Origin: Cliona cf. orientalis
Lineage: Eukaryota; Porifera; Demospongiae; Clionaida; Clionaidae
NCBI GenBank assembly: GCA_963930775.1
Contig: OZ005695.1
Coordinates: forward strand, 5,208,001-5,272,000
Length of the DNA: 64,000 nt
Direction of reading: 5' to 3'
The translations under genes were made by a program, and so were the position numbers. This document shows, piece after piece, positions 1 to 64,000 of the stretch (position 1 is its first letter; the number at the start of each line of letters is the position of its first letter). The notes beneath the pieces are model-generated. The model was not told where the DNA came from. It saw only the letters and a program-made list of their open reading frames with translations, and did no database searches.

Positions 1-900
1 ACTGCTGCATAAGCGATGATGTAATCAATACATGCGCTTGCGATCTTTGTTATCGTAAGCCATACCTACAGTGACTTGGACAAAGGCATGAGATAGAAGA
101 ATATTAGTGTTGAAGACGCTATCAGCTGGATGACAGTGGCTACTGTTGCTTGCTAACACTGGAAAGTGTTGGCCGCGCTGCCACGATGTTTGTGGCCATG
201 CCCATCATCATGGACTCGCATAGTACCATATCACCGTAGGCATTAATTTTCGTGGGTGGGAAAATTTCCATGACTGCCAAGTCAACCACGAAAATAACGA
301 AAATTAGCACCCCACGAAAATTATCCGCCATACGGTATGATTAAGTGCATGCTGGTTTGCTGGCCTAAGCATTTACTAATCTCATACTCGAGTGACAGTT
401 GCGCTTGGCTGGGTATTGGCAGGTTGACAATTAGCTTGAAGAATCAAAGAAAAATCATTCTCGATGATTGACAGCTGCATCAAGTACCGTGTTTATGCTA
501 ATAGAACGCAAGCAAAAAAAATAATTTCAAATCTGGTTTGCGCACAATTAGAGTCAAAACAATTCCAGGAAGTGAATTTTCTTGCGTTAATTAGATGTTG
601 CGTTGTAATAGAACAATTAGCATAGCTTTGAGCGACGACGAATAGTGGCTATCGATGGTATCGTACCTGTGCCCCTGGCCCCGATCATCACGAGGGTAGC
701 CCGAGAAAGGCCTTCTAACAGCCGCGACGCATGGTTAGCGATGCCACTGAATCGTGCTGATCGCAGCCTGAGGCCATGGCTGCTGGACTTTAAGGTACCA
801 TTAAATTGCGTGGGGAATATGACACCTAAACCACATCAAAGTCATTAGTGAGGTACATATTGTGTGAACACGCCCTTTTAATTGTCTAGGTCTCAGGGGT
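1..900. other. Intergenic, no gene recognised
   Basis: No conserved coding segment was seen on either strand. The short open frames here have no recognisable motif. The stretch near 790-830 shares a short word (CGCAATTTAATGGTACCTTA) with 9138-9157, so part of it is repeat-derived. Confidence 0.4.
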
Positions 901-1515
901 GTGGCTGCTAGAGCCGGAAGTGTTCATTTAATATCCTCAATGGACCGGAAGCCGGGCCGGAAGGGAGGGGCCAGGCCACGCCCAAAACAGTACCACCCTG
1001 TGCCTCAAGGACCACCATTCTCAATCAAGTGCCGATTGGCCACCGGAAGCCCACAATCAATCCCAATTAAAACACACAGCTTCCTCAAGGCCAAAACACA
1101 CACAAACACTTCAAGGCCGTTCTGCCACACCGCCCACGCAAGAGCTCACCTCATTTCCTGTGTGGGCGGGGTAACAACACGTCATCGCAACCACATCTGC
1201 TTCAAACCATCGTCAGCTTCCGTCCAGCCGTACGGTCCCCTCGATCGCACACCAGCGTACAGTGCGTCATTAACTGACATGGCCTCACCTTTGACCTCCT
1301 GCCACGCCCCCAAAGCCTCCTCGCGGGGTTCAAAGGTCACCACCGCTTCCGGGACACGCCCACCTATCGCCGCGGCCAAGTCCCAGGCGCCGATCTCCAA
1401 GCACTGGCCCGTGAAACCACGCCCAATCGGAAGCAACAAAACCAGCATTAATGCACACGCACACACTCCACACAGTGCCAGGAACACTCCCACATGCTTA
1501 ATTAGGCCTAATTAG
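901..1515. other. GC-richer segment with open frames on both strands
   Basis: This segment is clearly richer in G+C than its surroundings and is open on both strands (plus 901-1515, minus to 1182). The minus frame has its first ATG inside the reading frame and begins with a short hydrophobic run (MLVLLLPIG), followed by a polar domain of about 75 residues that I do not recognise. The plus frame is rich in P, S, T, H and R and looks like a shadow. Repeated CCACGCCC-like words, common in the repeats of this window, make a repeat origin possible. Coding status is unproven. Confidence 0.25.
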
Positions 1516-1518
1516 CTT

Positions 1519-2330
1519 TTTTTTTTTTCAAGGAGACCAGAACACTAAGCAGAAAAAAAATCGTCCAGAAAACCACATAATACACCTAGGATGCACAGTA
1601 GAGCCATACAAAGCAAGCAAACAACCTATACTGCAATTTTGAGAAAGTTTCTAAATAATGCACACCACGGGTATTCCCCTTTTTTCACGTAGCGCGTGGG
1701 CGGAAAATATTGCAAACGCATGGCTTCCCTATACAAACATGGGGAAACTTTAAACGGCCATAACTTTAATTCTAAGGTGTGAATCAAAAAAATCTGTCAT
1801 CAAATATAGTTCGATCCATTCTGCGTGCCCGTATAAGAATTATCTCCCCAAGTGCTCCCAATTCCCCCAAACATTATTTCTTGCAGAAATCTTTTTTTTT
1901 TCAAGCTAGCGTGCACACTAAGCAGAAAGAAATTGTCCAGAAAATCACATAGTACACCTAGAATGCACAGTAGAGCCATACAAAGCAAGTAAACAACCTA
2001 GGATGCACAGTAGAACCATACAAAGCAAGCAAATAACCTGTACTACAATTTTGAAAAAAATTCTAAATAACGCACACCACGGGTATTACCCGTAGCGCGT
2101 GGGTGGAAAACATTACAAACGCATGGCTTCCCTATACAAACATATGGGAAAACTTTAAAGGGCCGTAACTTCTTTAATTCTAAGGCGTGAATCAAAATTC
2201 TGTTCCATCAACTTTCCAGGTGCGATCCATTCTGCGTGCTCATGTAAACAGTTTGTCATGAATAGCTTCCCAGAGTCTCAAACATTAATTAATTATTTAA
2301 TAGTTTATTTCTTTCAAGCTAAACCACAAC
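1519..2330 (+). repeat. Two adjacent copies of the CACACTAAG MITE family
   Basis: Two head-to-tail copies start with variants of CACACTAAGCAGAAAAAA followed by TTGTCCAGAAAACCAC. They share internal blocks such as ACATTGCAAACGCATGGCTT and CCATTCTGCGTGCCCATGT. Fuller copies elsewhere (5262-5690, 58391-59190) end in TTTTTTCTACTTAGTGTG, the inverse of the start, so the family looks like a roughly 400-bp non-autonomous DNA transposon. No transposase is present. Confidence 0.75.
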
Positions 2331-2623
2331 CTAAGATAAAAGAATTTTATCAAGCAGTAATTAGTTAACGGTATGTCACCATTTTCTATCATACATGCCT
2401 GCTACAATAGGTCAGGTATGTGGTAAGGCAGAAAATCTCAAGTTGCAAATATTGATTACTATAATACTAATGCGTAATATATCTGAGAGTGACTTGGGGC
2501 TTGTATAAGTAATCATCCCCTAGTCTAGATCCAACGTAAGGAGCATTGCCCATGGAATGTTGTTGGTGTATGTCAACTGCCTTCCTAGCATCACTGGCAG
2601 TGGAAAAAAAGATGGAAAAAAAT

Positions 2624-2696
2624 TGGCCCCGGGTGGGATTCGAACCAGTGCACGCATTTGACACTGGTTGGCAGACACTGAGCTTAACCATTGCAC
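2624..2696 (-). repeat. tRNA-like (SINE-type) block, copy 1
   Basis: Read on the minus strand it carries an A-box-like TGGTGCAATGG (completed across the insertion at 3105) and a perfect B box GGTTCGAATCC, then GGGGCC and a run of Ts that could end Pol III transcription. The T-stem and acceptor stem do not pair properly, so it is a tRNA-derived repeat head or a pseudo-tRNA rather than a working tRNA. Confidence 0.6.
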
Positions 2697-3104
2697 TAGT
2701 CTATCAAGCTAGACCCTTTTTCGCCCGACGACCTTTACCTACTCTCCACACACGCGAAAAAGGGTCTAGCAAAGGTCAGTGTTGGAATGCAATTCATTAG
2801 GTGAAGCCATACGAGTGCGCGCTTGGCTCAAAAGCAAGAGAACAGCAGCAGATGGCCCAGTCTGATGTTACTATGTTTGAAAGTAAGTTCTAAAAACACT
2901 AAAAGCATAGTAGGCCTGGTCTAGTGCCTGTTTTGCCAATTGTTACTCTACACCCACGCATAAATTGCTTGCATGAATTTCAAAAGCTGAATCTGATTGG
3001 CCAGACAAAATTTGATTAAACCTGACCTTTGCTAGACCCTTTTTCGCGTGTGTGGAGAGTAGGTAAAGGTCGTCGGGCGAAAAAGGGTCTAGCTTGATAG
3101 ACTA
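2697..3104. mobile_element. Mutator-like MITE with 83-bp perfect TIRs and 9-bp TSD
   Basis: This is a 408-bp element. Positions 2697-2779 and 3022-3104 are perfect inverted copies (83 bp), starting TAGTCTATCAAGCTAGACCC. The 9-bp word CCATTGCAC stands directly before (2688-2696) and after (3105-3113). The uninterrupted sister sequence at 3321-3905 shows the empty site. Long TIRs with a 9-bp duplication are typical of Mutator-like elements (family knowledge). No open frame fits a transposase. Each TIR contains GGTAAAGGTCGTC. Confidence 0.88.
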
Positions 3105-3320
3105 CCATTGCACCATCTGGACAGTAGTCATTTCCTTCATACTTTAGTGGTTAGAAACTACTACGACTCTTATTTCAAAATTGAAAGTGAAAATCAAAAA
3201 TCTGAGACGATTCAATTATTGTTTTTGATCCACTCTACATGCTGATATAAAAATTATTGCACAATACCTTTTCCTGTGCTTCGAATGCATTATTTACATT
3301 ACATTACATTACATTACTTA

Positions 3321-3905
3321 CAAGCTAAACCACAACCTAAGATAAAAGAATTTTATCAAGCAGTAATTAGTTAACGGTATGTCACCATTTTCTATCATAC
3401 ATGTCTGCTACAATAGGTCAGGTATGTGGTAAGGCAGAAAATCTCAAGTTGCAAACATTGATTACTATGTCATAATACTAATGCGTAATATATCTGAGAG
3501 TGATTTGGGGCTTGTATACGTAATCATCCCCTAGTCTAGATCCAACGTAAGGAGCATTGCCCATGGAATGTTGTTGGTGTATGTAGACTGCCTTCCTAGC
3601 ATCACTGGCAGTGAAAAAAAGATGGAAAAAAATTGGCCCCGGGTAGGATTCGAACCAGTGCACGCATTTGACACTGGTTGGCAGACACTGAGCTTAACCA
3701 TTGCACCATCTGGACAGTAGTCATTTCCTTCATACTTTAGTGGTCAGAAACTACTACGACTCTTATTTCAAAATTGAAAGTGAAAATCAAAAATCTGAAA
3801 CGATTCAATTATTATTTTTGATCCACTCTACATGCTGATATAAAAATTATTGCACAATACCTTTTCCTGTGCTTCGAATGAATTATTTACATTACATTAC
3901 ATTAA
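3321..3905. repeat. Second unit of the ~590-bp tandem duplication
   Basis: This is the uninterrupted copy of 2315-3318 with only a few base differences. It shows the pre-insertion state of the site occupied by 2697-3104. It is bordered on both sides by short ACATT runs. Confidence 0.85.
3634..3713 (-). repeat. tRNA-like (SINE-type) block, copy 2
   Basis: The complete form of the block has an A-box-like TGGTGCAATGG and B box GGTTCGAATCC, about 50 bp apart on the minus strand, with a T-run directly downstream. Stem pairing is poor, so no amino acid is assigned. Confidence 0.6.
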
Positions 3906-3907
3906 TT

Positions 3908-3993
3908 ACATTACATTACACGCTCACATATTCTTTTATCTTAGGTTGTAACATTACATTACACGCTCACATATTCTTTTATCTTAGGTTGTA
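3908..3993 (+). repeat. 43-bp tandem repeat, two copies
   Basis: Two identical 43-bp units run 3908-3950 and 3951-3993. Each contains ATTCTTTTATCTTAGGTTGT, the inverse of the start of the 590-bp unit upstream. Confidence 0.85.
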
Positions 3994-4346
3994 ACTACTT
4001 AGTGTGTAACAAGCTACCGTGCACACTAAGCAGAAAAAAAAAACTGTGGCACATAAGTATACGTACCTGCATTGTATAGGTTCGCACAAATTAATATGCA
4101 CTTAGGCTTACTTTACATTGATTGTTTACCATGTAGATACATACACTGCAATACTTTATGTACATTTGGTATATATTACTATGGTAACAACATCTAATGT
4201 CACTAAAACCATTCTTCAGTAGAGTAGAGCATCCATAGTCAAGTCATGTTCAAAACAGCTACCCTAGCCCACAATAATTTAATCAGTGTACAGTGCCTGT
4301 ACGATTTAGCATTGGTATACCATAGTAACAATCATGTGACCAAGTA

Positions 4347-4416
4347 CCTTAGATGATTTCCACCCGCTCCAACTGCGCCGCAGGCGCAGTTAGAGCTTGC
4401 TGGAAATCATCTAAGG
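4347..4416. other. Hairpin with ~33-bp arms
   Basis: The arms 4347-4379 and 4384-4416 pair over most of their length (CCTTAGATGATTTCCA against TGGAAATCATCTAAGG, then AACTGCGCC against GGCGCAGTT), with a small internal bulge and a GCA-sized loop. The size is compatible with a small-RNA precursor, but a MITE remnant is equally possible. Confidence 0.6.
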
Positions 4417-4420
4417 AGCT

Positions 4421-4620
4421 ACCATGCACACTAAGCACAAAAAGTTCCACATGATTAGAAACATGCATGTATGTAATATTCACACGCTACAGTATAATAA
4501 TATTATTATAGTCATCCCGAGTATTACTGTAAAAAAAATGTCCAGAAACCACCACATAGTTGAGCTGGATGCCCATACAATCGGAAACAAGGCCGTCTAT
4601 GATCCTAATAGAGCCTAGAA
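4421..4620 (+). repeat. CACACTAAG MITE fragment
   Basis: The segment starts GCACACTAAGCACAAAAAG and later carries TGTCCAGAAACCACCACATAGTTGAGC-type sequence known from the other copies. The right half is missing or replaced. Confidence 0.55.
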
Positions 4621-4648
4621 AACTCAGAGTATATGATCAGTGTTGAGA

Positions 4649-4816
4649 TTCAGTACCAGTGGCCGCTGCAATACGTTAGTTCCTACTAGTACTCAAGATC
4701 ACCACAGCACACACACAAGGCTAGGGGAAGAGGTTCAGTACCTGTGGCCACTGCAACACGTTACTTTGTACTAGTACTCAAGATCACCACAGCACACACA
4801 CAAGGCTAGGGGAAAG
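4649..4816 (+). repeat. ~85-bp tandem duplication
   Basis: Two adjacent units start TTCAGTACC at 4649 and 4734 and share a long block ending GCTAGGGGAA. They differ at several positions in the first 40 bp. Confidence 0.8.
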
Positions 4817-5009
4817 CACAAAACAATTTTAGTTATGTTTCTCAACTAGATGTACTTTCCCACACATCCACACATACATAACTGTATTACCCCACCTACC
4901 TCTCAGCAAAAACGGGAGAGTTACTGTTGTGACTGATTCCTCATCCATTCAGCAAGTCTCTGGATACAATACCAGCTCCATGGTAGCCTATGCATGTACT
5001 GGACAAGCG

Positions 5010-6115
5010 ATTTTCTAAATAACGCACACCGGGACTCAAAACATTGCAAACACATGGCTTCCCTATACAAACATATGGGTAAACTTTAAAGGGCCGTAAC
5101 TTCAATTCTAAGGCGTGAATCAAAATTTTCTCATATCAAATCTCGTTTTTCGACCCATTCTGCGTGCCCATGTAAAAATTACGTTCCCAAGTGCTCCCAA
5201 TTCCTCCACGAATTAATTTAGTCTTTTTTTTCTACTTAGTGTGTAATAATTAGTGTGTAACAAGGAGACCAGAACACTAAGCAGAAAAAAATTGTCCAAA
5301 AACCACCACATAGTTGACCTGGATACATAGTAGAGCCATACAACGCAATAGCAGGCAGCCTATATATCAATTTTGACCAAAGTGGGTAATGGTCGTCACA
5401 TTGATGTGCGTGCGTGGCCCCGCCCATCACATAGCGCGTGGGCGGAAAACATTGCAAGTGTATGGCTTCCTATACAAACATATACGAATACTTTAAAGGG
5501 CCATAACTTCAATTCTAAGGCGTGAATAAAAATTCCCTGCCATCAAATTTCGTGTTTTGACCCATTCTGCGTGCCCATGTAAAAATTATGTCCCCAAGTG
5601 CTCCCAGTTCCTCCACGAATGATTTCTTTTTTTTTTCTACTTAGTGTCTTAGTGTTTTAGTGTTTTTTAGTGTTTAACTATTAACTACTTAGTGTTAGTG
5701 TTTTAACCAAGCAAGCCTATACACACTAAGCAAAAAAAATTGTCCGGAAACCACCATATAATTGAGCTAGATGCATAGTAGAAGCATGCAATGCAAGCAG
5801 GCAGCCTAAACTTCAATTTTGGCAAACATTTGGTAAAGGTCGTCACGTTTATGTGCGCGTGAAGCCCCGCCCCTCACGTAGCGCGTGGGCAGAAAACATT
5901 GCAAACGCATGGCTTCCCTGTACAAACATATGGGGAAACTTTAAAGGGCCGTAACTTTAATTCTAAGGTGTGAATCAAAATTCTGCTTCCAAGAAACTTC
6001 TAGTTATGACCCATTCTGCGTGCTCATATCAATAATTTGTCGTGAATGTTTTCCCAGAGTCTCAAACATTTCTTTACTTTATATTAAATTCTTTTTTTTT
6101 TTTATAAGCTAAACC
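5010..6115 (+). repeat. Cluster of CACACTAAG MITE copies
   Basis: Three head-to-tail copies are present: a left-truncated one (about 5010-5255) and two fuller ones (about 5262-5690 and 5695-6115). Each has the conserved block around GCATGGCTTCC and CATTCTGCGTGC and ends near TTTCTACTTAGTGTG or a derivative. The copy at 5832-5844 carries GGTAAAGGTCGTC; the one near 5386 has a variant. Confidence 0.75.
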
Positions 6116-6892
6116 ACACCATAATATAAAAGAATTACAACAACCTGTAATTAAGAAATACATGTATTTGTATGCGGGACCATAGAATGTAACCATACAA
6201 GTTTTATGAAGCATTATTATTCAAAAGCCTCGGCAAATCTTACTATTGTGTGGCACACACAGCAAATGATTCATGTGGGCCATGTACCACTTGTCAGCTA
6301 CCATACGTACAAAGTCTATTTGCCAAGTCCAACAACAATGTGCACACAAGTTGCAATTACATTTCATACGGACCTGTACTATTATGTGCAAAGCCTTGAC
6401 GAATCATTGTTGCATACCATTTCCCGCTGATGAGTATGTATGACATTGTGTGTACATACATAATAATATTATGCCAAATCTCAAGTTGCTCGCACATAAT
6501 TTTAATCATAAGGCAGAGTATTACAAACATTAACCGATATGCTACATACTGCAGCTGTTGATGGCTACCTGAAATTCCAATAGCATAATAATTGTACTAT
6601 CCAGCTGAAGCTACTGTAGCACTTTGTGAATGACCACCTGACACTCCTTTATCACTTGCAGTCGTCACAGTTGTCATACCACCCCCAATGAGTCCACTAT
6701 ATCCACAGTTGCAGTGGCACCCACCTATAATATTATAATATTATTGAGCAATGGTTAAGTTAATGTCCAGGACCCACCGTATCATCCACTGTGGAAACTA
6801 GATTGATATCCTTGATCCCTGTCAGCTGATGAAGTTGGAAGTTGTCTTTACTTTTCTAATATCAAATATTATTATCATTATAATATTATTAT
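6116..6892. other. No gene seen
   Basis: This AT-rich stretch has one open frame (6206-6430, plus) without a recognisable motif or composition shift. Short ATAATATTAT words are scattered through it. Confidence 0.4.
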
Positions 6893-7451
6893 CTCCCCAG
6901 TAGCAATTTACTTTTCTGTGGTTATGAGGTAATTATAGTGTAATTATGATGAAACCTATGGTGTAATCTCTTAGGTAATCTATGAGGTAATTATGAGAAA
7001 ATTCAGGGCCTCGCTGGAGCCTTTCTGAGGCTTGAAAATCAGTAAATATGTAGAGTATCTTACGCGTGTATCCAGCGAATAGATTACAAGCTGAGCGCTA
7101 CTTTCTCTGAGAAGTACTGTTGGTTGAACTTCACGTGTTTTCTTGGCTTACGTAATGCCATGGATAAATAAAGCTAGCCTTGCGCTATATATAGCACGCA
7201 TCACTGCCACAAGGGACTGGCCCGCACGCGACTGCAGCAGCGTGACCAACCTGAACTTCGGAAGGAATACTGTGTTGTCGAGTTCGTCTCTGTGATTGAA
7301 GCATCGAAACTTGTCGCTATCAAGGTTGAGAGTCGAGCCCGGCTTAGACGCCATCTCCATGATTTCTGGGGCCAGAATCGATCGATGTGTACGCATTCTA
7401 TTGACGACCTTTTACCACATGCACCATTACACTGTGCAGCTAACTGGGGAG
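6893..7451 (-). mobile_element. CCCCAGTAGC MITE, inverted copy
   Basis: The element runs from CCCCAGTAGC to GCTAACTGGGG. Its inside matches, in reverse, the elements at 13117-13796, 42609-43190 and 48968-49470: the block GAGGCCCTGAATTTTCTCAT and the far-end word GGTGCATGTGGTAAAAGGTC. The open frames at 7148-7396 and 7292-7498 lie within this repeat and are not taken as genes. Confidence 0.7.
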
Positions 7452-10400
7452 ATGGTCAAGGGTTCATTATAGTAACAACTCAAGTTGGTATAATATAGCT
7501 ATATATACCTATCAGAATTAACAACTCTTATAGACTTACCGATGAAATGTTGGCTTCGTAATAATCTGATGTCAAATGCTGATGCTGAAGATACATTTTA
7601 GGTATAGCTAACTTGCAGCCGCTGAGTATAAATTGTTTATAGTACTAACTATACCTATAATACAAAGTACATGAACCTTAGTGGTTTGAACTTACCATAA
7701 TTCGGAGTTTAATTAGCTATTACACCAAATCCAGTTTTATGTTGATATGACTGGTTGAGACTACACTCCTTGCTGATAATATTGTGTTAGTGAAAAAAGT
7801 AAAATTAATCCAAGTTTATAATATCAGATTCTGCTAATTTTATAATAATGTGAGACAGAGCCCCTTTGCACAATCATTAACATAATATTATTAATAATTA
7901 TGCTACAATATTATTATAAATACATTAGCTATATAATATTATCAGAAACGTATGCAAATTAATGAACTGCTATAAAACAAGCTTTAGCTATAGAGCTACC
8001 TAGCTAGATGGGACACCTCAATATACAGCTTCAGAGTCGTCACAATCTCTCAATCTCTGTAGAGTGTTACCGTGTGTGCGGATTAGGTGAGTATAGTGTA
8101 GAACAGTATAAATAATAGACGGGTATACAAAAATAATACATTAGCATGGCAGAGACTGTGGGCCCAGGCTATTAGCTATATAGCTAGCACAATTTCAAAG
8201 GCTAGCCAGAAGTTCATACACTAGACTGGCTTTCAGGTTTAGGGCTGGTTCATTCACCATCCCACAGTGCATGATGGCTTGGTCATTGCCAAACGCATGT
8301 AGCTCATGCAACAAACTGGCATACACATACACATACACAAGTTTATTTACCTCGTTTCGATCAGGGTGAGTGCGGCTTCGCTGGACTCCACCTAGTGAAG
8401 ACAGGCTGTCCTAGCGAACTCTAAACGTAGTGCCAACTCATCCTGTAGCTAGTAGCTAGTGCCGCTCTTGGACCGATCGCTTGGATGTCCTCAGTAGCTC
8501 ACGTTCTGACGTACATTAGCCAAGGCTAAGGTGACCTTTGCGCGACCCCGAACAAACCCGCAGGTATGCTTGTTTGTCTTTATTAATTAGTACGCGGTAT
8601 CCGCGATTGGGCGAATGCGTCATAGCCTGCGATCGAGTTTGTACAGACTATATGGACGTACATGGAATACGGGACTTCCCCCGCACGTTAAAACCACTAA
8701 ATCTAGCATTTACTCGGATATGAAAGTAAAACTAAAAATTCTGCCCACAACATTTTTGAAGATTTTTCATTCTGTCCATGTATATATAAATTTTATCTCA
8801 TAAAACCCTTCCCACGGCTAGATAAGTTAATTATTTACATTACATTACTTTACATTACATTACTCATACGGAAATTCTTTTTATCTTATGGTGTAACTTA
8901 GTGTGTAGTAAGTCGTTGCGGTTAATAGTTAAGAAAGAATGCTTTGATCTTGCTTTGATGTGGGCAATTACCGGTCTTTTCTTCAGGGGCCACTTCCGGT
9001 CGCTAATTACACGCGCATAATCATCCCTGGCCGATTCTGGACATGCCCACCTTCGACCAAAAACACTCGTATGGCCTCTTCGGCCACGCCCCCTCACGAT
9101 TCGCTAATTGAATTAGCCATTCCTCACGCTCATGCCCACGCAATTTAATGGTACCTTAATAGTGCAGTTCCAACTAAGGTCAGTCCCGAGTGTAGTTTAG
9201 TACCCTCATGAACGACGAACGACACTTACAATTTGGTTAACTATAGCTAGCAACGAGTCTGAGAGACAGAGCGAGATATAAATATAGAGGCTTCCAGAAC
9301 GGTTCATTACTAAGCAGGTGTGGTTTAACCGTGCAGCACGCAGTTTGAGCATGCGCAATAGCCTCACCTTAGCATTATTGCACTAATTGGATTCATAGAA
9401 AATAATTACAGACAGTCGCTTCCGTTCTGATAGAATACAAACAATTCCTGGAATTGAATTTTCTTGTGGTAATTGGATCATGCGTTCTATTAGCATAAAC
9501 ACGGTAATAACTGGGCCTTAGGTGTGCAGTGTGATTCAGAGAATTTACAAAATTCACATTTCAAGTTTTTCAGGCTTTTCATAGAGGGGTTCATATGTTT
9601 TTTATGGCATTTTTTTATGCTATTCAGGCCATTTCACATATCAAGTGTTCCTAAGGCCCAATTTTTACTTTATGTTCACACATGCGTGCAAGTACGTGTA
9701 GATATAATTATATAATGTGATGACTAAGAACACCTAAGTAAAGGATCGAGGCTCTTTACAGTGCTCAGAAAATTGAACATGCAACAAAACAAGTCTCTGG
9801 TGGCATAACTGAATGTACATGCAATGTACCAACAGTCTGTAGTATGGGATATTAGTAGTACCAGTTTACTGTTGCAGGCGTCTCAAATCTACCAGCGCAA
9901 ACGCCTTTGCACTACATGCATTTGATCTCCCCGTACTTTTGTGGATTATACCACAACATGTGCCCATACTTACTTTAATTGAATTCTTGGGCTTATATAT
10001 AACTGGAGTGCTATAACCCATGCACTGCATTTGCATACTGCTGTTGCTCACGAGCTTGAAGTAGAATTTAAATTTTATGCTTTCACTCTCTCTCTGAGCA
10101 TGGGAAGGTGAACATCTTCAAATGCTACAGTTAATATTCGCTGTATCAACATTTAGGAAAGTTACACTGTACACACGAGGCCAATCTGTGATGCACATAC
10201 ATCAAATAGTAATTCTGAATTCTTTCTTCTTTTGGCTTCAGAACCCCGGGCAACTTGACTACAGAGGCACCAAATTCTGCTCAAGGGCAATTATAACCAC
10301 AGCTAGTCTTTGTGGATGTAGTGAAATTGTGCAATTAGCAAACTATCATCCATACATGTATGCATACACACACATTTCCAATCCCCTATCAAGATTGTGA

Positions 10401-11604
10401 TGCACATGTAGCATATTATTATACATGTATATGTAGTTGCTCAGCCTCGTCTCCTGGCCTTCTACTTTTAAGAGAGAGGAGTGAGATTTCAAGCGCCATG
10501 TTGATTGATAAAGGCCCTAACAGCATGGACACACGTTTAGTGCGAGAGTGAAAAGGTCAGGAGGTCATCCTATACTTTATCCATTTGGAAATTTTTATGG
10601 ATGTATTTACAGAAACTTTAATTTGATACATGCGCGCATGCGCAAACAGTGACCAGGCCCTTTTTCCTCCTCAAATGGCCTGCGAATGAGGCTTAGATTA
10701 ATAGGCAATGTTGCTGCATGTCTATAACGTAATACACGACCATCCACTATAGTACACTAGAATAGCAGACCCTTCCTCCCTGTGTGATGATATGCATATA
10801 GAAAATTGCAGTACCCATCATTGTTATAGTTGCACAGTGTCTATCTTTCAGGAATGGAGGGTCGGCGGAAGGCGTTAAAAGCTAGGATTAGGTATACTCC
10901 GTGAGCATGCAGCAGTTATGGCTACTTAATTCTCAGATAAATGTTAGTGTGCAGAAAGATGACAATTAAGTGACCACACTTATTATGTATGTACAGTGTA
11001 CTGGGTGCAATTAGTAAGCTGCTTAATTTAAGAGACCTTATAAATTAGATAGTGTCAGAGTCATTGTCACGGAGGTAGTAGTTTCTGTTTTGGTGCTTTC
11101 TTGCCATTACACATCTTGCAGGAAAGACGGCAAGTGAATTTGCCAGTTATAGTTTATACATGTATGCTCAAACAGGATGTAGCAAATGCTCATGAAATGC
11201 TTCAGTATCATACACCATGCTATTTATAAAATCAATGTCCTCCCTGCACTTATTCCTTTATACTCCTTCCATGCTAGGAAAGCTCTTTAATTCGCAGCAA
11301 TATTTATAATAGAATTGGGGTATATATGTGTACAATAATATAGATGACTGAGATGGCATCTGAATGTAAATATAGATGCATACAGTACAACATGTATATG
11401 CAAATGCATGTATTACATGTACTTGTACTAGTAACCCGAAGCAGTCTTGCATGGGGTCATAATATGTATAAATTTGAAGGGAATGAAGTCTTTTAATTTG
11501 GGCGTGCTGTAGGTACTACAAGCTATGATTTGTACATTATAATATTATACATATCTATTGGATATACTTATATATATAGAACCTTATCAAAATTCTTCTT
11601 TCAG
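7452..11604. other. Upstream flank, no exon recognised
   Basis: The missing VPS16 N-terminal exon should be here or farther left, ending one base into a codon. No segment with the expected Trp and Tyr-Arg-Lys pattern and a matching donor was found. The stretch holds AT-rich DNA, a fragment near 8828-8905 resembling the end of the 590-bp unit, and short open frames without motifs. Confidence 0.4.
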
Positions 11605-11690
11605 CTATATTCCCAAGAGTGAAACAGAAGAAAAAATCCCAGCAAATTACAATTTATACCCAGTCAGGACGAATATTGTCCACTATTCCT
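11605..11690 (+). CDS. VPS16: VPS16 exon 1 of those visible
   Basis: The acceptor is TTTCAG and the donor is CCT|GTAAGT. It codes for [20 protein letters not shown] followed by RILSTIP, the strand of the propeller that ends in an IYxxSG motif in animal VPS16. The first two bases complete a codon from an upstream exon that was not found. Confidence 0.85.
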
Positions 11691-14600
11691 GTAAGTTTTA
11701 AACTTTATTGTGTATGCATGAATATTTTATGGATCCCAAATTTGATCTGATAGTGAATGTCGGAGTGACCAAGGGCCTCTGCTTACAACATTATACTTAC
11801 TCCCTTTAGGTGATAGTCAGGCAATTGCTTTCGTGGTGATCAATATACATATGTGTATACTGGCCCATTAACTTACTAATGACCCTCCATCACCTCTAAC
11901 TATAAGCAGGGATTGATGGCCCAGATATGCCATATATGTAATACGTACATTACAAAAACATCAATAACTTAAGATTTTTAACTTTCATATTCATGGCCTA
12001 TGCCTGAATACCTATCTATCAAGCCCCACACATCCATGGAAACCTATGCATGCAGCTGTGTAAAAAATTAGCAATTTGTCATTCTTTCTTTCTTTTTTAT
12101 TTCCAGGGCTAACTCAAGACTACCTGGACCGCTTACCTTAGTTTGAGTGTAAATTCACTCTCATTTTGTAGCGCACAGTGCAGTACGTGTCGTGCTAGTT
12201 TGTGTTATCACAACAGCTATGTAATGGTGGGTTTGGTCAGCGTATTCTACGACTGGGTGTGTCTGATCATAGATATTATAGACTACGTAAGCGTAATATC
12301 TATGGTCTGATACACTATTTTGTCATTTACTGTGCATGCTCATACAGTGTTGCCATGGTGAAGTTATGTGATGGATTGATGTCAGTGGCACACGCCGACG
12401 CAGCCAGGACCGCAGCTACTCGATCGAGCGCTCATAGCAGCTCAGTGCACTGTCCAGAAGTAAAGTTACCAGCCTCTAGAATTTGCTCCCTAAACAGAAG
12501 TTATTTATCCCTACTTGTCCTAAAACAGCCTTCTTTCAAGTTTGCCACTGTCAGCCAGCTATCTTCAGGATCGAATTAATGTGGGGCGTGGCTTCATTCG
12601 TATTACTATCACAGCAGTGCCGCACATTGGAACGGTGAGCCGGTTGGCACTCGTTACCTGCAGCTATGCTATTGACGAGTATATATAAAGAGAGAGAGGG
12701 AGAGTATCGAACAGCGTATGTGCCGTGTGTAACAGCTGTTTATACGGTACTTGTGCGTGCACATTGGGCTGGCCTGAGCTGTAATGAATTAGGGTGACCT
12801 CCAAACATGAATATCATTACAAAGGTCATGAACCGTACGAACAGCTGTTACAAACGGCATATGCGCAGTTCAACACTCCCTCTTAGTCTATACTCTTGCT
12901 ATTGATGCATCTGCTGTTGACACAGCATGCAGTGAGGGGTGTTGGCGTATGCAATAATTGTTCAAAGTTCGTTCCGCCGCAGAATAGTTTGTGAGCATGT
13001 ACTGTTAATAGATGATCATGTAATCCATCACATTATCCCATGATTACGACATCAAACATACTTAATTGTTATTAGAAGGATAAATTGTACTCGGCTTCGC
13101 CTCTAATACTGTACTATATCCCCAGTAGTTGCATAGTAATACAGGTGCATGTGGTAAAAGGTCGTCAACATGGTGCATACCGTATTTCTTCTAAAAATTC
13201 GGCCCTTCTAATTATTCGGCACCCTTTACCGAATGATTGAAAATAGTCTCTAATTTTCGGCAAAGGTCGTCACGCATATATGCTATAAACAGGAATGGGA
13301 TGCACACGCAGACAGAATGTTGAATAATATTAACCTCTAAAAATTTATTATTTTTTATGCCGAATTTTTAGAAGAAATACGGTGTTGCGTACAAAATTGT
13401 AACAATGCCCTAGTCGCAAAGATGGAGCCTCAGACCAACTCTCGATTTCAAAAGGGACAAATATCAGTGCTTCAGTCACAAAGATGAACTTATACAGCTT
13501 CCAAACTTCTGATCAGTCAGGTCGTGGAGGGCATGCTATACATATAGCGCTGGCTAGTTATATTTATACATGGGATTACGTAAACTAAGACGTTCGACCA
13601 CCATATCATATTTGTCAGAGGAAGCAGCACACAGCCTATGAGGTAATTCCTGGATACATGCATTAGATACCTTACATACTAGCCGATTTTCAAGTCTCAG
13701 AAAGGCTCCATTGAGGCCCTGAAATTACCTCATAGGTTACACCAGAATTAGTTACATGTACCTCATGATCTTAACCACATTGCTGCTGGGGATACTTTCA
13801 CTACATCCCTCATCCCTCGTAATAATAATTATGACATTGCTAGTGTACACCACCCATTATTGGACCGGTAACACCTCGGACTCGACCACCCCAAAATACA
13901 AAGTGCACATGCTCAATATTGGAGCATGCACGACGTGGAGCTGAGTTGACCCGGACGTGACCTCAACCTGCCATGTGGTCGCTGAGCCTCAAATATACTG
14001 TACTGAATAGGGAAATCTCCCCCGTGTTCGAGCTTGTGATCTGAGAGAATTGCCATATCTGATCGATAGTCCACATTGATCTCTTTTACAGTCAATCCGC
14101 CAATGTACGCATTGCCGTATACTTCTATTAGAATTTATTTGCACTCTCTAATTATCCGAATTGACGTACATTTCAGCACGAAATCAATCTGCAGAAAGTA
14201 ACGGCTGCCAAAATGGCAGTTTTAGAGTGATAAAACATTCTTAACTGTCGAATTCACCAACTTTGACGCAAGATTAAGCTATCCTGCTGATATTCAATCC
14301 CTCGCCATCCGTTATTCGGACTCACAAGCTCACCAAGTAGAGCAGCTCTACCCATCACCAGAGAGGTGCATCAACAAATCAGTGTCCGAAATGCAGTTCT
14401 TATCTCACAATCGTGACTATACTTTGTTTGCATATTATTAACATATTAAATCAGTGTACGAAAGTAATAGCAAGTGTGTACTTGATTTCTAATCTGAAGT
14501 ACAGAGCATCAAAATTGCCTAATTTATGCCTTCAGGGAAGGAGCTAGCTGAACTTGGCTTGAATTCTTGTACTGAGTGCTGTGATGTGTGCAAGAGGGAT

Positions 14601-17600
14601 GGAGAGAGGAAGATGGAGAGACAGAGGGTGGGGAGAGAGAGAATGAAGGGGAAAGAGAGATAAATGTTTACATGTACTCAATTTGTCAAATAATAATACA
14701 CAAATGTGACCAAGAGCCCATGCTCACTATGTAATCAGATACCCACCCACTATTGCAGGAGTCTAGATCCCAACCCTCATGCAGTCCCAACAACTAGTGG
14801 GATTACATCAAGCTGGAATAGCCTATTGGTTGAAGCCCTGTGCTAATGGGCATTCTTGTACATGTAAGAAGATGAAACTGTTTAGATTTTCTTTGAGCAT
14901 ACAGTGGAATTGTATATTCAAACACCCTCAACAGCGGACACCCTGCTATTCCGTATAACGGACACTTAGTTTGGTCCCGTTCAGCCTGTGCGATAGTGAA
15001 CAGCCTCGCGTAATGGACAGTTAGGCCACACCCACCATTTAAATCGGTCAGTTTCAGCAACCAGTAACTACAATAAAGCCTAAATATGTCTCAAATTCTT
15101 GCTTAGAAGCTGTCAGTTGACATCTCTCATCAATACAGTTTTTTTTGTCGTCCACAATAGTGCTTTATCATAGCTGGCCGCAACTGTAGGAGGGGCAATG
15201 CAAAATTTTGCCGCAAATTTTAAAGGGCAGAGAAAAAGTGACGTTGTATAGTCATGTAGCTAGCTGGTCAAGAAGATGCGAAAATAAAACCATGAAAAGT
15301 TCTACTAAAGGGTTAGCAATCAATTGCGCAAAATTTGCACCACATGAAAAAAGTCCCTCACACAGCTTACAATGGCTAAGAGCATAGTGTAGTACATACG
15401 TGGTCACAAGCCGGCTCAAAATAAACGATCATTCCATATACTAAAATCAGAAGAGTATGGATAATGATTACAGACCTCCAATTCAGTGAAATATCTCCCA
15501 ATGGGATATCAATATTTAGTCTAGTATCATGAATCAAGCAGCCACATCATCATGTCTACTATTAATTTTGTGTGTGCATCAACTACTCTGTGTGCATCCA
15601 TCATTATTTCTTTGCTAGTTTGTTCACTATGAGACTCTCTTTCTGTTCAGAACTATTGGTGCTAGGGCAGAACTGCTTGCTATGCATGTAGACTATGGTG
15701 TGCATGACTTTTAGCCAATCAGGTGGAATAATATTTAATAGTAGTTATAGCACGGCTGCCAGGGATTTATGGCAACATATTAAAACCGCCCATGTCCTCA
15801 GGCTACGTCCTCGGATTTGGGTCTGTTTACTGCCATAAATCCCTGGCCCCGTACTATTACACATTCTGCTAGCTTGTGTGTATGAGCAGAAACATAATGT
15901 GGCTACAGTTGCCAATAAAAGGCACTATTGTGATATTCATCGATTATGTCCATCGATTCGAAGCCAGTAAGTTTGATTGATTCGTTGCACTTATGAGTCA
16001 CTCTGATGCCTAGATCTCCAGACCCGTGCAGATGACAGACACAACCAATCACTTTACCCCTTGCTGTGCATGCGAACGTGGGGTAATACAAAACTGTGTA
16101 GGGAATTGCATGACCAAGGAGATGCATACAAAAGGAATTTATACACATCTAACGGTGTTGGTGCAAACAAAGGGACTCACCTGTGGTCAGGGATGCCAGA
16201 GCATTAATTGTAAACATGTCCTCCCGTCCACCTCACCCGACCAAACATCTCATGTGGAAACACAGGGACCCTATATTTTACAAGTGAAATAGAGCAGTCA
16301 TTTCTTATTGGAGAAGAGGTAGAAGCTGGAAACTATTCTGACAGCAGTGATAGTACCTCAAATACTGACTCTGATACTGCCAGTAGTACTGACAGTGACA
16401 CAGCAGAGGTCATGTATGCCATTAATACTAGCCGAATTAATGCATACGTACATGCAAATTGCTGTCCGAAATGCAATTCTTATGGTTCGCAAAACTTGGC
16501 AATCATTCTATTACTACTACAATTGTTATATTTTCACCTGGCATAGTGATCTTCTGCGTGCTACCTTTGTAAGCGGTGACAGACGAACATCTTTGTACAC
16601 GGTCTGAACCGATAGGTAAGTCACTGGTCAACATTTCTCGGTGTGCTCGACTTGAAACCAAATTTTAGCTCTCCAAATAGTTTCTTCAGCTACACAGCCT
16701 TTTTATGCTTCCAAAGTGAGTCACAACAGCTGCCCTCTTCAGAGCGCACATGGCGTAGTTTTGTGTGGTCACGTGACATGGGCGCTGCAAACAAATATTT
16801 ACGGTCAGCGCTATTGGCGGATTGATTGTTTTAGACTAGATTTGAATTCTGGGTCCCAATAATATAACCTTTCATGCAAGCTATACATTTTGAAACAATC
16901 TTCACACTGACAGCAATTTCATCACGAGTTTCATCATAATTTACGTTATAATTACCTCATAGATTGGGTGAATTTTTTTGGTTGATTGGGACTCGGGGAT
17001 GTATAGCATAATTCGTGCATATATTGCACTTAGTTCATGTGATTACCTATACATGTACATCAAATGGAGTACAGGTACAGTACGTTAGTTCATACATGTA
17101 CATGCATATATGCAATACTACAAGTCCAATGTTTTACAGTTGGTATTTTTTAATGAACTATAGTGGGAAGGAGGCTGCATAGTTGGAATGGGGTGGACCT
17201 CTTCAGAAAATCTTGTGTGCATTTTGGAAGAAGGAACAATGGTAGTATATGACTTGCGTGGCGAGCAAGTTTTTGCAAGAGTCATAGCACGAGTGAGTTT
17301 TTCCATGGCTATAAGAATAAAAAAAAATTGTACAAATGTACATGTACATGCACTTACTATTTTATGGTTGCATCTATGAAAGCAATTATCCCTTATTAAT
17401 CTAGGAAGTAAGAGAAGACCGTGTACTGGAATGCAACTTCTTTCACACTTTAGAAGGAAGTGCTGGATTTGCTGTCATGACAAACAGCTTCAACTTCTTT
17501 GTTGTTGGTGATTCTGATAGGCCTAAGGATGAAATACGGGTCAGCAAGCTGGCCACTTTCCCTTGTGAGCAATCACCATTTACTTGTGCTAACCCTGTAT

Positions 17601-20600
17601 TCTTGCATAGGGTGCCCCGCTGTCTGTATTGAGCATATATAGGATCATGCAACTGTCAGCATGTGCATAAGGGTTACGCAATTGTTCTACATGTATATGT
17701 GCATGTATATAATATGTAACTGTGCTGTCTGTTACTGTTCTATTTTGTGGGATCAGCTTAGTGCAATGGTGGGCTTATAATTCTAGGGCTGTGAGTTCAA
17801 TTCCCACCAGGTCTTCCTGTTGTGATTTTGAGCAAGTCACTTTGTCCCCATTGCTCCAGCATACCTAGCTATAATATATTATTATGGGACCTGGAGTGAT
17901 AAAAAAGAGAGAAACATTCATCCCGTTTACATTGCCATCATCTAGTAATAAGTAGGACTGAATATCATGGCAAAGGTATAAAAAATTTCCTTGGGTGGCA
18001 GTGATAGCCTACATTTGGTCTGGCTAGTATCGTGGAGTCAACTGCTGTGTTGGAGCTCAAAATTTAAAGGATATCTAGTAGAGTGCGTACGAATGCCAGA
18101 TAAGCGTTTTATAGGCAGAGAAGAGATTGTAAGCAAAGCCAGCTGCTGGAGGGGCTATATATTCGAGAATAGTGATGTATAATAATAATTATGAAATGTT
18201 ACAAGTATGTTTGATGTTGCAATCATGAGATAATGTGACTGAACACTACTAATAGCATGGCTATTGTACAATCGAGTGCCGGTTAGTACAGCGCGCATGC
18301 GCAGATGAAGACCACACCCCTCACTGCAGGTCAAGAGTAGCTGCTCAAACTCACCGTGTAAATGGCGACGTTCTCACTCCGCTCAAACGTCGAATCTACC
18401 ACCAGACCATGACAAAGAGCAGACATCGCCTCTCGCTTCGCAGGCCTGTCGAAACGCGCGGCGCTTGCGCCGCTCGCTCGAGCTCGAGAATGCACATGAT
18501 GCATCTCTATATGGCCCCTGGGCCCTGGCAACCTCGTTTGTGCACACGGCACACCAATTCTGACCAATCGTGAGTCTTCTGAACTTGTAGGAGAGCGCAT
18601 CTTTTATGCCTTCCAGGTTGGGACACGGACTATATATATAGGTTAGACGCTGAAGCCAAGGGATCTACGGGATTTAGAATTCTGAAGACGCACATAAAAT
18701 CCCGAGGGCGATAGCCCGAGGGTTTTATGACGCGTCTGAAGAATTCTAAATCCCGTAGATCCCATTGGCTGAAGTATCTAACCGATTTAGACTATAGCGC
18801 CGCGCGCACGGCGACACTACTGGTTTCCATGGCACTGGATCCTATTCAATAATGTAAACAGAAAGCGTTCATAATGGCTACCAATTCAGAACTTACTAGC
18901 GAGGCTGGACTCGTCGAGTTACTTGGTCGAGAACGCTACGACGACTACTTCAATGAAGCTGTAGGCGGAGACTCTACAATGGGCGTTGGCGACATTTCCG
19001 CCAACGTGGACATCTTCGACAACGCATGCGCTATGGAGTCGATCATTGATGAGCTACTGTTGGAAGCCGGTGAAGCATTTGAAGTGTACGAACAACAGCA
19101 GGGAGTTGCATCAAATGAAGAAATACAGTTCTGTACTCGTACAGTTCTGTACTGGTTGCCTGAGGACATAAAAACAAGCATTCTAAGTTGTAGGCTTTCT
19201 AAGTTGTAAGCATTCTAAGTATAGGTTAGACACTTATGTATTTGTGACCACTGTAGTCTAAAAGAAAATTGTTGCTCTGAAAAATATTTTTTGTTGTATA
19301 TAGTATAACCAGTATATACAAAGCTGGAATACAACTACACGTGTATATGTACATGTAGCTATCCTCCACCTCAATCAGTACATATTTAAATTTACGGTAG
19401 ATGAATATTATGGCGCTATACTAGTATCAAGGGTATAGTCATTTTGTAGGAGTGATATTCATCTCCTAAAGGGGTGGTTAGCTATTGTAAGAGCTAGTAA
19501 AAATTTTCTTGAATTTGTAGGCGGGGTATACTTTTTTGGAGTGGTAGAAGTTTTGTGTGGGGAGCAGATTTCTGTTTGAGCGAGAGATCACAGGCCACAC
19601 CCCCACTAGGCTCGAAGGTCAAAGGTCATGATGCTATGCTTCAATTGGAAAATGCCATTTTAATAATTATCATCATGTTGTATAGGCATCCACGTGCATG
19701 CTTGCATGTATATGTACATGTATTTGCCGGGTTCTTAAATGGAAGATTTCTCCCCCACCACCCCCCCCCCCCCCCATCTGGTGTGGCGGAAGATTTGGAA
19801 GCCATCTGATGGGTGATATATATCGAGGAAAGGGTGTGCATGATACTGCTGCCATAATAATCAATGTACAGCTATACCTACTTCACTGTGGTAAACATAA
19901 AGTCAGCTAAAGATATAACTTAATATATACCGTTACAGTACTGTAATTTAACTTTATATTGGTGTATGCATGCAGGGTTTAGTTCAGGATTTCACTCAAG
20001 AGGGGACAAATACATAGCAACAAATTTTAAGGGGGAGAGGCAACCCCCCATGAGGAAGGCCAATTTCCAAGGGGGGGGGGAGCAAAAGCACCCCCTGGCC
20101 CCTTTGAAATAACCCCCGTGTATGTGTGATCTCAGAAGCCACCAGAAGCAGACTACAAGTTTCAAAACTTCCAGATACGCTACTGCCCACTACTGTAACA
20201 GTTTCCCCACTCCTTGAAAAAATCTTGCATTAATCCCTGAATACAGTACAGTTTACAAGGGATATAAACAAGGCCTGCATAACTTTTTCCCATTAAGCAG
20301 CTGCCACAACCAAGCCAAATTGTTGGGCTGTGCTTCCTCAGGGAAATCAAGTATTTGTTATTGCCGCTGTTGAAGACAGACTCTATGTTCTTGATTCATT
20401 TGAGGCTGTTCAGCAAGTGAGGTTATATGCACCATACTACATACTGTAATGTACTTGATACTTCGTATATTCTCAGACAGTAACTTGCAAGAAAGAAAGT
20501 CCGGTTCATTGGGTAGATGTTGCTGTATCAACAAATGGAAGAGCCGTTGCATTGGTTGATAAAGAAGGTTATCTGTGGGGAGGCTCTTCAGATTTCAAGG

Positions 20601-23600
20601 TACATATGTGATACCGTAGGTCGGGTTTTAAATGCGGGTATCTATTAATTGCGAATTACGAGTTTTTCTACGTTTCGCAGTTAATAGATTTGCAAACATA
20701 AACGTGCACATAATATACTACCGTACGGTACAGGGTCGTCCATCACAATTATTGGATTCGCAATTTGACTAGAACACAATTATTAAACTACGCAATTAAA
20801 ACCCGTCGTACGGTAGTGGAACCAAAGTTCATGATTATACAGATGAATGGTGCTTAAATTACAAGCTACAGAAGTAGAACGGTTATACTACGTGCATAAT
20901 ACAATGAAGAATATTTTTGGACGATCTTTTCCCTCTGTATAGTCCGTATCATTACCTCTTTTGCACCCTGCCACAAGTTTAGAAGGTTCATGATTGATCA
21001 GAATTGTAGGGCCGGGTCATATGCAGAAATTAGGGTGGGCATAGAGCAGCCTTGTGCCTAGGCCCTTAAAGCGCCATATGTTTCGAGAGGCCTGCCTGGC
21101 AGGCCACCGAGCCTCAAGTGAAGCGAGAGGTTGAGATACGTTCTTTGTCATGCCTATCAATAGTCTGGTGGTAGATTCAACGTTTGAGCAGAGCAAGAAT
21201 ATTGCCATTACACACTTCTTAGTGGTGAATTCAAGCAGCTGCTGTTGGCCTGCAGTGCAGAGTGTGGCCTACACAATAGTAGGTTCTAAGTTGGTGCTGC
21301 TTCATCTGTGCATGTGTACTGTACTAACGAGCAATCTTGACATGCTGCTATAGCTAGTTGTAGGGAGAATGATACTGTTTAGATTTTCTCTGAGCATGCT
21401 GCTACGATATAGCTTATTAGTGTTCCTTGATTGTGACATCAAGCGTACTTATATTTTCATATATGTAGATTTGTGAAACTGAATTTGACATTCAATCGAC
21501 TTCTAGGGTGCTCCAAATGGAATGGTAAGAATTAAGATAAGTTTGGTTCGTGTGACATGCATTTGATGCAGTGCTCAATAGCAAACATAGGCTCAAGTTC
21601 TATCCCTGTATCAGTGAAGCACCATTAGATGCGTGCAAGAGTACATTAACAGTAAGGGTGTGCAATTACTGCAGACAGCATTCTTTCATATTGACGTCAC
21701 AAATGTAAGCATCACCACAGAATAAGCTAGAGAAATAGCTTCATCTTTCGATATGCATGTACACTGAGACTGGTAGAACTGAACACAGCTACTAGGCACA
21801 ACTACTAAGCGCTGGCATCACACTGGCCCCTTGCTGAGTTTTTGTAGGGTTAAATAAGCAAGCAAGAGCTACATGTAGTTTGCATGACCTCTTCTCTTAA
21901 TTGTCTGGAAAAATTTACAGTGTGACATAAAGTAGCTCATTTCAGTGGTACAAATCTGTTATACTAGCTATGGGCCCACTCCTGGGATAAGCCATTACAG
22001 CACTCTGCTTCCACTGTGGTGTAAATCGCTTTTCCATATTGTGAACCAAACTACATGTATAGGGAAGTGATTGACAATATTTATTCTTCCTGAAAGGGGT
22101 GGAAAGGACTTCTTTGTTCTGGTATTGGAGCAACTAATGTTTGTGAAAGGAACAGGAAAACATTGGTGCAAGTATCCTGACCGTACAAGTGTAATTATCC
22201 CTTGATCATCCTTTCAATGGATTTGCTGTTGAAACATAAATTAATAGTCAAGAAAATATGAGTATATCCTTGTATGTTGATATCTTAGTATACTTGTAAC
22301 TCCAGCAATTTTTTTCCTGTGATTTGATGTCATAAAACAGGAAATTTTGGCTGAATGGTGATGGTGGCGGAGTTTTTGGCTATCTAAATGATCAGTGCAA
22401 ATGCATTAGATTTCAGTTGGCAAGTTCTTAATTTGGTGATCGTGATCTGTAGGCATACATAGACAAGAGCTTACTGCTTTATTCTTTGGTACGGGTAGTT
22501 TCATAGGTTTTTTTCCATTTTAAAAGTGAGAGATATATAAGCTGTATGCAATCTGTGTGCTTATGATGACTAGTACCATATATAATTATAGCAGTTAGTA
22601 TATAGAGGCTTCAACAGTTTTTGTTACAAACATAGCATCTAGCGAGCTACTGAAGATCATTAATTGCTGTAATGAATTGAAGGGGTGGCAGTAACAAAAA
22701 GCACTGAAACAAGAATTTCTCAAAGTGATGACTTTTTACATGAAAATAGTTTACCTAACAGTTTCAATACACGTATACGTAAATGCACAACGTATTCACT
22801 ACTTCCTCAAGCCAGATGGACAGTGGGAATTCTCCATTTGCAAATCTTGTACTGCGTGGGCAGGTGCTATTTTGGACTTCAGTAGGAATCGAGGTAAAGC
22901 AAGGGTGGATAATCATTAGTGAGCCCTCTTTGTGCAAGTAATGATATCTGATTATGCTAGCCTTGTTCCCAGGCCACTCCCATGTCAATGTTGCACACAG
23001 AAGAGGGGGAAGGCCTGGTAAGCGAAATCACGTGTGCGACTTCTATGTAGAACCGCAATTATCGTGCACTGTGCGTGGGTGAAGTGGTTAGTACATCACA
23101 GGTACGGTTGCCAGCACATAGCGCTTCGATCTGCAGAACGAACCAAGGGCTGTAGAACGAAGAGACTCAAGCTTGACAGAGTGAGCAATGGACAAGGATG
23201 CCATAGCGGTTGACTACAAGTGATTTAACACGACCTCTTGGCTGTTGAGTGCTATTTTTGGCGGAACGATTCTGAGTCACCACATGGCACAACGCTCAAG
23301 ACCTATCATCGAAAAAAAGGTTTATCATCGCCCAGAATGTTCTAGAGAGGCATAGTACTAGCTAGGATACTGCGAAGGTGATCCTTTTTATCAATTCTGG
23401 TGATTTTGTCAATTTTAAAAAATTTGCGGTTTTAGTCGCCCACACTCGCTAGTTTTAATCGTTTATGACGCGCTTCATGTGATTTCGCTTACCAGGCTCC
23501 CCCTCTTTTCTCTCACGTGTGTTGCAAAAGATCAGGGAGACTGGGGACGAGGCTATGATTATGCCATATCACTTAGTCTTTTTATGTATACTATATATCT

Positions 23601-26600
23601 ATAAATAGTTTAGTACCTTTGAAATACTACAGAAATACCTTCCAATTTTCAGTGGTATACATAATATTATATGCTGTAACAATTAAGGCACTTGCAGCTG
23701 AAATAATTATTACCGTTGTGTCCCGGGTAAGCGCCCATGTATCTCATTTCAAGGGGTCAATGCAGCAGCTTCTATACAAACGCATGGAAATTATGTCCCC
23801 GATAAGCGCCCATGTGGGCCAAAATCGCCTAGGCACTTACCTGGGGATACTATGGTATTATGAAAAATACTGCTTCCAGATAATTAATATGGGAAGAATA
23901 TAATTGACACCAACTCAAGATCGGGTCATTCATTTCTTATTGCTAGTATTTGATACTTAACTCCATCGATATCAGATATCCTTTGCGTGACCCATGTGTT
24001 CTTCTTCCTGAAGTAGATGGAGTGAGGATCATCAGCAATACTACCTGTGAATTCATGCACCGTGTCACCAGTATGTTTCATATTAATTAAAACAATCGTA
24101 CATGCTACAAACTTCTTATCCTGCTAGGGATGGTTGTCCATGTGCCAAAATAATAATATTTTGGCATGCTGTGCTTTAATTTATCTTGAAGGGACAATTA
24201 TATTATTTGCGGTACATTTTTCTGCAATTACATTTCTTAATTAAGTACTAAATTAGTGGTACAGGGTTGACAAATTCTAATGTTCCACAACTGTATAGTT
24301 GGTGGTCGTGGGTACAAAATTTTGCTGTTTTGGGCCAACCCGCAGAAATCTCAAACATCAATTAGCACCCGCAAAATAGACATCTTTAATTAAGGTTCGT
24401 GGAATTTTCCTGTTTTATTCCATGTAGAATGCATTCTCGCAGCATTTGTGTGCAGGTTAGTTTATAGATACCGTACTTCTAAAAATTCGGCTCTTCTAAT
24501 TATTCGGCACCCTTTACCGAGTGATTGAAAACAGTCTCTAATTTTCAGCAAAGATCGTCACGCATATATGCTATAAACAGGAATAGAATGCGCACGCAGA
24601 CAGAATGTTGAATATTAACCTCTAAAAATTCGGCGAAGCTAAAGCAATATTATTATTTTCATGCCGAATTTTTAGAAGAAATAAAGTAGTACAAGTGCAG
24701 CACAATAACCAGGGTTTCATCCAATGGGGGCCGGGGTGAAGCTTCCCCGCTTAGAATTTGACTATATATTTTATATTATATTAAACATCATAGTATCACA
24801 TGTCACAAAATCAGTAGACTAGCTATAGCTATAGGATTTCTTTTCATCAATAATTACCTGAATAAAAATTTTAGCTAGCTGACAAACTCGCAGAAGGAAA
24901 CTTGGCATGCGTGATACATGTGACCACTCTTGTCTTGCTTCTAACCCAATTTTTTTTGCTAGATGACAACTTTGTCCATTCCTGCTCCTGGTTCCACACC
25001 TTCTGTAATGATAATTCTTAATTGTGCTCAACAGTAATCAATCATTATGTTAAGCATTCATGCAGTATCATTTATACCGTAGAATATTAATCCCGGGCTG
25101 CAATTACGTGCCCCCCTCCCTTTTATGCATGCTAGCATTGGGTAAAAGTGGGGAGGGGATTTATACACAGGATCGCTACATTGCCGTGTGATGGCCATTA
25201 CTATGCCACGTGGGCATGCACGCGATATCTGTACTTTCTCTGGCTGTTTGATGGGCAAAAAGTAAGGCATAATGTGACTAATGGCTAGTTTGCTAGCTGT
25301 AGCTACTGTTTGTATTGGTTCATGCATGGACTCTAATATCTAGTTTACAATCAGGGAGTGGGAGCGTAATTGCAGGATTCTACGGTAAATCCTTGTCTGG
25401 GTGCCAGCCCCTTCACAAGAAAGGAAGGGTCGCATTAATGACCTGTTCTGAGCAAAAGTAGCTCTAACAAAGTGGGTGTGAACGTTAATTCAGAAGTGCT
25501 AATTAAATAGACGTGGCTTGGCGGGGGGGGGGGGGGGGGGCCGGGGGGATCAAGTTTGAAATGGCTACTATTATTCTTTTATGAACGCGATTGAACAATA
25601 TTTGCGGGCTCAGTCATTGCCCGCTACTATTCTTATCCACTAAATACGAGGACCAGAGCTAGTCTCGTACTTCCCGTGGCCTGGATACGAGTACAGTCTA
25701 CATGGCTATTTCAGTACAAGTGATGAAACTTTCAGACGAAGCACTTGGCCCTCAATACTTACCCAAGAGAAGCACGGCTTGACAGCTATTCAATCAACGG
25801 GATCTTAGCAAAGAGCACTGATGGCTGAATCCATGACTAAGCACAAGGCGATTCTATCCAGTACATCTAGCTAGTTGCACTCAAATTATTGGTATGGGTA
25901 AGGCTATGGAATGCACACACTTACGCAAGTATACGTCACAATACATGTACATAATGACGTTGTCACACTTAATTGTCGCCCCACAGTACCTGTGGGATGT
26001 GAAGGGCTGGTACCCAGACTTGATAAATCCTGCATGTAGTTTGCCACTGCAGTAGAGAATCTTATAATTTTAAAGCTGAATACAGAAGATGCTTGCAGTT
26101 TCTTGATTTTGGTAGGAATTCTTTGTATAGCACTATCTTGTGTGGAAAATTTGTGTAGCCATAATACTATATACCACCACAGAAATAAAACATAGATGAG
26201 TCAATACTTTTGTTTCCTTCATCAATGCAATGGAGACGCAGAGGCCTTGTGCCCTGCTTTTCCATGCTAGACCTTCCTGGTGAAATATCTGCATATACGG
26301 AATAATTTTGTTCTAGTCAACTTTTTAATGAATTGAAATGCATTTCAACATAGTATTGACAAAAAACAAGTCAGTCATTATTTCAGCAAAAATGTGTACT
26401 AATCATGTCACCTAATCTATATACCATATAGCGGGAAACTTTCGAGGGAGAAAACTTTCACGAATTTCGCGATTTTTCCGCCATCCGTGCTAGGCATGCC
26501 ACACCCATTATGCGACCAGTTTTAACATTCCGCGAAATGCTCCTTTCCTACCGATCCACGAATGTTTTCTCCCTCGAAAATTTCCCACTATACGGTATAC

Positions 26601-29600
26601 AGGAAATCAAACACCGTATTTTCCTGCCATTAAGCGCACACATTATATCTCCACAGGAAGATAATCCGTGCTTAATAGTGACATGTATCTAGTAGCGAGA
26701 TAACCTAACAAAAAAATAGCTACATCCAAGAACGCATGCGCATTCAAGGACATGTTTATGCTGCTCATTGCTGCACTCCGACCAGCGCGCTCACTGCTTT
26801 AAAAACCTGAGAATCGACAGTATAGCCATCATGATTTCGACCAACTCGAAAAGGCTTGAACACTGAGCTAGCAAGCAACCATGCAAGTATCAGCAGGGAC
26901 GTAGCCAGAATTTCCTGAGGGATTTCTTAGCAGTGCGAAAAATTTTAACGACCACACCATCAAATTAACAATCACCATTTTCAGCAAGAGTTTGCTAGAT
27001 ACTCGAGATTTTGGCAGGGAAAGGCACGAAAGGAGGAGATCTAGGCTCAGTTTCAAGAGATTTTAGTGCCTGCTTATTGAATCCGGAAATCAACGGGGTT
27101 CCTAATAGCTAAATCATACTAAGATCATACTGAATATGACTGCCCGGGGGGGGGGGGGGGTGCGGGAAGGGGGTGGTGGATTTCTGGGCAACAAAGAAAC
27201 AACTAAGCTACGCCCATGATCAAGGTCAAGGGTCACATGTGCTTATATGCAAAATGTGCCTGATAGAGAGTGCTTAGGCCGCATGTGCTTATTAGTGTCA
27301 GAGTATGGGCTTAATGTGGCTAGTAACGAGAAATGTGGCTGGGAAGAATTAACTGATACATGAAATAAACAATAATAATATGATAATCAGCTTTTAGCAA
27401 CTGCATTATGTTGAACTAATTATTAACCCTCGGTGCATGCGCGAGGGTTACAGTAGTTGTTCTGCGTGCGAGTGAGCATAGATTATATATTCCAGGGTCT
27501 ATGGAGTGAGTGAGTGAGTGAGTGTGTGTGTCTGTTACTGCACTAGCTGCTATGTACCTGTTTTATACATTGAAAACAAGGTACCATTAGGCTTTTCGTG
27601 GTAGATACAATATATGCATTGTGTGGATTTCGTTGAAAATAGTAGCCGCTTCAATTCAAGAAGATTAGTGTGTAGCTCAAGCGATGATTCTTATAACTCG
27701 ACTAACTTATCACTAGTCACAGTAGGCTATCAACAAACTACGCTTCTTGGCTTAATTTACTTTGTACTAGATCTGGCATGCATGTGGTACTATTACGTAA
27801 TACCGTGTAATCAGTAATGCATGCTTGTGAATGTGGTTATAGTTACTCTCTGCAACACTGCTAGCAGCAACAGAATGTTGCAGGCTTAGCTTGCAAATTG
27901 GCAACATGTAGTACTAGTCACTACTGCAGCAATAAATCTCACAGCACCAAAGGGTTTAGTACCAATGGTGTTCATTCATTAAGTACTAGGTGAATAAATT
28001 GGTTGACCTGCGGGATGCCTTATACCCATACAGTTTGCAGAATTATGATGCAAGGGTTTAGTTGCATCGGCACATTGTTACGGTATTATTTGCCAGCAAC
28101 GTTCAAATGTAGAATCTGATTTAGATTTTGTCCTTTGCATTGCATTCCTTTGCGCTACTTTCTTGAGTGAAAAATTGACCAAAATTTTGGGTGCTTCACA
28201 AGTAGAACCCAAAACAATGCAAGGAGCTTGCATCATAATAATATTATTATGAATTGAGCCTTATAGGTGTCAAAGTAATTTAGCAACTTTCAATGGTCTA
28301 GGAGCAATCTTTGGTCAAAATAATTATGGCACCGTTAACAATTACATCAACACAGATGTGTGAGAGTCTGTATGATAATATTATAATATTTAATCTATAC
28401 TTTTAATGAATAGCTCCATCACTGTCTGTACTGCGAATTGGTTCAATGGAAGTTGGAGCTCTTTTGAATGATGCATACAAGGAGTATGAAGTGAGTATAA
28501 GAGTAATATTTGTGTTACTGTAAAGTCTGGTTAATAAGTGCTCATATTATTTTTCAGTATAAGTGCATACTTCCTTCCTGTTGTATAATGGGCGCATGCG
28601 CCCAATATAGATCACAGTAATATAGTCACGGTTTGATCAAGAGTTGTCCATGCTCTGAATGGCTATAGAATTTGTTCACCAACCTATTTTCGGATAACCA
28701 GCTGCACAAGATTGGCTATACTCAACATTCCACTGAGATGGGTTCGGACTCTTGACCTCGACTTCGAAGCGAGTCTCCGCCAAAGAAGGCAGCTATTTTT
28801 TTCCAGTTTTCTTTTAGCGATAGCTTCCTATCATACTTCCATGAACTATTACAGAGCTTTTTCCAAGAATCACTGTGTTTATATTATAACTTGCTAGCTT
28901 TGTATTGAGTGCTTGAACGTACCTTTTCTCATGCACTATATTGGATAATGCTAAGATAATTTAAAACATTGAGGGACAAGCCTTCACTCACAGCATAGGT
29001 AGCATATAGAGGGGCAGGATTATGCTCAGAGTGAGTGTACTATAATTGGCAAGCTGGATACATGTAGGTAACTGCATGCATGTATTATTTACATGTATGT
29101 ACAAGTATGTTTAATGTCACAGTCATGGGATAATGTGGCTAGCATGCATGATCAGGTATTTAATAACAGTACATGCTCACAAACATAGCCCATTAGTACC
29201 GTGCGCATGCGCAGATGGAAGCAGTTGCAGAGGCCACACCCCTCCAACTAAGTGTGCAATGGCGACATTCTCGCTCTGCTCGAACGTCGTTACCAGACTA
29301 CAGATATGACAAAGAACAGACCTTGCCTCTCGCTTCGCTCGAGGCTCTGTGGCAAGCACCAGCGCCTACTTAGCAAGCCGGCCTCTTGAAACGATCGGTG
29401 CGAAAATGCGATCGACAAAATGCATCTCTAGCTGTAGCTATGGCCCGAGGCATTAAGGCCACTCTTCTTTGTGCACACGGCCCTACAGTTCTGACCAATC
29501 CTCAGCCTTGTAGTGTGGAGTTTCTCTCCGCCCACGCCGCGCGTTCATAGCAACCGGGCGCTTTCAAGACGCGTATCCATGCCCTCATGTAATGACACGG

Positions 29601-32600
29601 ACTATATAAGAAAATTGTTGCTCTGAAAAATATTTTTCGTTGTCTATGTATGGCAAAATATCTTGCCATTGGTATTGGCGAAGTTTAAATTCGGTGATTT
29701 GAATGCTTGCTGCCATGCATTAAGTTCAATTGGCAACTTCTACTTTGGCGATCTATACCGAATTCGCCTAATTGCCAAATTAAAAACCTGGCCAAAGTTT
29801 CCTGCTATACGGTACACTATTGAAATTAATGAATAGGCCAAGGGACGAGACTATTGAAACCTCAACACTTAACAGTAGGCTTGCATATACACTGCCATAA
29901 TATAGCGGGGAAAGTTCGAGGGAGAAAACCTTCGCGAATTTCACGATTTTACATTTTACAGCCACCCACGAAAGCTTTCTCCACATCCATTATGTGATCC
30001 GTTTAATATTCCATTCTCCACGAAATGCTCCCTTCCTAGTGATCCACAAAAGTTTTCAACATTTCCCGCTATAATATAGTCACAGAGTTCGTTGTCAATC
30101 GCAGCCTCAGCTCAACAGCCGTGCTGCTCAGAGCGTTCAGGAACAGAGGCAGCTATCCTTACAACGAAGGCGCATAGTAGCGTCTAGGCTACTGGAAATG
30201 AGTGCGCGTCAACGTGAGAGACTAGCCATAGAATCGGCAGAAGAGAGAGAGGCTAGCCTACAAGCATGCATCCTGCAGCCTATAGTTGCATGGGTGTGAT
30301 GCAACATAAATATGCTCACTGTTGCTCAGGCTCGCCCCACAATGCTGTGCATTTCCCTAGTTTGGTGTCCTGAGCAAGGACTTATTCTTGGATAGGCCGG
30401 TGCTCTTACGTATGATAAATTCAAAAGATCAACGTACCAGCTTCAATATAATATTATGCTATTAAATTTTTTGTACTGCATGAGCTCCCATCCGGGCTGA
30501 AGTTGTGTTATATTATTATGTTGAAGCACTCATAGGTGCTATTCCCAGACACTATGGTAATAACATATCCATACTGAAGTATGCAAACAGTTATGCAATA
30601 TGAGCTGTGGGAGTCAGGGAAGATTGGTAGGCATAGATTTTTTTTGTCCATGCTGATGCTGTAGGGAGATGAAAGTCATAAAGCTGATGAATATATTCGA
30701 TTCATCAAAGATCGTTTGCCGGATGCTGTAATGCAGTGCATTAAAGCTGCTGGGGAAGAGTTCATTCCAAAGATTCAACAAAGTCTTCTTATGGTAAACT
30801 ATATTATTATGTCATTCGATTATTACCTTTACAAGTGGACATATCTTATGCAGTCAGCAAACTTTGGAAAGGGTTTCTTGGGTCCTGATGTACCACTTGA
30901 GGTTGTGAATGAATTTGTAGAGATGTGTCATCAACTACGTGTCCTTAACAGCGTCAGGGATAGTAATATAGGAATACCTGTCACTTTTAGACAGTATCCT
31001 CAGCAATTTTGTAATGATAATAGGTAACCATAAACCTTGTGGCTGTGAATACCCTTGACTGTATTGTAGGTACTATCGTCTGTCAACAGGTGTGCTTATT
31101 GATAGGTGAGATTTCAGCCATTCATTCCATAAATGTGCATCATGAAGCATGCTTGTGTGAAACATACCTCACATCCACCAAGATCATGCTTGTATTCAAT
31201 CTCTTATCTATGTACATGTGTAGACTAATAAACCGTGGTCTTTACCCACTTGCTGTTGAAATCTGCTCATATCTGAAGCTACCTCCTGAAGAAGGTGAAG
31301 TAAAAGTTCTGAGACAATGGGCCCTAAGAAAGGTACATGTATGTATCTGATGGTGAACTAGTCTCATTCCCAGACCCCACCACACACACGAGGAAAGGGT
31401 CTGGGGACATTGGTGCTGATTCTTGGTTCTGCAAGCTCAGCAATCATGTGATTATTTGCATGTATTTGTATCGTATCATATTATGCAGTCATATGATGGT
31501 GCGCAAGACCAAGAAAATGCTTCAATATCTCCAGACCCTTTCCCACTTTAGGGTGGTATCTGGGAACGAGACTAATGGTGAACTGGTCAGTTTGTGACTA
31601 CCTAATTACACACTATAGTCTTTGACCATCTTGGCTGCCAGGCTTGATGGCTTTTTTACCCTGCGCGCATGCGCAAGGGGTAAAATAATCGGTCATGTTA
31701 TTGTTGTCATTGTTGTTGTTAGCAGAAAAATTGCCATATCTTGAGGTCTAGGCACCTGAGCGACTTGTAAGCACAATGAATCAGTCGCATTTAATGAAAA
31801 ACGGGCTTCAGTGTGTTTCGAATTGAGGGATATGGTCCACGAGCGTCATAAATAGTGCCTTTTTGTTAGCCTTTGTAACCATGCCTATCGACAGTGCCCA
31901 CTCAATGCATTATGCATACAGGCCTTGTGCTTTCTGCTCATGTGCATAACACCGAATACTGTGGACTGGTAAAGGTCGTCAATAATGCTAGTGGCACACG
32001 CTTGGCTGGTAGCTATTCGAAGACTGGAATGCAAAGCCCCATCGAATCGGAATGTAAGACACCTATATCTACCTAGTCTACTTCTGGTGCAGAGAGAATT
32101 AGTGGTGTTTTGGCTAATATCACCAAGAGCCTATGGGATCTATAAGCCCTTGATACAACCAAGCAGCAACAAAAGCAGATCTATAGATTGCACAATGTGC
32201 GTGCAGGGTATGTGCTCTACAGAGCTCTAGTTTGCTGACTCATTTATTATGATGTTAGCATGTGATTGGCAAATGCCCATGCGTGTACCAGACGGTTCAT
32301 GCTTGTGTTGGCGAACATGACTGCATGCAGGCAACCGTACCAAGGGTTTGCTGTGGTAGTGCTTTGTTTATATTGCAATGAGAAAGTGTACTAGAGTTGT
32401 GATAGCATTGATTCAATATGGCTTGACAAAGAAAACAAGGAAAATTATATATTCTTGCTGCAAACATAGTAGCATTAGTTCATGGTACTGGATAACCATA
32501 TTGCAATGAACACCACTGGTGTAAAACCCTTGGCGCTGTGAGATTTATTGCACTATTAAAGAACAGAGTACGGCTAGTCGACATGTTGCAGATTTATAAG

Positions 32601-35600
32601 CCAGCAACACTGGTGGAATTGTAGAGAGTAACTTAACCACACACAGATTGCACAGCATTACGTAATAGTACCACGTGCATGCCAGATCAGCAGGTCTAGT
32701 ACAAAGTAAAGCCAAGAAGCGTAGTTGATAGCCTACAGTGATTAGTGATGAGTTGGTCAAGTTGCAAGAACTATCGGAACTATCGCTAGACCTACACACT
32801 AATCTTCTTGAAATGAAGCAGTTGCCGTCACTTTCGTCGATTGAGAACTCAACAAGAAGCGAAAAAGGCAGCGGTGGTCAGCAAATGTCGCCAAAACTTT
32901 TGAACAAAGCGTTTTCAACAAAATCCACACAATTTAGATCTTGAAACTACCACGAAAAGCCTAATGGCACCTTGTTTTCAACATATAAAACAGGTATATA
33001 GCAGCTAGTGCAGAAACAGACACACACAGAACGACTACCGTACCCCTCGCACATGCGCCGAGGGTTAATAATAACAATATCAGAGAGGACACCCTATAGT
33101 AGGACAATCCTTTCCTATTACATACCATATGTCACATTAGAAACTTGGTACAATTTGAAATACTTAAAAAGTATGCAAGAAGAACTCAACATTGTTAGGC
33201 CAAATAGTATTGTGACAGGCAATCTCCAGTTGGAGTAGAACTGCGTTGTGAAATTTCAAGTGAATATAAATTTTTATCAACGGATATCAGTTTGAGCATA
33301 GTACAGTGGTCCCTCCTTTGAGAGACCCCTCTAGTGAGAGACCACCTCTTATTAAGAACCAAAAATTGCATGCACAAAACCACTCTACATACAAACAGCC
33401 CTCTGGTCAAAGACCACCTCTAGAACCCAACCAAAGACCACCAATTATGTGGAAATTAAAGACCATCACTGATCTCGACTAGAGCTCTGTAGATCAAATA
33501 CCCCACGTGCACATTGCACAATCTGTAGATCTACTTTGGAATGGAATTTTGCCACAGTAATGCACCCCTGGAAAGAGAAAAGTTCTCATATTGGAAGAGG
33601 AGTGGTTCATCGGGCTAAAATATCCCTGTGACTGACTGGAGGTTGAAAAGTAGTAAACACTCATTTCTTTCTTACGAATATGGGTACCAAGCAACTAATT
33701 TTCATATAAATTATGTACGGCATAATACAACCCACTCTTGCAAAGCTCCACCTATTGCTCCACCCTCCTCTGGTGGAAGACCACCTCGTTTGGGAGACCA
33801 TTTTCATTTGGATTCAAGTGCGGTCTCTCAAAAGAGGGACCACTGTAAATAGTTACCACTCAAATTGTGCACTGTACATGTAGATGTACATTATCAGTAA
33901 CAAGCTTAAGCATGTACCAAACTGCTTTTTTCCCTAATGCTATGTACACTATGGACGATATTGGCGTCGGATGTAGGTTAAAGATATGGAAGAATCAGAT
34001 GACTTTGTTGCAGATTTAATAATTAGGAAGGTAAAGGATTCAAGTGTTGTTGTATCATTTGCTGAGGTTGCAAGAGAAGCAAAGGCAAGAAATAGGAACC
34101 GCCTTGCTGCACAGGTACTATAATATAATTGCCTAAATGGACCATTATTGTAATATTTATCTTGAGAGGGTCGTACACAGGAGACAAAAACATGATCATG
34201 AGGATATTCCATTCTTATTTCAGTTACTGGATCACGAAGTGCATGCCAAAGATCAGGTGCCTTTGCTGATTGAAATGAAGAAGGCTGATGTTGCTCTTGA
34301 TAAGGCTATTGAAAGTGGTGACCCACAACTTGGTAAAACAACACAATAAAACATGTTGATTTGGTGAACGAAGCACTGTAGCATGGGTTTGTGTTGATCG
34401 TTACAATTATAATATGATGTGTTCCTTTTTCATTGTAGTGTATAGGGTACTGGAAGAATTGAAGTATAAACACTATAGCTCACAGATGGAACGTTATCTA
34501 CAACTCTTTCACCACCGTCCTGTAGCAGCATCACTATACAGAAAGGTATTGTTTAAGGGGCGGTTAATTGATAATTTCCTTATTGGTATTTTGACTCTCT
34601 AGCTATGTAGAGAAATTGATCAAGACCAGCTTTTAAATCTCTACCGGCAAGAAAGTGATTTCCTTGAGGCTGGATGTCTTCTGTTTGCTCAAAGCTTTGA
34701 ACGCGAGGTAATGTGGCTGGATGAGTTGTTTGATGCAAAATTTCGATGACATATTATTCATAGGACAGGCGATAAGGTACATGTACTTAGTATTCAGTCA
34801 CTTGCAGAGTGGGTGGGCATGGCTTGGGTGGGATTTGTGACCACATTAATCATTTTGGTAGCTGCGTCAAAGAAGTATGTCTATTGAAGGCATAGGGGCC
34901 TGCTATGCTCAAAGGGCCTGGAGAGGCCTATGCATTAATTGGCATTAATTGTTAACACATACAAAGTACATAGAAGTATCACCAATGAGAGCAGGTGGTA
35001 AAAAGTCTCCCGAGTGCATGCAATTGTAGGCACACACATAACGTTAATACACATGGATGTGGCAAGGGAAATTTTCAATGAGCTCCAGAATCCAGATGCA
35101 CCTATTAGTGTGTTTTTGTGTAATCCAGGTGCCGCTACTATTCGGGGTATTACTTCTGTTTGATAGGATATGGGCTGGTCACACCCAGTAATTTAGTCTG
35201 AAATATGTGTATGTCAATTGATCTTTACAGCCTAACAAGCTCAAGCTTTCCTAACATTATCTGTGTGTACATGTAACTAGATGTGCAAGGATATGTCTAT
35301 CACTCCTTTGACCATTCATTTAATTCAATGTACAGATATGCTCCTTTTATTAACCCTCGGTGCATGTGCAAGGGATATGGTAGTTGTTCTGTGTGCGTCT
35401 GTGATATATACACATTTGTGAGTCTAAAATGTGGTTTGAAAATGTTCCTTACAGCCTTCGAAACACATACATTGCGTGGATTTCGCTGAAGATGCTTCAT
35501 CTCTAGTTTAGGCGTCATTAATTTTGCTGATGCTACACATGACACTCAGCCTTCTATTTACCGTATTACCTCTAATTTAATGGACACCAGAAAAATAATT

Positions 35601-38600
35601 ATTTTGGCCAATGTCCGCTATAATTAGAAAATAGTTGGCGTTCGAAGTGTCCAATGAATTAGAACACGCTTTCACGCATGCGCATTTGGTCAAATGGATG
35701 TGCGATCAAGCAGCTGCAGAGATTGAGAAAATGAGACGGTACCTGGAGCTCCCTGTTCATGATGGGAAAGAGAACAACTTGCCTCCTTCATACACTGATA
35801 TGGGTATAGGTAGCGCGCTAATGCGAGCTGTCTGCATTAGAACAACGATGTCCGGATAATTAGAACAATAATTCAAACTTCATTGACTGTCCGGTGTAAT
35901 TAGAGGTAAAAAAATAATTTAAAATGGTGTCCAGATAATTAGAGATGTCTGTTAAATTAGAGGCAATATGATATATGTAAAGTCATAGTGTGAGCACCAG
36001 TGGGACATGTACAATATGTACGTATTGAACCTTCAGCGCATGTGCGAGGGTTACAGTAGTCATTTTGTACACATTTAAGGCTATCTGCTACCAAGCTAAC
36101 AGCAACGTATACAAAAAGTGCCTCTAGACTTCTTTTGGCATTTTCAAGATACCGTATGTATTCGAATAGAAGCCACATCCCGAATAGTAGCCGCCCTCGA
36201 ATAGTAGCTGCACGCATGCGTGAACACAATAAAGTGGGTGTGGCCACGTTCGCACGCCATAAACGATGGTCAGTTCAAGGCAAAAGCATGACAGAAGACA
36301 TCCCTGGCTTGGTTCTGCTGCTGTTTTTCGATCATAATAACTCGTCTATTCGAAAAGTAGTCCTGAAAAACTAGTCCATCACAACAAGATACCACCGGAT
36401 CGGCGCAAAGGTATCCCTCCGAAATAAATAAAAGCTGTCCTCGAATAAGAGTCACCCTCGATTAGTAGCCGCACTCCAGCAAGGCTGAAATTAATAGTAG
36501 CCGTGGCTACTATTTGAATAAATACGGTATGGTATGTATTATGTGGATTTCGTAGAAAACACTTCATTCAAAAGTGACCACTACTACCTTCTCTGCTTCT
36601 TTACAAGCTCTTAAATAAAAGAGAACAGCTGTCTCTTCATTTCAAGAAGGCTAGTGCAGTGTTCTCGCTAAAGCGTGGTAGAGTGGCGCCCCACCATGCT
36701 ATAGAACGTGAAAAGGGGTGGGGTTCTGATGTCATGATCCTGCATACAAGCTGTAGCAATAGTACTGGAGTACATAAGAGCATTTGCTAGACAGTGCTAA
36801 GTGTGGAAGTACTGGAGTACATACAGTATTTGCTAGACAGTGTAGCCAAGCTGCAGACAGTATAATCAACTACATGTTACTTGATTCATAATAATAGTTA
36901 AAAGTAAGGATCTTAGTATACCCTCCCCCCCCCAAACTCTATAAAAAAACGTTTTGGCTAGAACACTGCATGACTGGACTGATTTATCACTGGTCACAGT
37001 ATGTAGGATATCAACTATGCTTTCTTGATTATAAATCGTTTCATCCAAGCTTCAAGTATTAACATGACTTTTTTAGTGCCTTTGGTTGCTAGGGTTGATA
37101 GACAATACTTGATACAATTTTACACATGCACAGTATCCTGCATGCCGCTTTGCATAAATCTAATGCATGTGCATGTGCAACAATACGTAAGCACTCATGG
37201 GCTATGGCTCGATCAGTGACCTTGTACCACACAATCTGTTACATAGGATGTATCTATACAAAATTTATACAAAAAAGTTTCTTAACATCAGAATTCAGTA
37301 TTATGGCAACATGGCAACTGCTTTTCTTTGTCTTGGCCAAAAAGCAACAAACACCTATCCACACACCAGGTGCATTGTTTAATTTAATCCTTGGTTGTAG
37401 TAGTGCATGTACCTGATAAGTTGATCACTATTAGTACATGGCCTTATGTAGAACACTTAAACAATAGTGATTGTTCATACAGTGTAGTCCACTTAAATCG
37501 AATCTTAAAATCCATGAAAAATATTTGAATTAAACGAAAATTTGAATTACAGAGATCCATATAAACCACTGTATTGAGACCCTGTAATGCTTATTAGTGG
37601 AGCATTCAGAAGCTTTAGAATTGTGCTGAGAGTGATTTAGGTAATAGACACTTATAGTTTCATATCTCAAGGAGGATTGTATTGATCTCCATGTGATCTA
37701 TGTTCTATATTTATATAAATATTGTACTTTTGTATGCTAAAGCTGCCTATAATTTTTCTAATTAAGAGAAAAGACCAATTCAAATTTATGTATTAGCTCT
37801 ATGTAGGGAATCTGAAAGAATTTGAATTAGACGAAAATTCGTCTTAAGCGGATTTGAATTAAGTGGACTACACTGTATTATGCTAATGCAAGCACTCATT
37901 AACTTGCAAAATTTTGCATCAATAACTTAATTTGTGAAATGTACTCACAGAGTACCTTACGTTCATTAGTATTCTCTATCTACAGGATACAGTTGACACA
38001 AAACGTTGCTTGTCTGAAGCCAACAAAGAATTCAAAGATGGACAGCACTTATTTAATCACAAGGTATACACGAAGTAGTAAGGGCGAGCCCAACAAACAC
38101 CACACGTGATGTCATTATGTGCCATCTGTCTTCACACGGTTTGGTAGTCCTTCAGTGACATTGCCACCTATAGGCTAGCACTGGCATGCACACACTGCAG
38201 TTAGAGGAGAAACAATCGGACACAGGTATATGTACAAGCCAAGTTAATTCTGAGAGAAAAGAAGAATTGGCTTCAGGTCCAGCAGCTGTACAGTAGAGAA
38301 AGGATGGGCTAAGGCTCATTCATTTCATTGGAACGTGTGTGAAATTGGATGACTCAATACCGTATAGCCAGAAATATTGGCATGAATTAAATTTGGCGGT
38401 TAAGCCTAAAATCGCTATTGCAAGAATATTGGAGGATTTAAAGTTGGCAGTTCAGTACGGGATTGCCATACGTATATTATATGCGAGTAGGAAATTTTGG
38501 CGGATTTTAACTTGGCGGTTGTAATCTAGACCACCAAACCGCCAAATTTAATTCCTCACCAAATTTTCCGGCTATACGGTAATAAGAAAAACCGGAGTGT

Positions 38601-41600
38601 AGAGATTGAGGATCAATGAGAGTGAAAGACTACCTATAATAATATGGTGAAACACCATAGGGTCGATCAACTTACAGATTGCATAGTGTAACAGGAGCAG
38701 GCCAGGGTGGGCTAGGTGTGAGATGCTATCTGTAGAGAGCTGGAACTAGGGACAACTGGATAACTTTTGAAAGTATCAGAACGAATGCACTCACCTTCCT
38801 GCAAAGTCGCACACAAAACCATAGATACGTAGATACTTAACTTAAGACTACGTAAGGCTGCTCAAGAGAATCTTATCATTCTACTGGCTTGTCATTTTCA
38901 ACTTGACTCTGTTTATTAGCTATGACTAGGATCAAGTGTATATATATGCGAGGTAGTATTAATGCTGCTATATCTTGATAATGTATGCAAATATGATGAT
39001 CTTTACAAATAAAGTGCGGCTAGTGAGCATCAAAATGTTAATGCGGGCGGGGATGACAAACTAAAAATAATTAATCTTGATTAGTCATGATCACATGTAC
39101 ACATGTAGAGTACCATAATACGTAAAACTTTCATGGGAAAATTTTCACCAAGCCTATAGCTCTGATGAAATTCACATACATGGTAAACTTGTATTTGTGC
39201 GGTGCTCATGAAGGCTTGCCCAATTGAATCAGATTTTTATGGGCCATAACATAGGCTGTTGAAGAACATCAAAAGCTAATGAAGGATCAAATTGAAATTG
39301 ATAGAAAAACAGGGCTGAATGTTCAAGGATGTACTCTGTTTGAAACAATATTTGAGGTATACATGTACGTACATTGAATTAATGTGCAAGATTATCTTGA
39401 TTTAATCATCATTTAAAGTGCCTGAAGAATCGCCAAGTTAAGTTTGCTGAACAACTACGGAAAGATTTCAAAATTTCGGACAATCAGTAAGTGGTAATTA
39501 GCAGAAATTTGGGATTTTAAAAAGTACCAATAATATAATCAGTATCATTAATTCTCTGGATTTGATTCAGCATGTGGTCATCTCATTTGTACCAGTTGTG
39601 TAATGACAGGCAATGAAGCCACACTGTAGTGTGCACTGCGCTACTGGTATATATGACGTTGTCACTTACTTGCTCTCAGACGCGTTCAAGGTTAACATAG
39701 GCACCATGGACATAAGCACAAAATACTCGATGCACATTCTCATGCCTGGGCCACAGGCCATATATGTATGCTGTTCTTTAAGTTAGTAAATTGCAGATTC
39801 ACACTTGTGCTTTTGCAATTGGCTATAAATGCTGAACCAAGTGTAAACCAGAGACAAGTATTAAGGTTGCATAGAAGGATTATTAAAGGGGGACAGAAAT
39901 ACTTGTCAATCACAGTCAGCTCAACCGTGTTAAGAGCAGCTAGGAAGGCGATAGAACTAGACACTATGTGGAGAGTATTACTGGGTAGATACACAGCAAC
40001 TATGACCGTTGTGGTCTACATGGATTTAGTGTCCATGGCCTATGGCTTTTTGAGTCTCTCTACTCAGATTATGTCCAATCCAACAGAGCCTTTCACTTGC
40101 CCCAAATAGGCCCTGCATGTCTCTAGCACTGCACATAGTCATCAGCAATACATTGTTATACTGACAAGACTGTCACTATGCTATCACAGAATGAATGATA
40201 TGATTATTACTAGGGAAATGCACAACATTGTGGGGTGAGCCTGAGCGACAGTGAGCGTGCAACTGATTTGTGCCATGCCCGACTATAAACTAGGGGCTGC
40301 AGGATGCACGCTCGCAGCCTGGCCTGTCACGTGATATTTGGACCCCCGAAATATGTGGACCCCCCATGCAGACCCTGAAGACTAACCCTGCCATACAGAC
40401 CCTGGAAACTAACCCTGCTAACCATTTATACCCACAACCCAGTCCCTGACCCTTCTGAATCTCTGCTATAGTTGATAACATGCATGGGGGTCCATATATT
40501 TCAAAACTATAAAGGCCAGGGGGTCCAAATTTATCGTGACAGGCCTCTTTCTCTTCTATCAACTCTGTGGCTAGTAAATTCTGTCCCTTACTCTTGGCCA
40601 CTGTTGAGCTGAGGCTCCGACTTACGACTAACTCTGTCTCGCTCTTGCCTCCTACCCTCTGAAGCCTCAGTTCTGAGCTTTTCACTGGTATATGCGTTAT
40701 AGTGATAGCCTAGCACACATGAATATAAATTTACAAGTCATTGAATTAGAGCAGCATATATGATGGACGTTGGGCGGGGCGCAACTAAGGACTGATGTAC
40801 CATATGTCTCATTCACACAGTTCATACCCGTTTATGTGGGGCTCGCCCCAATTACTCTTTTCACCCAGGCTCTCTCCTCCTCTTTATCTATAATTTGCAT
40901 ATAGAAACAATATTATGCATATGAGAAACTAAGAGCATCCATGGGGATGAGGCTAGCAGGGTTTTATCGGGGGGGGGGGGGGGGGGGGGGAGTGGGAACC
41001 TTCCCCCCCCTCAACTCCCTTACTTCCCCCTATACATTTAACTTTAATTAAATCAAGAGTACCAGGTATAATATTATAATAAAGAGAGAGGGAGAGTATC
41101 CTACTTCACTATGGGCCTGTGTTACCCAGGGTCATGACCTTTGTAATCATATTCACAAGCTTGAGGCCTCACTCCTAGCTGTTTGTAGCTAAATCTCGTA
41201 TACAATGCAGGTTGCTATGTGATGTTATAGGACAACCTGTGAAACCACTTTGTATGTGAATGTCATTACAAAGGTCATGATTCCATCAAGGATTATAACG
41301 GTACCATAGTAAAGTAGGATACCTGCCCTCCTTCTCTATTGATTAAAATTTAATATGTAACAATGAATCACAAAATCATACAACTAGCATTTCATTTTCA
41401 TTAAAAAAAATTACATGAAAACACTCCAGCAATTTAAAAAATTCTACATCCCAAGGAACTTGGCGTGCTACATGTACATATGCCCACTCACTTATCCCCA
41501 AATTTTGCCGCTACATGACTATTGTTTCTTAAACAGATTCTGGTGGGTGAAAATTAGAGCTCTAGCCCAAGTAGGAGATTATGAGGAGCTTGAGAAGTTT

Positions 41601-42381
41601 TCTAAACAGAAAAAATCACCAATAGGTTATGAGGTAAAGTGGTTCTGATTATCCCTGTACATAATATTGAAATCATGCATCTCTATGATACAATTATATA
41701 GCCTTTTGCCAGAATTTGCCTTGAACATGGGAATCGTAGGGAAGCATCTAAATATATTGCAAGATGCTCATCAGAGTCCAAATTCAAATTATACATGGAA
41801 ATTGAGTAAGTTATGATTACCAGTATTTAAGGTACTGTTAATGCTTCTATACAAGTCACCCAGGTAAGTTTATGTGAATACTTGGACTTGTCCATGAATG
41901 TTACTCGAATAGATACAGGTTCACACTCCTGCTACTCAACGAGCATAAAAGCCAAACCTGATAGAGTAGGGACGGTAGTACAAAAGGATATTGTAGCAAT
42001 ATCTACGTTACTATCCCTTCTATCATTGTATACATTCTTGTACTTCCACTCCTACAGTTCACCTGGTGGGGAGCATAGGAATTTCAACCCTGAAGTAGGT
42101 TTTCTTTCCTAGAATATTTTCTCGAAGTAATTTCCCCTGCTTGTGTATTCTTTTCAAGAGTCCTTTTGAAATCTAGGGGGCAACCGGGGAAGACATAGCT
42201 TCACATGGGTGCCTGCATTTGACACAAATACTGATTTTGTAGGGATTTCCAAAAGGCAGCTGACACAGCGTTTCAGGATCGTAGTATAAAAGAATTGGAG
42301 GAGGTTGAAGCCAAGGTCATAAGATTTCCAGATTTAAGTGATTATGTGAAGATGCAAAAATCTAAACTGGGATATAGGTAA
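11605..42381 (+). CDS. VPS16: VPS16, core subunit of HOPS/CORVET (5' end missing)
   Basis: VPS16 is a class C vacuolar sorting protein. With VPS33, VPS11 and VPS18 it forms the core of the HOPS and CORVET tethering complexes at late and early endosomes (family knowledge). Twenty-three exons join in one unbroken frame over 22 introns, all with GT...AG ends, giving 791 residues and a stop. The order matches animal VPS16: a beta-propeller (exons 1-8, including [11 protein letters not shown] and [10 protein letters not shown]), a linker (9-10), then an alpha-solenoid (10-23, including [25 protein letters not shown] and [17 protein letters not shown]). Human VPS16 is about 840 residues, so roughly 50-60 N-terminal residues are absent. 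Introns range from about 55 bp to 5.5 kb and are full of MITEs. PRPF31 converges on its 3' end. Confidence 0.95.
11930..12590 (+). repeat. GAGTCGGTAGACTC repeat family, copy at 12 kb
   Basis: It shows ATATGTAATACxTACATTACAAAAA, a TTTC run, TTTCCAGGGCTAACTCAAGA, TTGCCATGGTGAAGT and GGGGCGTGGCTTCATTCG in the order of 56707-57420. The plus open frame 12202-12579 is inside it. Confidence 0.65.
13117..13796 (+). mobile_element. CCCCAGTAGC MITE, copy with nested MITE
   Basis: It starts ATCCCCAGTAGTTGCATAG with GGTGCATGTGGTAAAAGGTC, and ends GAGGCCCTGAAATTACCTCA then GCTGCTGGGGAT. The TA-CCGTA MITE at 13182-13386 is nested in it. Confidence 0.75.
13182..13386. mobile_element. TA-CCGTA MITE (TTCTAAAAATTCGGC family), copy 1
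   Basis: The ends are TACCGTATTTCTTCTAAAAA and TTTTTAGAAGAAATACGGT. It shares its interior with 24469-24690. GCAAAGGTCGTCACGCATAT lies inside. Confidence 0.85.
15758..15847. mobile_element. Short inverted-repeat element
   Basis: GCCAGGGATTTATGGCA at 15758-15774 is repeated in exact inverse at 15831-15847. A looser match (TAATAGTA against TACTATTA) extends outside it. Confidence 0.7.
15880..16110 (+). repeat. TTTACCCCTTGCGCATGC repeat, copy at 16 kb
   Basis: It carries AAAGGCACTATTGTGATATT, TATGTCCATCGATTCGAAGC, and CAACCAATCACTTTACCCCT. Both open frames here lie on this repeat. Confidence 0.65.
17164..17292 (+). CDS. VPS16: VPS16 exon 2
   Basis: It starts after CTATAG with [11 protein letters not shown] and continues [19 protein letters not shown], a propeller blade very close to the family pattern. 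It is 43 whole codons. The nearer acceptor GCATAG (17182) would break the frame with exon 1, so the upstream AG is preferred. Confidence 0.93.
17405..17564 (+). CDS. VPS16: VPS16 exon 3
   Basis: It encodes [20 protein letters not shown] and the following blade ([22 protein letters not shown]). The donor is T|GTGAGC, leaving one base that exon 4 completes. The open frame continues past the donor but loses similarity. Confidence 0.9.
17755..17960 (+). repeat. tRNA-derived SINE in VPS16 intron 3
   Basis: An A-box-like TTAGTGCAATGG is followed by B-box-like GAGTTCAATTCCC, then GAGCAAGTCACTTTGTCCCC and ATTGCTCCAG. The last block resembles the core found after the tRNA head in many animal SINEs (family knowledge). 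The tail is AT-rich. Confidence 0.65.
17959..18180 (+). repeat. Dispersed repeat shared with 56551-56700
   Basis: Both places share GAATATCATGGCAAAGGT, then GGTCTGGCTxGTATCGTGGA and a GCCAGA-AAGC block. No ends are defined, and the open frame inside has no motif. Confidence 0.5.
18210..18641 (+). repeat. Dispersed ~430-bp repeat, copy 1
   Basis: It shares ordered blocks with 29110-29605 (same orientation) and with 21015-21350 and 47450-47800 (inverted): GCGCATGCGCAGAT, the AACGTCGAATCTACCACCAG region, TGACAAAGAGCAGAC and GACACGGACTATATA. The minus open frame here exists only because the repeat is open. The copy at 29.6 kb continues straight into AGAAAATTGTTGCTCTGAAA, which in this copy lies 620 bp farther on. 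Confidence 0.7.
18641..18783. repeat. Near-perfect 143-bp palindrome
   Basis: Arms of about 68 bp begin GGTTAGACGCTGAAGCCAA and close as TTGGCTGAAGTATCTAACC around a loop near CGATAG. They include GATCTACGGGATTTAGAATT and its inverse. Such long palindromes are typical of foldback or MITE-type elements, and the structure would be cruciform-prone. Confidence 0.85.
18874..19209 (+). CDS. Unidentified acidic 111-codon ORF in a VPS16 intron
   Basis: An ATG-initiated frame starts [20 protein letters not shown] and ends in CRLSKL. The protein is rich in D and E, with a patch [20 protein letters not shown] that would form an amphipathic helix. Third positions favour C in Phe, Tyr, Asp and Asn codons, unlike the surrounding AT-rich intron, which argues for real or recent coding use. 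It lies inside DNA absent from the sister repeat at 29.6 kb, next to a palindrome and between two TATAGGTTAGAC words (18637, 19220). I do not recognise the family. It may be a cargo or captured exon of a transposon. Confidence 0.4.
   Translation: MATNSELTSEAGLVELLGRERYDDYFNEAVGGDSTMGVGDISANVDIFDNACAMESIIDELLLEAGEAFEVYEQQQGVASNEEIQFCTRTVLYWLPEDIKTSILSCRLSKL
19641..20240. repeat. C/G homopolymer tracts and CAGGGTTTCA-type repeat
   Basis: A C-run lies near 19757-19775. From 19975 a segment beginning GGGTTTAGTTCAGGATTTCA contains AAGGGGGGGGGG and CACCCCCTGGCCCC. It resembles 50572-50985. The open frames across the homopolymers are artefacts of low complexity. Confidence 0.6.
20301..20416 (+). 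CDS. VPS16: VPS16 exon 4
   Basis: The acceptor is TTAAGCAG and the donor CAA|GTGAGG. It codes for [20 protein letters not shown] and [14 protein letters not shown]. The acceptor at 20300 is chosen because it keeps the frame from exon 3; an AG at 20341 would lose the conserved Cys-Trp. Confidence 0.93.
20477..20599 (+). CDS. VPS16: VPS16 exon 5
   Basis: A 41-codon exon contains [20 protein letters not shown] and [11 protein letters not shown], a propeller blade with the family's GYIW-type motif. It is separated from exon 4 by a 60-bp intron. Confidence 0.94.
20610..20815. mobile_element. TA-CCGTA MITE
   Basis: The ends are TACCGTAGGTCGGGTTTTAA and its inverse TTAAAACCCGTCGTACGGTA, flanked by TA. 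There is no coding capacity. Confidence 0.7.
21015..21350 (-). repeat. Dispersed ~430-bp repeat, inverted partial copy
   Basis: It carries TTCTTTGTCATGCC, GTCTGGTGGTAGATTCAACG and GAGCAGAGCAAGAAT, the reverse of the 18.2-kb and 29.1-kb copies. Confidence 0.6.
21469..21524 (+). CDS. VPS16: VPS16 exon 6
   Basis: A 56-nt exon codes for [19 protein letters not shown], aligning with the human stretch that begins LCEF and ends at VW. The donor is TG|GTAAGA; exon 7 supplies the last base of the Trp codon. Confidence 0.9.
22097..22171 (+). CDS. VPS16: VPS16 exon 7
   Basis: A 75-nt exon codes for [20 protein letters not shown] then KHWCK. The donor is taken as TGCAA|GTATCC because joining to exon 8 then gives KYPLRDP in frame. 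A later GT at 22191 is not used. Confidence 0.85.
22958..23555. mobile_element. Mutator-like MITE with 9-bp TSD in VPS16 intron 7
   Basis: The element begins TAGCCTTGTTCCCAG and ends CTGGGGACGAGGCTA. Further matching inverted blocks (GGCCTGGTAAGCGAAATCAC near 23012 and GATTTCGCTTACCAGGC near 23481) lie inside. The word TGATTATGC stands on both sides (22949-22957 and 23556-23564). It has no transposase frame. Confidence 0.85.
23717..23856. mobile_element. GTGTCCCGGGTAAGCGCCC MITE, copy 1
   Basis: It runs from TGTGTCCCGGGTAAGCGCCC to GGCACTTACCTGGGGATACT. Three relatives lie at 44500-44658, 51740-51928 and 53368-53505, the last three ending near ACACTAxxGTA. Confidence 0.7.
23976..24070 (+). 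CDS. VPS16: VPS16 exon 8
   Basis: It codes for [20 protein letters not shown] and [11 protein letters not shown], the highly conserved LVPExDGVRI region at the end of the propeller. The donor A|GTATGT leaves one base for exon 9. Confidence 0.93.
24469..24690. mobile_element. TA-CCGTA MITE (TTCTAAAAATTCGGC family), copy 2
   Basis: The ends are ACCGTACTTCTAAAAATTCG and GCCGAATTTTTAGAAGAAAT. It shares the whole interior with 13182-13386, including TTCGGCACCCTTTACCGA and CAGACAGAATGTTGAATA. Confidence 0.8.
25075..25386. mobile_element. TA-CCGTA MITE (CAATTACG family), copy 1
   Basis: It starts TACCGTAGAATATTAATCCC then GGCTGCAATTACG, and ends CGTAATTGCAGGATTCTACG GTA as the inverse. A related copy starts at 51657. 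The minus open frame is repeat-derived. Confidence 0.75.
25520..25550 (+). repeat. Poly-G tract
   Basis: A G homopolymer of about 18 bases interrupted once by CC. Similar tracts occur near 27146, 40969, 47767, 50934 and, as C, near 45281, 46357 and 63059; lengths may be unreliable. Confidence 0.8.
26423..26600. mobile_element. TA-CCGTA MITE (GCGGGAAA family), copy 1
   Basis: It begins ATACCATATAGCGGGAAA with CGAGGGAGAAAAC and ends in the inverse, CCCACTATACGGTAT. Relatives lie at 29897-30076 and 46634-46834, all with CCACACCCATTATG or similar inside. Confidence 0.78.
27420..27980 (+). repeat. ~560-bp repeat, left arm of a long inverted pair
   Basis: It starts TTAACCCTCGGTGCATGCGC and runs to AATGGTGTTCATT. 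The same blocks occur in reverse order and orientation at 32506-33075 (GATAGCCTACAGTGATTAGT against ACTAGTCACAGTAGGCTATC, TGGCATGCATGTGGTACTAT against its inverse, and others). Fragments also lie near 35350, 36026, 36533 and 54268. Confidence 0.85.
28414..28490 (+). CDS. VPS16: VPS16 exon 9
   Basis: It codes for [20 protein letters not shown] and YKEYE, matching the human [20 protein letters not shown] region between propeller and solenoid. The acceptor is GAATAG and the donor GAA|GTGAGT. Confidence 0.92.
28515..28650. repeat. AAAGTCTGGTTAATAAG repeat, copy 1
   Basis: It shares AAAGTCTGGTTAATAAG, CTTCCTTCCTGTTGT, GCGCATGCGCCCAA and GATCAAGAGTT with 62228-62370. It contains the palindrome GGGCGCATGCGCCC. 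Confidence 0.65.
29110..29605 (+). repeat. Dispersed ~430-bp repeat, copy at 29 kb
   Basis: This is the sister of 18210-18641, with GCGCATGCGCAGATGGAAG, GCTCGAACGTCGTTACCAGA and GACACGGACTATATAAG. It runs straight into AGAAAATTGTTGCTCTGAAA, so it shows the state without the 18.64-19.26 kb insertion. Confidence 0.7.
29650..29815. mobile_element. TA-CCGTA MITE (AAATTTGGCGG family), diverged copy
   Basis: The left side reads ATATCTTGCCATTGGTATTG and the right side CAAAGTTTCCTGCTATACGG TA. It is related to 38356-38582 and 55132-55342, which keep clear ends. Confidence 0.5.
29897..30076. mobile_element. TA-CCGTA MITE (GCGGGAAA family), copy 2
   Basis: The ends ATAATATAGCGGGGAAAG and CATTTCCCGCTATAATATAG have lost the CCGTA core, but the interior matches 26423-26600. 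Confidence 0.65.
30665..30793 (+). CDS. VPS16: VPS16 exon 10
   Basis: A 43-codon exon: [20 protein letters not shown], then [19 protein letters not shown]. It corresponds to the start of the alpha-solenoid (human KADEYLREI and IEAAG). The donor is ATG|GTAAAC. Confidence 0.93.
30854..30993 (+). CDS. VPS16: VPS16 exon 11
   Basis: It codes for [10 protein letters not shown], then [20 protein letters not shown] and [10 protein letters not shown]. This is the best conserved solenoid block in the family. The open frame runs upstream into the intron, but the TATGCAG acceptor fits the frame from exon 10. Confidence 0.95.
31070..31105 (+). CDS. VPS16: VPS16 exon 12 (36-nt microexon)
   Basis: It codes for [12 protein letters not shown] across its two shared codons, matching the human QYKQLTIQVLLDR position. 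The acceptor is ATTGTAG and the donor ATAG|GTGAGA. Phase agrees on both sides. Confidence 0.9.
31224..31332 (+). CDS. VPS16: VPS16 exon 13
   Basis: It codes for [20 protein letters not shown] and [14 protein letters not shown], matching the LYPLAIQICEYLRLP helix pair. The donor is AAAG|GTACAT. Confidence 0.95.
31359..31574. mobile_element. Mutator-like MITE with 9-bp TSD in VPS16 intron 13
   Basis: A 216-bp element starts TAGTCTCATTCCCAGACCC and ends TATCTGGGAACGAGACTA. ATGGTGAAC stands at 31350-31358 and again at 31575-31583. Its first bases match the start of the 2697 element. Confidence 0.85.
31640..31915 (-). repeat. TTTACCCCTTGCGCATGC repeat, inverted copy
   Basis: It reads in reverse the blocks of 15880-16110, 43240-43545 and 55905-56215: GCGCATGCGCAAGGGGTAAA, AGCACAATGAATC, CTTCAGTGTG and ATGGTCCACGAGCGTC. 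Confidence 0.65.
32506..33075 (-). repeat. ~570-bp repeat, right arm of a long inverted pair
   Basis: This is the reverse complement of 27420-27980 at lower identity, ending GCGCCGAGGGTTAATAATA. It lies in VPS16 intron 13. Confidence 0.85.
33302..33847. mobile_element. pogo/Tigger-like MITE
   Basis: The ends are TACAGTGGTCCCTCCTTTGA and its inverse TCAAAAGAGGGACCACTGTA, with TA at both outer edges. CAGTGG ends with a TA target site are typical of pogo/Tigger-type Tc1-mariner elements (family knowledge). No transposase is present. Confidence 0.78.
33977..34114 (+). CDS. VPS16: VPS16 exon 14
   Basis: A 46-codon exon: [20 protein letters not shown], then [25 protein letters not shown] sequence, matching the human [20 protein letters not shown] helix. 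The acceptor is ATGTAG and the donor CACAG|GTACTA. Confidence 0.92.
34224..34332 (+). CDS. VPS16: VPS16 exon 15
   Basis: It codes for [20 protein letters not shown] and [16 protein letters not shown], near-identical in pattern to animal VPS16 (VPLLLKMK, AIESGD). The donor is TTG|GTAAAA. Confidence 0.96.
34439..34545 (+). CDS. VPS16: VPS16 exon 16
   Basis: It codes for [20 protein letters not shown], then [13 protein letters not shown] (human RNQPMALSLYRQ). The acceptor is CATTGTAG and the donor AAAG|GTATTG. Confidence 0.94.
34603..34707 (+). CDS. VPS16: VPS16 exon 17
   Basis: A 35-codon exon: [20 protein letters not shown] and [15 protein letters not shown]. It aligns with the human KDLYNQDDN region. 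The preceding intron is only 57 bp. Confidence 0.93.
35561..35972. mobile_element. TA-CCGTA MITE carrying a coding-like insert
   Basis: It begins TACCGTATTACCTCTAATTT and ends near AAATTAGAGGCAATATGATA. The interior holds about five copies of a short word like TGTCCGGATAATTAGAA. Between them lies an open frame (35635-35859) with an unusual, well-composed stretch: [20 protein letters not shown] and [20 protein letters not shown]. That part may be a captured host exon; its source is not recognised. Confidence 0.6.
36150..36532. mobile_element. TA-CCGTA MITE (GAATAGTAGCC family)
   Basis: The ends are ATACCGTATGTATTCGAATA and GGCTACTATTTGAATAAATACGGTAT-like inverse sequence. Internal words such as GAATAGTAGCCGCCCTCGAA are repeated several times in both orientations. 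Confidence 0.75.
36533..37030 (+). repeat. Decayed copy of the 27.4-kb repeat
   Basis: It keeps TATGTGGATTTCGTAGAAAA, TTCAAGAAGGCTAGTG, GGACTGATTTATCACTGGTC and GATATCAACTATGC, in the order of 27420-27980 but with replaced middle parts and a C-run near 36926. Confidence 0.55.
37478..37877. mobile_element. TA-flanked MITE with CAGTGTAGTCCACTTAA ends
   Basis: The ends are TACAGTGTAGTCCACTTAAA and TTAAGTGGACTACACTGTA. Repeated GAATTAxACGAAAATT words lie near both ends. It is consistent with a Tc1-mariner/pogo derivative. Confidence 0.8.
37986..38063 (+). CDS. VPS16: VPS16 exon 18
   Basis: A 26-codon exon: [20 protein letters not shown] and HLFNHK. It sits in the region that binds VPS33 in the human protein (family knowledge). 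It is the most divergent exon, but frame and splice sites (CTACAG, AAG|GTATAC) agree. Confidence 0.85.
38356..38582. mobile_element. TA-CCGTA MITE (AAATTTGGCGG family), copy 1
   Basis: The ends are TACCGTATAGCCAGAAATAT and TTTTCCGGCTATACGGTA, with AAATTTGGCGGTTA and its inverse inside. The open frame within it is part of the repeat. Confidence 0.82.
39255..39356 (+). CDS. VPS16: VPS16 exon 19
   Basis: A 34-codon exon: [20 protein letters not shown] and [14 protein letters not shown]. It aligns with the human QMRLLRLQRRLEDELGG-SLHDTV stretch, part of the VPS33 contact region. Confidence 0.92.
39419..39486 (+). CDS. VPS16: VPS16 exon 20
   Basis: It codes for [20 protein letters not shown] and DNQ, matching the human HNKRAEQLARDFRIPDK stretch. 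The donor CA|GTAAGT splits a Gln codon completed by exon 21. Confidence 0.94.
39487..41536. other. VPS16 intron 20 with repeats
   Basis: It contains the open frame 39768-40109 (113 codons, no motif), a MITE at 40318-40548, a G22 tract at 40969-40990 and a GAGAGAGGGAGAGTATC-type inverted element at about 41085-41340 related to 12688-12890. No further exon was seen. Confidence 0.5.
40318..40548. mobile_element. MITE with GGCCTGTCACG ends
   Basis: The left side reads GGCCTGTCACGTGATATTTG and ATATGTGGACCCCC; the right side is GGGGGTCCATATATTTC and CAAATTTATCGTGACAGGCC. An internal ACCCTGxxxACTAACCCTGC word is repeated. The minus open frame 40290-40685 spans it and is rejected as a gene. Confidence 0.72.
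41537..41633 (+). CDS. VPS16: VPS16 exon 21
   Basis: It codes for [20 protein letters not shown] and [12 protein letters not shown]. The [17 protein letters not shown] motif of animal VPS16 is almost unchanged. The acceptor is TTAAACAG and the donor GAG|GTAAAG. Confidence 0.97.
41702..41805 (+). CDS. VPS16: VPS16 exon 22
   Basis: It codes for [20 protein letters not shown] and [15 protein letters not shown], matching [21 protein letters not shown]. The donor GA|GTAAGT is completed by exon 23. Confidence 0.96.
42243..42381 (+). CDS. VPS16: VPS16 terminal exon
   Basis: It codes for [20 protein letters not shown], then [20 protein letters not shown], Tyr, Arg and a TAA stop. The AADxAxxxRxxxEL pattern matches the human C-terminus. 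The sequence AG|GTAAAA at the stop could in principle act as a donor, but no good downstream continuation was found. Confidence 0.92.
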
Positions 42382-42405
42382 AACTATGGTTCATCATTAC
42401 TATTA

Positions 42406-42462
42406 TTAGTTCTTGTTTGCACTTTGAAATGTGGCAGCATTAGAAAAATACTTCTGATTTGC
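42406..42462 (-). CDS. PRPF31: PRPF31 terminal exon
   Basis: It codes for ANQKYFSNAATFQSANKN and a TAA stop. ANQKYFSS is the matching human motif. The acceptor is TCATACAG. The stop is 24 bp from the VPS16 stop on the other strand. Confidence 0.9.
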   Translation of the reverse strand, partial: ANQKYFSNAATFQSANKN

Positions 42463-45400
42463 CTGTATGAGATTTAACATTCAGTAGTGATTATAACGAA
42501 CAAGTAGCTTGTACCTCATGTATCTTTTGTTCTGCTGCCATTGGATTTACTATCTCAAGACCCTGTACAAGTAGAACGGGTGTTATAATAATGAAACACT
42601 ATACCATATGTTGCCAGTAGCTTTATGGTATGTTATAATAATGGTGCATGTGGTAAAAGATTGTCAGTACAGTGTGCACATTGATGCCTCTATCACGGAG
42701 ACAGAACCGTCTCTTGACCACCGTCTCTTGACCTCATGATGAATCTCAACACTTCAATCACAAAGGATGAACTAGGTACAGTTTCCATCGTGGACAGTGT
42801 GCTATAATAGTTGATGAATCTCAACACTTCAATCACAAAGGATGAACTAGGTACAGTTTCCATCGTGGACAGTGTGCTATAATAGTGCAAGCTAGCTATA
42901 TTTATACTAAGGATTACGTACATCATACTATTAATTTTGCCCAAGTCTCTATGCAGTGACAAAGAAAACTGAGAGCGAAATTGAACATGTGTATTGAGTA
43001 CATCATAGTGTGCGCAGTACCATACCCCTGGACTAGGTTGCTGTCACAAAGGCTCCATTGAGGCCCTGAATTTTCTCACAATTACCTCATCAATTATACA
43101 ATAAGTTTCATCATAATTACCTCATCAATTATACAATAAGTTTCATCATAGAGTAACCTTATAACCATGGAAAAGTAAATAGCTACTGGGGATGTGTTTG
43201 CCCCTATACCATCTGCATCCTGCTCAAGATGAAAGCTGCAGCATGTGTCAACCTGTTGACAACCTTTAACTGCATAATAATATTCTGTTAGGTTGTGTGC
43301 ATGAGAAGGCACATGGCCTAGTAGGTACTGTCGATAGGTGTGGCTATGGTGGCTACCAAATATGTGATGCTCATAGACTGTGTCCATCGATTTGAAGCAC
43401 ACTGAAGCCATTTTTTTATTCGTTGTACTTACAGGTCACTCAGATGCTTACATTTCCAGATCTGGCTATTTATTCGCAAATAACAGACACAACCAATTAT
43501 TTTACCCTTGCTACACATGCGCACACAGGGTATTTAGTAGTCCAAGGGTAGCTAAGCAGCAAGCTAATGTATGGCAAGTAATTTGGGGGGAGGGGGGGTA
43601 CCAATTCTGTGATTCTACTTCTATGCATATGATAGAAATTTAGTCTAAGTGGCATAAACTAATGGATTTTCAGATGGATGATACAGCTCGATTTGGTTTA
43701 ATAAACGGCAAAAAACCATTCAAATTGAAGATGCCATCAGCTGGATGCATTAGTAAACCACAGAAGCTCTTCAAAGTCCTAGATTTATCAAATAATATTA
43801 TTCATGAATTAGAATAGTAGCAATCAGGAGCACTGATGTGCCATTTGACCACCCTACGAAACTCGTCCTCTAAATCCAACCTAGTCTGTACCCAATCAAT
43901 TCTAATTAATTTTGGTGGGGTTAGTTTTAAGGTATTCGAAATAACCTGCAGTGGAGTAAATGCAACACTAGACGCAGTACCAGAAGACATTCCCCGTACA
44001 GATGATTTTCCACCAAATACTTGGGCACGCTGTATTTGTCTCTAAAGCATAATAATATGATGTATCATAACTACATGAATTATTTAGATGTAGTTAAGCT
44101 TACTTGAAGACGTTTAGAAATCGAAACTTGTGTTTTTTTATCAACAGTTGGTCCACGCACTGGTCCAGCGACACCACCTTTACCTAACTGTCCTGTTGTA
44201 AATCCTAAATCATCTTGATAGGCATCATCTTCAATCTATAGGAATAGATACCATGTATTAATAATTTTATAATATTATACTTAGCTATGGTGCAGTAATA
44301 ACACTATTATAATGTCTAATATTATGATCACTGCATTCTGATGCTACAAACAACACACTGACAAGTGTATGATAAGCAGCTGTCTGCAAGTGAGTTAAAA
44401 GCTAACATGAGCTACTAGTACCACTGTCTAATTCAGAGAGAATGAAGCAAAAAATTTAAAGCGCACAAAATTGTAGCAGCACTGAACAGTGTATCTAATA
44501 CGTAGTGTCCCGGCAAATGCCCACTCCCAGGTAAGCACCCATGTAGCTCGTTTCAAGGGTTCTATACAAGTTGCATTCCAGGTATATAAGCACCCATGCT
44601 GGCCAAAATCAAGAGTTATGTTTCAGCGCCCATGGGCACTTACCCAGGACACTACGGTATGTACATAAATGGAGCAAACTTTCAGCCAATTCTCTCTATA
44701 GAGGAAGAGGGATTAGAAACCAATAATTTTTAGGGAGAATAGCTGGCTGATGGTTCACTTGTATGCCTTGAGGAAGCTGAATACCTGGAAATTGCTGCCC
44801 ATGTCCTCAAGACCATTGTAGTGTGCTCTACTCCTGATGATAACAGTCTCAGATATGACCATTAATTTTATTGTGCTATAATATTATAATATACTTCTGC
44901 ATAAGTCCTTGGCTATACACAAAATTATAGGTTTTGTCATATTTGCTACAGGTTATGCCTATTACCTTTTGTAGTCATGAGTAAGCTCCATTACCAAGGA
45001 AACTGTGAAGCTTAAGATCAAAAACCAATTTCTACAATAATATATTATGTCTTCAGTGAGCTTGCTCTGCTCACTCATGCCGTTTCATTAGACAGTTGGC
45101 ACCTGACGACCTTTACCTACTCCATATTGGCTCCTAAATGTCGCTCTTTTACATTCACCGTGCCACCATAATATCCAGTGTTCCTGTTAAAAATATTACA
45201 TGATGTCCTTTTGTAATGTCAGGTTAACTCACGCTTCCATTGGACATTTTTACTGGTCAGAATGTGCACAATTTAAGGACCCCCCCCCCCCCCAATAAAA
45301 CTTTCACAAAAACAATTAGTCATCCAATGTTAAGCAGTCATATCGTCAAGGGCTTGTAAGCCCTTGGTATCGTCATCCACACAACATGTAGATACGGAGG

Positions 45401-48400
45401 GACCAGTGGAAGTGGAGGGTCCAGCAGATGTGGAGGGTGAATTCCTTTTGTCTGGTCTGGGAGTCTTATCGCCCCAACATAGCTGCACAGCACCAGATAA
45501 TCCCACCTAAACAGAGGTGGAGCATCCACAGTGATTCTCATGAGTTAATCTTCTCCAAGGGAGACATAATTAACTTGAGTTGCAAAAGTAGCCTCTCCAA
45601 CTGGCATTGACAGCATTGAAGAGCAAAATATTTTCCTGAACCAGATTTAAGTAGCATAATAGCATAATCTGTGATGTCTTTCCATTCTTCCACCACCAGG
45701 GAACAGTCAACACCAGCCTTCTCATGGAACCCAATCTCATGTGCAAATTAACCATCGTCACTCCCCCCCCCCCCTTCCAGAAATAGCTAGAATGGTCGGT
45801 GAGTGCTGGTATGCTGTATCTTCACCCGATCACATCAATAGCTTCCACGTATTCAGCCTGGTGTGAGCATAGAAAATGCACCCTCATAGTTACCTCAGCC
45901 TGCTGATTTATGATTATTCCATCCTCCTTTTTTATGACCTTCACTGATGATAGGTTTTCAAAGGTGGTGGTTTCAGGCTGTCAAGATTCTTCTTGGTTTT
46001 CAGGGGAGACTTCATTGCTTTAACAATAGAAACTTCATCCTGCTGTATATAGCATCTTACATAAAACTGCATATGGTTTGAGAATATCATGAAACAATGC
46101 ACAGCCCAGGAGCATTTTCCTCCTCATCCATACTCTTTAAGTGAGGATTTTCAATCAGCTACTTTTGTAAGTTGCACACACTTCTAAGGAAACTTCTCAT
46201 ACAAAGAATTACATAAACGTGAGTATGTCATCAATGCTACAAAAGAAAGTATGTGACAGAGCATCTTAGCTCCAGACAATGCTCCAGATGATGAGCCAGA
46301 CACCAGAAGACAACAATCCAAGGGACAGCTTCTTCCAGATATCTCTAAGGCCCACTCCCCCCCCCCCCCCCCCTCCGGCTATTAATATTAGTTGCATCAC
46401 ATCCTAGGCCTACTAACTTTCTCCTTCATTTTTGTACCGAGCACCAACTCAACTCTATGACGCTCCTCTAGGTCACAAAGTGGCTTCATCGTTACAGCCA
46501 GCTTTCCTTGGCACAGTGGTATAGCCACACCCGGGCCTACTCAGGCCCGGACCCGGGTAACTTTTTGAGTAATAGGTATTATTGGCTAACTAGCTTACCT
46601 CTAAGATACTTGATTGACCTAATGATCTGGTGATACCGTATAGCAGGAAATTTTCGAGGGAGAAAACTTCACGAATTTTATAGTCACCCACAAAAGTTTT
46701 CTCCACAAAATTTTAGGCATGCCACACCCATTATGCGATCTGTTTACATTCCGTAAAAATTTTCTCTGCGAAATGCTCCCTTCCTACCGATCCGCAAAAG
46801 CATTCTCCCTCAAAAATTTTCCGCTTTACGGTATGCTATATTTAGAACTGAAGGCTGGAGGTAGTTAGAAGTATAAAATAACATCGCGCATGCGAGATCC
46901 AAGGTGAAACGCTCTGATTATATGAAAGCGAGAAAGGTTAACAGATAAGAGACAGAGTTATACTTACTAGTTAGTTGTAGTTAGCAATTCGATGGTGGAA
47001 TTATGGTCTCGGGAGCCTCCAGAATGCGTCTCAGAGCACCAAAAATTTCAAACTTTTCTCCCCTTATGGCAGCTGCCCACATAATACCCTGTGCCCCACC
47101 AAACTATCAATCCTAGCTACACCACTGCCTTTGCAATGAAATAAGCAATTCAAACTTCGTTTAAGTACCATCTGAGTCATAGTGAGGAGAACCTTAGCGA
47201 TTGGAGCATATACAGCAACGTCGCTGCCTTGCTACTTTTTCAATATTGACATTGCTCATAATACTGCTAGCAGCATGATCCTTAAGGTTTTTCGAGCCTT
47301 CAATAAAGGCAGGATTAAAATTATGCATGCCCTCCAGCTTACTTTTGATCTAGTACAAAAAGAGCATGTCAAGCTGTCCACATGGGGACGATCGACAACG
47401 GTGTACTTGAGCCACACTGACGAGTTCAGCTCCTTGTCTCGCTCCGCAATCCACCTATCGACACATAAAAGATGTGCTCTGCTACAAGTTCAGAAGGTCC
47501 ACGATTGGTCATAATTGCAGTGCCATGTACACAAACAAGGGTGACCATAGACGCATGGTACACCACTGAGTCTCAAATGAACGGCATAAAGCACCATGCG
47601 TATTAAGAGGCCTGCTCAGCAGGCCACCGAGCCTCAAGCAAAATGAGAGACGAGGTCTATTCTTTGTCATACTCTGGTCATGGATAGAATGATTCAACGT
47701 TCAAGCAGAGCGAGAATGTCACCATTGCAGTGGAGTTTGAGCGCATGCATTATTGATCTGCAGTAAGGGGGGGGGGGGGTGGTCTATAGCTAAGCAGTAA
47801 TAAGTTCAAAGTTCATGCTAGGAAGATAACTTGTTCAGATTTTCTCTGAGTATGTGAGCTTACTAATAACTTGTGCATAGTAGCCACATTATCCATTGTG
47901 ACATCAAACATACTTGAACTATTTCTGGTTACATAACTTTCAACCAATCAGATGCGTTGAAAAGTGTGCATTGAATTGCGTATTGCACACTTGAGTATGC
48001 ATTAAATCAAGTCACCAAACAATAGCGCTTGAGTGTAGGCGTGGTCCCTCAGTTCTAGAACAGTCAGCTCAGTGACTATCCTTGTTCCCAGGCTCAGAGT
48101 TAGAGAAGCTACTACCAATAATAAACTTTTAAGATTTGTTGGCTAAACAGACGTTATTTATGGTCTTGTACCTTCTGTCAGCTCTACTCGCGTATACACA
48201 ATCGATGATGTCGCACACAGCGTAACTGATTCGTTACATGACTTCACCATGGCAACACATGCACTATGAACATGCGCATTATATGACAAAATGGCGAATC
48301 AGACACATCCCCTTGCAAAATGCGCTGTACACACCCACGATAAAATGGCTGTCATGATAACACAAACTGGCGTGCCAGACGTGCGCGTTCCATAATGGAG

Positions 48401-51400
48401 TGGATTTATACTCGAACCAAGGTGAGCGGTCAATGAGTTAACCCTAATAGTGAAAAAGAAAGATAGACAAAATACGCTTTTCCTACAAGTTTAAAAATAT
48501 TAAAAATTTTTCTGCTCCGAGTTGTTAACAGCTTTGTTTTGTATTACATATATGGCATATCCGGGTCATCCCTACTTACAGAGTCTACCGACTCTATGAT
48601 AAGAAAAATGTCACTCTGAAAAACATATCCATTAGTATAATATTTGGGTATTTGAGAGGGATCTCGAGTGCCCTCTGCAATAACTTCTAGTAGTGGTTAC
48701 GGAGACTGAACTTTATGGGTAAGCATACGTGATATAAAAGATTGATGCCGAGCAAAGCGAGAGTTCTACACAACCCCAAGGTCTCCTAAGTGTTAAAAAA
48801 GTACTAGAGACTATTAGTACATAAATCCAAGGATTAGTGCTAATTTGTGCATACTTAGCAAGATTGTTGGTAATAGGTGTTTTCACACTTCTCTAGGTCG
48901 TGTCATCATCACAATCACCCTTTAACTCATTAGGTATGATTTGTGTTTGGTATGAAAAATTTGACCACATCCCCAATAGCTGCATATAGTTATTATGGTG
49001 CAGAATATTATGGTAAAGGTCATCAATATAGTGCGTACATGATCACAATTAAACCACATTGATACCAGCGGCTCAATCACAGAGATGGAGTCTGAGACCA
49101 ACTCTCAACCTCGATAGTAACAATTAAGTTTCGATGCTTCAATCATAGGAGATGAACTTGACAGCGCCGTACAGCTTCCGAATGTCAGGTTGGTCGCGGC
49201 ATAGCATGCACGCAGCGTACGTGCCATATAATATAGCACAAGGCTGGCTTTATTTATCCACAGGATTACGTCAGCTAAGAGAACACACAAAGCTCGGCTG
49301 GTGATACTTGTTGAAGAAAGTAGCTCTCAGCTTTAATGTCTTCGCTAGATACAGGCATCAGATACTCTACATACTAACTGATTTTCAAGTCTCAGAAAGA
49401 TCCATTGAGGCCCTAATTTTCACATATTTACCTCAGATTACACCATAGGCTTCGATATTTATCATCTCTAATACAACACAACCTCCGAAACTTTAATCTT
49501 CACAGCGCTCTAATTTTACTAACTCGTAACACACATACATAGAAACCGACGAAACAGTGTATAACAATTTTAGATCCTAGTAACAATGTTCAAAAGCTTG
49601 ACATATCAACTGCTGCCTAGCAACAACCCTAACCAAAGGCAACAATTTTTACAAGTGTTGTACAGAAACTTTTACAAGTGAACCTACAATCAAATTTCAG
49701 TACTAGTTACAACTACGTTCCAAAGAGTAGTAGACCACACTTTCCTCCTCCCCCTTATATTATCTACTCTAAATAGTATTGTACGACACTATACCTCCCC
49801 AAAAGTCAATCTGTTGGCTTGCTTCCTCATCTGAGAAACTGCGTATCTTTCTTTCATCTTCCGTACTCTATAGTAGGGTATTATAAAATGAGTCCTATTA
49901 TTACCGTACTCCTAAACATTTAAACAATCATGATCACACTTTCCATTCACTGCACAAGGAAATCTTTGCCAAGTGCATGTTCAGCAAGGACACCAAACAA
50001 ACAGAGATTAAACTTGCATGCAAATAAGCTCCAATATATTATTATTACAGTGGAACCCTTCCAATCTGGATCCCTTGGAACCCAGTTTTAGTGGCCAGAT
50101 TATCAAGGTGTCCTCTTTCAGGGGTAATTGATACACCAACTACTATAAAAGCAACATAAATTGAAGGGATGGGAGGGTCAAAAAGTACACAAACAAGATT
50201 AGTAGGGATAATCATATCCACCATGCATTATTTGTTAAATGGCACTAGAGCACCACAGACCCTTCCATTCATATCTGCATTGATAGCAGCTGAATTATAT
50301 TCGAGCACCACAAGAATTACAGCTTAATTGATAGGTGTGACCAATCAAAAACTCCCAGCATTATCACCACTGCTAAATGTCAGGAGTTATATATAATACC
50401 ATACCTTATCTAATAGAACGCATAAAATTTTTTTAAAAATGCACGTTTTTCCAGGTAAAGGTCATCACAATGTGTAAACATCATGAGAATTCGTAACTTA
50501 TTGCTATTACGTTAAATTGGATCATGTGTTCCATTAGATTAAGTACGGCATGCAGATATTTAGAGGGTTTCATTTAGGATTTTCGTCAAGGGGGCAAACG
50601 TGATAATCACGGAGTTAAGGGGCGGCAAGGATTGTACTAGTGTTTTTTATCAGCCAAGAATAACATTGTGGTCATTAACTAGGATAGGAGGGTCTGAAAT
50701 TCTACATTTTTAACTGCTGAGACTGTGTCTGGTGGCTTCTGAGACCTGTCTTGTCAGTGATATCTACTGGTTCTCCTCCCTTTTAATACAGTATGTTTCC
50801 TCCCGCGCGGAGCGCGAAGCTGAAATTAAAAAGGAGCAAAAAAGTGCCTATTTGGACACTTTCGCCATTCAAAATTCTTATATTGCGTATATGGTTTGTG
50901 GCAATTCTCAAGGGGGAGCAGCCAGCTTCCAAGGGGGGGGGGGCGAGTGCCCCCCTGCCCCCCTAAATGAAACCCTGATTTAGGAATATCCTCTTTGAGA
51001 TTCCAGACTCAGGGGGGCCTCATCCCCTTGTCAGAGCCATTGAGGCAGTGTTACAGCTTATACTTGCCTCCTTCCTCCACGTTTCTTTCTAGGAGCATCG
51101 TCTGGTTTCGGAAGTGGCTTTGGTGCTTTCACTGGAGGAGGCTCCATTAATTTATCCACTTTCTTTTGTACCTCCTCACGCAACTCTACACAATAAGCAT
51201 ACACAAATACATGGATCTATCTTATCTCCCATAATTTAATAACTTACGTTCACCAACTTCACCACCTGGACATTCATGGAAACTGTCCACTCTAGCAGCT
51301 AAAGTACACTTACAAGCAATAAGCCTTGCAACCTTTTTACGGATATCCTAATATATATACATAATTAGATAAATGAGTGTTAGAATGTTATGTTATAAAA

Positions 51401-54400
51401 CTTAGTATCTCACAAGAGGTGCATTCTGTACAATGTCCGTATAAAAGACAAACCCAGAATGAGGAAGAACTGTAGCCGTCGAAAATCCTGCAAGCGTTTT
51501 CTTCTGTGCTCCTAATACCTATTATGTGCAGTATGGAATGATTTCACCAATGCAGTAAAAGGTCACCACATCTTCTAGTACCAAAGGATAAAATTTCATC
51601 AAAGAGAGCAGCTAGGTGCAAACGTTTCCAGGTAAAAATTTGCAGCTACAATCAGGTATCGTAGAATTCCACAATTACGCACCGCACCCCCCCCCTTATA
51701 TTTGTGCATGCTAGCATTGGGCAAAAGTGGGGAGGGGGCTTACTGTAGTGTTCCGGGCAAGCACCCACTTCTGGGTAAGCTCCCATGTACCTCATTTCAA
51801 GGGATCAATTAATGTAGCAGCTTCTATACAAACATATGGAGATTATGTCCTGGGTAAGTGCCCAAACGGGCCAAAATCACCATGTATCTTTAAGCACCCA
51901 TGGGCGCTTACCCGGGACACTATGGTATACATGGGATCGTTACATCTCTGTGTGGTGACCTTTACCAACCATCGAATGCCACATAAGCACGCACGCGATC
52001 TCTGTGCTTTCTCAGGCTGTTTGGTGGGTGAAACTCGAGAAAAACTACAAAGGCCTATTACGACACAAATAGCTAGTTTGCTTGCTGTGCACGTGGCTAG
52101 ATGTATAACTAAAAACTATGCTGTAGAATGGTTATAGTATTGTATATATAGGATCTATACACCTTAACCGCCATAAAATTGAAGCACTATTGTGCAAAAA
52201 ACCTCTGTGAACTATCACAATTGCCTATAGATTTAATGCTCCTATAGCTAGATCCTAGATGCTTGCAGCACGATAAAGAGCACGCATGCAGCTGAGCCAG
52301 GCTAGCCAGTACGATACAAACTGGAGTAACCACAGCAATGTGCACAATATGCACCACTGCGCCATGGCCTAGCTGGACAAGCCATGTACTGATCTCATCA
52401 TCATGCAAACCTAGAACCCTGGAGTCAAAGAAAGCCACTCCAAATTCAAATAGTCATCACTTCAAGCTCTCGGTTCACAATGTACGAACTATCAGTGTGT
52501 TTTCTACTGAGAAAGAGCTGAGTTACCAATCACTGTGAACGTTCTCAGCAAATTCCACACTGTAAAAGGCTACAGCCTGCTTTGTAACACCTCACTTTGG
52601 ACATAATATAAACCAGTAATGTGACTGCTAGCATGGTATCATACCACAGAAAACAATTGTAACCCTCGTGCACGCACACTGAGGCTAAACATAATAAGGA
52701 GAGTAATAATAAAAATACACACAAGATAATTAAAGACCATGAGCAAATAATACCACTACCATGCGAATACGAATCCACAGAAAGTACTCCTAACACAATT
52801 AAGTTCAAACAGGGGGGTGAGCCGATATGACTCGCTGAAGGACCATATACCTTGCATGCCATAAATATACACACAAGGAACTGGCCATGGCTAGCTGTGT
52901 ATGTATACGTACTAGGCATTTCCACCAGATGCAGTTTTGCAGGTGTCCACAGTCTCGTGAATCAGACCACTCCCTCTGCAGCGCTGGATGTATTGCATCA
53001 CCAGCATGCGGAAGCTGGTGGATGCAATACATCCAGCGCTGTGGAGGGAGTGGTCTGGTTCATGAAACTAGCATACACAGTAGTTGCATGCTTCTTCACT
53101 GCCTTCGGCAGCTAATATGCTCCTGATAGTACCATATACTAGGGTTATGTAAACCATGGAGGGGACGAACCTGCATAGATTTTAGAGCTGGAGGATTGGG
53201 TTCCCCCACAGGAATTCTATCCAAAGCACATGCATAAGTATCCATTAATATTGTTCATCTGATGGCAGTATTAAAAATCTGTCGTAGCTAAAGCCAAGGG
53301 ACAAGCTAATATCTATACACATGTCAATAGTTGCGTACCATGCATTCTTATGAACTTCCACGACTACCATGGTGTTCCAGGCAAGCGCCCATGCACTACG
53401 TTTCATAGGATTAATATAGCAGCCTCCATACAAATATATGGTATGCGGGCCAAATCACAAGTTATGTTTAAGCTCCCACGATTACCCAGGACACTACAGT
53501 AGTGTTGAAGGCCTCCCTCTAGACTGGTTCATTCCCAGTACAGAATACTGACAGGAGCCTTGGGCCTATTCAATCACACTGAATGTGGCCAAAGCTCTTG
53601 ATTCATCTGGGCAATTATAGCCTCAGTTGTACCCAGGGCAACTATTAACCAATGTTGACGATGTTTACAACAATAATATATATGTGCATGCATTATGAGC
53701 TAGCAAGCACGTAGACGACGTATCGCTACATACATACAAATGTACAGCGGTTTGTTGCATTGATTAGTGCGGGGCTCGCTTAGGCTCATCCCAAAAGCCG
53801 AGTGTAAACCACTGGAGTAATCATGGTAGGCGCCCCAGACCTCCTTTAAAATCTTAGACGCATGAATGTTGCTTATATATTCGCCAATATGTGCATACTA
53901 CTTTGCTGGCCTAAGCACTTGCCATCTGGTGGATTTTCAGTATACAATACATAAACATTCTAATTACAGTACCACCCTAATTTAAGTGCCCCATGAAGTT
54001 TTAAACAATATATCGGGTTCTAACTATAGTGCCACTCAAACCACAAAAAAGTTTTAGGCAGGGCTTACTAAAATAATTAATAGACAAATCACTATCGCCA
54101 CTGAATCATCAATTTCACCAACTCTGTCGTCAGTTTTCTCCAACAGTAGTAGTTCAAATAGGTTGATAATACAAAAACATGTACTAACTGACTTGACTTG
54201 ACCAGGCATCAGTAGAAGATGAAAGAATAGTACCTACTACGTACATATTCCAAGCACTACCAGCTTTTTAACCCTCGTCGCATGCACCGTCGGGTTATAC
54301 TACTTGTTCTGTCTGTCTGTCGGTGTGTATCTATCTGTTAAGACGAAATCTGCTGCCTATCTCGTCATAGGGTTCTTGATAGTGTTTTCAAGGTTTTATT

Positions 54401-57400
54401 GTGCGCTTTCACTAAAAATGCTTCACTCAAGAGTTCTGGCATCATTTCCTAGTCAAAACCGCCTTCCTCACTCCCTGGCGAGCATTGAATGGATAAAAGA
54501 CAGTAACAAGAAGACTGATTCATCACTGATCATGGCACACTGGTAGATTAATTGGTAAGGTTCATAGCATGCTACAAACAGCTGATACAGCGTCCAGTGA
54601 TGCCAAGAAAGGAAACGTTTTAGCTCTGCCGAATCGCTTCCAGTCACCTCCCGCTTGTACATGTATGTCACTGACAGACAGACAACTATGATCTTAGTAT
54701 AGTGATTGTTGCATTCTAAAAAAAATAATACCTTTCTTCATTGTTGTCTGGCACATTTGCTCTCTTAGATCATCATCACTTTCCTCAGTATCAACATCAC
54801 TGTCTACAATCTCTTCTGCACCCCATCTCCTTGAAGCCATTATCAGTGCTATCATTTCCAGCTATGAATGTTGAGTGAATTGGGGGATGTCTTTATCTAG
54901 CCACGGATACTTAGCAGGGGCACCAATAGCGCCAACACTAACAGGTGCATAGATCGCGCTCTTTCATCAACCAGCGTATACGTGTCTTCTGTAATCAGCT
55001 TGTGTAATATGTAATGTGGTAGAGTAAGTTGTGCCAACAACAGCTTTGTCTATCACTCTTCAATCGACTCTACTACAAGTAAGTAGTACTTGCACTACTT
55101 CTCTGAGCTTATACATGTATGTAGTAGAGAATACCGTATAGCCAGAAATATCGGCGGGAATTAAATTTGGCGGGTGTGCCGAAAATCGCTATTACAAGAA
55201 TATTGGTGGATTTAAATTTGGCGGTTCGGTAGGGGATCACCATATGTATACATGTATATGCGAGTGGGAAATTTTGGTGAATTTTAGTTTGGCGGTTGTA
55301 ATATAGACCGCCAAACCGCCAAATTTTCCGGATATACGGTAAGTCAAGATATTAGCACACTTTACCCACTAAAGTATGATACTGCAGTATTCATAGTCAA
55401 TTACAGTCACCTAAACGTGACATTCAGTAAAGGCAATACACAGTAACATGTCACGCAAATGTGACATTCGGGGTTAAAGAGATTAAGGAATGCTGTAATA
55501 GAACCACCATCAGCATTCAGGCGGCTCCTGTCCATCTACCACATTAAAATCCTACATATAACTAGAGCTCTGTAGAGAGCACATACCCCGCGCGCACATT
55601 GCGCAATCTATAGAATTGCTTTGCCACAGTATTCATGGCTATAATTGTGAACTTCAGAAAATTAGTGGAAATGCTGCTTAATTGTACAATGTCCTAGCTA
55701 CTGGAGGTCCCGGCGATAAAAGCACTCTCTCTGTACCAGATCTAGACTACTAGGAGATATGAACTGATACGTCCAATAGTCTGTATAGTATAGCTATCTT
55801 ACATTATGGTTTGGTTCCATATGGCTGCAGATTTCAGCTCCATCAGCGGATTCAGATGGAGTACAGATTTCAAGAACATTATTAATTTCGACGATCTTTA
55901 CCAGTCATAATATTATTCTTGGCTACTTAGTTGTGCACATGAGCAGACAACACAATGGGCATGCATTATGCACTGTCGATAGGCGTGCATGGCTACGTTA
56001 GCTAACAAAAAGGCACTATTTGCGACACCCATGGACCATGTCCATCGATTTGACAGACACTGAAGCCAGTTTTTCGCCCAATTCAATTGATTCATTGTGC
56101 TTACGAGTCGCTTAGACGTCTGTATCTCGAGATATGGCGATTTTTGTGCTCACGACGACGACGACACGACCGATTACTTTACCCCTTGCGCATGCACGTG
56201 GGGTAATTAGTAGATATACATGTATTTGTATACTCGATAAGCATCAGCACTTTGGAATGATATTGTTAATTATCCCTACAAATCTTGATTGTGTATTTTT
56301 TGGTACTGCCATCCCTACTTCATTCTATCAATTGTTCTTGTAACATTAAAAACAAAATGTTATTAGATCTTCATGGTATTTTATCAATTCCAAAAATAAG
56401 GCCCCTCTCTTTTTAACCCCAACTTTTTGCACAAGTATTTTTGCCTCATTTATAAGTCCGTGCCCCTACCATGCAAAAATTCCACCATCAGCAAAATAAA
56501 TACCTAGTGATCAACGGTATCTTCTTCATTTATCAGCTCTTTCTGCTGAATATCATGGCAAAGGTTCCTTGGATAGTGGCGGTAGCCTATAGCTACCTAT
56601 CGGTCTGGCTGGTATCGTGGAATTGACTACGTGAGCATTAGCTTCTTGCCACTGTATTGGAGCTTAAAACGACAGCAGACTCCATACGATGGCCAGACAA
56701 GCTTTATCAGAGTCGGTAGACTCTATAAGTAGGCATGGCACAGATACTCCACATATGTAATACATTACAAAAATCCAAATATCTCAAAACAGGTAACTTT
56801 GTGAAATTTCTAAGTGTCAAAATCAGAATCTACAGCAAATTATCTATCTAACAAGACCAAGATCATCCATCAACTCAATTGTATATGCCAGAACCAGATG
56901 TTCAAAAATAGCTATTTGTCAATGTTTATTTCTTTCTTTCTTTCTTTCTGTTTTCCTGGGCAAACTCAAGACTACCATGTCCGCTCATCTTAGTTCGAGT
57001 ATAAATCCTCTCCATTTGGAGTGCGCACGTCTGTGGCACGCTCATTTTGTGTTATCAGGATAGCGATTTAATTGTGGGTATGTACAGCGCATTTTGCAAG
57101 TGGGTGTGTCTGATTAACCATTTTGTCACATAATGCACATGCTCATGTGGTGTTGCCATGGTTAAGTCATGTGACCGATGTAAGTGGTGGGCGTGCGCCG
57201 GCGTATCCAGGACCTGCTCGATCGAGCGCTCAGCTGATCAGCGCTGCAGCTCAGTGAACTGTCGATTATGGTGGTTACTTACCAACAGTAAGCTTACCGG
57301 CCTATAAAATACGCTCCCGAAACAGAAGGTTTTCGCTGCTACTTGGTTCTAAACAGCCTTCTTTCAAGTTTGCTGGTCAGCCAGCTTCAGGATTGAGATA

Positions 57401-60400
57401 ACGAGGGGCGTGGCTTCATTCGCAGGGCAATCTAGACGCTGGTTACCTGAGCTGTCTCGAGAACCCCACTGATGCATGTTCAATAGTGTGTGATGCAAAA
57501 GAAGACGTCCTAGCTAGCTATCAAAAGACTGCCTGGGATTTGCACTTACAGGAGTATTCAAGTTTGAACTCACTGTGTGTTTGGGGTACCATAGCTGCCT
57601 GACTCAAAGGCTAAGATCACACAAACATGCTGAATCAGTGGTATACTTGCTTCCCTATAATAATATATTGTATTATTGTTGTAGCATGGTTGGATGTAGC
57701 TAGGTCCAGAAAAAATTTTTAAAGTTATGGCTGCATTAAATTTTTACTATCATAGAGTCGGTAGACTCTATAAGTAGGGATGGCACGGATACTCCATATA
57801 TGTAATACATTACAAAAATCAGAATATCTCAAAACAGGTAACTTTTTGAAATTTCTAAGTGTCAAAATCAGAACCTACAGCAAATTATCTATCCAACGAG
57901 ACCAAGATCATCCATCAACTCTATTGTATATGCCAGAACCAGATGTTCCAAAAAATAGCCATTTGTCATTCTTTCTTTCTTTCTTTCAAGGAGACCAGAA
58001 CACTAAGCAGAAAAAAGTGTCCAAAACCACCACGTAGTTGAGCTGGATGCTTAGTAGAGCCATACAATGCAAGCAGGTACCCTATACTCCAATGTTAACC
58101 AAAGTACACCCATACAATGCAAGCAGGCAGCCTAAACTTCAATTTTGGCCAAAGTGGGTAATGGTCGTCACGTTGATGTGCGCGTGGGCGGAAAACATTG
58201 CAAATGCATGGCTTCCTATACAAACATGGGAAAACTTCAAAGGGCCATAACTTTAATTCTAACGTATGAATCAAAATTCCATCCGGTCAAACCTATTACT
58301 TTGACCCATTCTGCGTGCCCATGTAAAATTATGTCCCCAAGTGCTCCCAAATCCCCCATGAATTAGATTATAAAGTTTTTTTGTTTTTTTCAAGCTAGCG
58401 TGCACACTAAGCAGAAAAATTGTCCAGAAAACCACATAATACACCTAGGATGCACAGTACAGTGGCGTATCCAGGGGGGTGCTCAGGCCGGGGTGCTTGA
58501 GCACCCCCCTTAGCCTCAGAGGCATACAATTAATTGGTGCTAACATGCCATAGTTTTTATATCAATAATGTCACTAGCACTTTACTATATAAAAACGCTA
58601 TACTAAAGCTTCAAAATCGCTAGCTAGTTCATTAGTGGCTGCTCACCTGAACGTTTTCATCATTTTGAGCGGTGAAGACTGGAGAGTATGGGCGTTTCTT
58701 AATAATGCACACCCAATAACAGGCGAAAATGGGGGTGTGGTCAACAAAAGTGGGCGTGGCTTCCAAATTTTCACTCATTACTAGTAAGCATCCCCCTTTG
58801 TTAAATCCTGGATATGCCACTGCAGTAGAGCCATACAAAGCAGGTAAACAACCTAGGATGCACAGTAGAGCCATACAAAGCAAGCAAACTCCAATTTCGA
58901 AAATTTTTCTAAATAACGCACATCACGGGTATTCCCCGTTTTTCATGGGTGGAAAACATTGCAAATGCATGGCTTCCCTATACAAACATATGGGAAAAGT
59001 TCAAAGGGCCATAACTTTAATTCTAAGGCATGAATCAAAATTCCCCAAGGTCAAATCTCTAGTTTCGACCCATTCTGCGTGCCCATGTAAAAAGTATCTT
59101 CCCAGGTGCTCCCAGTTCCCCCACGAATTATTATATTTTGTTTTTTTTCTATTTAGTGTGTAACTACTTAGTGTTTAACTACTTAGTGTGTAATTTTTTT
59201 CAAGAAGCAGACACACTAAGCAGAAAAAAACAGTCCAGAAACCACAATAGTTGATAATAGACCCATGCAATGCAAGCAGGCAGCCTAACGAAAGTGAGTA
59301 AAGGTCGTCACGTTACTGTGCGCGCGTAGCCACACCCCTCACGTAGCGCGTGGGCGCAAAATACTGCAAATGCATGGCTTCCTATACAAACATATGGGGA
59401 TACTTCAAAGGGCCGTAACTTTTAATTCTAAAGCGTGAATCAAACTTCTTTCAGGTCAAATCTCTAGTTTCGACCCATTCTGTGTGCCTATGTAAAAATT
59501 ATCCCCCAAAGTGTTCCCAAACTCCCCGTGAATTAGATTATTTATTTAATAGTTGCTTTTTCTACTTAGTGTATAACAAGGAGACCAGAACACTAAGCGG
59601 AAAAAAATGGTCCAAAACCACCACATAGTTGAGCTGGATGCTTAGTAGAGCCATACAATGCAAGCAGGAACCCTATACTCCAATTTTGACCAAATTTAAA
59701 TCTTTTTTTTTCAAGGAGACCACACAAGCAGAAAAAAATTGTCCGGAAACCACAACGTAGTTGAGCTAGATGCTTAGTAGCACCATACAATGCAAGCAGG
59801 CTGCCTATACTCCGATATTGGTCAAATTGGGTAACGGTCGTCAAGTCTATGTGCGCGCAAGCCCCGCCCCTTTAAGTTTGCTTTTTTTCCTACTTCTTGT
59901 TGTGTAACTACTTAGTGTTTAACTTTCTCATTTCCAGGGCTAACTCAAGACTCTCTGGACCTCTCACCTTGGTTCTCATATAAATCCACTCTATTTTGTA
60001 GCGCGCAGTGCAGTGGCTCGCTAATTTTGCGTTATCTCTACAGTCACGTAATGGTGGGTGTGTACGGCGCATTAAAGATAGGGGGTGTGTCTGATACGCT
60101 ATTTTTGTCATATAATGCGCATGCTCATAATGTGTTGCCATGGTGAAGTCATGTGACTGCAGTCAGGGCGCGCGCCACCGCCGCTAGCGCATAGCAAGCC
60201 AGCCTCGAACCAAGTTAGCTTAGTCTAGCCATAGCTAAGCGCCAGGCTCTCCCGCACGAGCTAGGCCAGTGCAAGCGCAAGCTTGATAAAGCAAACCTAG
60301 CTAGAGACTAGCGTGTGCAGCGCTAGTACTGCACTGGGATATGGAGACTCAAGGCCTCGACGTACGGGCGCGGCACTGCCCTCAGCAATCGGTATAACAG

Positions 60401-62082
60401 CCAGCTCAGTAGTGACAAAGATAGTCGATAAAATCAATAATAGCTATACTAGTACTAGAGTCTCATCGCTACTTGGCCGCCTGAAACAACTTTATTGGCT
60501 AGGCGAGTTAACGAGGGGCGTGGCTACTACTTTTACGTGCACGCGCGAACTTCGGCACCTCCCGTCTATACTTAATGTATAATTGCACTCATGCAATAAA
60601 AAGAACAGAAACAAGTGTAAAAACAATTGAATAAAATTGAAGGATGAAGTAGGGATGGCAATGCCAAAAAGCACACAAACAAGATTTTTAGGGATAAGAG
60701 ATAATCACAATCACTATATATACATCCCTACGCTTGCTTTTTGAGTAGCACGGGGATCATAAATAAGCAATAATAATATAAAAATTATGGATAGGGAAAA
60801 CATTAATTTCTCCCACATGCAAGTCAAGAACACTCCAAGGATAGCATGAGTCGACATCAATTGGTCTGTTTTTATAATCAAGAAAAGCAAGCGCAGGGAT
60901 GTATAGTGGTTGTGATTATCTCTTATTCCTAAAAATCTTGTTTGTGTGCTTTTGGCATTGCCATCCCTACTTCATCCTTCAATTTTATTCAATTGTTTTT
61001 ACACTTGTTAAACAATGAATATATAGGCAAACCGGTCGCCATGGTATATGTATAGTCTCATGCCCAGCCTTCTGTCCCCATGAGATTAGTCAGCTAGGTG
61101 GCACTGATGAAAATAATTAATGACGATCATGAACTACCAGGCCCTGAGGGCACTAAAAAAAAGAGCCAAAAATACACGAAGAAGATTTGTAGGGATAACA
61201 TATCACATCCACTATACATCCCTACGTTTGCATTATGAGTAGCTATGCACACACATATTATATATGGGGCACATTGCATGCAGAATTGGAAAATCAATAC
61301 TGTATACCCATGGATCAATATCAAAATATAGCGACACTTTACATACTGAATCAGAAGTGTATAATGTTAATTATCGAGAAAAGCAAGCGTAGGGATGTAT
61401 TATAGTGGATGTGATACGTTATCCCTACAAATCTTGTTCGTGTATTTTTTGGCACTGCCATCCCTACTTCATCCTTCAATTTTATTCAATTATTTTTTAT
61501 ACTTGTAATATTATAGGCATAAAATAGATGGTAAACAAAGCCTTCATGCTGTTGGAATGAGCTTACACATTGTAGTTGAGGCGTGTTGCACATATTCGAA
61601 AATATGCCCCTCTCCAGTCTGGGTTATATTTACTGCTAAAAAGGGGGCCCGGGGGGAGGGGGGGCTTATTTTTGGAAGGATACAATATTATTTTGTTCAA
61701 AAGTTCTGGCAATATCTGTTGACCGTCACTGTAGATGTAGGCATAGCCAGTATGCTAGATCAGCTTATTTGCAATCATGTAGCTTTTGCTGTTGCAACAG
61801 ATGCATGCCCTAGATAAATCAACTGGAGACTTTGTCTAACAGTTTTATGCTTCTCAAGGCCCGTAGTACATGTAGCACCATTGGGATGCTATAGCATCCA
61901 TCCTTCAGGTACCTTATGTTTTAGAATAACACATTAATGTTGTTGGATTTGGACTGTAACTAGTATCTAGTTATGACCACTACAAACTAGCTCTCCTGAA
62001 TCAACATATCATAAAAAGAAGAATTGTACCTGTATATTGCAAGCTGGTATCTTTGACAGCGCACTCAATCCACCAGCAACAC
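42406..62082 (-). CDS. PRPF31: PRPF31 / U4/U6 snRNP 61K (5' exons outside window)
   Basis: PRPF31 is a Nop-domain protein that binds the 15.5K-U4 snRNA complex and joins U4/U6 to U5 in the nuclear tri-snRNP (family knowledge). Nine exons join in frame to give 259 residues and a stop, equal to about the last 278 residues of the 499-residue human protein. Visible landmarks in order are VAGGLSALSKIPACNIQ, GAQKKTLAGFS, KVARLIACKCTLAARVDSFH, EPPPVKAPKPLPKP, RKKRGGRR, KMKERYAVSQMRKQANRLTF, DDAYQDDLGF, SSGTASSVAFTPLQ and GLEIVNPMAAE. Introns run from 52 bp to 10.5 kb, and one is GC-AG. The C-terminus is shorter than in human. The gene converges on VPS16. Confidence 0.95.
42515..42562 (-). CDS. PRPF31: PRPF31 exon with GLEIVNP
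   Basis: A 48-nt exon codes for GLEIVNPMAAEQKIHE. The acceptor is TTGTACAG and the donor GAG|GTACAA. If the 52-bp intron were retained, the protein would end seven residues later (VQATCSL). Confidence 0.92.
42737..42886 (+). repeat. Exact 75-bp tandem duplication
   Basis: 42737-42811 and 42812-42886 are identical. The unit starts TGATGAATCTCAACACTTCA. It is internal to the MITE copy, so it postdates that insertion. Confidence 0.95.
43081..43150 (+). repeat. Exact 35-bp tandem duplication
   Basis: 43081-43115 and 43116-43150 are identical, starting ATTACCTCATCAATTATACA. It lies near the right end of the same MITE. Confidence 0.95.
43240..43545 (+). repeat. TTTACCCCTTGCGCATGC repeat, copy
   Basis: It shares GGCACATGGCCTAGTAGG-like, TGTCCATCGATTTGAAGC, GCCATTTTTTTATTCGTTG and CAACCAATTATTTTACCC blocks with 15880-16110 and 55905-56215. 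Confidence 0.65.
43674..43817 (+). CDS. Short ORF with one LRR-like segment
   Basis: A 47-codon frame directly follows a good acceptor (GATTTTCAG). It reads MDDTARFGLINGKKPF and ends LFKVLDLSNNIIHELE before TAG. The last 16 residues fit a leucine-rich-repeat consensus (LxxLDLSNNxIxxL). It is antisense within a PRPF31 intron and just downstream of VPS16. No upstream exon was found, so it may be an alternative 3' exon, a fragment, or chance. Confidence 0.25.
   Translation: MDDTARFGLINGKKPFKLKMPSAGCISKPQKLFKVLDLSNNIIHELE
43946..44041 (-). CDS. PRPF31: PRPF31 exon with SSGTASSVAFTPLQ
   Basis: A 32-codon exon: RQIQRAQVFGGKSSVRG, then SSGTASSVAFTPLQ. It is the most conserved C-terminal block of the family. 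Reading on past the donor CAG|GTTATT would add 47 unrelated residues and is not preferred. Confidence 0.97.
44104..44235 (-). CDS. PRPF31: PRPF31 exon with DDAYQDDLGF
   Basis: A 44-codon exon: IEDDAYQDDLGFTTGQLGKG, then PVRGPTVDKKTQVSISKRLQ. It matches human IEEDAYQEDLGFSLGHLGKS with a slightly shorter linker. Confidence 0.96.
44500..44658. mobile_element. GTGTCCCGGGTAAGCGCCC MITE, copy 2
   Basis: It starts CGTAGTGTCCCGGCAAATGC and ends GCACTTACCCAGGACACTAC GGTAT. The interior TCGTTTCAAGGG and GGCCAAAATCA match the other copies. Confidence 0.75.
45330..46520 (-). pseudogene. Decayed unidentified coding region
   Basis: On the minus strand, segments with protein-like composition lie in order but in changing frames and with stops: MKPLCDLEERHRVELVLGTK (about 46490-46390), QQDEVSIVKAMKSPLKTKKN and SSVKVIKKEDGIIINQQAEV (about 46070-45890), LVVEEWKDITDYAIMLLKSG and CQLERLLLQLKLIM (about 45720-45560), then NSPSTSAGPSTSTGPSVS (about 45445-45390). 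Poly-C tracts interrupt it. This looks like a dead transposon gene or retrocopy. I do not recognise the family. Confidence 0.45.
46514..47127. mobile_element. CAGTGG...CCACTG element
   Basis: It begins CAGTGGTATAGCCACACCC and ends ATCCTAGCTACACCACTG. It contains the nested TA-CCGTA MITE at 46634-46834. Its ends resemble those of 58458-58824. Confidence 0.55.
46634..46834. mobile_element. TA-CCGTA MITE (GCGGGAAA family), copy 3
   Basis: The ends are ATACCGTATAGCAGGAAATT and AATTTTCCGCTTTACGGTAT. CGAGGGAGAAAAC and its inverse lie next to the ends, with GCCACACCCATTATGCGATC inside. Confidence 0.85.
47450..47800 (-). repeat. Dispersed ~430-bp repeat, inverted copy
   Basis: It carries AGGCCTGCTCAGCAGGCCAC, TTCTTTGTCATACTCTGG and TTCAAGCAGAGCGAGAAT in the reverse of the 18.2-kb copy. 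A G-run follows at 47767. Confidence 0.6.
48060..48610 (-). repeat. GAGTCGGTAGACTC repeat family, inverted copy
   Basis: It reads in reverse the blocks of 56707-57420: CCCTACTTACAGAGTCTACC, GCATTATATGACAAAATGGC, CACAAACTGGCGTGCCAGAC and GGATTTATACTCGAACCAAG. Confidence 0.65.
48968..49470 (+). mobile_element. CCCCAGTAGC MITE, copy 4
   Basis: It starts ATCCCCAATAGCTGCAT with GGTAAAGGTCATCAATAT near the left end and GAGGCCCTAATTTTCACAT near the right. The right terminus has decayed. The minus open frame 49105-49290 is part of the repeat. Confidence 0.65.
49795..49867 (-). CDS. PRPF31: PRPF31 exon with KMKERYAV
   Basis: It codes for VRKMKERYAVSQMRKQANRL then TFGE. Its first base completes the Arg codon begun before the GC-AG intron. 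The acceptor is ACTATAG and the donor GAG|GTATAG. Confidence 0.96.
50572..50985. mobile_element. CAGGGTTTCATTTAGG element
   Basis: It begins AGGGTTTCATTTAGGATTTT and ends GCCCCCCTAAATGAAACCCT. Homopolymer G/C tracts lie near the right end. The plus open frame 50732-50983 lies inside it. Relatives start at 19975 and perhaps 24711. Confidence 0.65.
51068..51185 (-). CDS. PRPF31: PRPF31 exon with RKKRGGRR, GC donor
   Basis: It codes for LREEVQKKVDKLMEPPPVKA and PKPLPKPDDAPRKKRGGR. The 3' splice donor is AG|GCAAGT, a consensus GC-type donor. Using it gives GGRRVRKMKER at the junction, as in other PRPF31 proteins. No GT site gives a correct frame. RKKRGGRR is the basic, likely nuclear-targeting segment. 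Confidence 0.95.
51248..51347 (-). CDS. PRPF31: PRPF31 exon with TLAARVDSFH
   Basis: It codes for DIRKKVARLIACKCTLAARV and DSFHECPGGEVGE, matching RRKAARLVAAKCTLAARVDSFHE. The donor is AAC|GTAAGT, phase 1. Confidence 0.97.
51414..51518 (-). CDS. PRPF31: PRPF31 exon with GAQKKTLAGFS
   Basis: A 35-codon exon: VLGAQKKTLAGFSTATVLPH and SGFVFYTDIVQNAPL, the last part of the Nop domain. The acceptor is ATAATAG and the donor CTT|GTGAGA. Confidence 0.97.
51657..52140. mobile_element. TA-CCGTA MITE (CAATTACG family), copy 2, interrupted
   Basis: It matches 25075-25386 (GCATGCTAGCATTGGGCAAA, GTGGGGAGGGGG, then GGATCGTTACATCTCTGTGT). It is split by the MITE at 51740-51928, an insertion of one TA-type element into another. 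The plus open frame 51727-52137 runs through both and is rejected. Confidence 0.65.
51740..51928. mobile_element. GTGTCCCGGGTAAGCGCCC MITE, copy 3, nested
   Basis: It starts ACTGTAGTGTTCCGGGCAAG and ends GGGCGCTTACCCGGGACACT followed by ATGGTA. The host element at 25.1 kb is continuous across the same point. Confidence 0.75.
52951..53070. other. Long hairpin with ~55-bp arms
   Basis: The left arm 52951-53005 and right arm 53014-53070 pair almost fully. CAGCGCTGGATGTATTGCAT is repeated in inverse as ATGCAATACATCCAGCGCTG, with AGACCACTCCCTC against GAGGGAGTGGTCT farther out, around an 8-nt loop (ATGCGGAA). No flanking duplication was noticed. It could be a small-RNA precursor or a foldback element. 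Confidence 0.75.
53368..53505. mobile_element. GTGTCCCGGGTAAGCGCCC MITE, copy 4
   Basis: It starts ATGGTGTTCCAGGCAAGCGC and ends ACGATTACCCAGGACACTAC AGTA. It is shorter than the other copies. Confidence 0.65.
54268..54560 (+). repeat. Fragment of the 27.4-kb repeat
   Basis: It begins TTAACCCTCGTCGCATGCAC, then ACTACTTGTTCTGTCTGTC, and later GACTGATTCATCACTGATCA, in the same order as 27420-27980. Confidence 0.5.
54733..54872 (-). CDS. Orphan exon-like segment within the PRPF31 intron
   Basis: On the minus strand, after an acceptor ATTCATAG, a clean open segment reads LEMIALIMASRRWGAEEIVD, SDVDTEESDDDLREQMCQ and TTMKK, then a donor AAAG|GTATTA. It could also start at its internal ATG (MASRRWGAEE). 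The acidic DxDTEESDDD patch suggests a CK2-type phosphorylated linker. It matches no part of PRPF31 and no partner exon was found, so a nested gene, an alternative exon or a stranded exon copy are all open. Confidence 0.35.
55132..55342. mobile_element. TA-CCGTA MITE (AAATTTGGCGG family), copy 2
   Basis: The ends are TACCGTATAGCCAGAAATAT and TTTTCCGGATATACGGTA, with repeated AAATTTGGCGG and CCGCCAAATTT inside. It is very close to 38356-38582. Confidence 0.85.
55905..56215 (+). repeat. TTTACCCCTTGCGCATGC repeat, copy at 56 kb
   Basis: It shares GGCACTATTTGCGACACC, CATGTCCATCGATTTGACAG and GATTACTTTACCCCTTGCGC with the copies at 15.9, 31.7 (inverted) and 43.3 kb. Confidence 0.68.
56707..57420 (+). 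repeat. GAGTCGGTAGACTC repeat, fullest copy
   Basis: It starts AGAGTCGGTAGACTCTATAA followed by GTAGGCATGGCACAGATACT, contains a TTTC microsatellite (56932-56951) and CAAACTCAAGACTACCATG, and ends AGGGGCGTGGCTTCATTC. Other copies or parts lie at 11930-12590, 48060-48610 (inverted), 57752-57987 and 59930-60140. Confidence 0.7.
57752..57987 (+). repeat. GAGTCGGTAGACTC repeat, left part only
   Basis: It is nearly identical to the first 240 bp of the 56.7-kb copy up to the TTTC microsatellite, where CACACTAAG-family sequence takes over. Confidence 0.75.
57986..59925 (+). repeat. Cluster of CACACTAAG MITE copies
   Basis: Five or more head-to-tail copies or parts are present (about 57986-58390, 58391-59190, 59191-59575, 59577-59700, 59700-59925). 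Fuller ones start with CACTAAGCAGAAAAA and end with TTTTTTCTATTTAGTGTG or similar. The second is split by the insertion at 58458-58824. Variants of GTAAAGGTCGTCACG occur at 58153, 59298 and 59829. Confidence 0.78.
58458..58824. mobile_element. CAGTGGCGTATCCAGG element, nested
   Basis: It begins CAGTGGCGTATCCAGG and ends CCTGGATATGCCACTG. It interrupts a GATGCACAGTAGAGCC word that is intact in the sister copies, leaving CAGTA on both sides, so the target duplication is about 5 bp. A second inner inverted pair (GGGGTGCTxxAGCACCCC) is close to the left end. Confidence 0.8.
59930..60600 (+). repeat. GAGTCGGTAGACTC repeat, right part
   Basis: It starts TTTCCAGGGCTAACTCAAGA, as at 12102, shows GTAGCGCGCAGTGCAGTG and GCATGCTCATAATGTGTTGCC, and later GTTAACGAGGGGCGTGGCTA. 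The middle (60170-60500) is GC-richer and unlike the other copies. No gene was recognised in it. Confidence 0.55.
60612..61015. mobile_element. Foldback element with ~130-bp arms
   Basis: The arms 60612-60744 and 60885-61015 are inverted copies: TAGGGATGGCAATGCCAAAA against TTTTGGCATTGCCATCCCTA, and ATACATCCCTACGCTTGCTT against its inverse. It is non-coding. Confidence 0.78.
61135..61510. mobile_element. Foldback element related to 60612
   Basis: Arms around 61135-61236 and 61374-61510 share the GGGATAACxTATCACATCCA and CATCCCTACGTTTGC blocks in opposite orientation. Single arms lie near 50165 and 56265. Confidence 0.68.
62030..62082 (-). CDS. PRPF31: PRPF31 first visible exon
   Basis: A 53-nt exon codes for VAGGLSALSKIPACNIQ, matching GVAGGLTNLSKMPACNI at the centre of the Nop domain. 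The first two bases complete a Gly codon from an upstream exon outside the window. The acceptor is TTATACAG and the donor CAG|GTACAA. Confidence 0.94.
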
Positions 62083-64000
62083 CTGTATAATATTACACGT
62101 ACACATGAAACTGGTAACAATCATACATTATTAAATTTAATTGCATTTTCTTGGATAACACAAGCCACGGGCACTAATATCATAAATAATATAACACACT
62201 ATTCCACAAATATGATATCCCAAAACCGTAAAGTCTGGTTAATAAGCGCACATACTTATTAAGTGCATATTTTTTAATAAGTGCATGCTTCCTTCCTGTT
62301 GTTCTAATAAGCGCATGCGCCCAACAAAGATGACAGTAATATTCACCATTCGATCAAGAGTTTTCCATGAAATTTGTGAAGGTTTTCTGTTCCTCGCTAA
62401 TGGTACCGTATATTTTATAATATAGATGCCGCTAAAAATAATAATAGATCGCGCAGGTGCCTCCAATTAAAACCGAAAAATTCGCGAGCAGGTCAAAGGG
62501 CACCAAAATTAGGGAGGCGCCTAAGAGCTGCAATTAGGTGCCATCTAAAAATAATTAATGTCCGGAAATTAAAGGTGCCTTAAATTAGAACAGAAGAAAT
62601 TGCACAGGTCTCCAAGGGCGCCCATATTAGAACATACACGGTACTTCAATAAGGGGTCTGGGGTGCTCCCCCAAGGAAAATTATGTTTCTGAGACCACAG
62701 ATGCAAATTAACATATGAACGTAATACTCTGTCTTCCACCACCTCTAATTAATATTATGCTTAGGCCATGTGAAGCATGCACCCCAGGAATCTTTTGGTG
62801 ACTATGTATTAATTTGACAAGGTACATACACGCACGTGTGTGCATATGCAGGGTGCATGCATGTAGCTGCATGTACGTGTATCTTTACCCAAGTGGATAA
62901 TACCTAAGCTTAGGCCTATGACAGTGATAATGCATGAGTGTTTATCAGAAGGGGGTGAGCGTGAGAGGGAGAAGATTGCTATCTTCTACACAGTATGTAT
63001 GGTGGCTATTTCTGGGAGGGGCAGCTACCTTTCATCCTCTCTCCTTGCCCCTTCCACCACCCCCCCCCCCCCCAAAGTCAAACTATTATTCCCAATCTCC
63101 ATTTTACCATGTAATTGTCTAGGTCTAGCAATTAGGGAATGAGACCTGTTCCTATCACTATAATAATAAACAAAGAGTCTATGTTTATAAGGTTATGGGT
63201 CAGAGTTCAAGTGAAACATTCACGACAAGAACATGCACAAGCACTCTTAAGATTACCACGCTATCAAGCACTTTTAAAGAAGGAATGAGATTACTTTTGA
63301 TGCATAGCTATTGATTTCTTATGCCATTGAATTTCGTGAATTTTGGGTGAATCCGATGGTATCCGATGGTATCCGATGAGTCACCACACCTCAGCATTGA
63401 CACTTATGCACCAGTCTTTATAATTATCTCTCTCCATATTTTCATGAACTATAAATACACAGGAATTGTCTAGAGCACATAAATGCACCACTGGATTGAA
63501 GTAGTGATAGTTGCATGCTAGCTAAACTGTAATTTTCAGTACTTGCCGAGGTGGGTGCTCTCTAATATGCTTTAGACCTTGAATGTTGATCCACCCCCTA
63601 TTTAAGCCTAATACCACGCATGGACCCTTTAGCGAAGCTATTATAATTTTGTTTGTATCCAGTGTGAGGATGCTGTATAACAAGTTTGTATACCAACTAC
63701 TCTGCTACACAGTGGTTTGTCCAAGGTGCATAGCCTACAATTTCATACACCATTCACACCATGGATGGACGATACATAATGGGCCCTCTTTTGTGAGACT
63801 ACATGATTTGCTAACCCATACCTAACTTGGTATCAAGCATGAACAGCACATAGCAATACTAGGTGTGGTCAACAGGAATGGCTGATTGAAAATTACGATA
63901 ATGCAGCATGGCCAGTATGAAATACATTGGGGGAAACAAAGTCATTCTTACTATTACATGTACCACTCATTGAGTGATAATCTGCAATTTGTTGTGGTAA
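62083..64000. other. PRPF31 intron, no exon found
   Basis: The expected preceding exon (ending with the AAKIMG-type helix) was looked for on the minus strand and not seen. The stretch holds an AAAGTCTGGTTAATAAG repeat (62228-62370), a TA-CCGTA-ended element (62403-62643), a C-run at 63059 and unique AT-rich DNA. Confidence 0.5.
62403..62643. mobile_element. TA-CCGTA element with repeated AATTAG words
   Basis: The outer ends are GTACCGTATATTTT and ACATACACGGTAC. The inside carries short repeated words such as CCAATTAAAAC, CAAAATTAGGG and TAAATTAGAACAG, reminiscent of 35561-35972. Confidence 0.55.

Follow-up and report, generated by a model that had tools for sequence, protein, structure and literature searches.

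A 13-bp word common to unrelated transposon-like repeats of a demosponge, a candidate site for a host DNA-binding protein

Introduction

The spread of binding sites by transposons is known, and most known cases concern one or a few transposon families for each factor. In mammals, CTCF sites have been spread by retrotransposons (PMC3368268), and in Drosophila the MSL recognition elements have been supplied by different transposable elements, including a Helitron (PMC6417741). Two further systems are described by Kim et al. (2025; PMC12221973): a placozoan chromatin-loop motif, which lies inside the terminal inverted repeats (TIRs) of Mutator elements and at promoters and has been proposed to be the site of an architectural protein, and the GC-rich motif of the ctenophore proteins CTEP1 and CTEP2, whose binding has been shown by DAP-seq.

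In this study, we have analysed a 64-kb stretch (hereafter, the window) of the genome of Cliona cf. orientalis, at positions 5208001-5272000 of contig 7, in which an initial annotation made from the letters alone had pointed out a word of 12-13 bp recurring in several repeat families. We have found one word common to families with different ends, one of which is Mutator-like, and its conservation within families is measurable from the sequence. Such a word is a direct handle for finding a DNA-binding protein, and the system lends itself to asking if one host site has been captured by transposons over and over.

Abundance of the word

When the window was searched for GGTAAAGGTCGTC (hereafter, the word) with at most two mismatches, 19 places were found, whereas 100 dinucleotide shuffles gave 0.50 on average and never more than 2. 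Five are exact (2727 and 45105 on the reverse strand; 3062, 5832 and 31968 on the forward strand), eight have one mismatch (5385, 13259, 49012, 50454, 55890, 58157, 59297 and 59830) and six have two (7403, 13154, 20920, 43258, 44172 and 51954). The recurrence across the window reported in the initial annotation has thus been borne out, all five exact copies lying where it had placed them, and the two copies that it described as one base longer, at 7403-7416 and 13153-13166, do read GGTAAAAGGTCGTC. The copy that it gave at 59298-59309 is present as part of a 12-of-13 match at 59297..59309, and seven of its shorter or one-base variants start within 4 bases of the reported place, whereas that at 24546 is a weak resemblance, AGCAAAGATCGTC, with three mismatches. 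The places at 5385, 20920, 43258 and 44172 are additions to its list.

An important check was the count in the whole assembly (216.8 Mb in 149 contigs), for which the same annotation had named near-expectation numbers as the outcome that would speak against its reading. The exact word occurs 5,914 times versus 17 for the reversed-word control, about 350-fold, with no strand bias (3,015 forward versus 2,899 reverse), and with at most one mismatch the counts are 14,970 and 778, respectively. The excess is therefore real genome-wide and is beyond a peculiarity of the window. In 200 kb taken as twenty spaced 10-kb stretches, the exact word was found 4 times versus 0 for the control, and the mismatch classes showed no excess (one mismatch, 2 versus 3 for the control; two mismatches, 5 versus 9), so that the exact class alone stands out in this sample. 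An explanation by chance or by composition could appeal to these mismatch classes, which stay at the control level, and has nothing to offer for the exact word; the window shuffles and the genome-wide reversed-word control both contradict it, and we have rejected it as having practically no probability, in agreement with the initial judgement that chance recurrence was unlikely.

Another check was a ranking of all words, none being preselected, by the number of unlike contexts in which each occurs, applied to 264 kb (the window and the twenty 10-kb stretches). With five unlike contexts from nine copies, GACGACCTTTACC was the top 13-mer listed when TACATGTA-like words were left aside; among the words of 10 to 12 letters, several had more contexts than the word. 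The complexity filter initially excluded the 12-mer of the word, GGTAAAGGTCGT, the shifted TAAAGGTCGTCA then ranking third, and the filter was lowered afterwards.

Spacing was examined over the initial 3.75 Mb of contig 1. The copies are evenly distributed among 250-kb bins, and 21 of the 99 gaps between copies are shorter than 1.5 kb versus 3.9 expected; 16 of these 21 join copies in the same orientation, and no convergent or divergent preference was seen in this stretch. The word retains its CpG in a genome whose CpG observed/expected ratio is 0.56-0.58. Prokaryotic genomes and viral contigs searched with one and two patterns gave no match, the window gave no Rfam match at gathering scores and no ARAGORN match, and among the matches listed by a literature search with parts of the word, none was by its title a motif paper.

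Repeat families carrying the word

For classification, 79 distinct exact sites were sampled from the window, from loci of the genome count, from forty short stretches and from the twenty 10-kb stretches. BLAST of their 70-bp flanks gave 22 clusters, and clusters of three or more hold 64 of the 79 sites. Most copies lie in repeats, so that amplification alone yields high counts. In alignments anchored at the word, shuffled flanks scored 19.1 on average (sd 7.1) and 40.0 at most, out of 250; seven clusters were merged into others at scores of at least 52, and the locus L024, scoring 43.0 with group 2, was left single. The anchored alignment also placed five single sites in family 1 as diverged members. 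After merging, there are 15 flank groups: sizes 27, 15, 13, 5, 4, 3, 3 and 2, and seven singles. The group of five represents three elements because two of them contribute both TIRs, and one group of three represents two loci. Some rows of a masked-word alignment (window 58100 and 59254, for example) contained gap artefacts, and its mean word identities have been left unused.

These groups comprise seven repeat families with little or no mutual similarity outside the word, as the initial annotation had claimed for the families of the window: mean anchored scores between families (up to six members each) range from 7.8 to 28.0, mostly near the shuffled mean, and among the 21 family pairs three lie just over the highest shuffled score, with 43.5, 41.5 and 40.5. 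A single repeat family behind the word has been rejected on the basis of the 15 flank groups and the seven dissimilar families. The same word in several families without other clear homology is what a host-factor site dispersed by transposons should present. A different account holds that all families go back to a single ancestral element, or carry the relic of one mini-insertion, of which the word alone is still recognisable. The three marginal pairs, the five single sites that the alignment assigned to family 1 as diverged copies, and a TTCAATTTTG stretch found upstream in two family consensuses, at different distances from the word, can be cited for common ancestry, but most between-family scores stay near the shuffled level and the TIRs found differ, so that the anchored alignment leaves it unsupported apart from these marginal pairs.

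In the window, five copies of the word belong to the CACACTAAG family, all on the forward strand: an exact one at 5832..5844 and one-mismatch copies at 5385..5397 and 58157..58169 (both with T at position 6), 59297..59309 (A at position 1) and 59830..59842 (C at position 6). Two further copies of this family, at 1589 and 2001, are without the word. A repeat of the CCCCAGTAGC family spans 6891..7453, with ends ATCTCCCCAG...CTGGGGAGAT and bounds set by eye, and holds GGTAAAAGGTCGTC at 7403..7416 on the reverse strand, 37 bp from its right end; the same longer form at 13153..13166 (forward) adjoins a CCCCAGTAGC stretch, and the family copy at 49012..49024 (forward) has one mismatch that changes CpG to CpA. 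Adjoining the word at 13153, a TA-CCGTATTTCTTC MITE with a 25-bp perfect TIR lies at 13178..13383 (outer bounds by eye), and contains a one-mismatch word (C at position 3) at 13259..13271 on the forward strand. The exact word at 31968..31980 (forward) lies in a repeat related to the locus L046 of group 2, the GCGCATGC family, about 0.9 kb past an ORF with a Vps16_N match, and a one-mismatch word at 55890..55902 (reverse) adjoins a related repeat stretch. The one-mismatch word at 50454..50466 (forward) is in a diverged member of family 1 with a weak TIR (E = 0.01). For the exact word at 45105..45117 (reverse), BLAST against 354 kb gave no other match to its context, and the two-mismatch word at 51954..51966 (reverse) reads GGTAAAGGTCACC.

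Several other observations were made in the course of this inspection. A stretch at 20621-20815, by eye TACCGTA-ended, contains GGTACAGGGTCGTCC, which resembles a degenerate word with an inserted base. Perfect tandem duplications are found at 3908-3995 (43 bp, adjoining TTACA repeats) and at 42737-42886 (75 bp). The ORF at 30665-31024 has the Pfam Vps16_N match (E = 5e-11), and VPS16-like exons, assigned by eye, seemingly extend from about 17200 to 31350. Among the sampled loci, L003 (1291-1513) has two inverted copies of the word about 200 bp apart, each next to TGCGCATGCGCA, a possible composite site, and L056 has two tandem copies, spaced by 41 bp and embedded in repeated CCACCCACTTTA/CCGCCCACTTTA units. 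The TGCGCATGCGCA present in some GCGCATGC-family copies such as that at L003 may be an NRF1 site, and GCCCCGCCCC in CACACTAAG copies may be an SP/KLF site; both serve as leads.

Ends of the elements and the Mutator-like element

Mutator-like elements are defined by long TIRs and a 9-bp target-site duplication. The element at 2697..3104 (408 bp) has perfect TIRs of 83 bp and is bounded on both sides by the 9-bp direct repeat CCATTGCAC, its target duplication, and is therefore assigned to this class; it carries the exact word in both TIRs, at 2727..2739 (reverse strand, left) and 3062..3074 (forward strand, right). It is non-autonomous, being too short to code for a MULE transposase, and it is inserted in a repeat that by eye looks tRNA-derived. 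Two repeat copies at 2625-2720 and 3640-3720 have by eye a tRNA-derived SINE head (GGATTCGAACC on the forward strand), and the element adjoins or sits inside one of them; ARAGORN and Rfam, the latter at gathering scores, reported nothing at these two copies.

Inverted repeats were searched for at 48 places, of which 21 had none and many others weak ones. Well-supported TIRs start with TAATACCATACTTAATC (L008), TACCGTGTTTATGC (L018), ATATACCGTATAGC (L011), ATACAGTGGAACCCC (L034) and, in the element with the one-mismatch word at window 13259, ACCGTATTTCTTC; L003 and L015 have a 12-bp TACCCCGCGCGC inverted repeat with weak support (E = 0.53). The TIRs found differ from family to family, and several elements have ACCGT-type ends in common. 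Short elements (L008, L018, L021, window 13259 and 50454) each have one internal word, at a distance of 58-112 bp from either end.

The word might be a site of transposition itself, recognised in all these elements by one transposase or cofactor. Its presence in both TIRs of the Mutator-like element and the common ACCGT-type ends fit this explanation, but it is confined to a single internal position in the short elements, it lies within inverted repeats in the Mutator-like element only, and it is missing from two CACACTAAG copies, because of which we regard a transposase site as unlikely. The differing inverted repeats, target duplications established for the Mutator-like element only, and the presence of the word upstream of two kinase genes also argue against it.

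Conservation within families

The initial annotation had proposed examining whether the word is conserved above the background of the families that carry it. We have collected family copies by their flanking letters alone, leaving the word free to vary. For family 1 (search pattern TTTTTCT-13N-AATCGCTCC), the word is unchanged in 229 of 346 copies, and the adjacent 13 bp match their consensus in 67 of 296 (Fisher p = 3e-29), with an implied per-site divergence of 0.031 versus 0.108, where the control consensus is our own choice and may be split among subfamilies, lowering the control match. For the CACACTAAG family, 88 strings out of 316 copies were analysed. Among distinct strings, 36 of 51 have an unchanged word and 23 of 50 an unchanged 12-bp control segment (Fisher p = 0.016; 0.0226 versus 0.0950 changes per site); among all strings, the figures are 64 of 88 and 55 of 87, one control string having been dropped for its length. 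The commonest change in this family is T at position 6 (14 of the 88 strings). In the GCGCATGC family, counted for the word alone, 35 of 50 copies are exact. In both families having a control, therefore, the word is conserved above the family background. A neutral relic should be no better conserved than its surroundings, and because the word outconserves the control segment in the two families tested, we consider an insertion relic or a common ancestral element very improbable.

Shape of the motif

Position 6 is the most variable: among the 9,056 one-mismatch copies in the genome, 3,470 are changed there (38% versus 7.7% if changes were even). Each position-6 variant thus has about 1,157 copies, whereas the other 36 neighbours have 155 on average. 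Position-6 variants occur in at least two contexts, in CACACTAAG copies and as GGTAAGGGTCGTC after GTAACCCTC-like flanks (L032 and L037), and the count comes in part from the one CACACTAAG subfamily with T noted above. The longer form GGTAAAAGGTCGTC occurs 1,214 times versus once for its reversed control, and it may be a family form since both window copies lie with the CCCCAGTAGC repeat. The position-6 variants and the longer form may thus be family variants rather than a sign of tolerance by a protein. GGTAAAGGTYATC, which covers the CpA variant of the CpG as well, has 731 copies genome-wide.

When flanks were weighted by group, the base following the word is A in 82% (rounded binomial, 6e-5), position -2 is T in 65% (binomial, 3e-3) and position -1 is almost never C; among the 24 flank positions examined, the following A alone is strong, and the T at -2 fails correction for multiple tests. 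A fixed core with one freer position and fading edges would have the look of a protein site, and the word may be read as the triplets GGT-AAN-GGT-CGT-CA, as for C2H2 fingers.

Copies near host genes

ORFs were examined at loci outside the large groups (L007, L012, L013, L019, L020, L022, L023 and L024) and at window 45105, and the Pfam scan covered six of these loci (L007, L012, L013, L019, L020 and L022) and window 45105. At L019 and L020, 6.5 kb apart, there are two paralogous protein kinase ORFs (PF00069) whose proteins are 78% identical over 314 aligned positions, and the word ends 102 bp and 148 bp, respectively, before the first methionine, the start codons being presumed. BLAST of the near-upstream stretches, which extended some 190 bp past the word, gave a single match outside the coding start, a block of 39 bp (94.9%) surrounding the word. 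This evidence comes from one paralogue pair, and gene conversion could mimic a footprint. A transposon origin of the word is possible at L020, because another repeat, common to L020 and L026, begins 18 bp from it. On the other side of the word at L019, the start of an ORF with granulin domains lies 636 bp away.

A protein kinase gene at L007 has the word between two of its exons, and at L012 and L013 the word lies in a delta-COP-like gene (PF00928 in one L012 ORF; the assignment at L013 and the intron placement at both loci are by eye); these three copies may be remnants of transposable elements. Pfam found nothing in two L013 ORFs, in one L022 ORF and in two of the three L012 ORFs, nor in six of seven window ORFs of one set and in one further window ORF.

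The predominance of repeat clusters (64 of 79 sites) would also suit a promoter or regulatory site internal to transposons that host genes do not use. The conserved block upstream of the kinase paralogues speaks against so restricted a role, which we hold to be improbable; since a host factor would still be needed, it is in any case a narrower form of the explanation by a host protein that we favour below.

Discussion

A word found in unrelated families and also upstream of two related genes suggests a host DNA-binding protein, and among the readings of a shared functional site given in the initial annotation, the best fit is that of a host-protein site, ahead of a transposase site and an insertion relic, which are less likely; the AAGGTC and TGACG half-sites that it pointed to are conjectural. 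We have directly observed an excess in the genome, families without clear similarity outside the word, a word that outconserves a control segment in two of them, and a copy preserved in front of the two paralogues; a host protein together with spread by transposons accounts for all the observations at once. The word is probably the site of a sequence-specific DNA-binding protein of the host, dispersed by many transposons. It would be the core of a site of approximately T-D-GGTAA-n-GGTCGTC-A (D = not C), carried internally, or in one family within the TIR, by several unrelated transposon-like families, to which it would owe the spread of most of its ten thousand or so copies (5,914 exact, 3,470 of GGTAANGGTCGTC and 1,214 of the one-base-longer form). 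The putative binder may be of the multi-finger C2H2 zinc-finger type, as suggested by a long, asymmetric, fixed word readable in triplets. The candidate site may act in promoters, enhancers or chromatin anchoring, and transposons may keep it because it opens chromatin or provides them with a promoter; the sequence would look alike for a promoter role and for a role in chromatin architecture. A more specific proposal is that the site belongs to a lineage-specific architectural or master promoter protein, in a role like that of CTCF or CTEP, having been seeded independently by at least seven unrelated families and kept in some cases by gene promoters; this is conceivable but rather doubtful at present.

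Each of the known systems resembles the present one in some respect. As in the case of mammalian CTCF, sites of a host factor appear to have been dispersed by transposons (PMC3368268), but those are retrotransposons carrying another motif, whereas the carriers here are mainly small DNA-transposon-like repeats. In Drosophila, too, different transposable elements supply the motif of one host complex, there for dosage compensation of a neo-X (PMC6417741), while the word is spread genome-wide. The ctenophore CTEP system is alike in that short sites are numerous, there for C2H2 zinc-finger proteins specific to the lineage, and differs in that its motif is GC-rich and bound in DAP-seq, the word being not especially GC-rich and its binder putative (PMC12221973). 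In placozoans, one Mutator family common to species was combined with Micro-C, as compared with seven repeat families and sequence alone in the present case (PMC12221973). The placozoan motif and the word, likened here by description rather than by motif letters, have in common that each is a short motif in Mutator TIRs of a non-bilaterian animal (PMC12221973).
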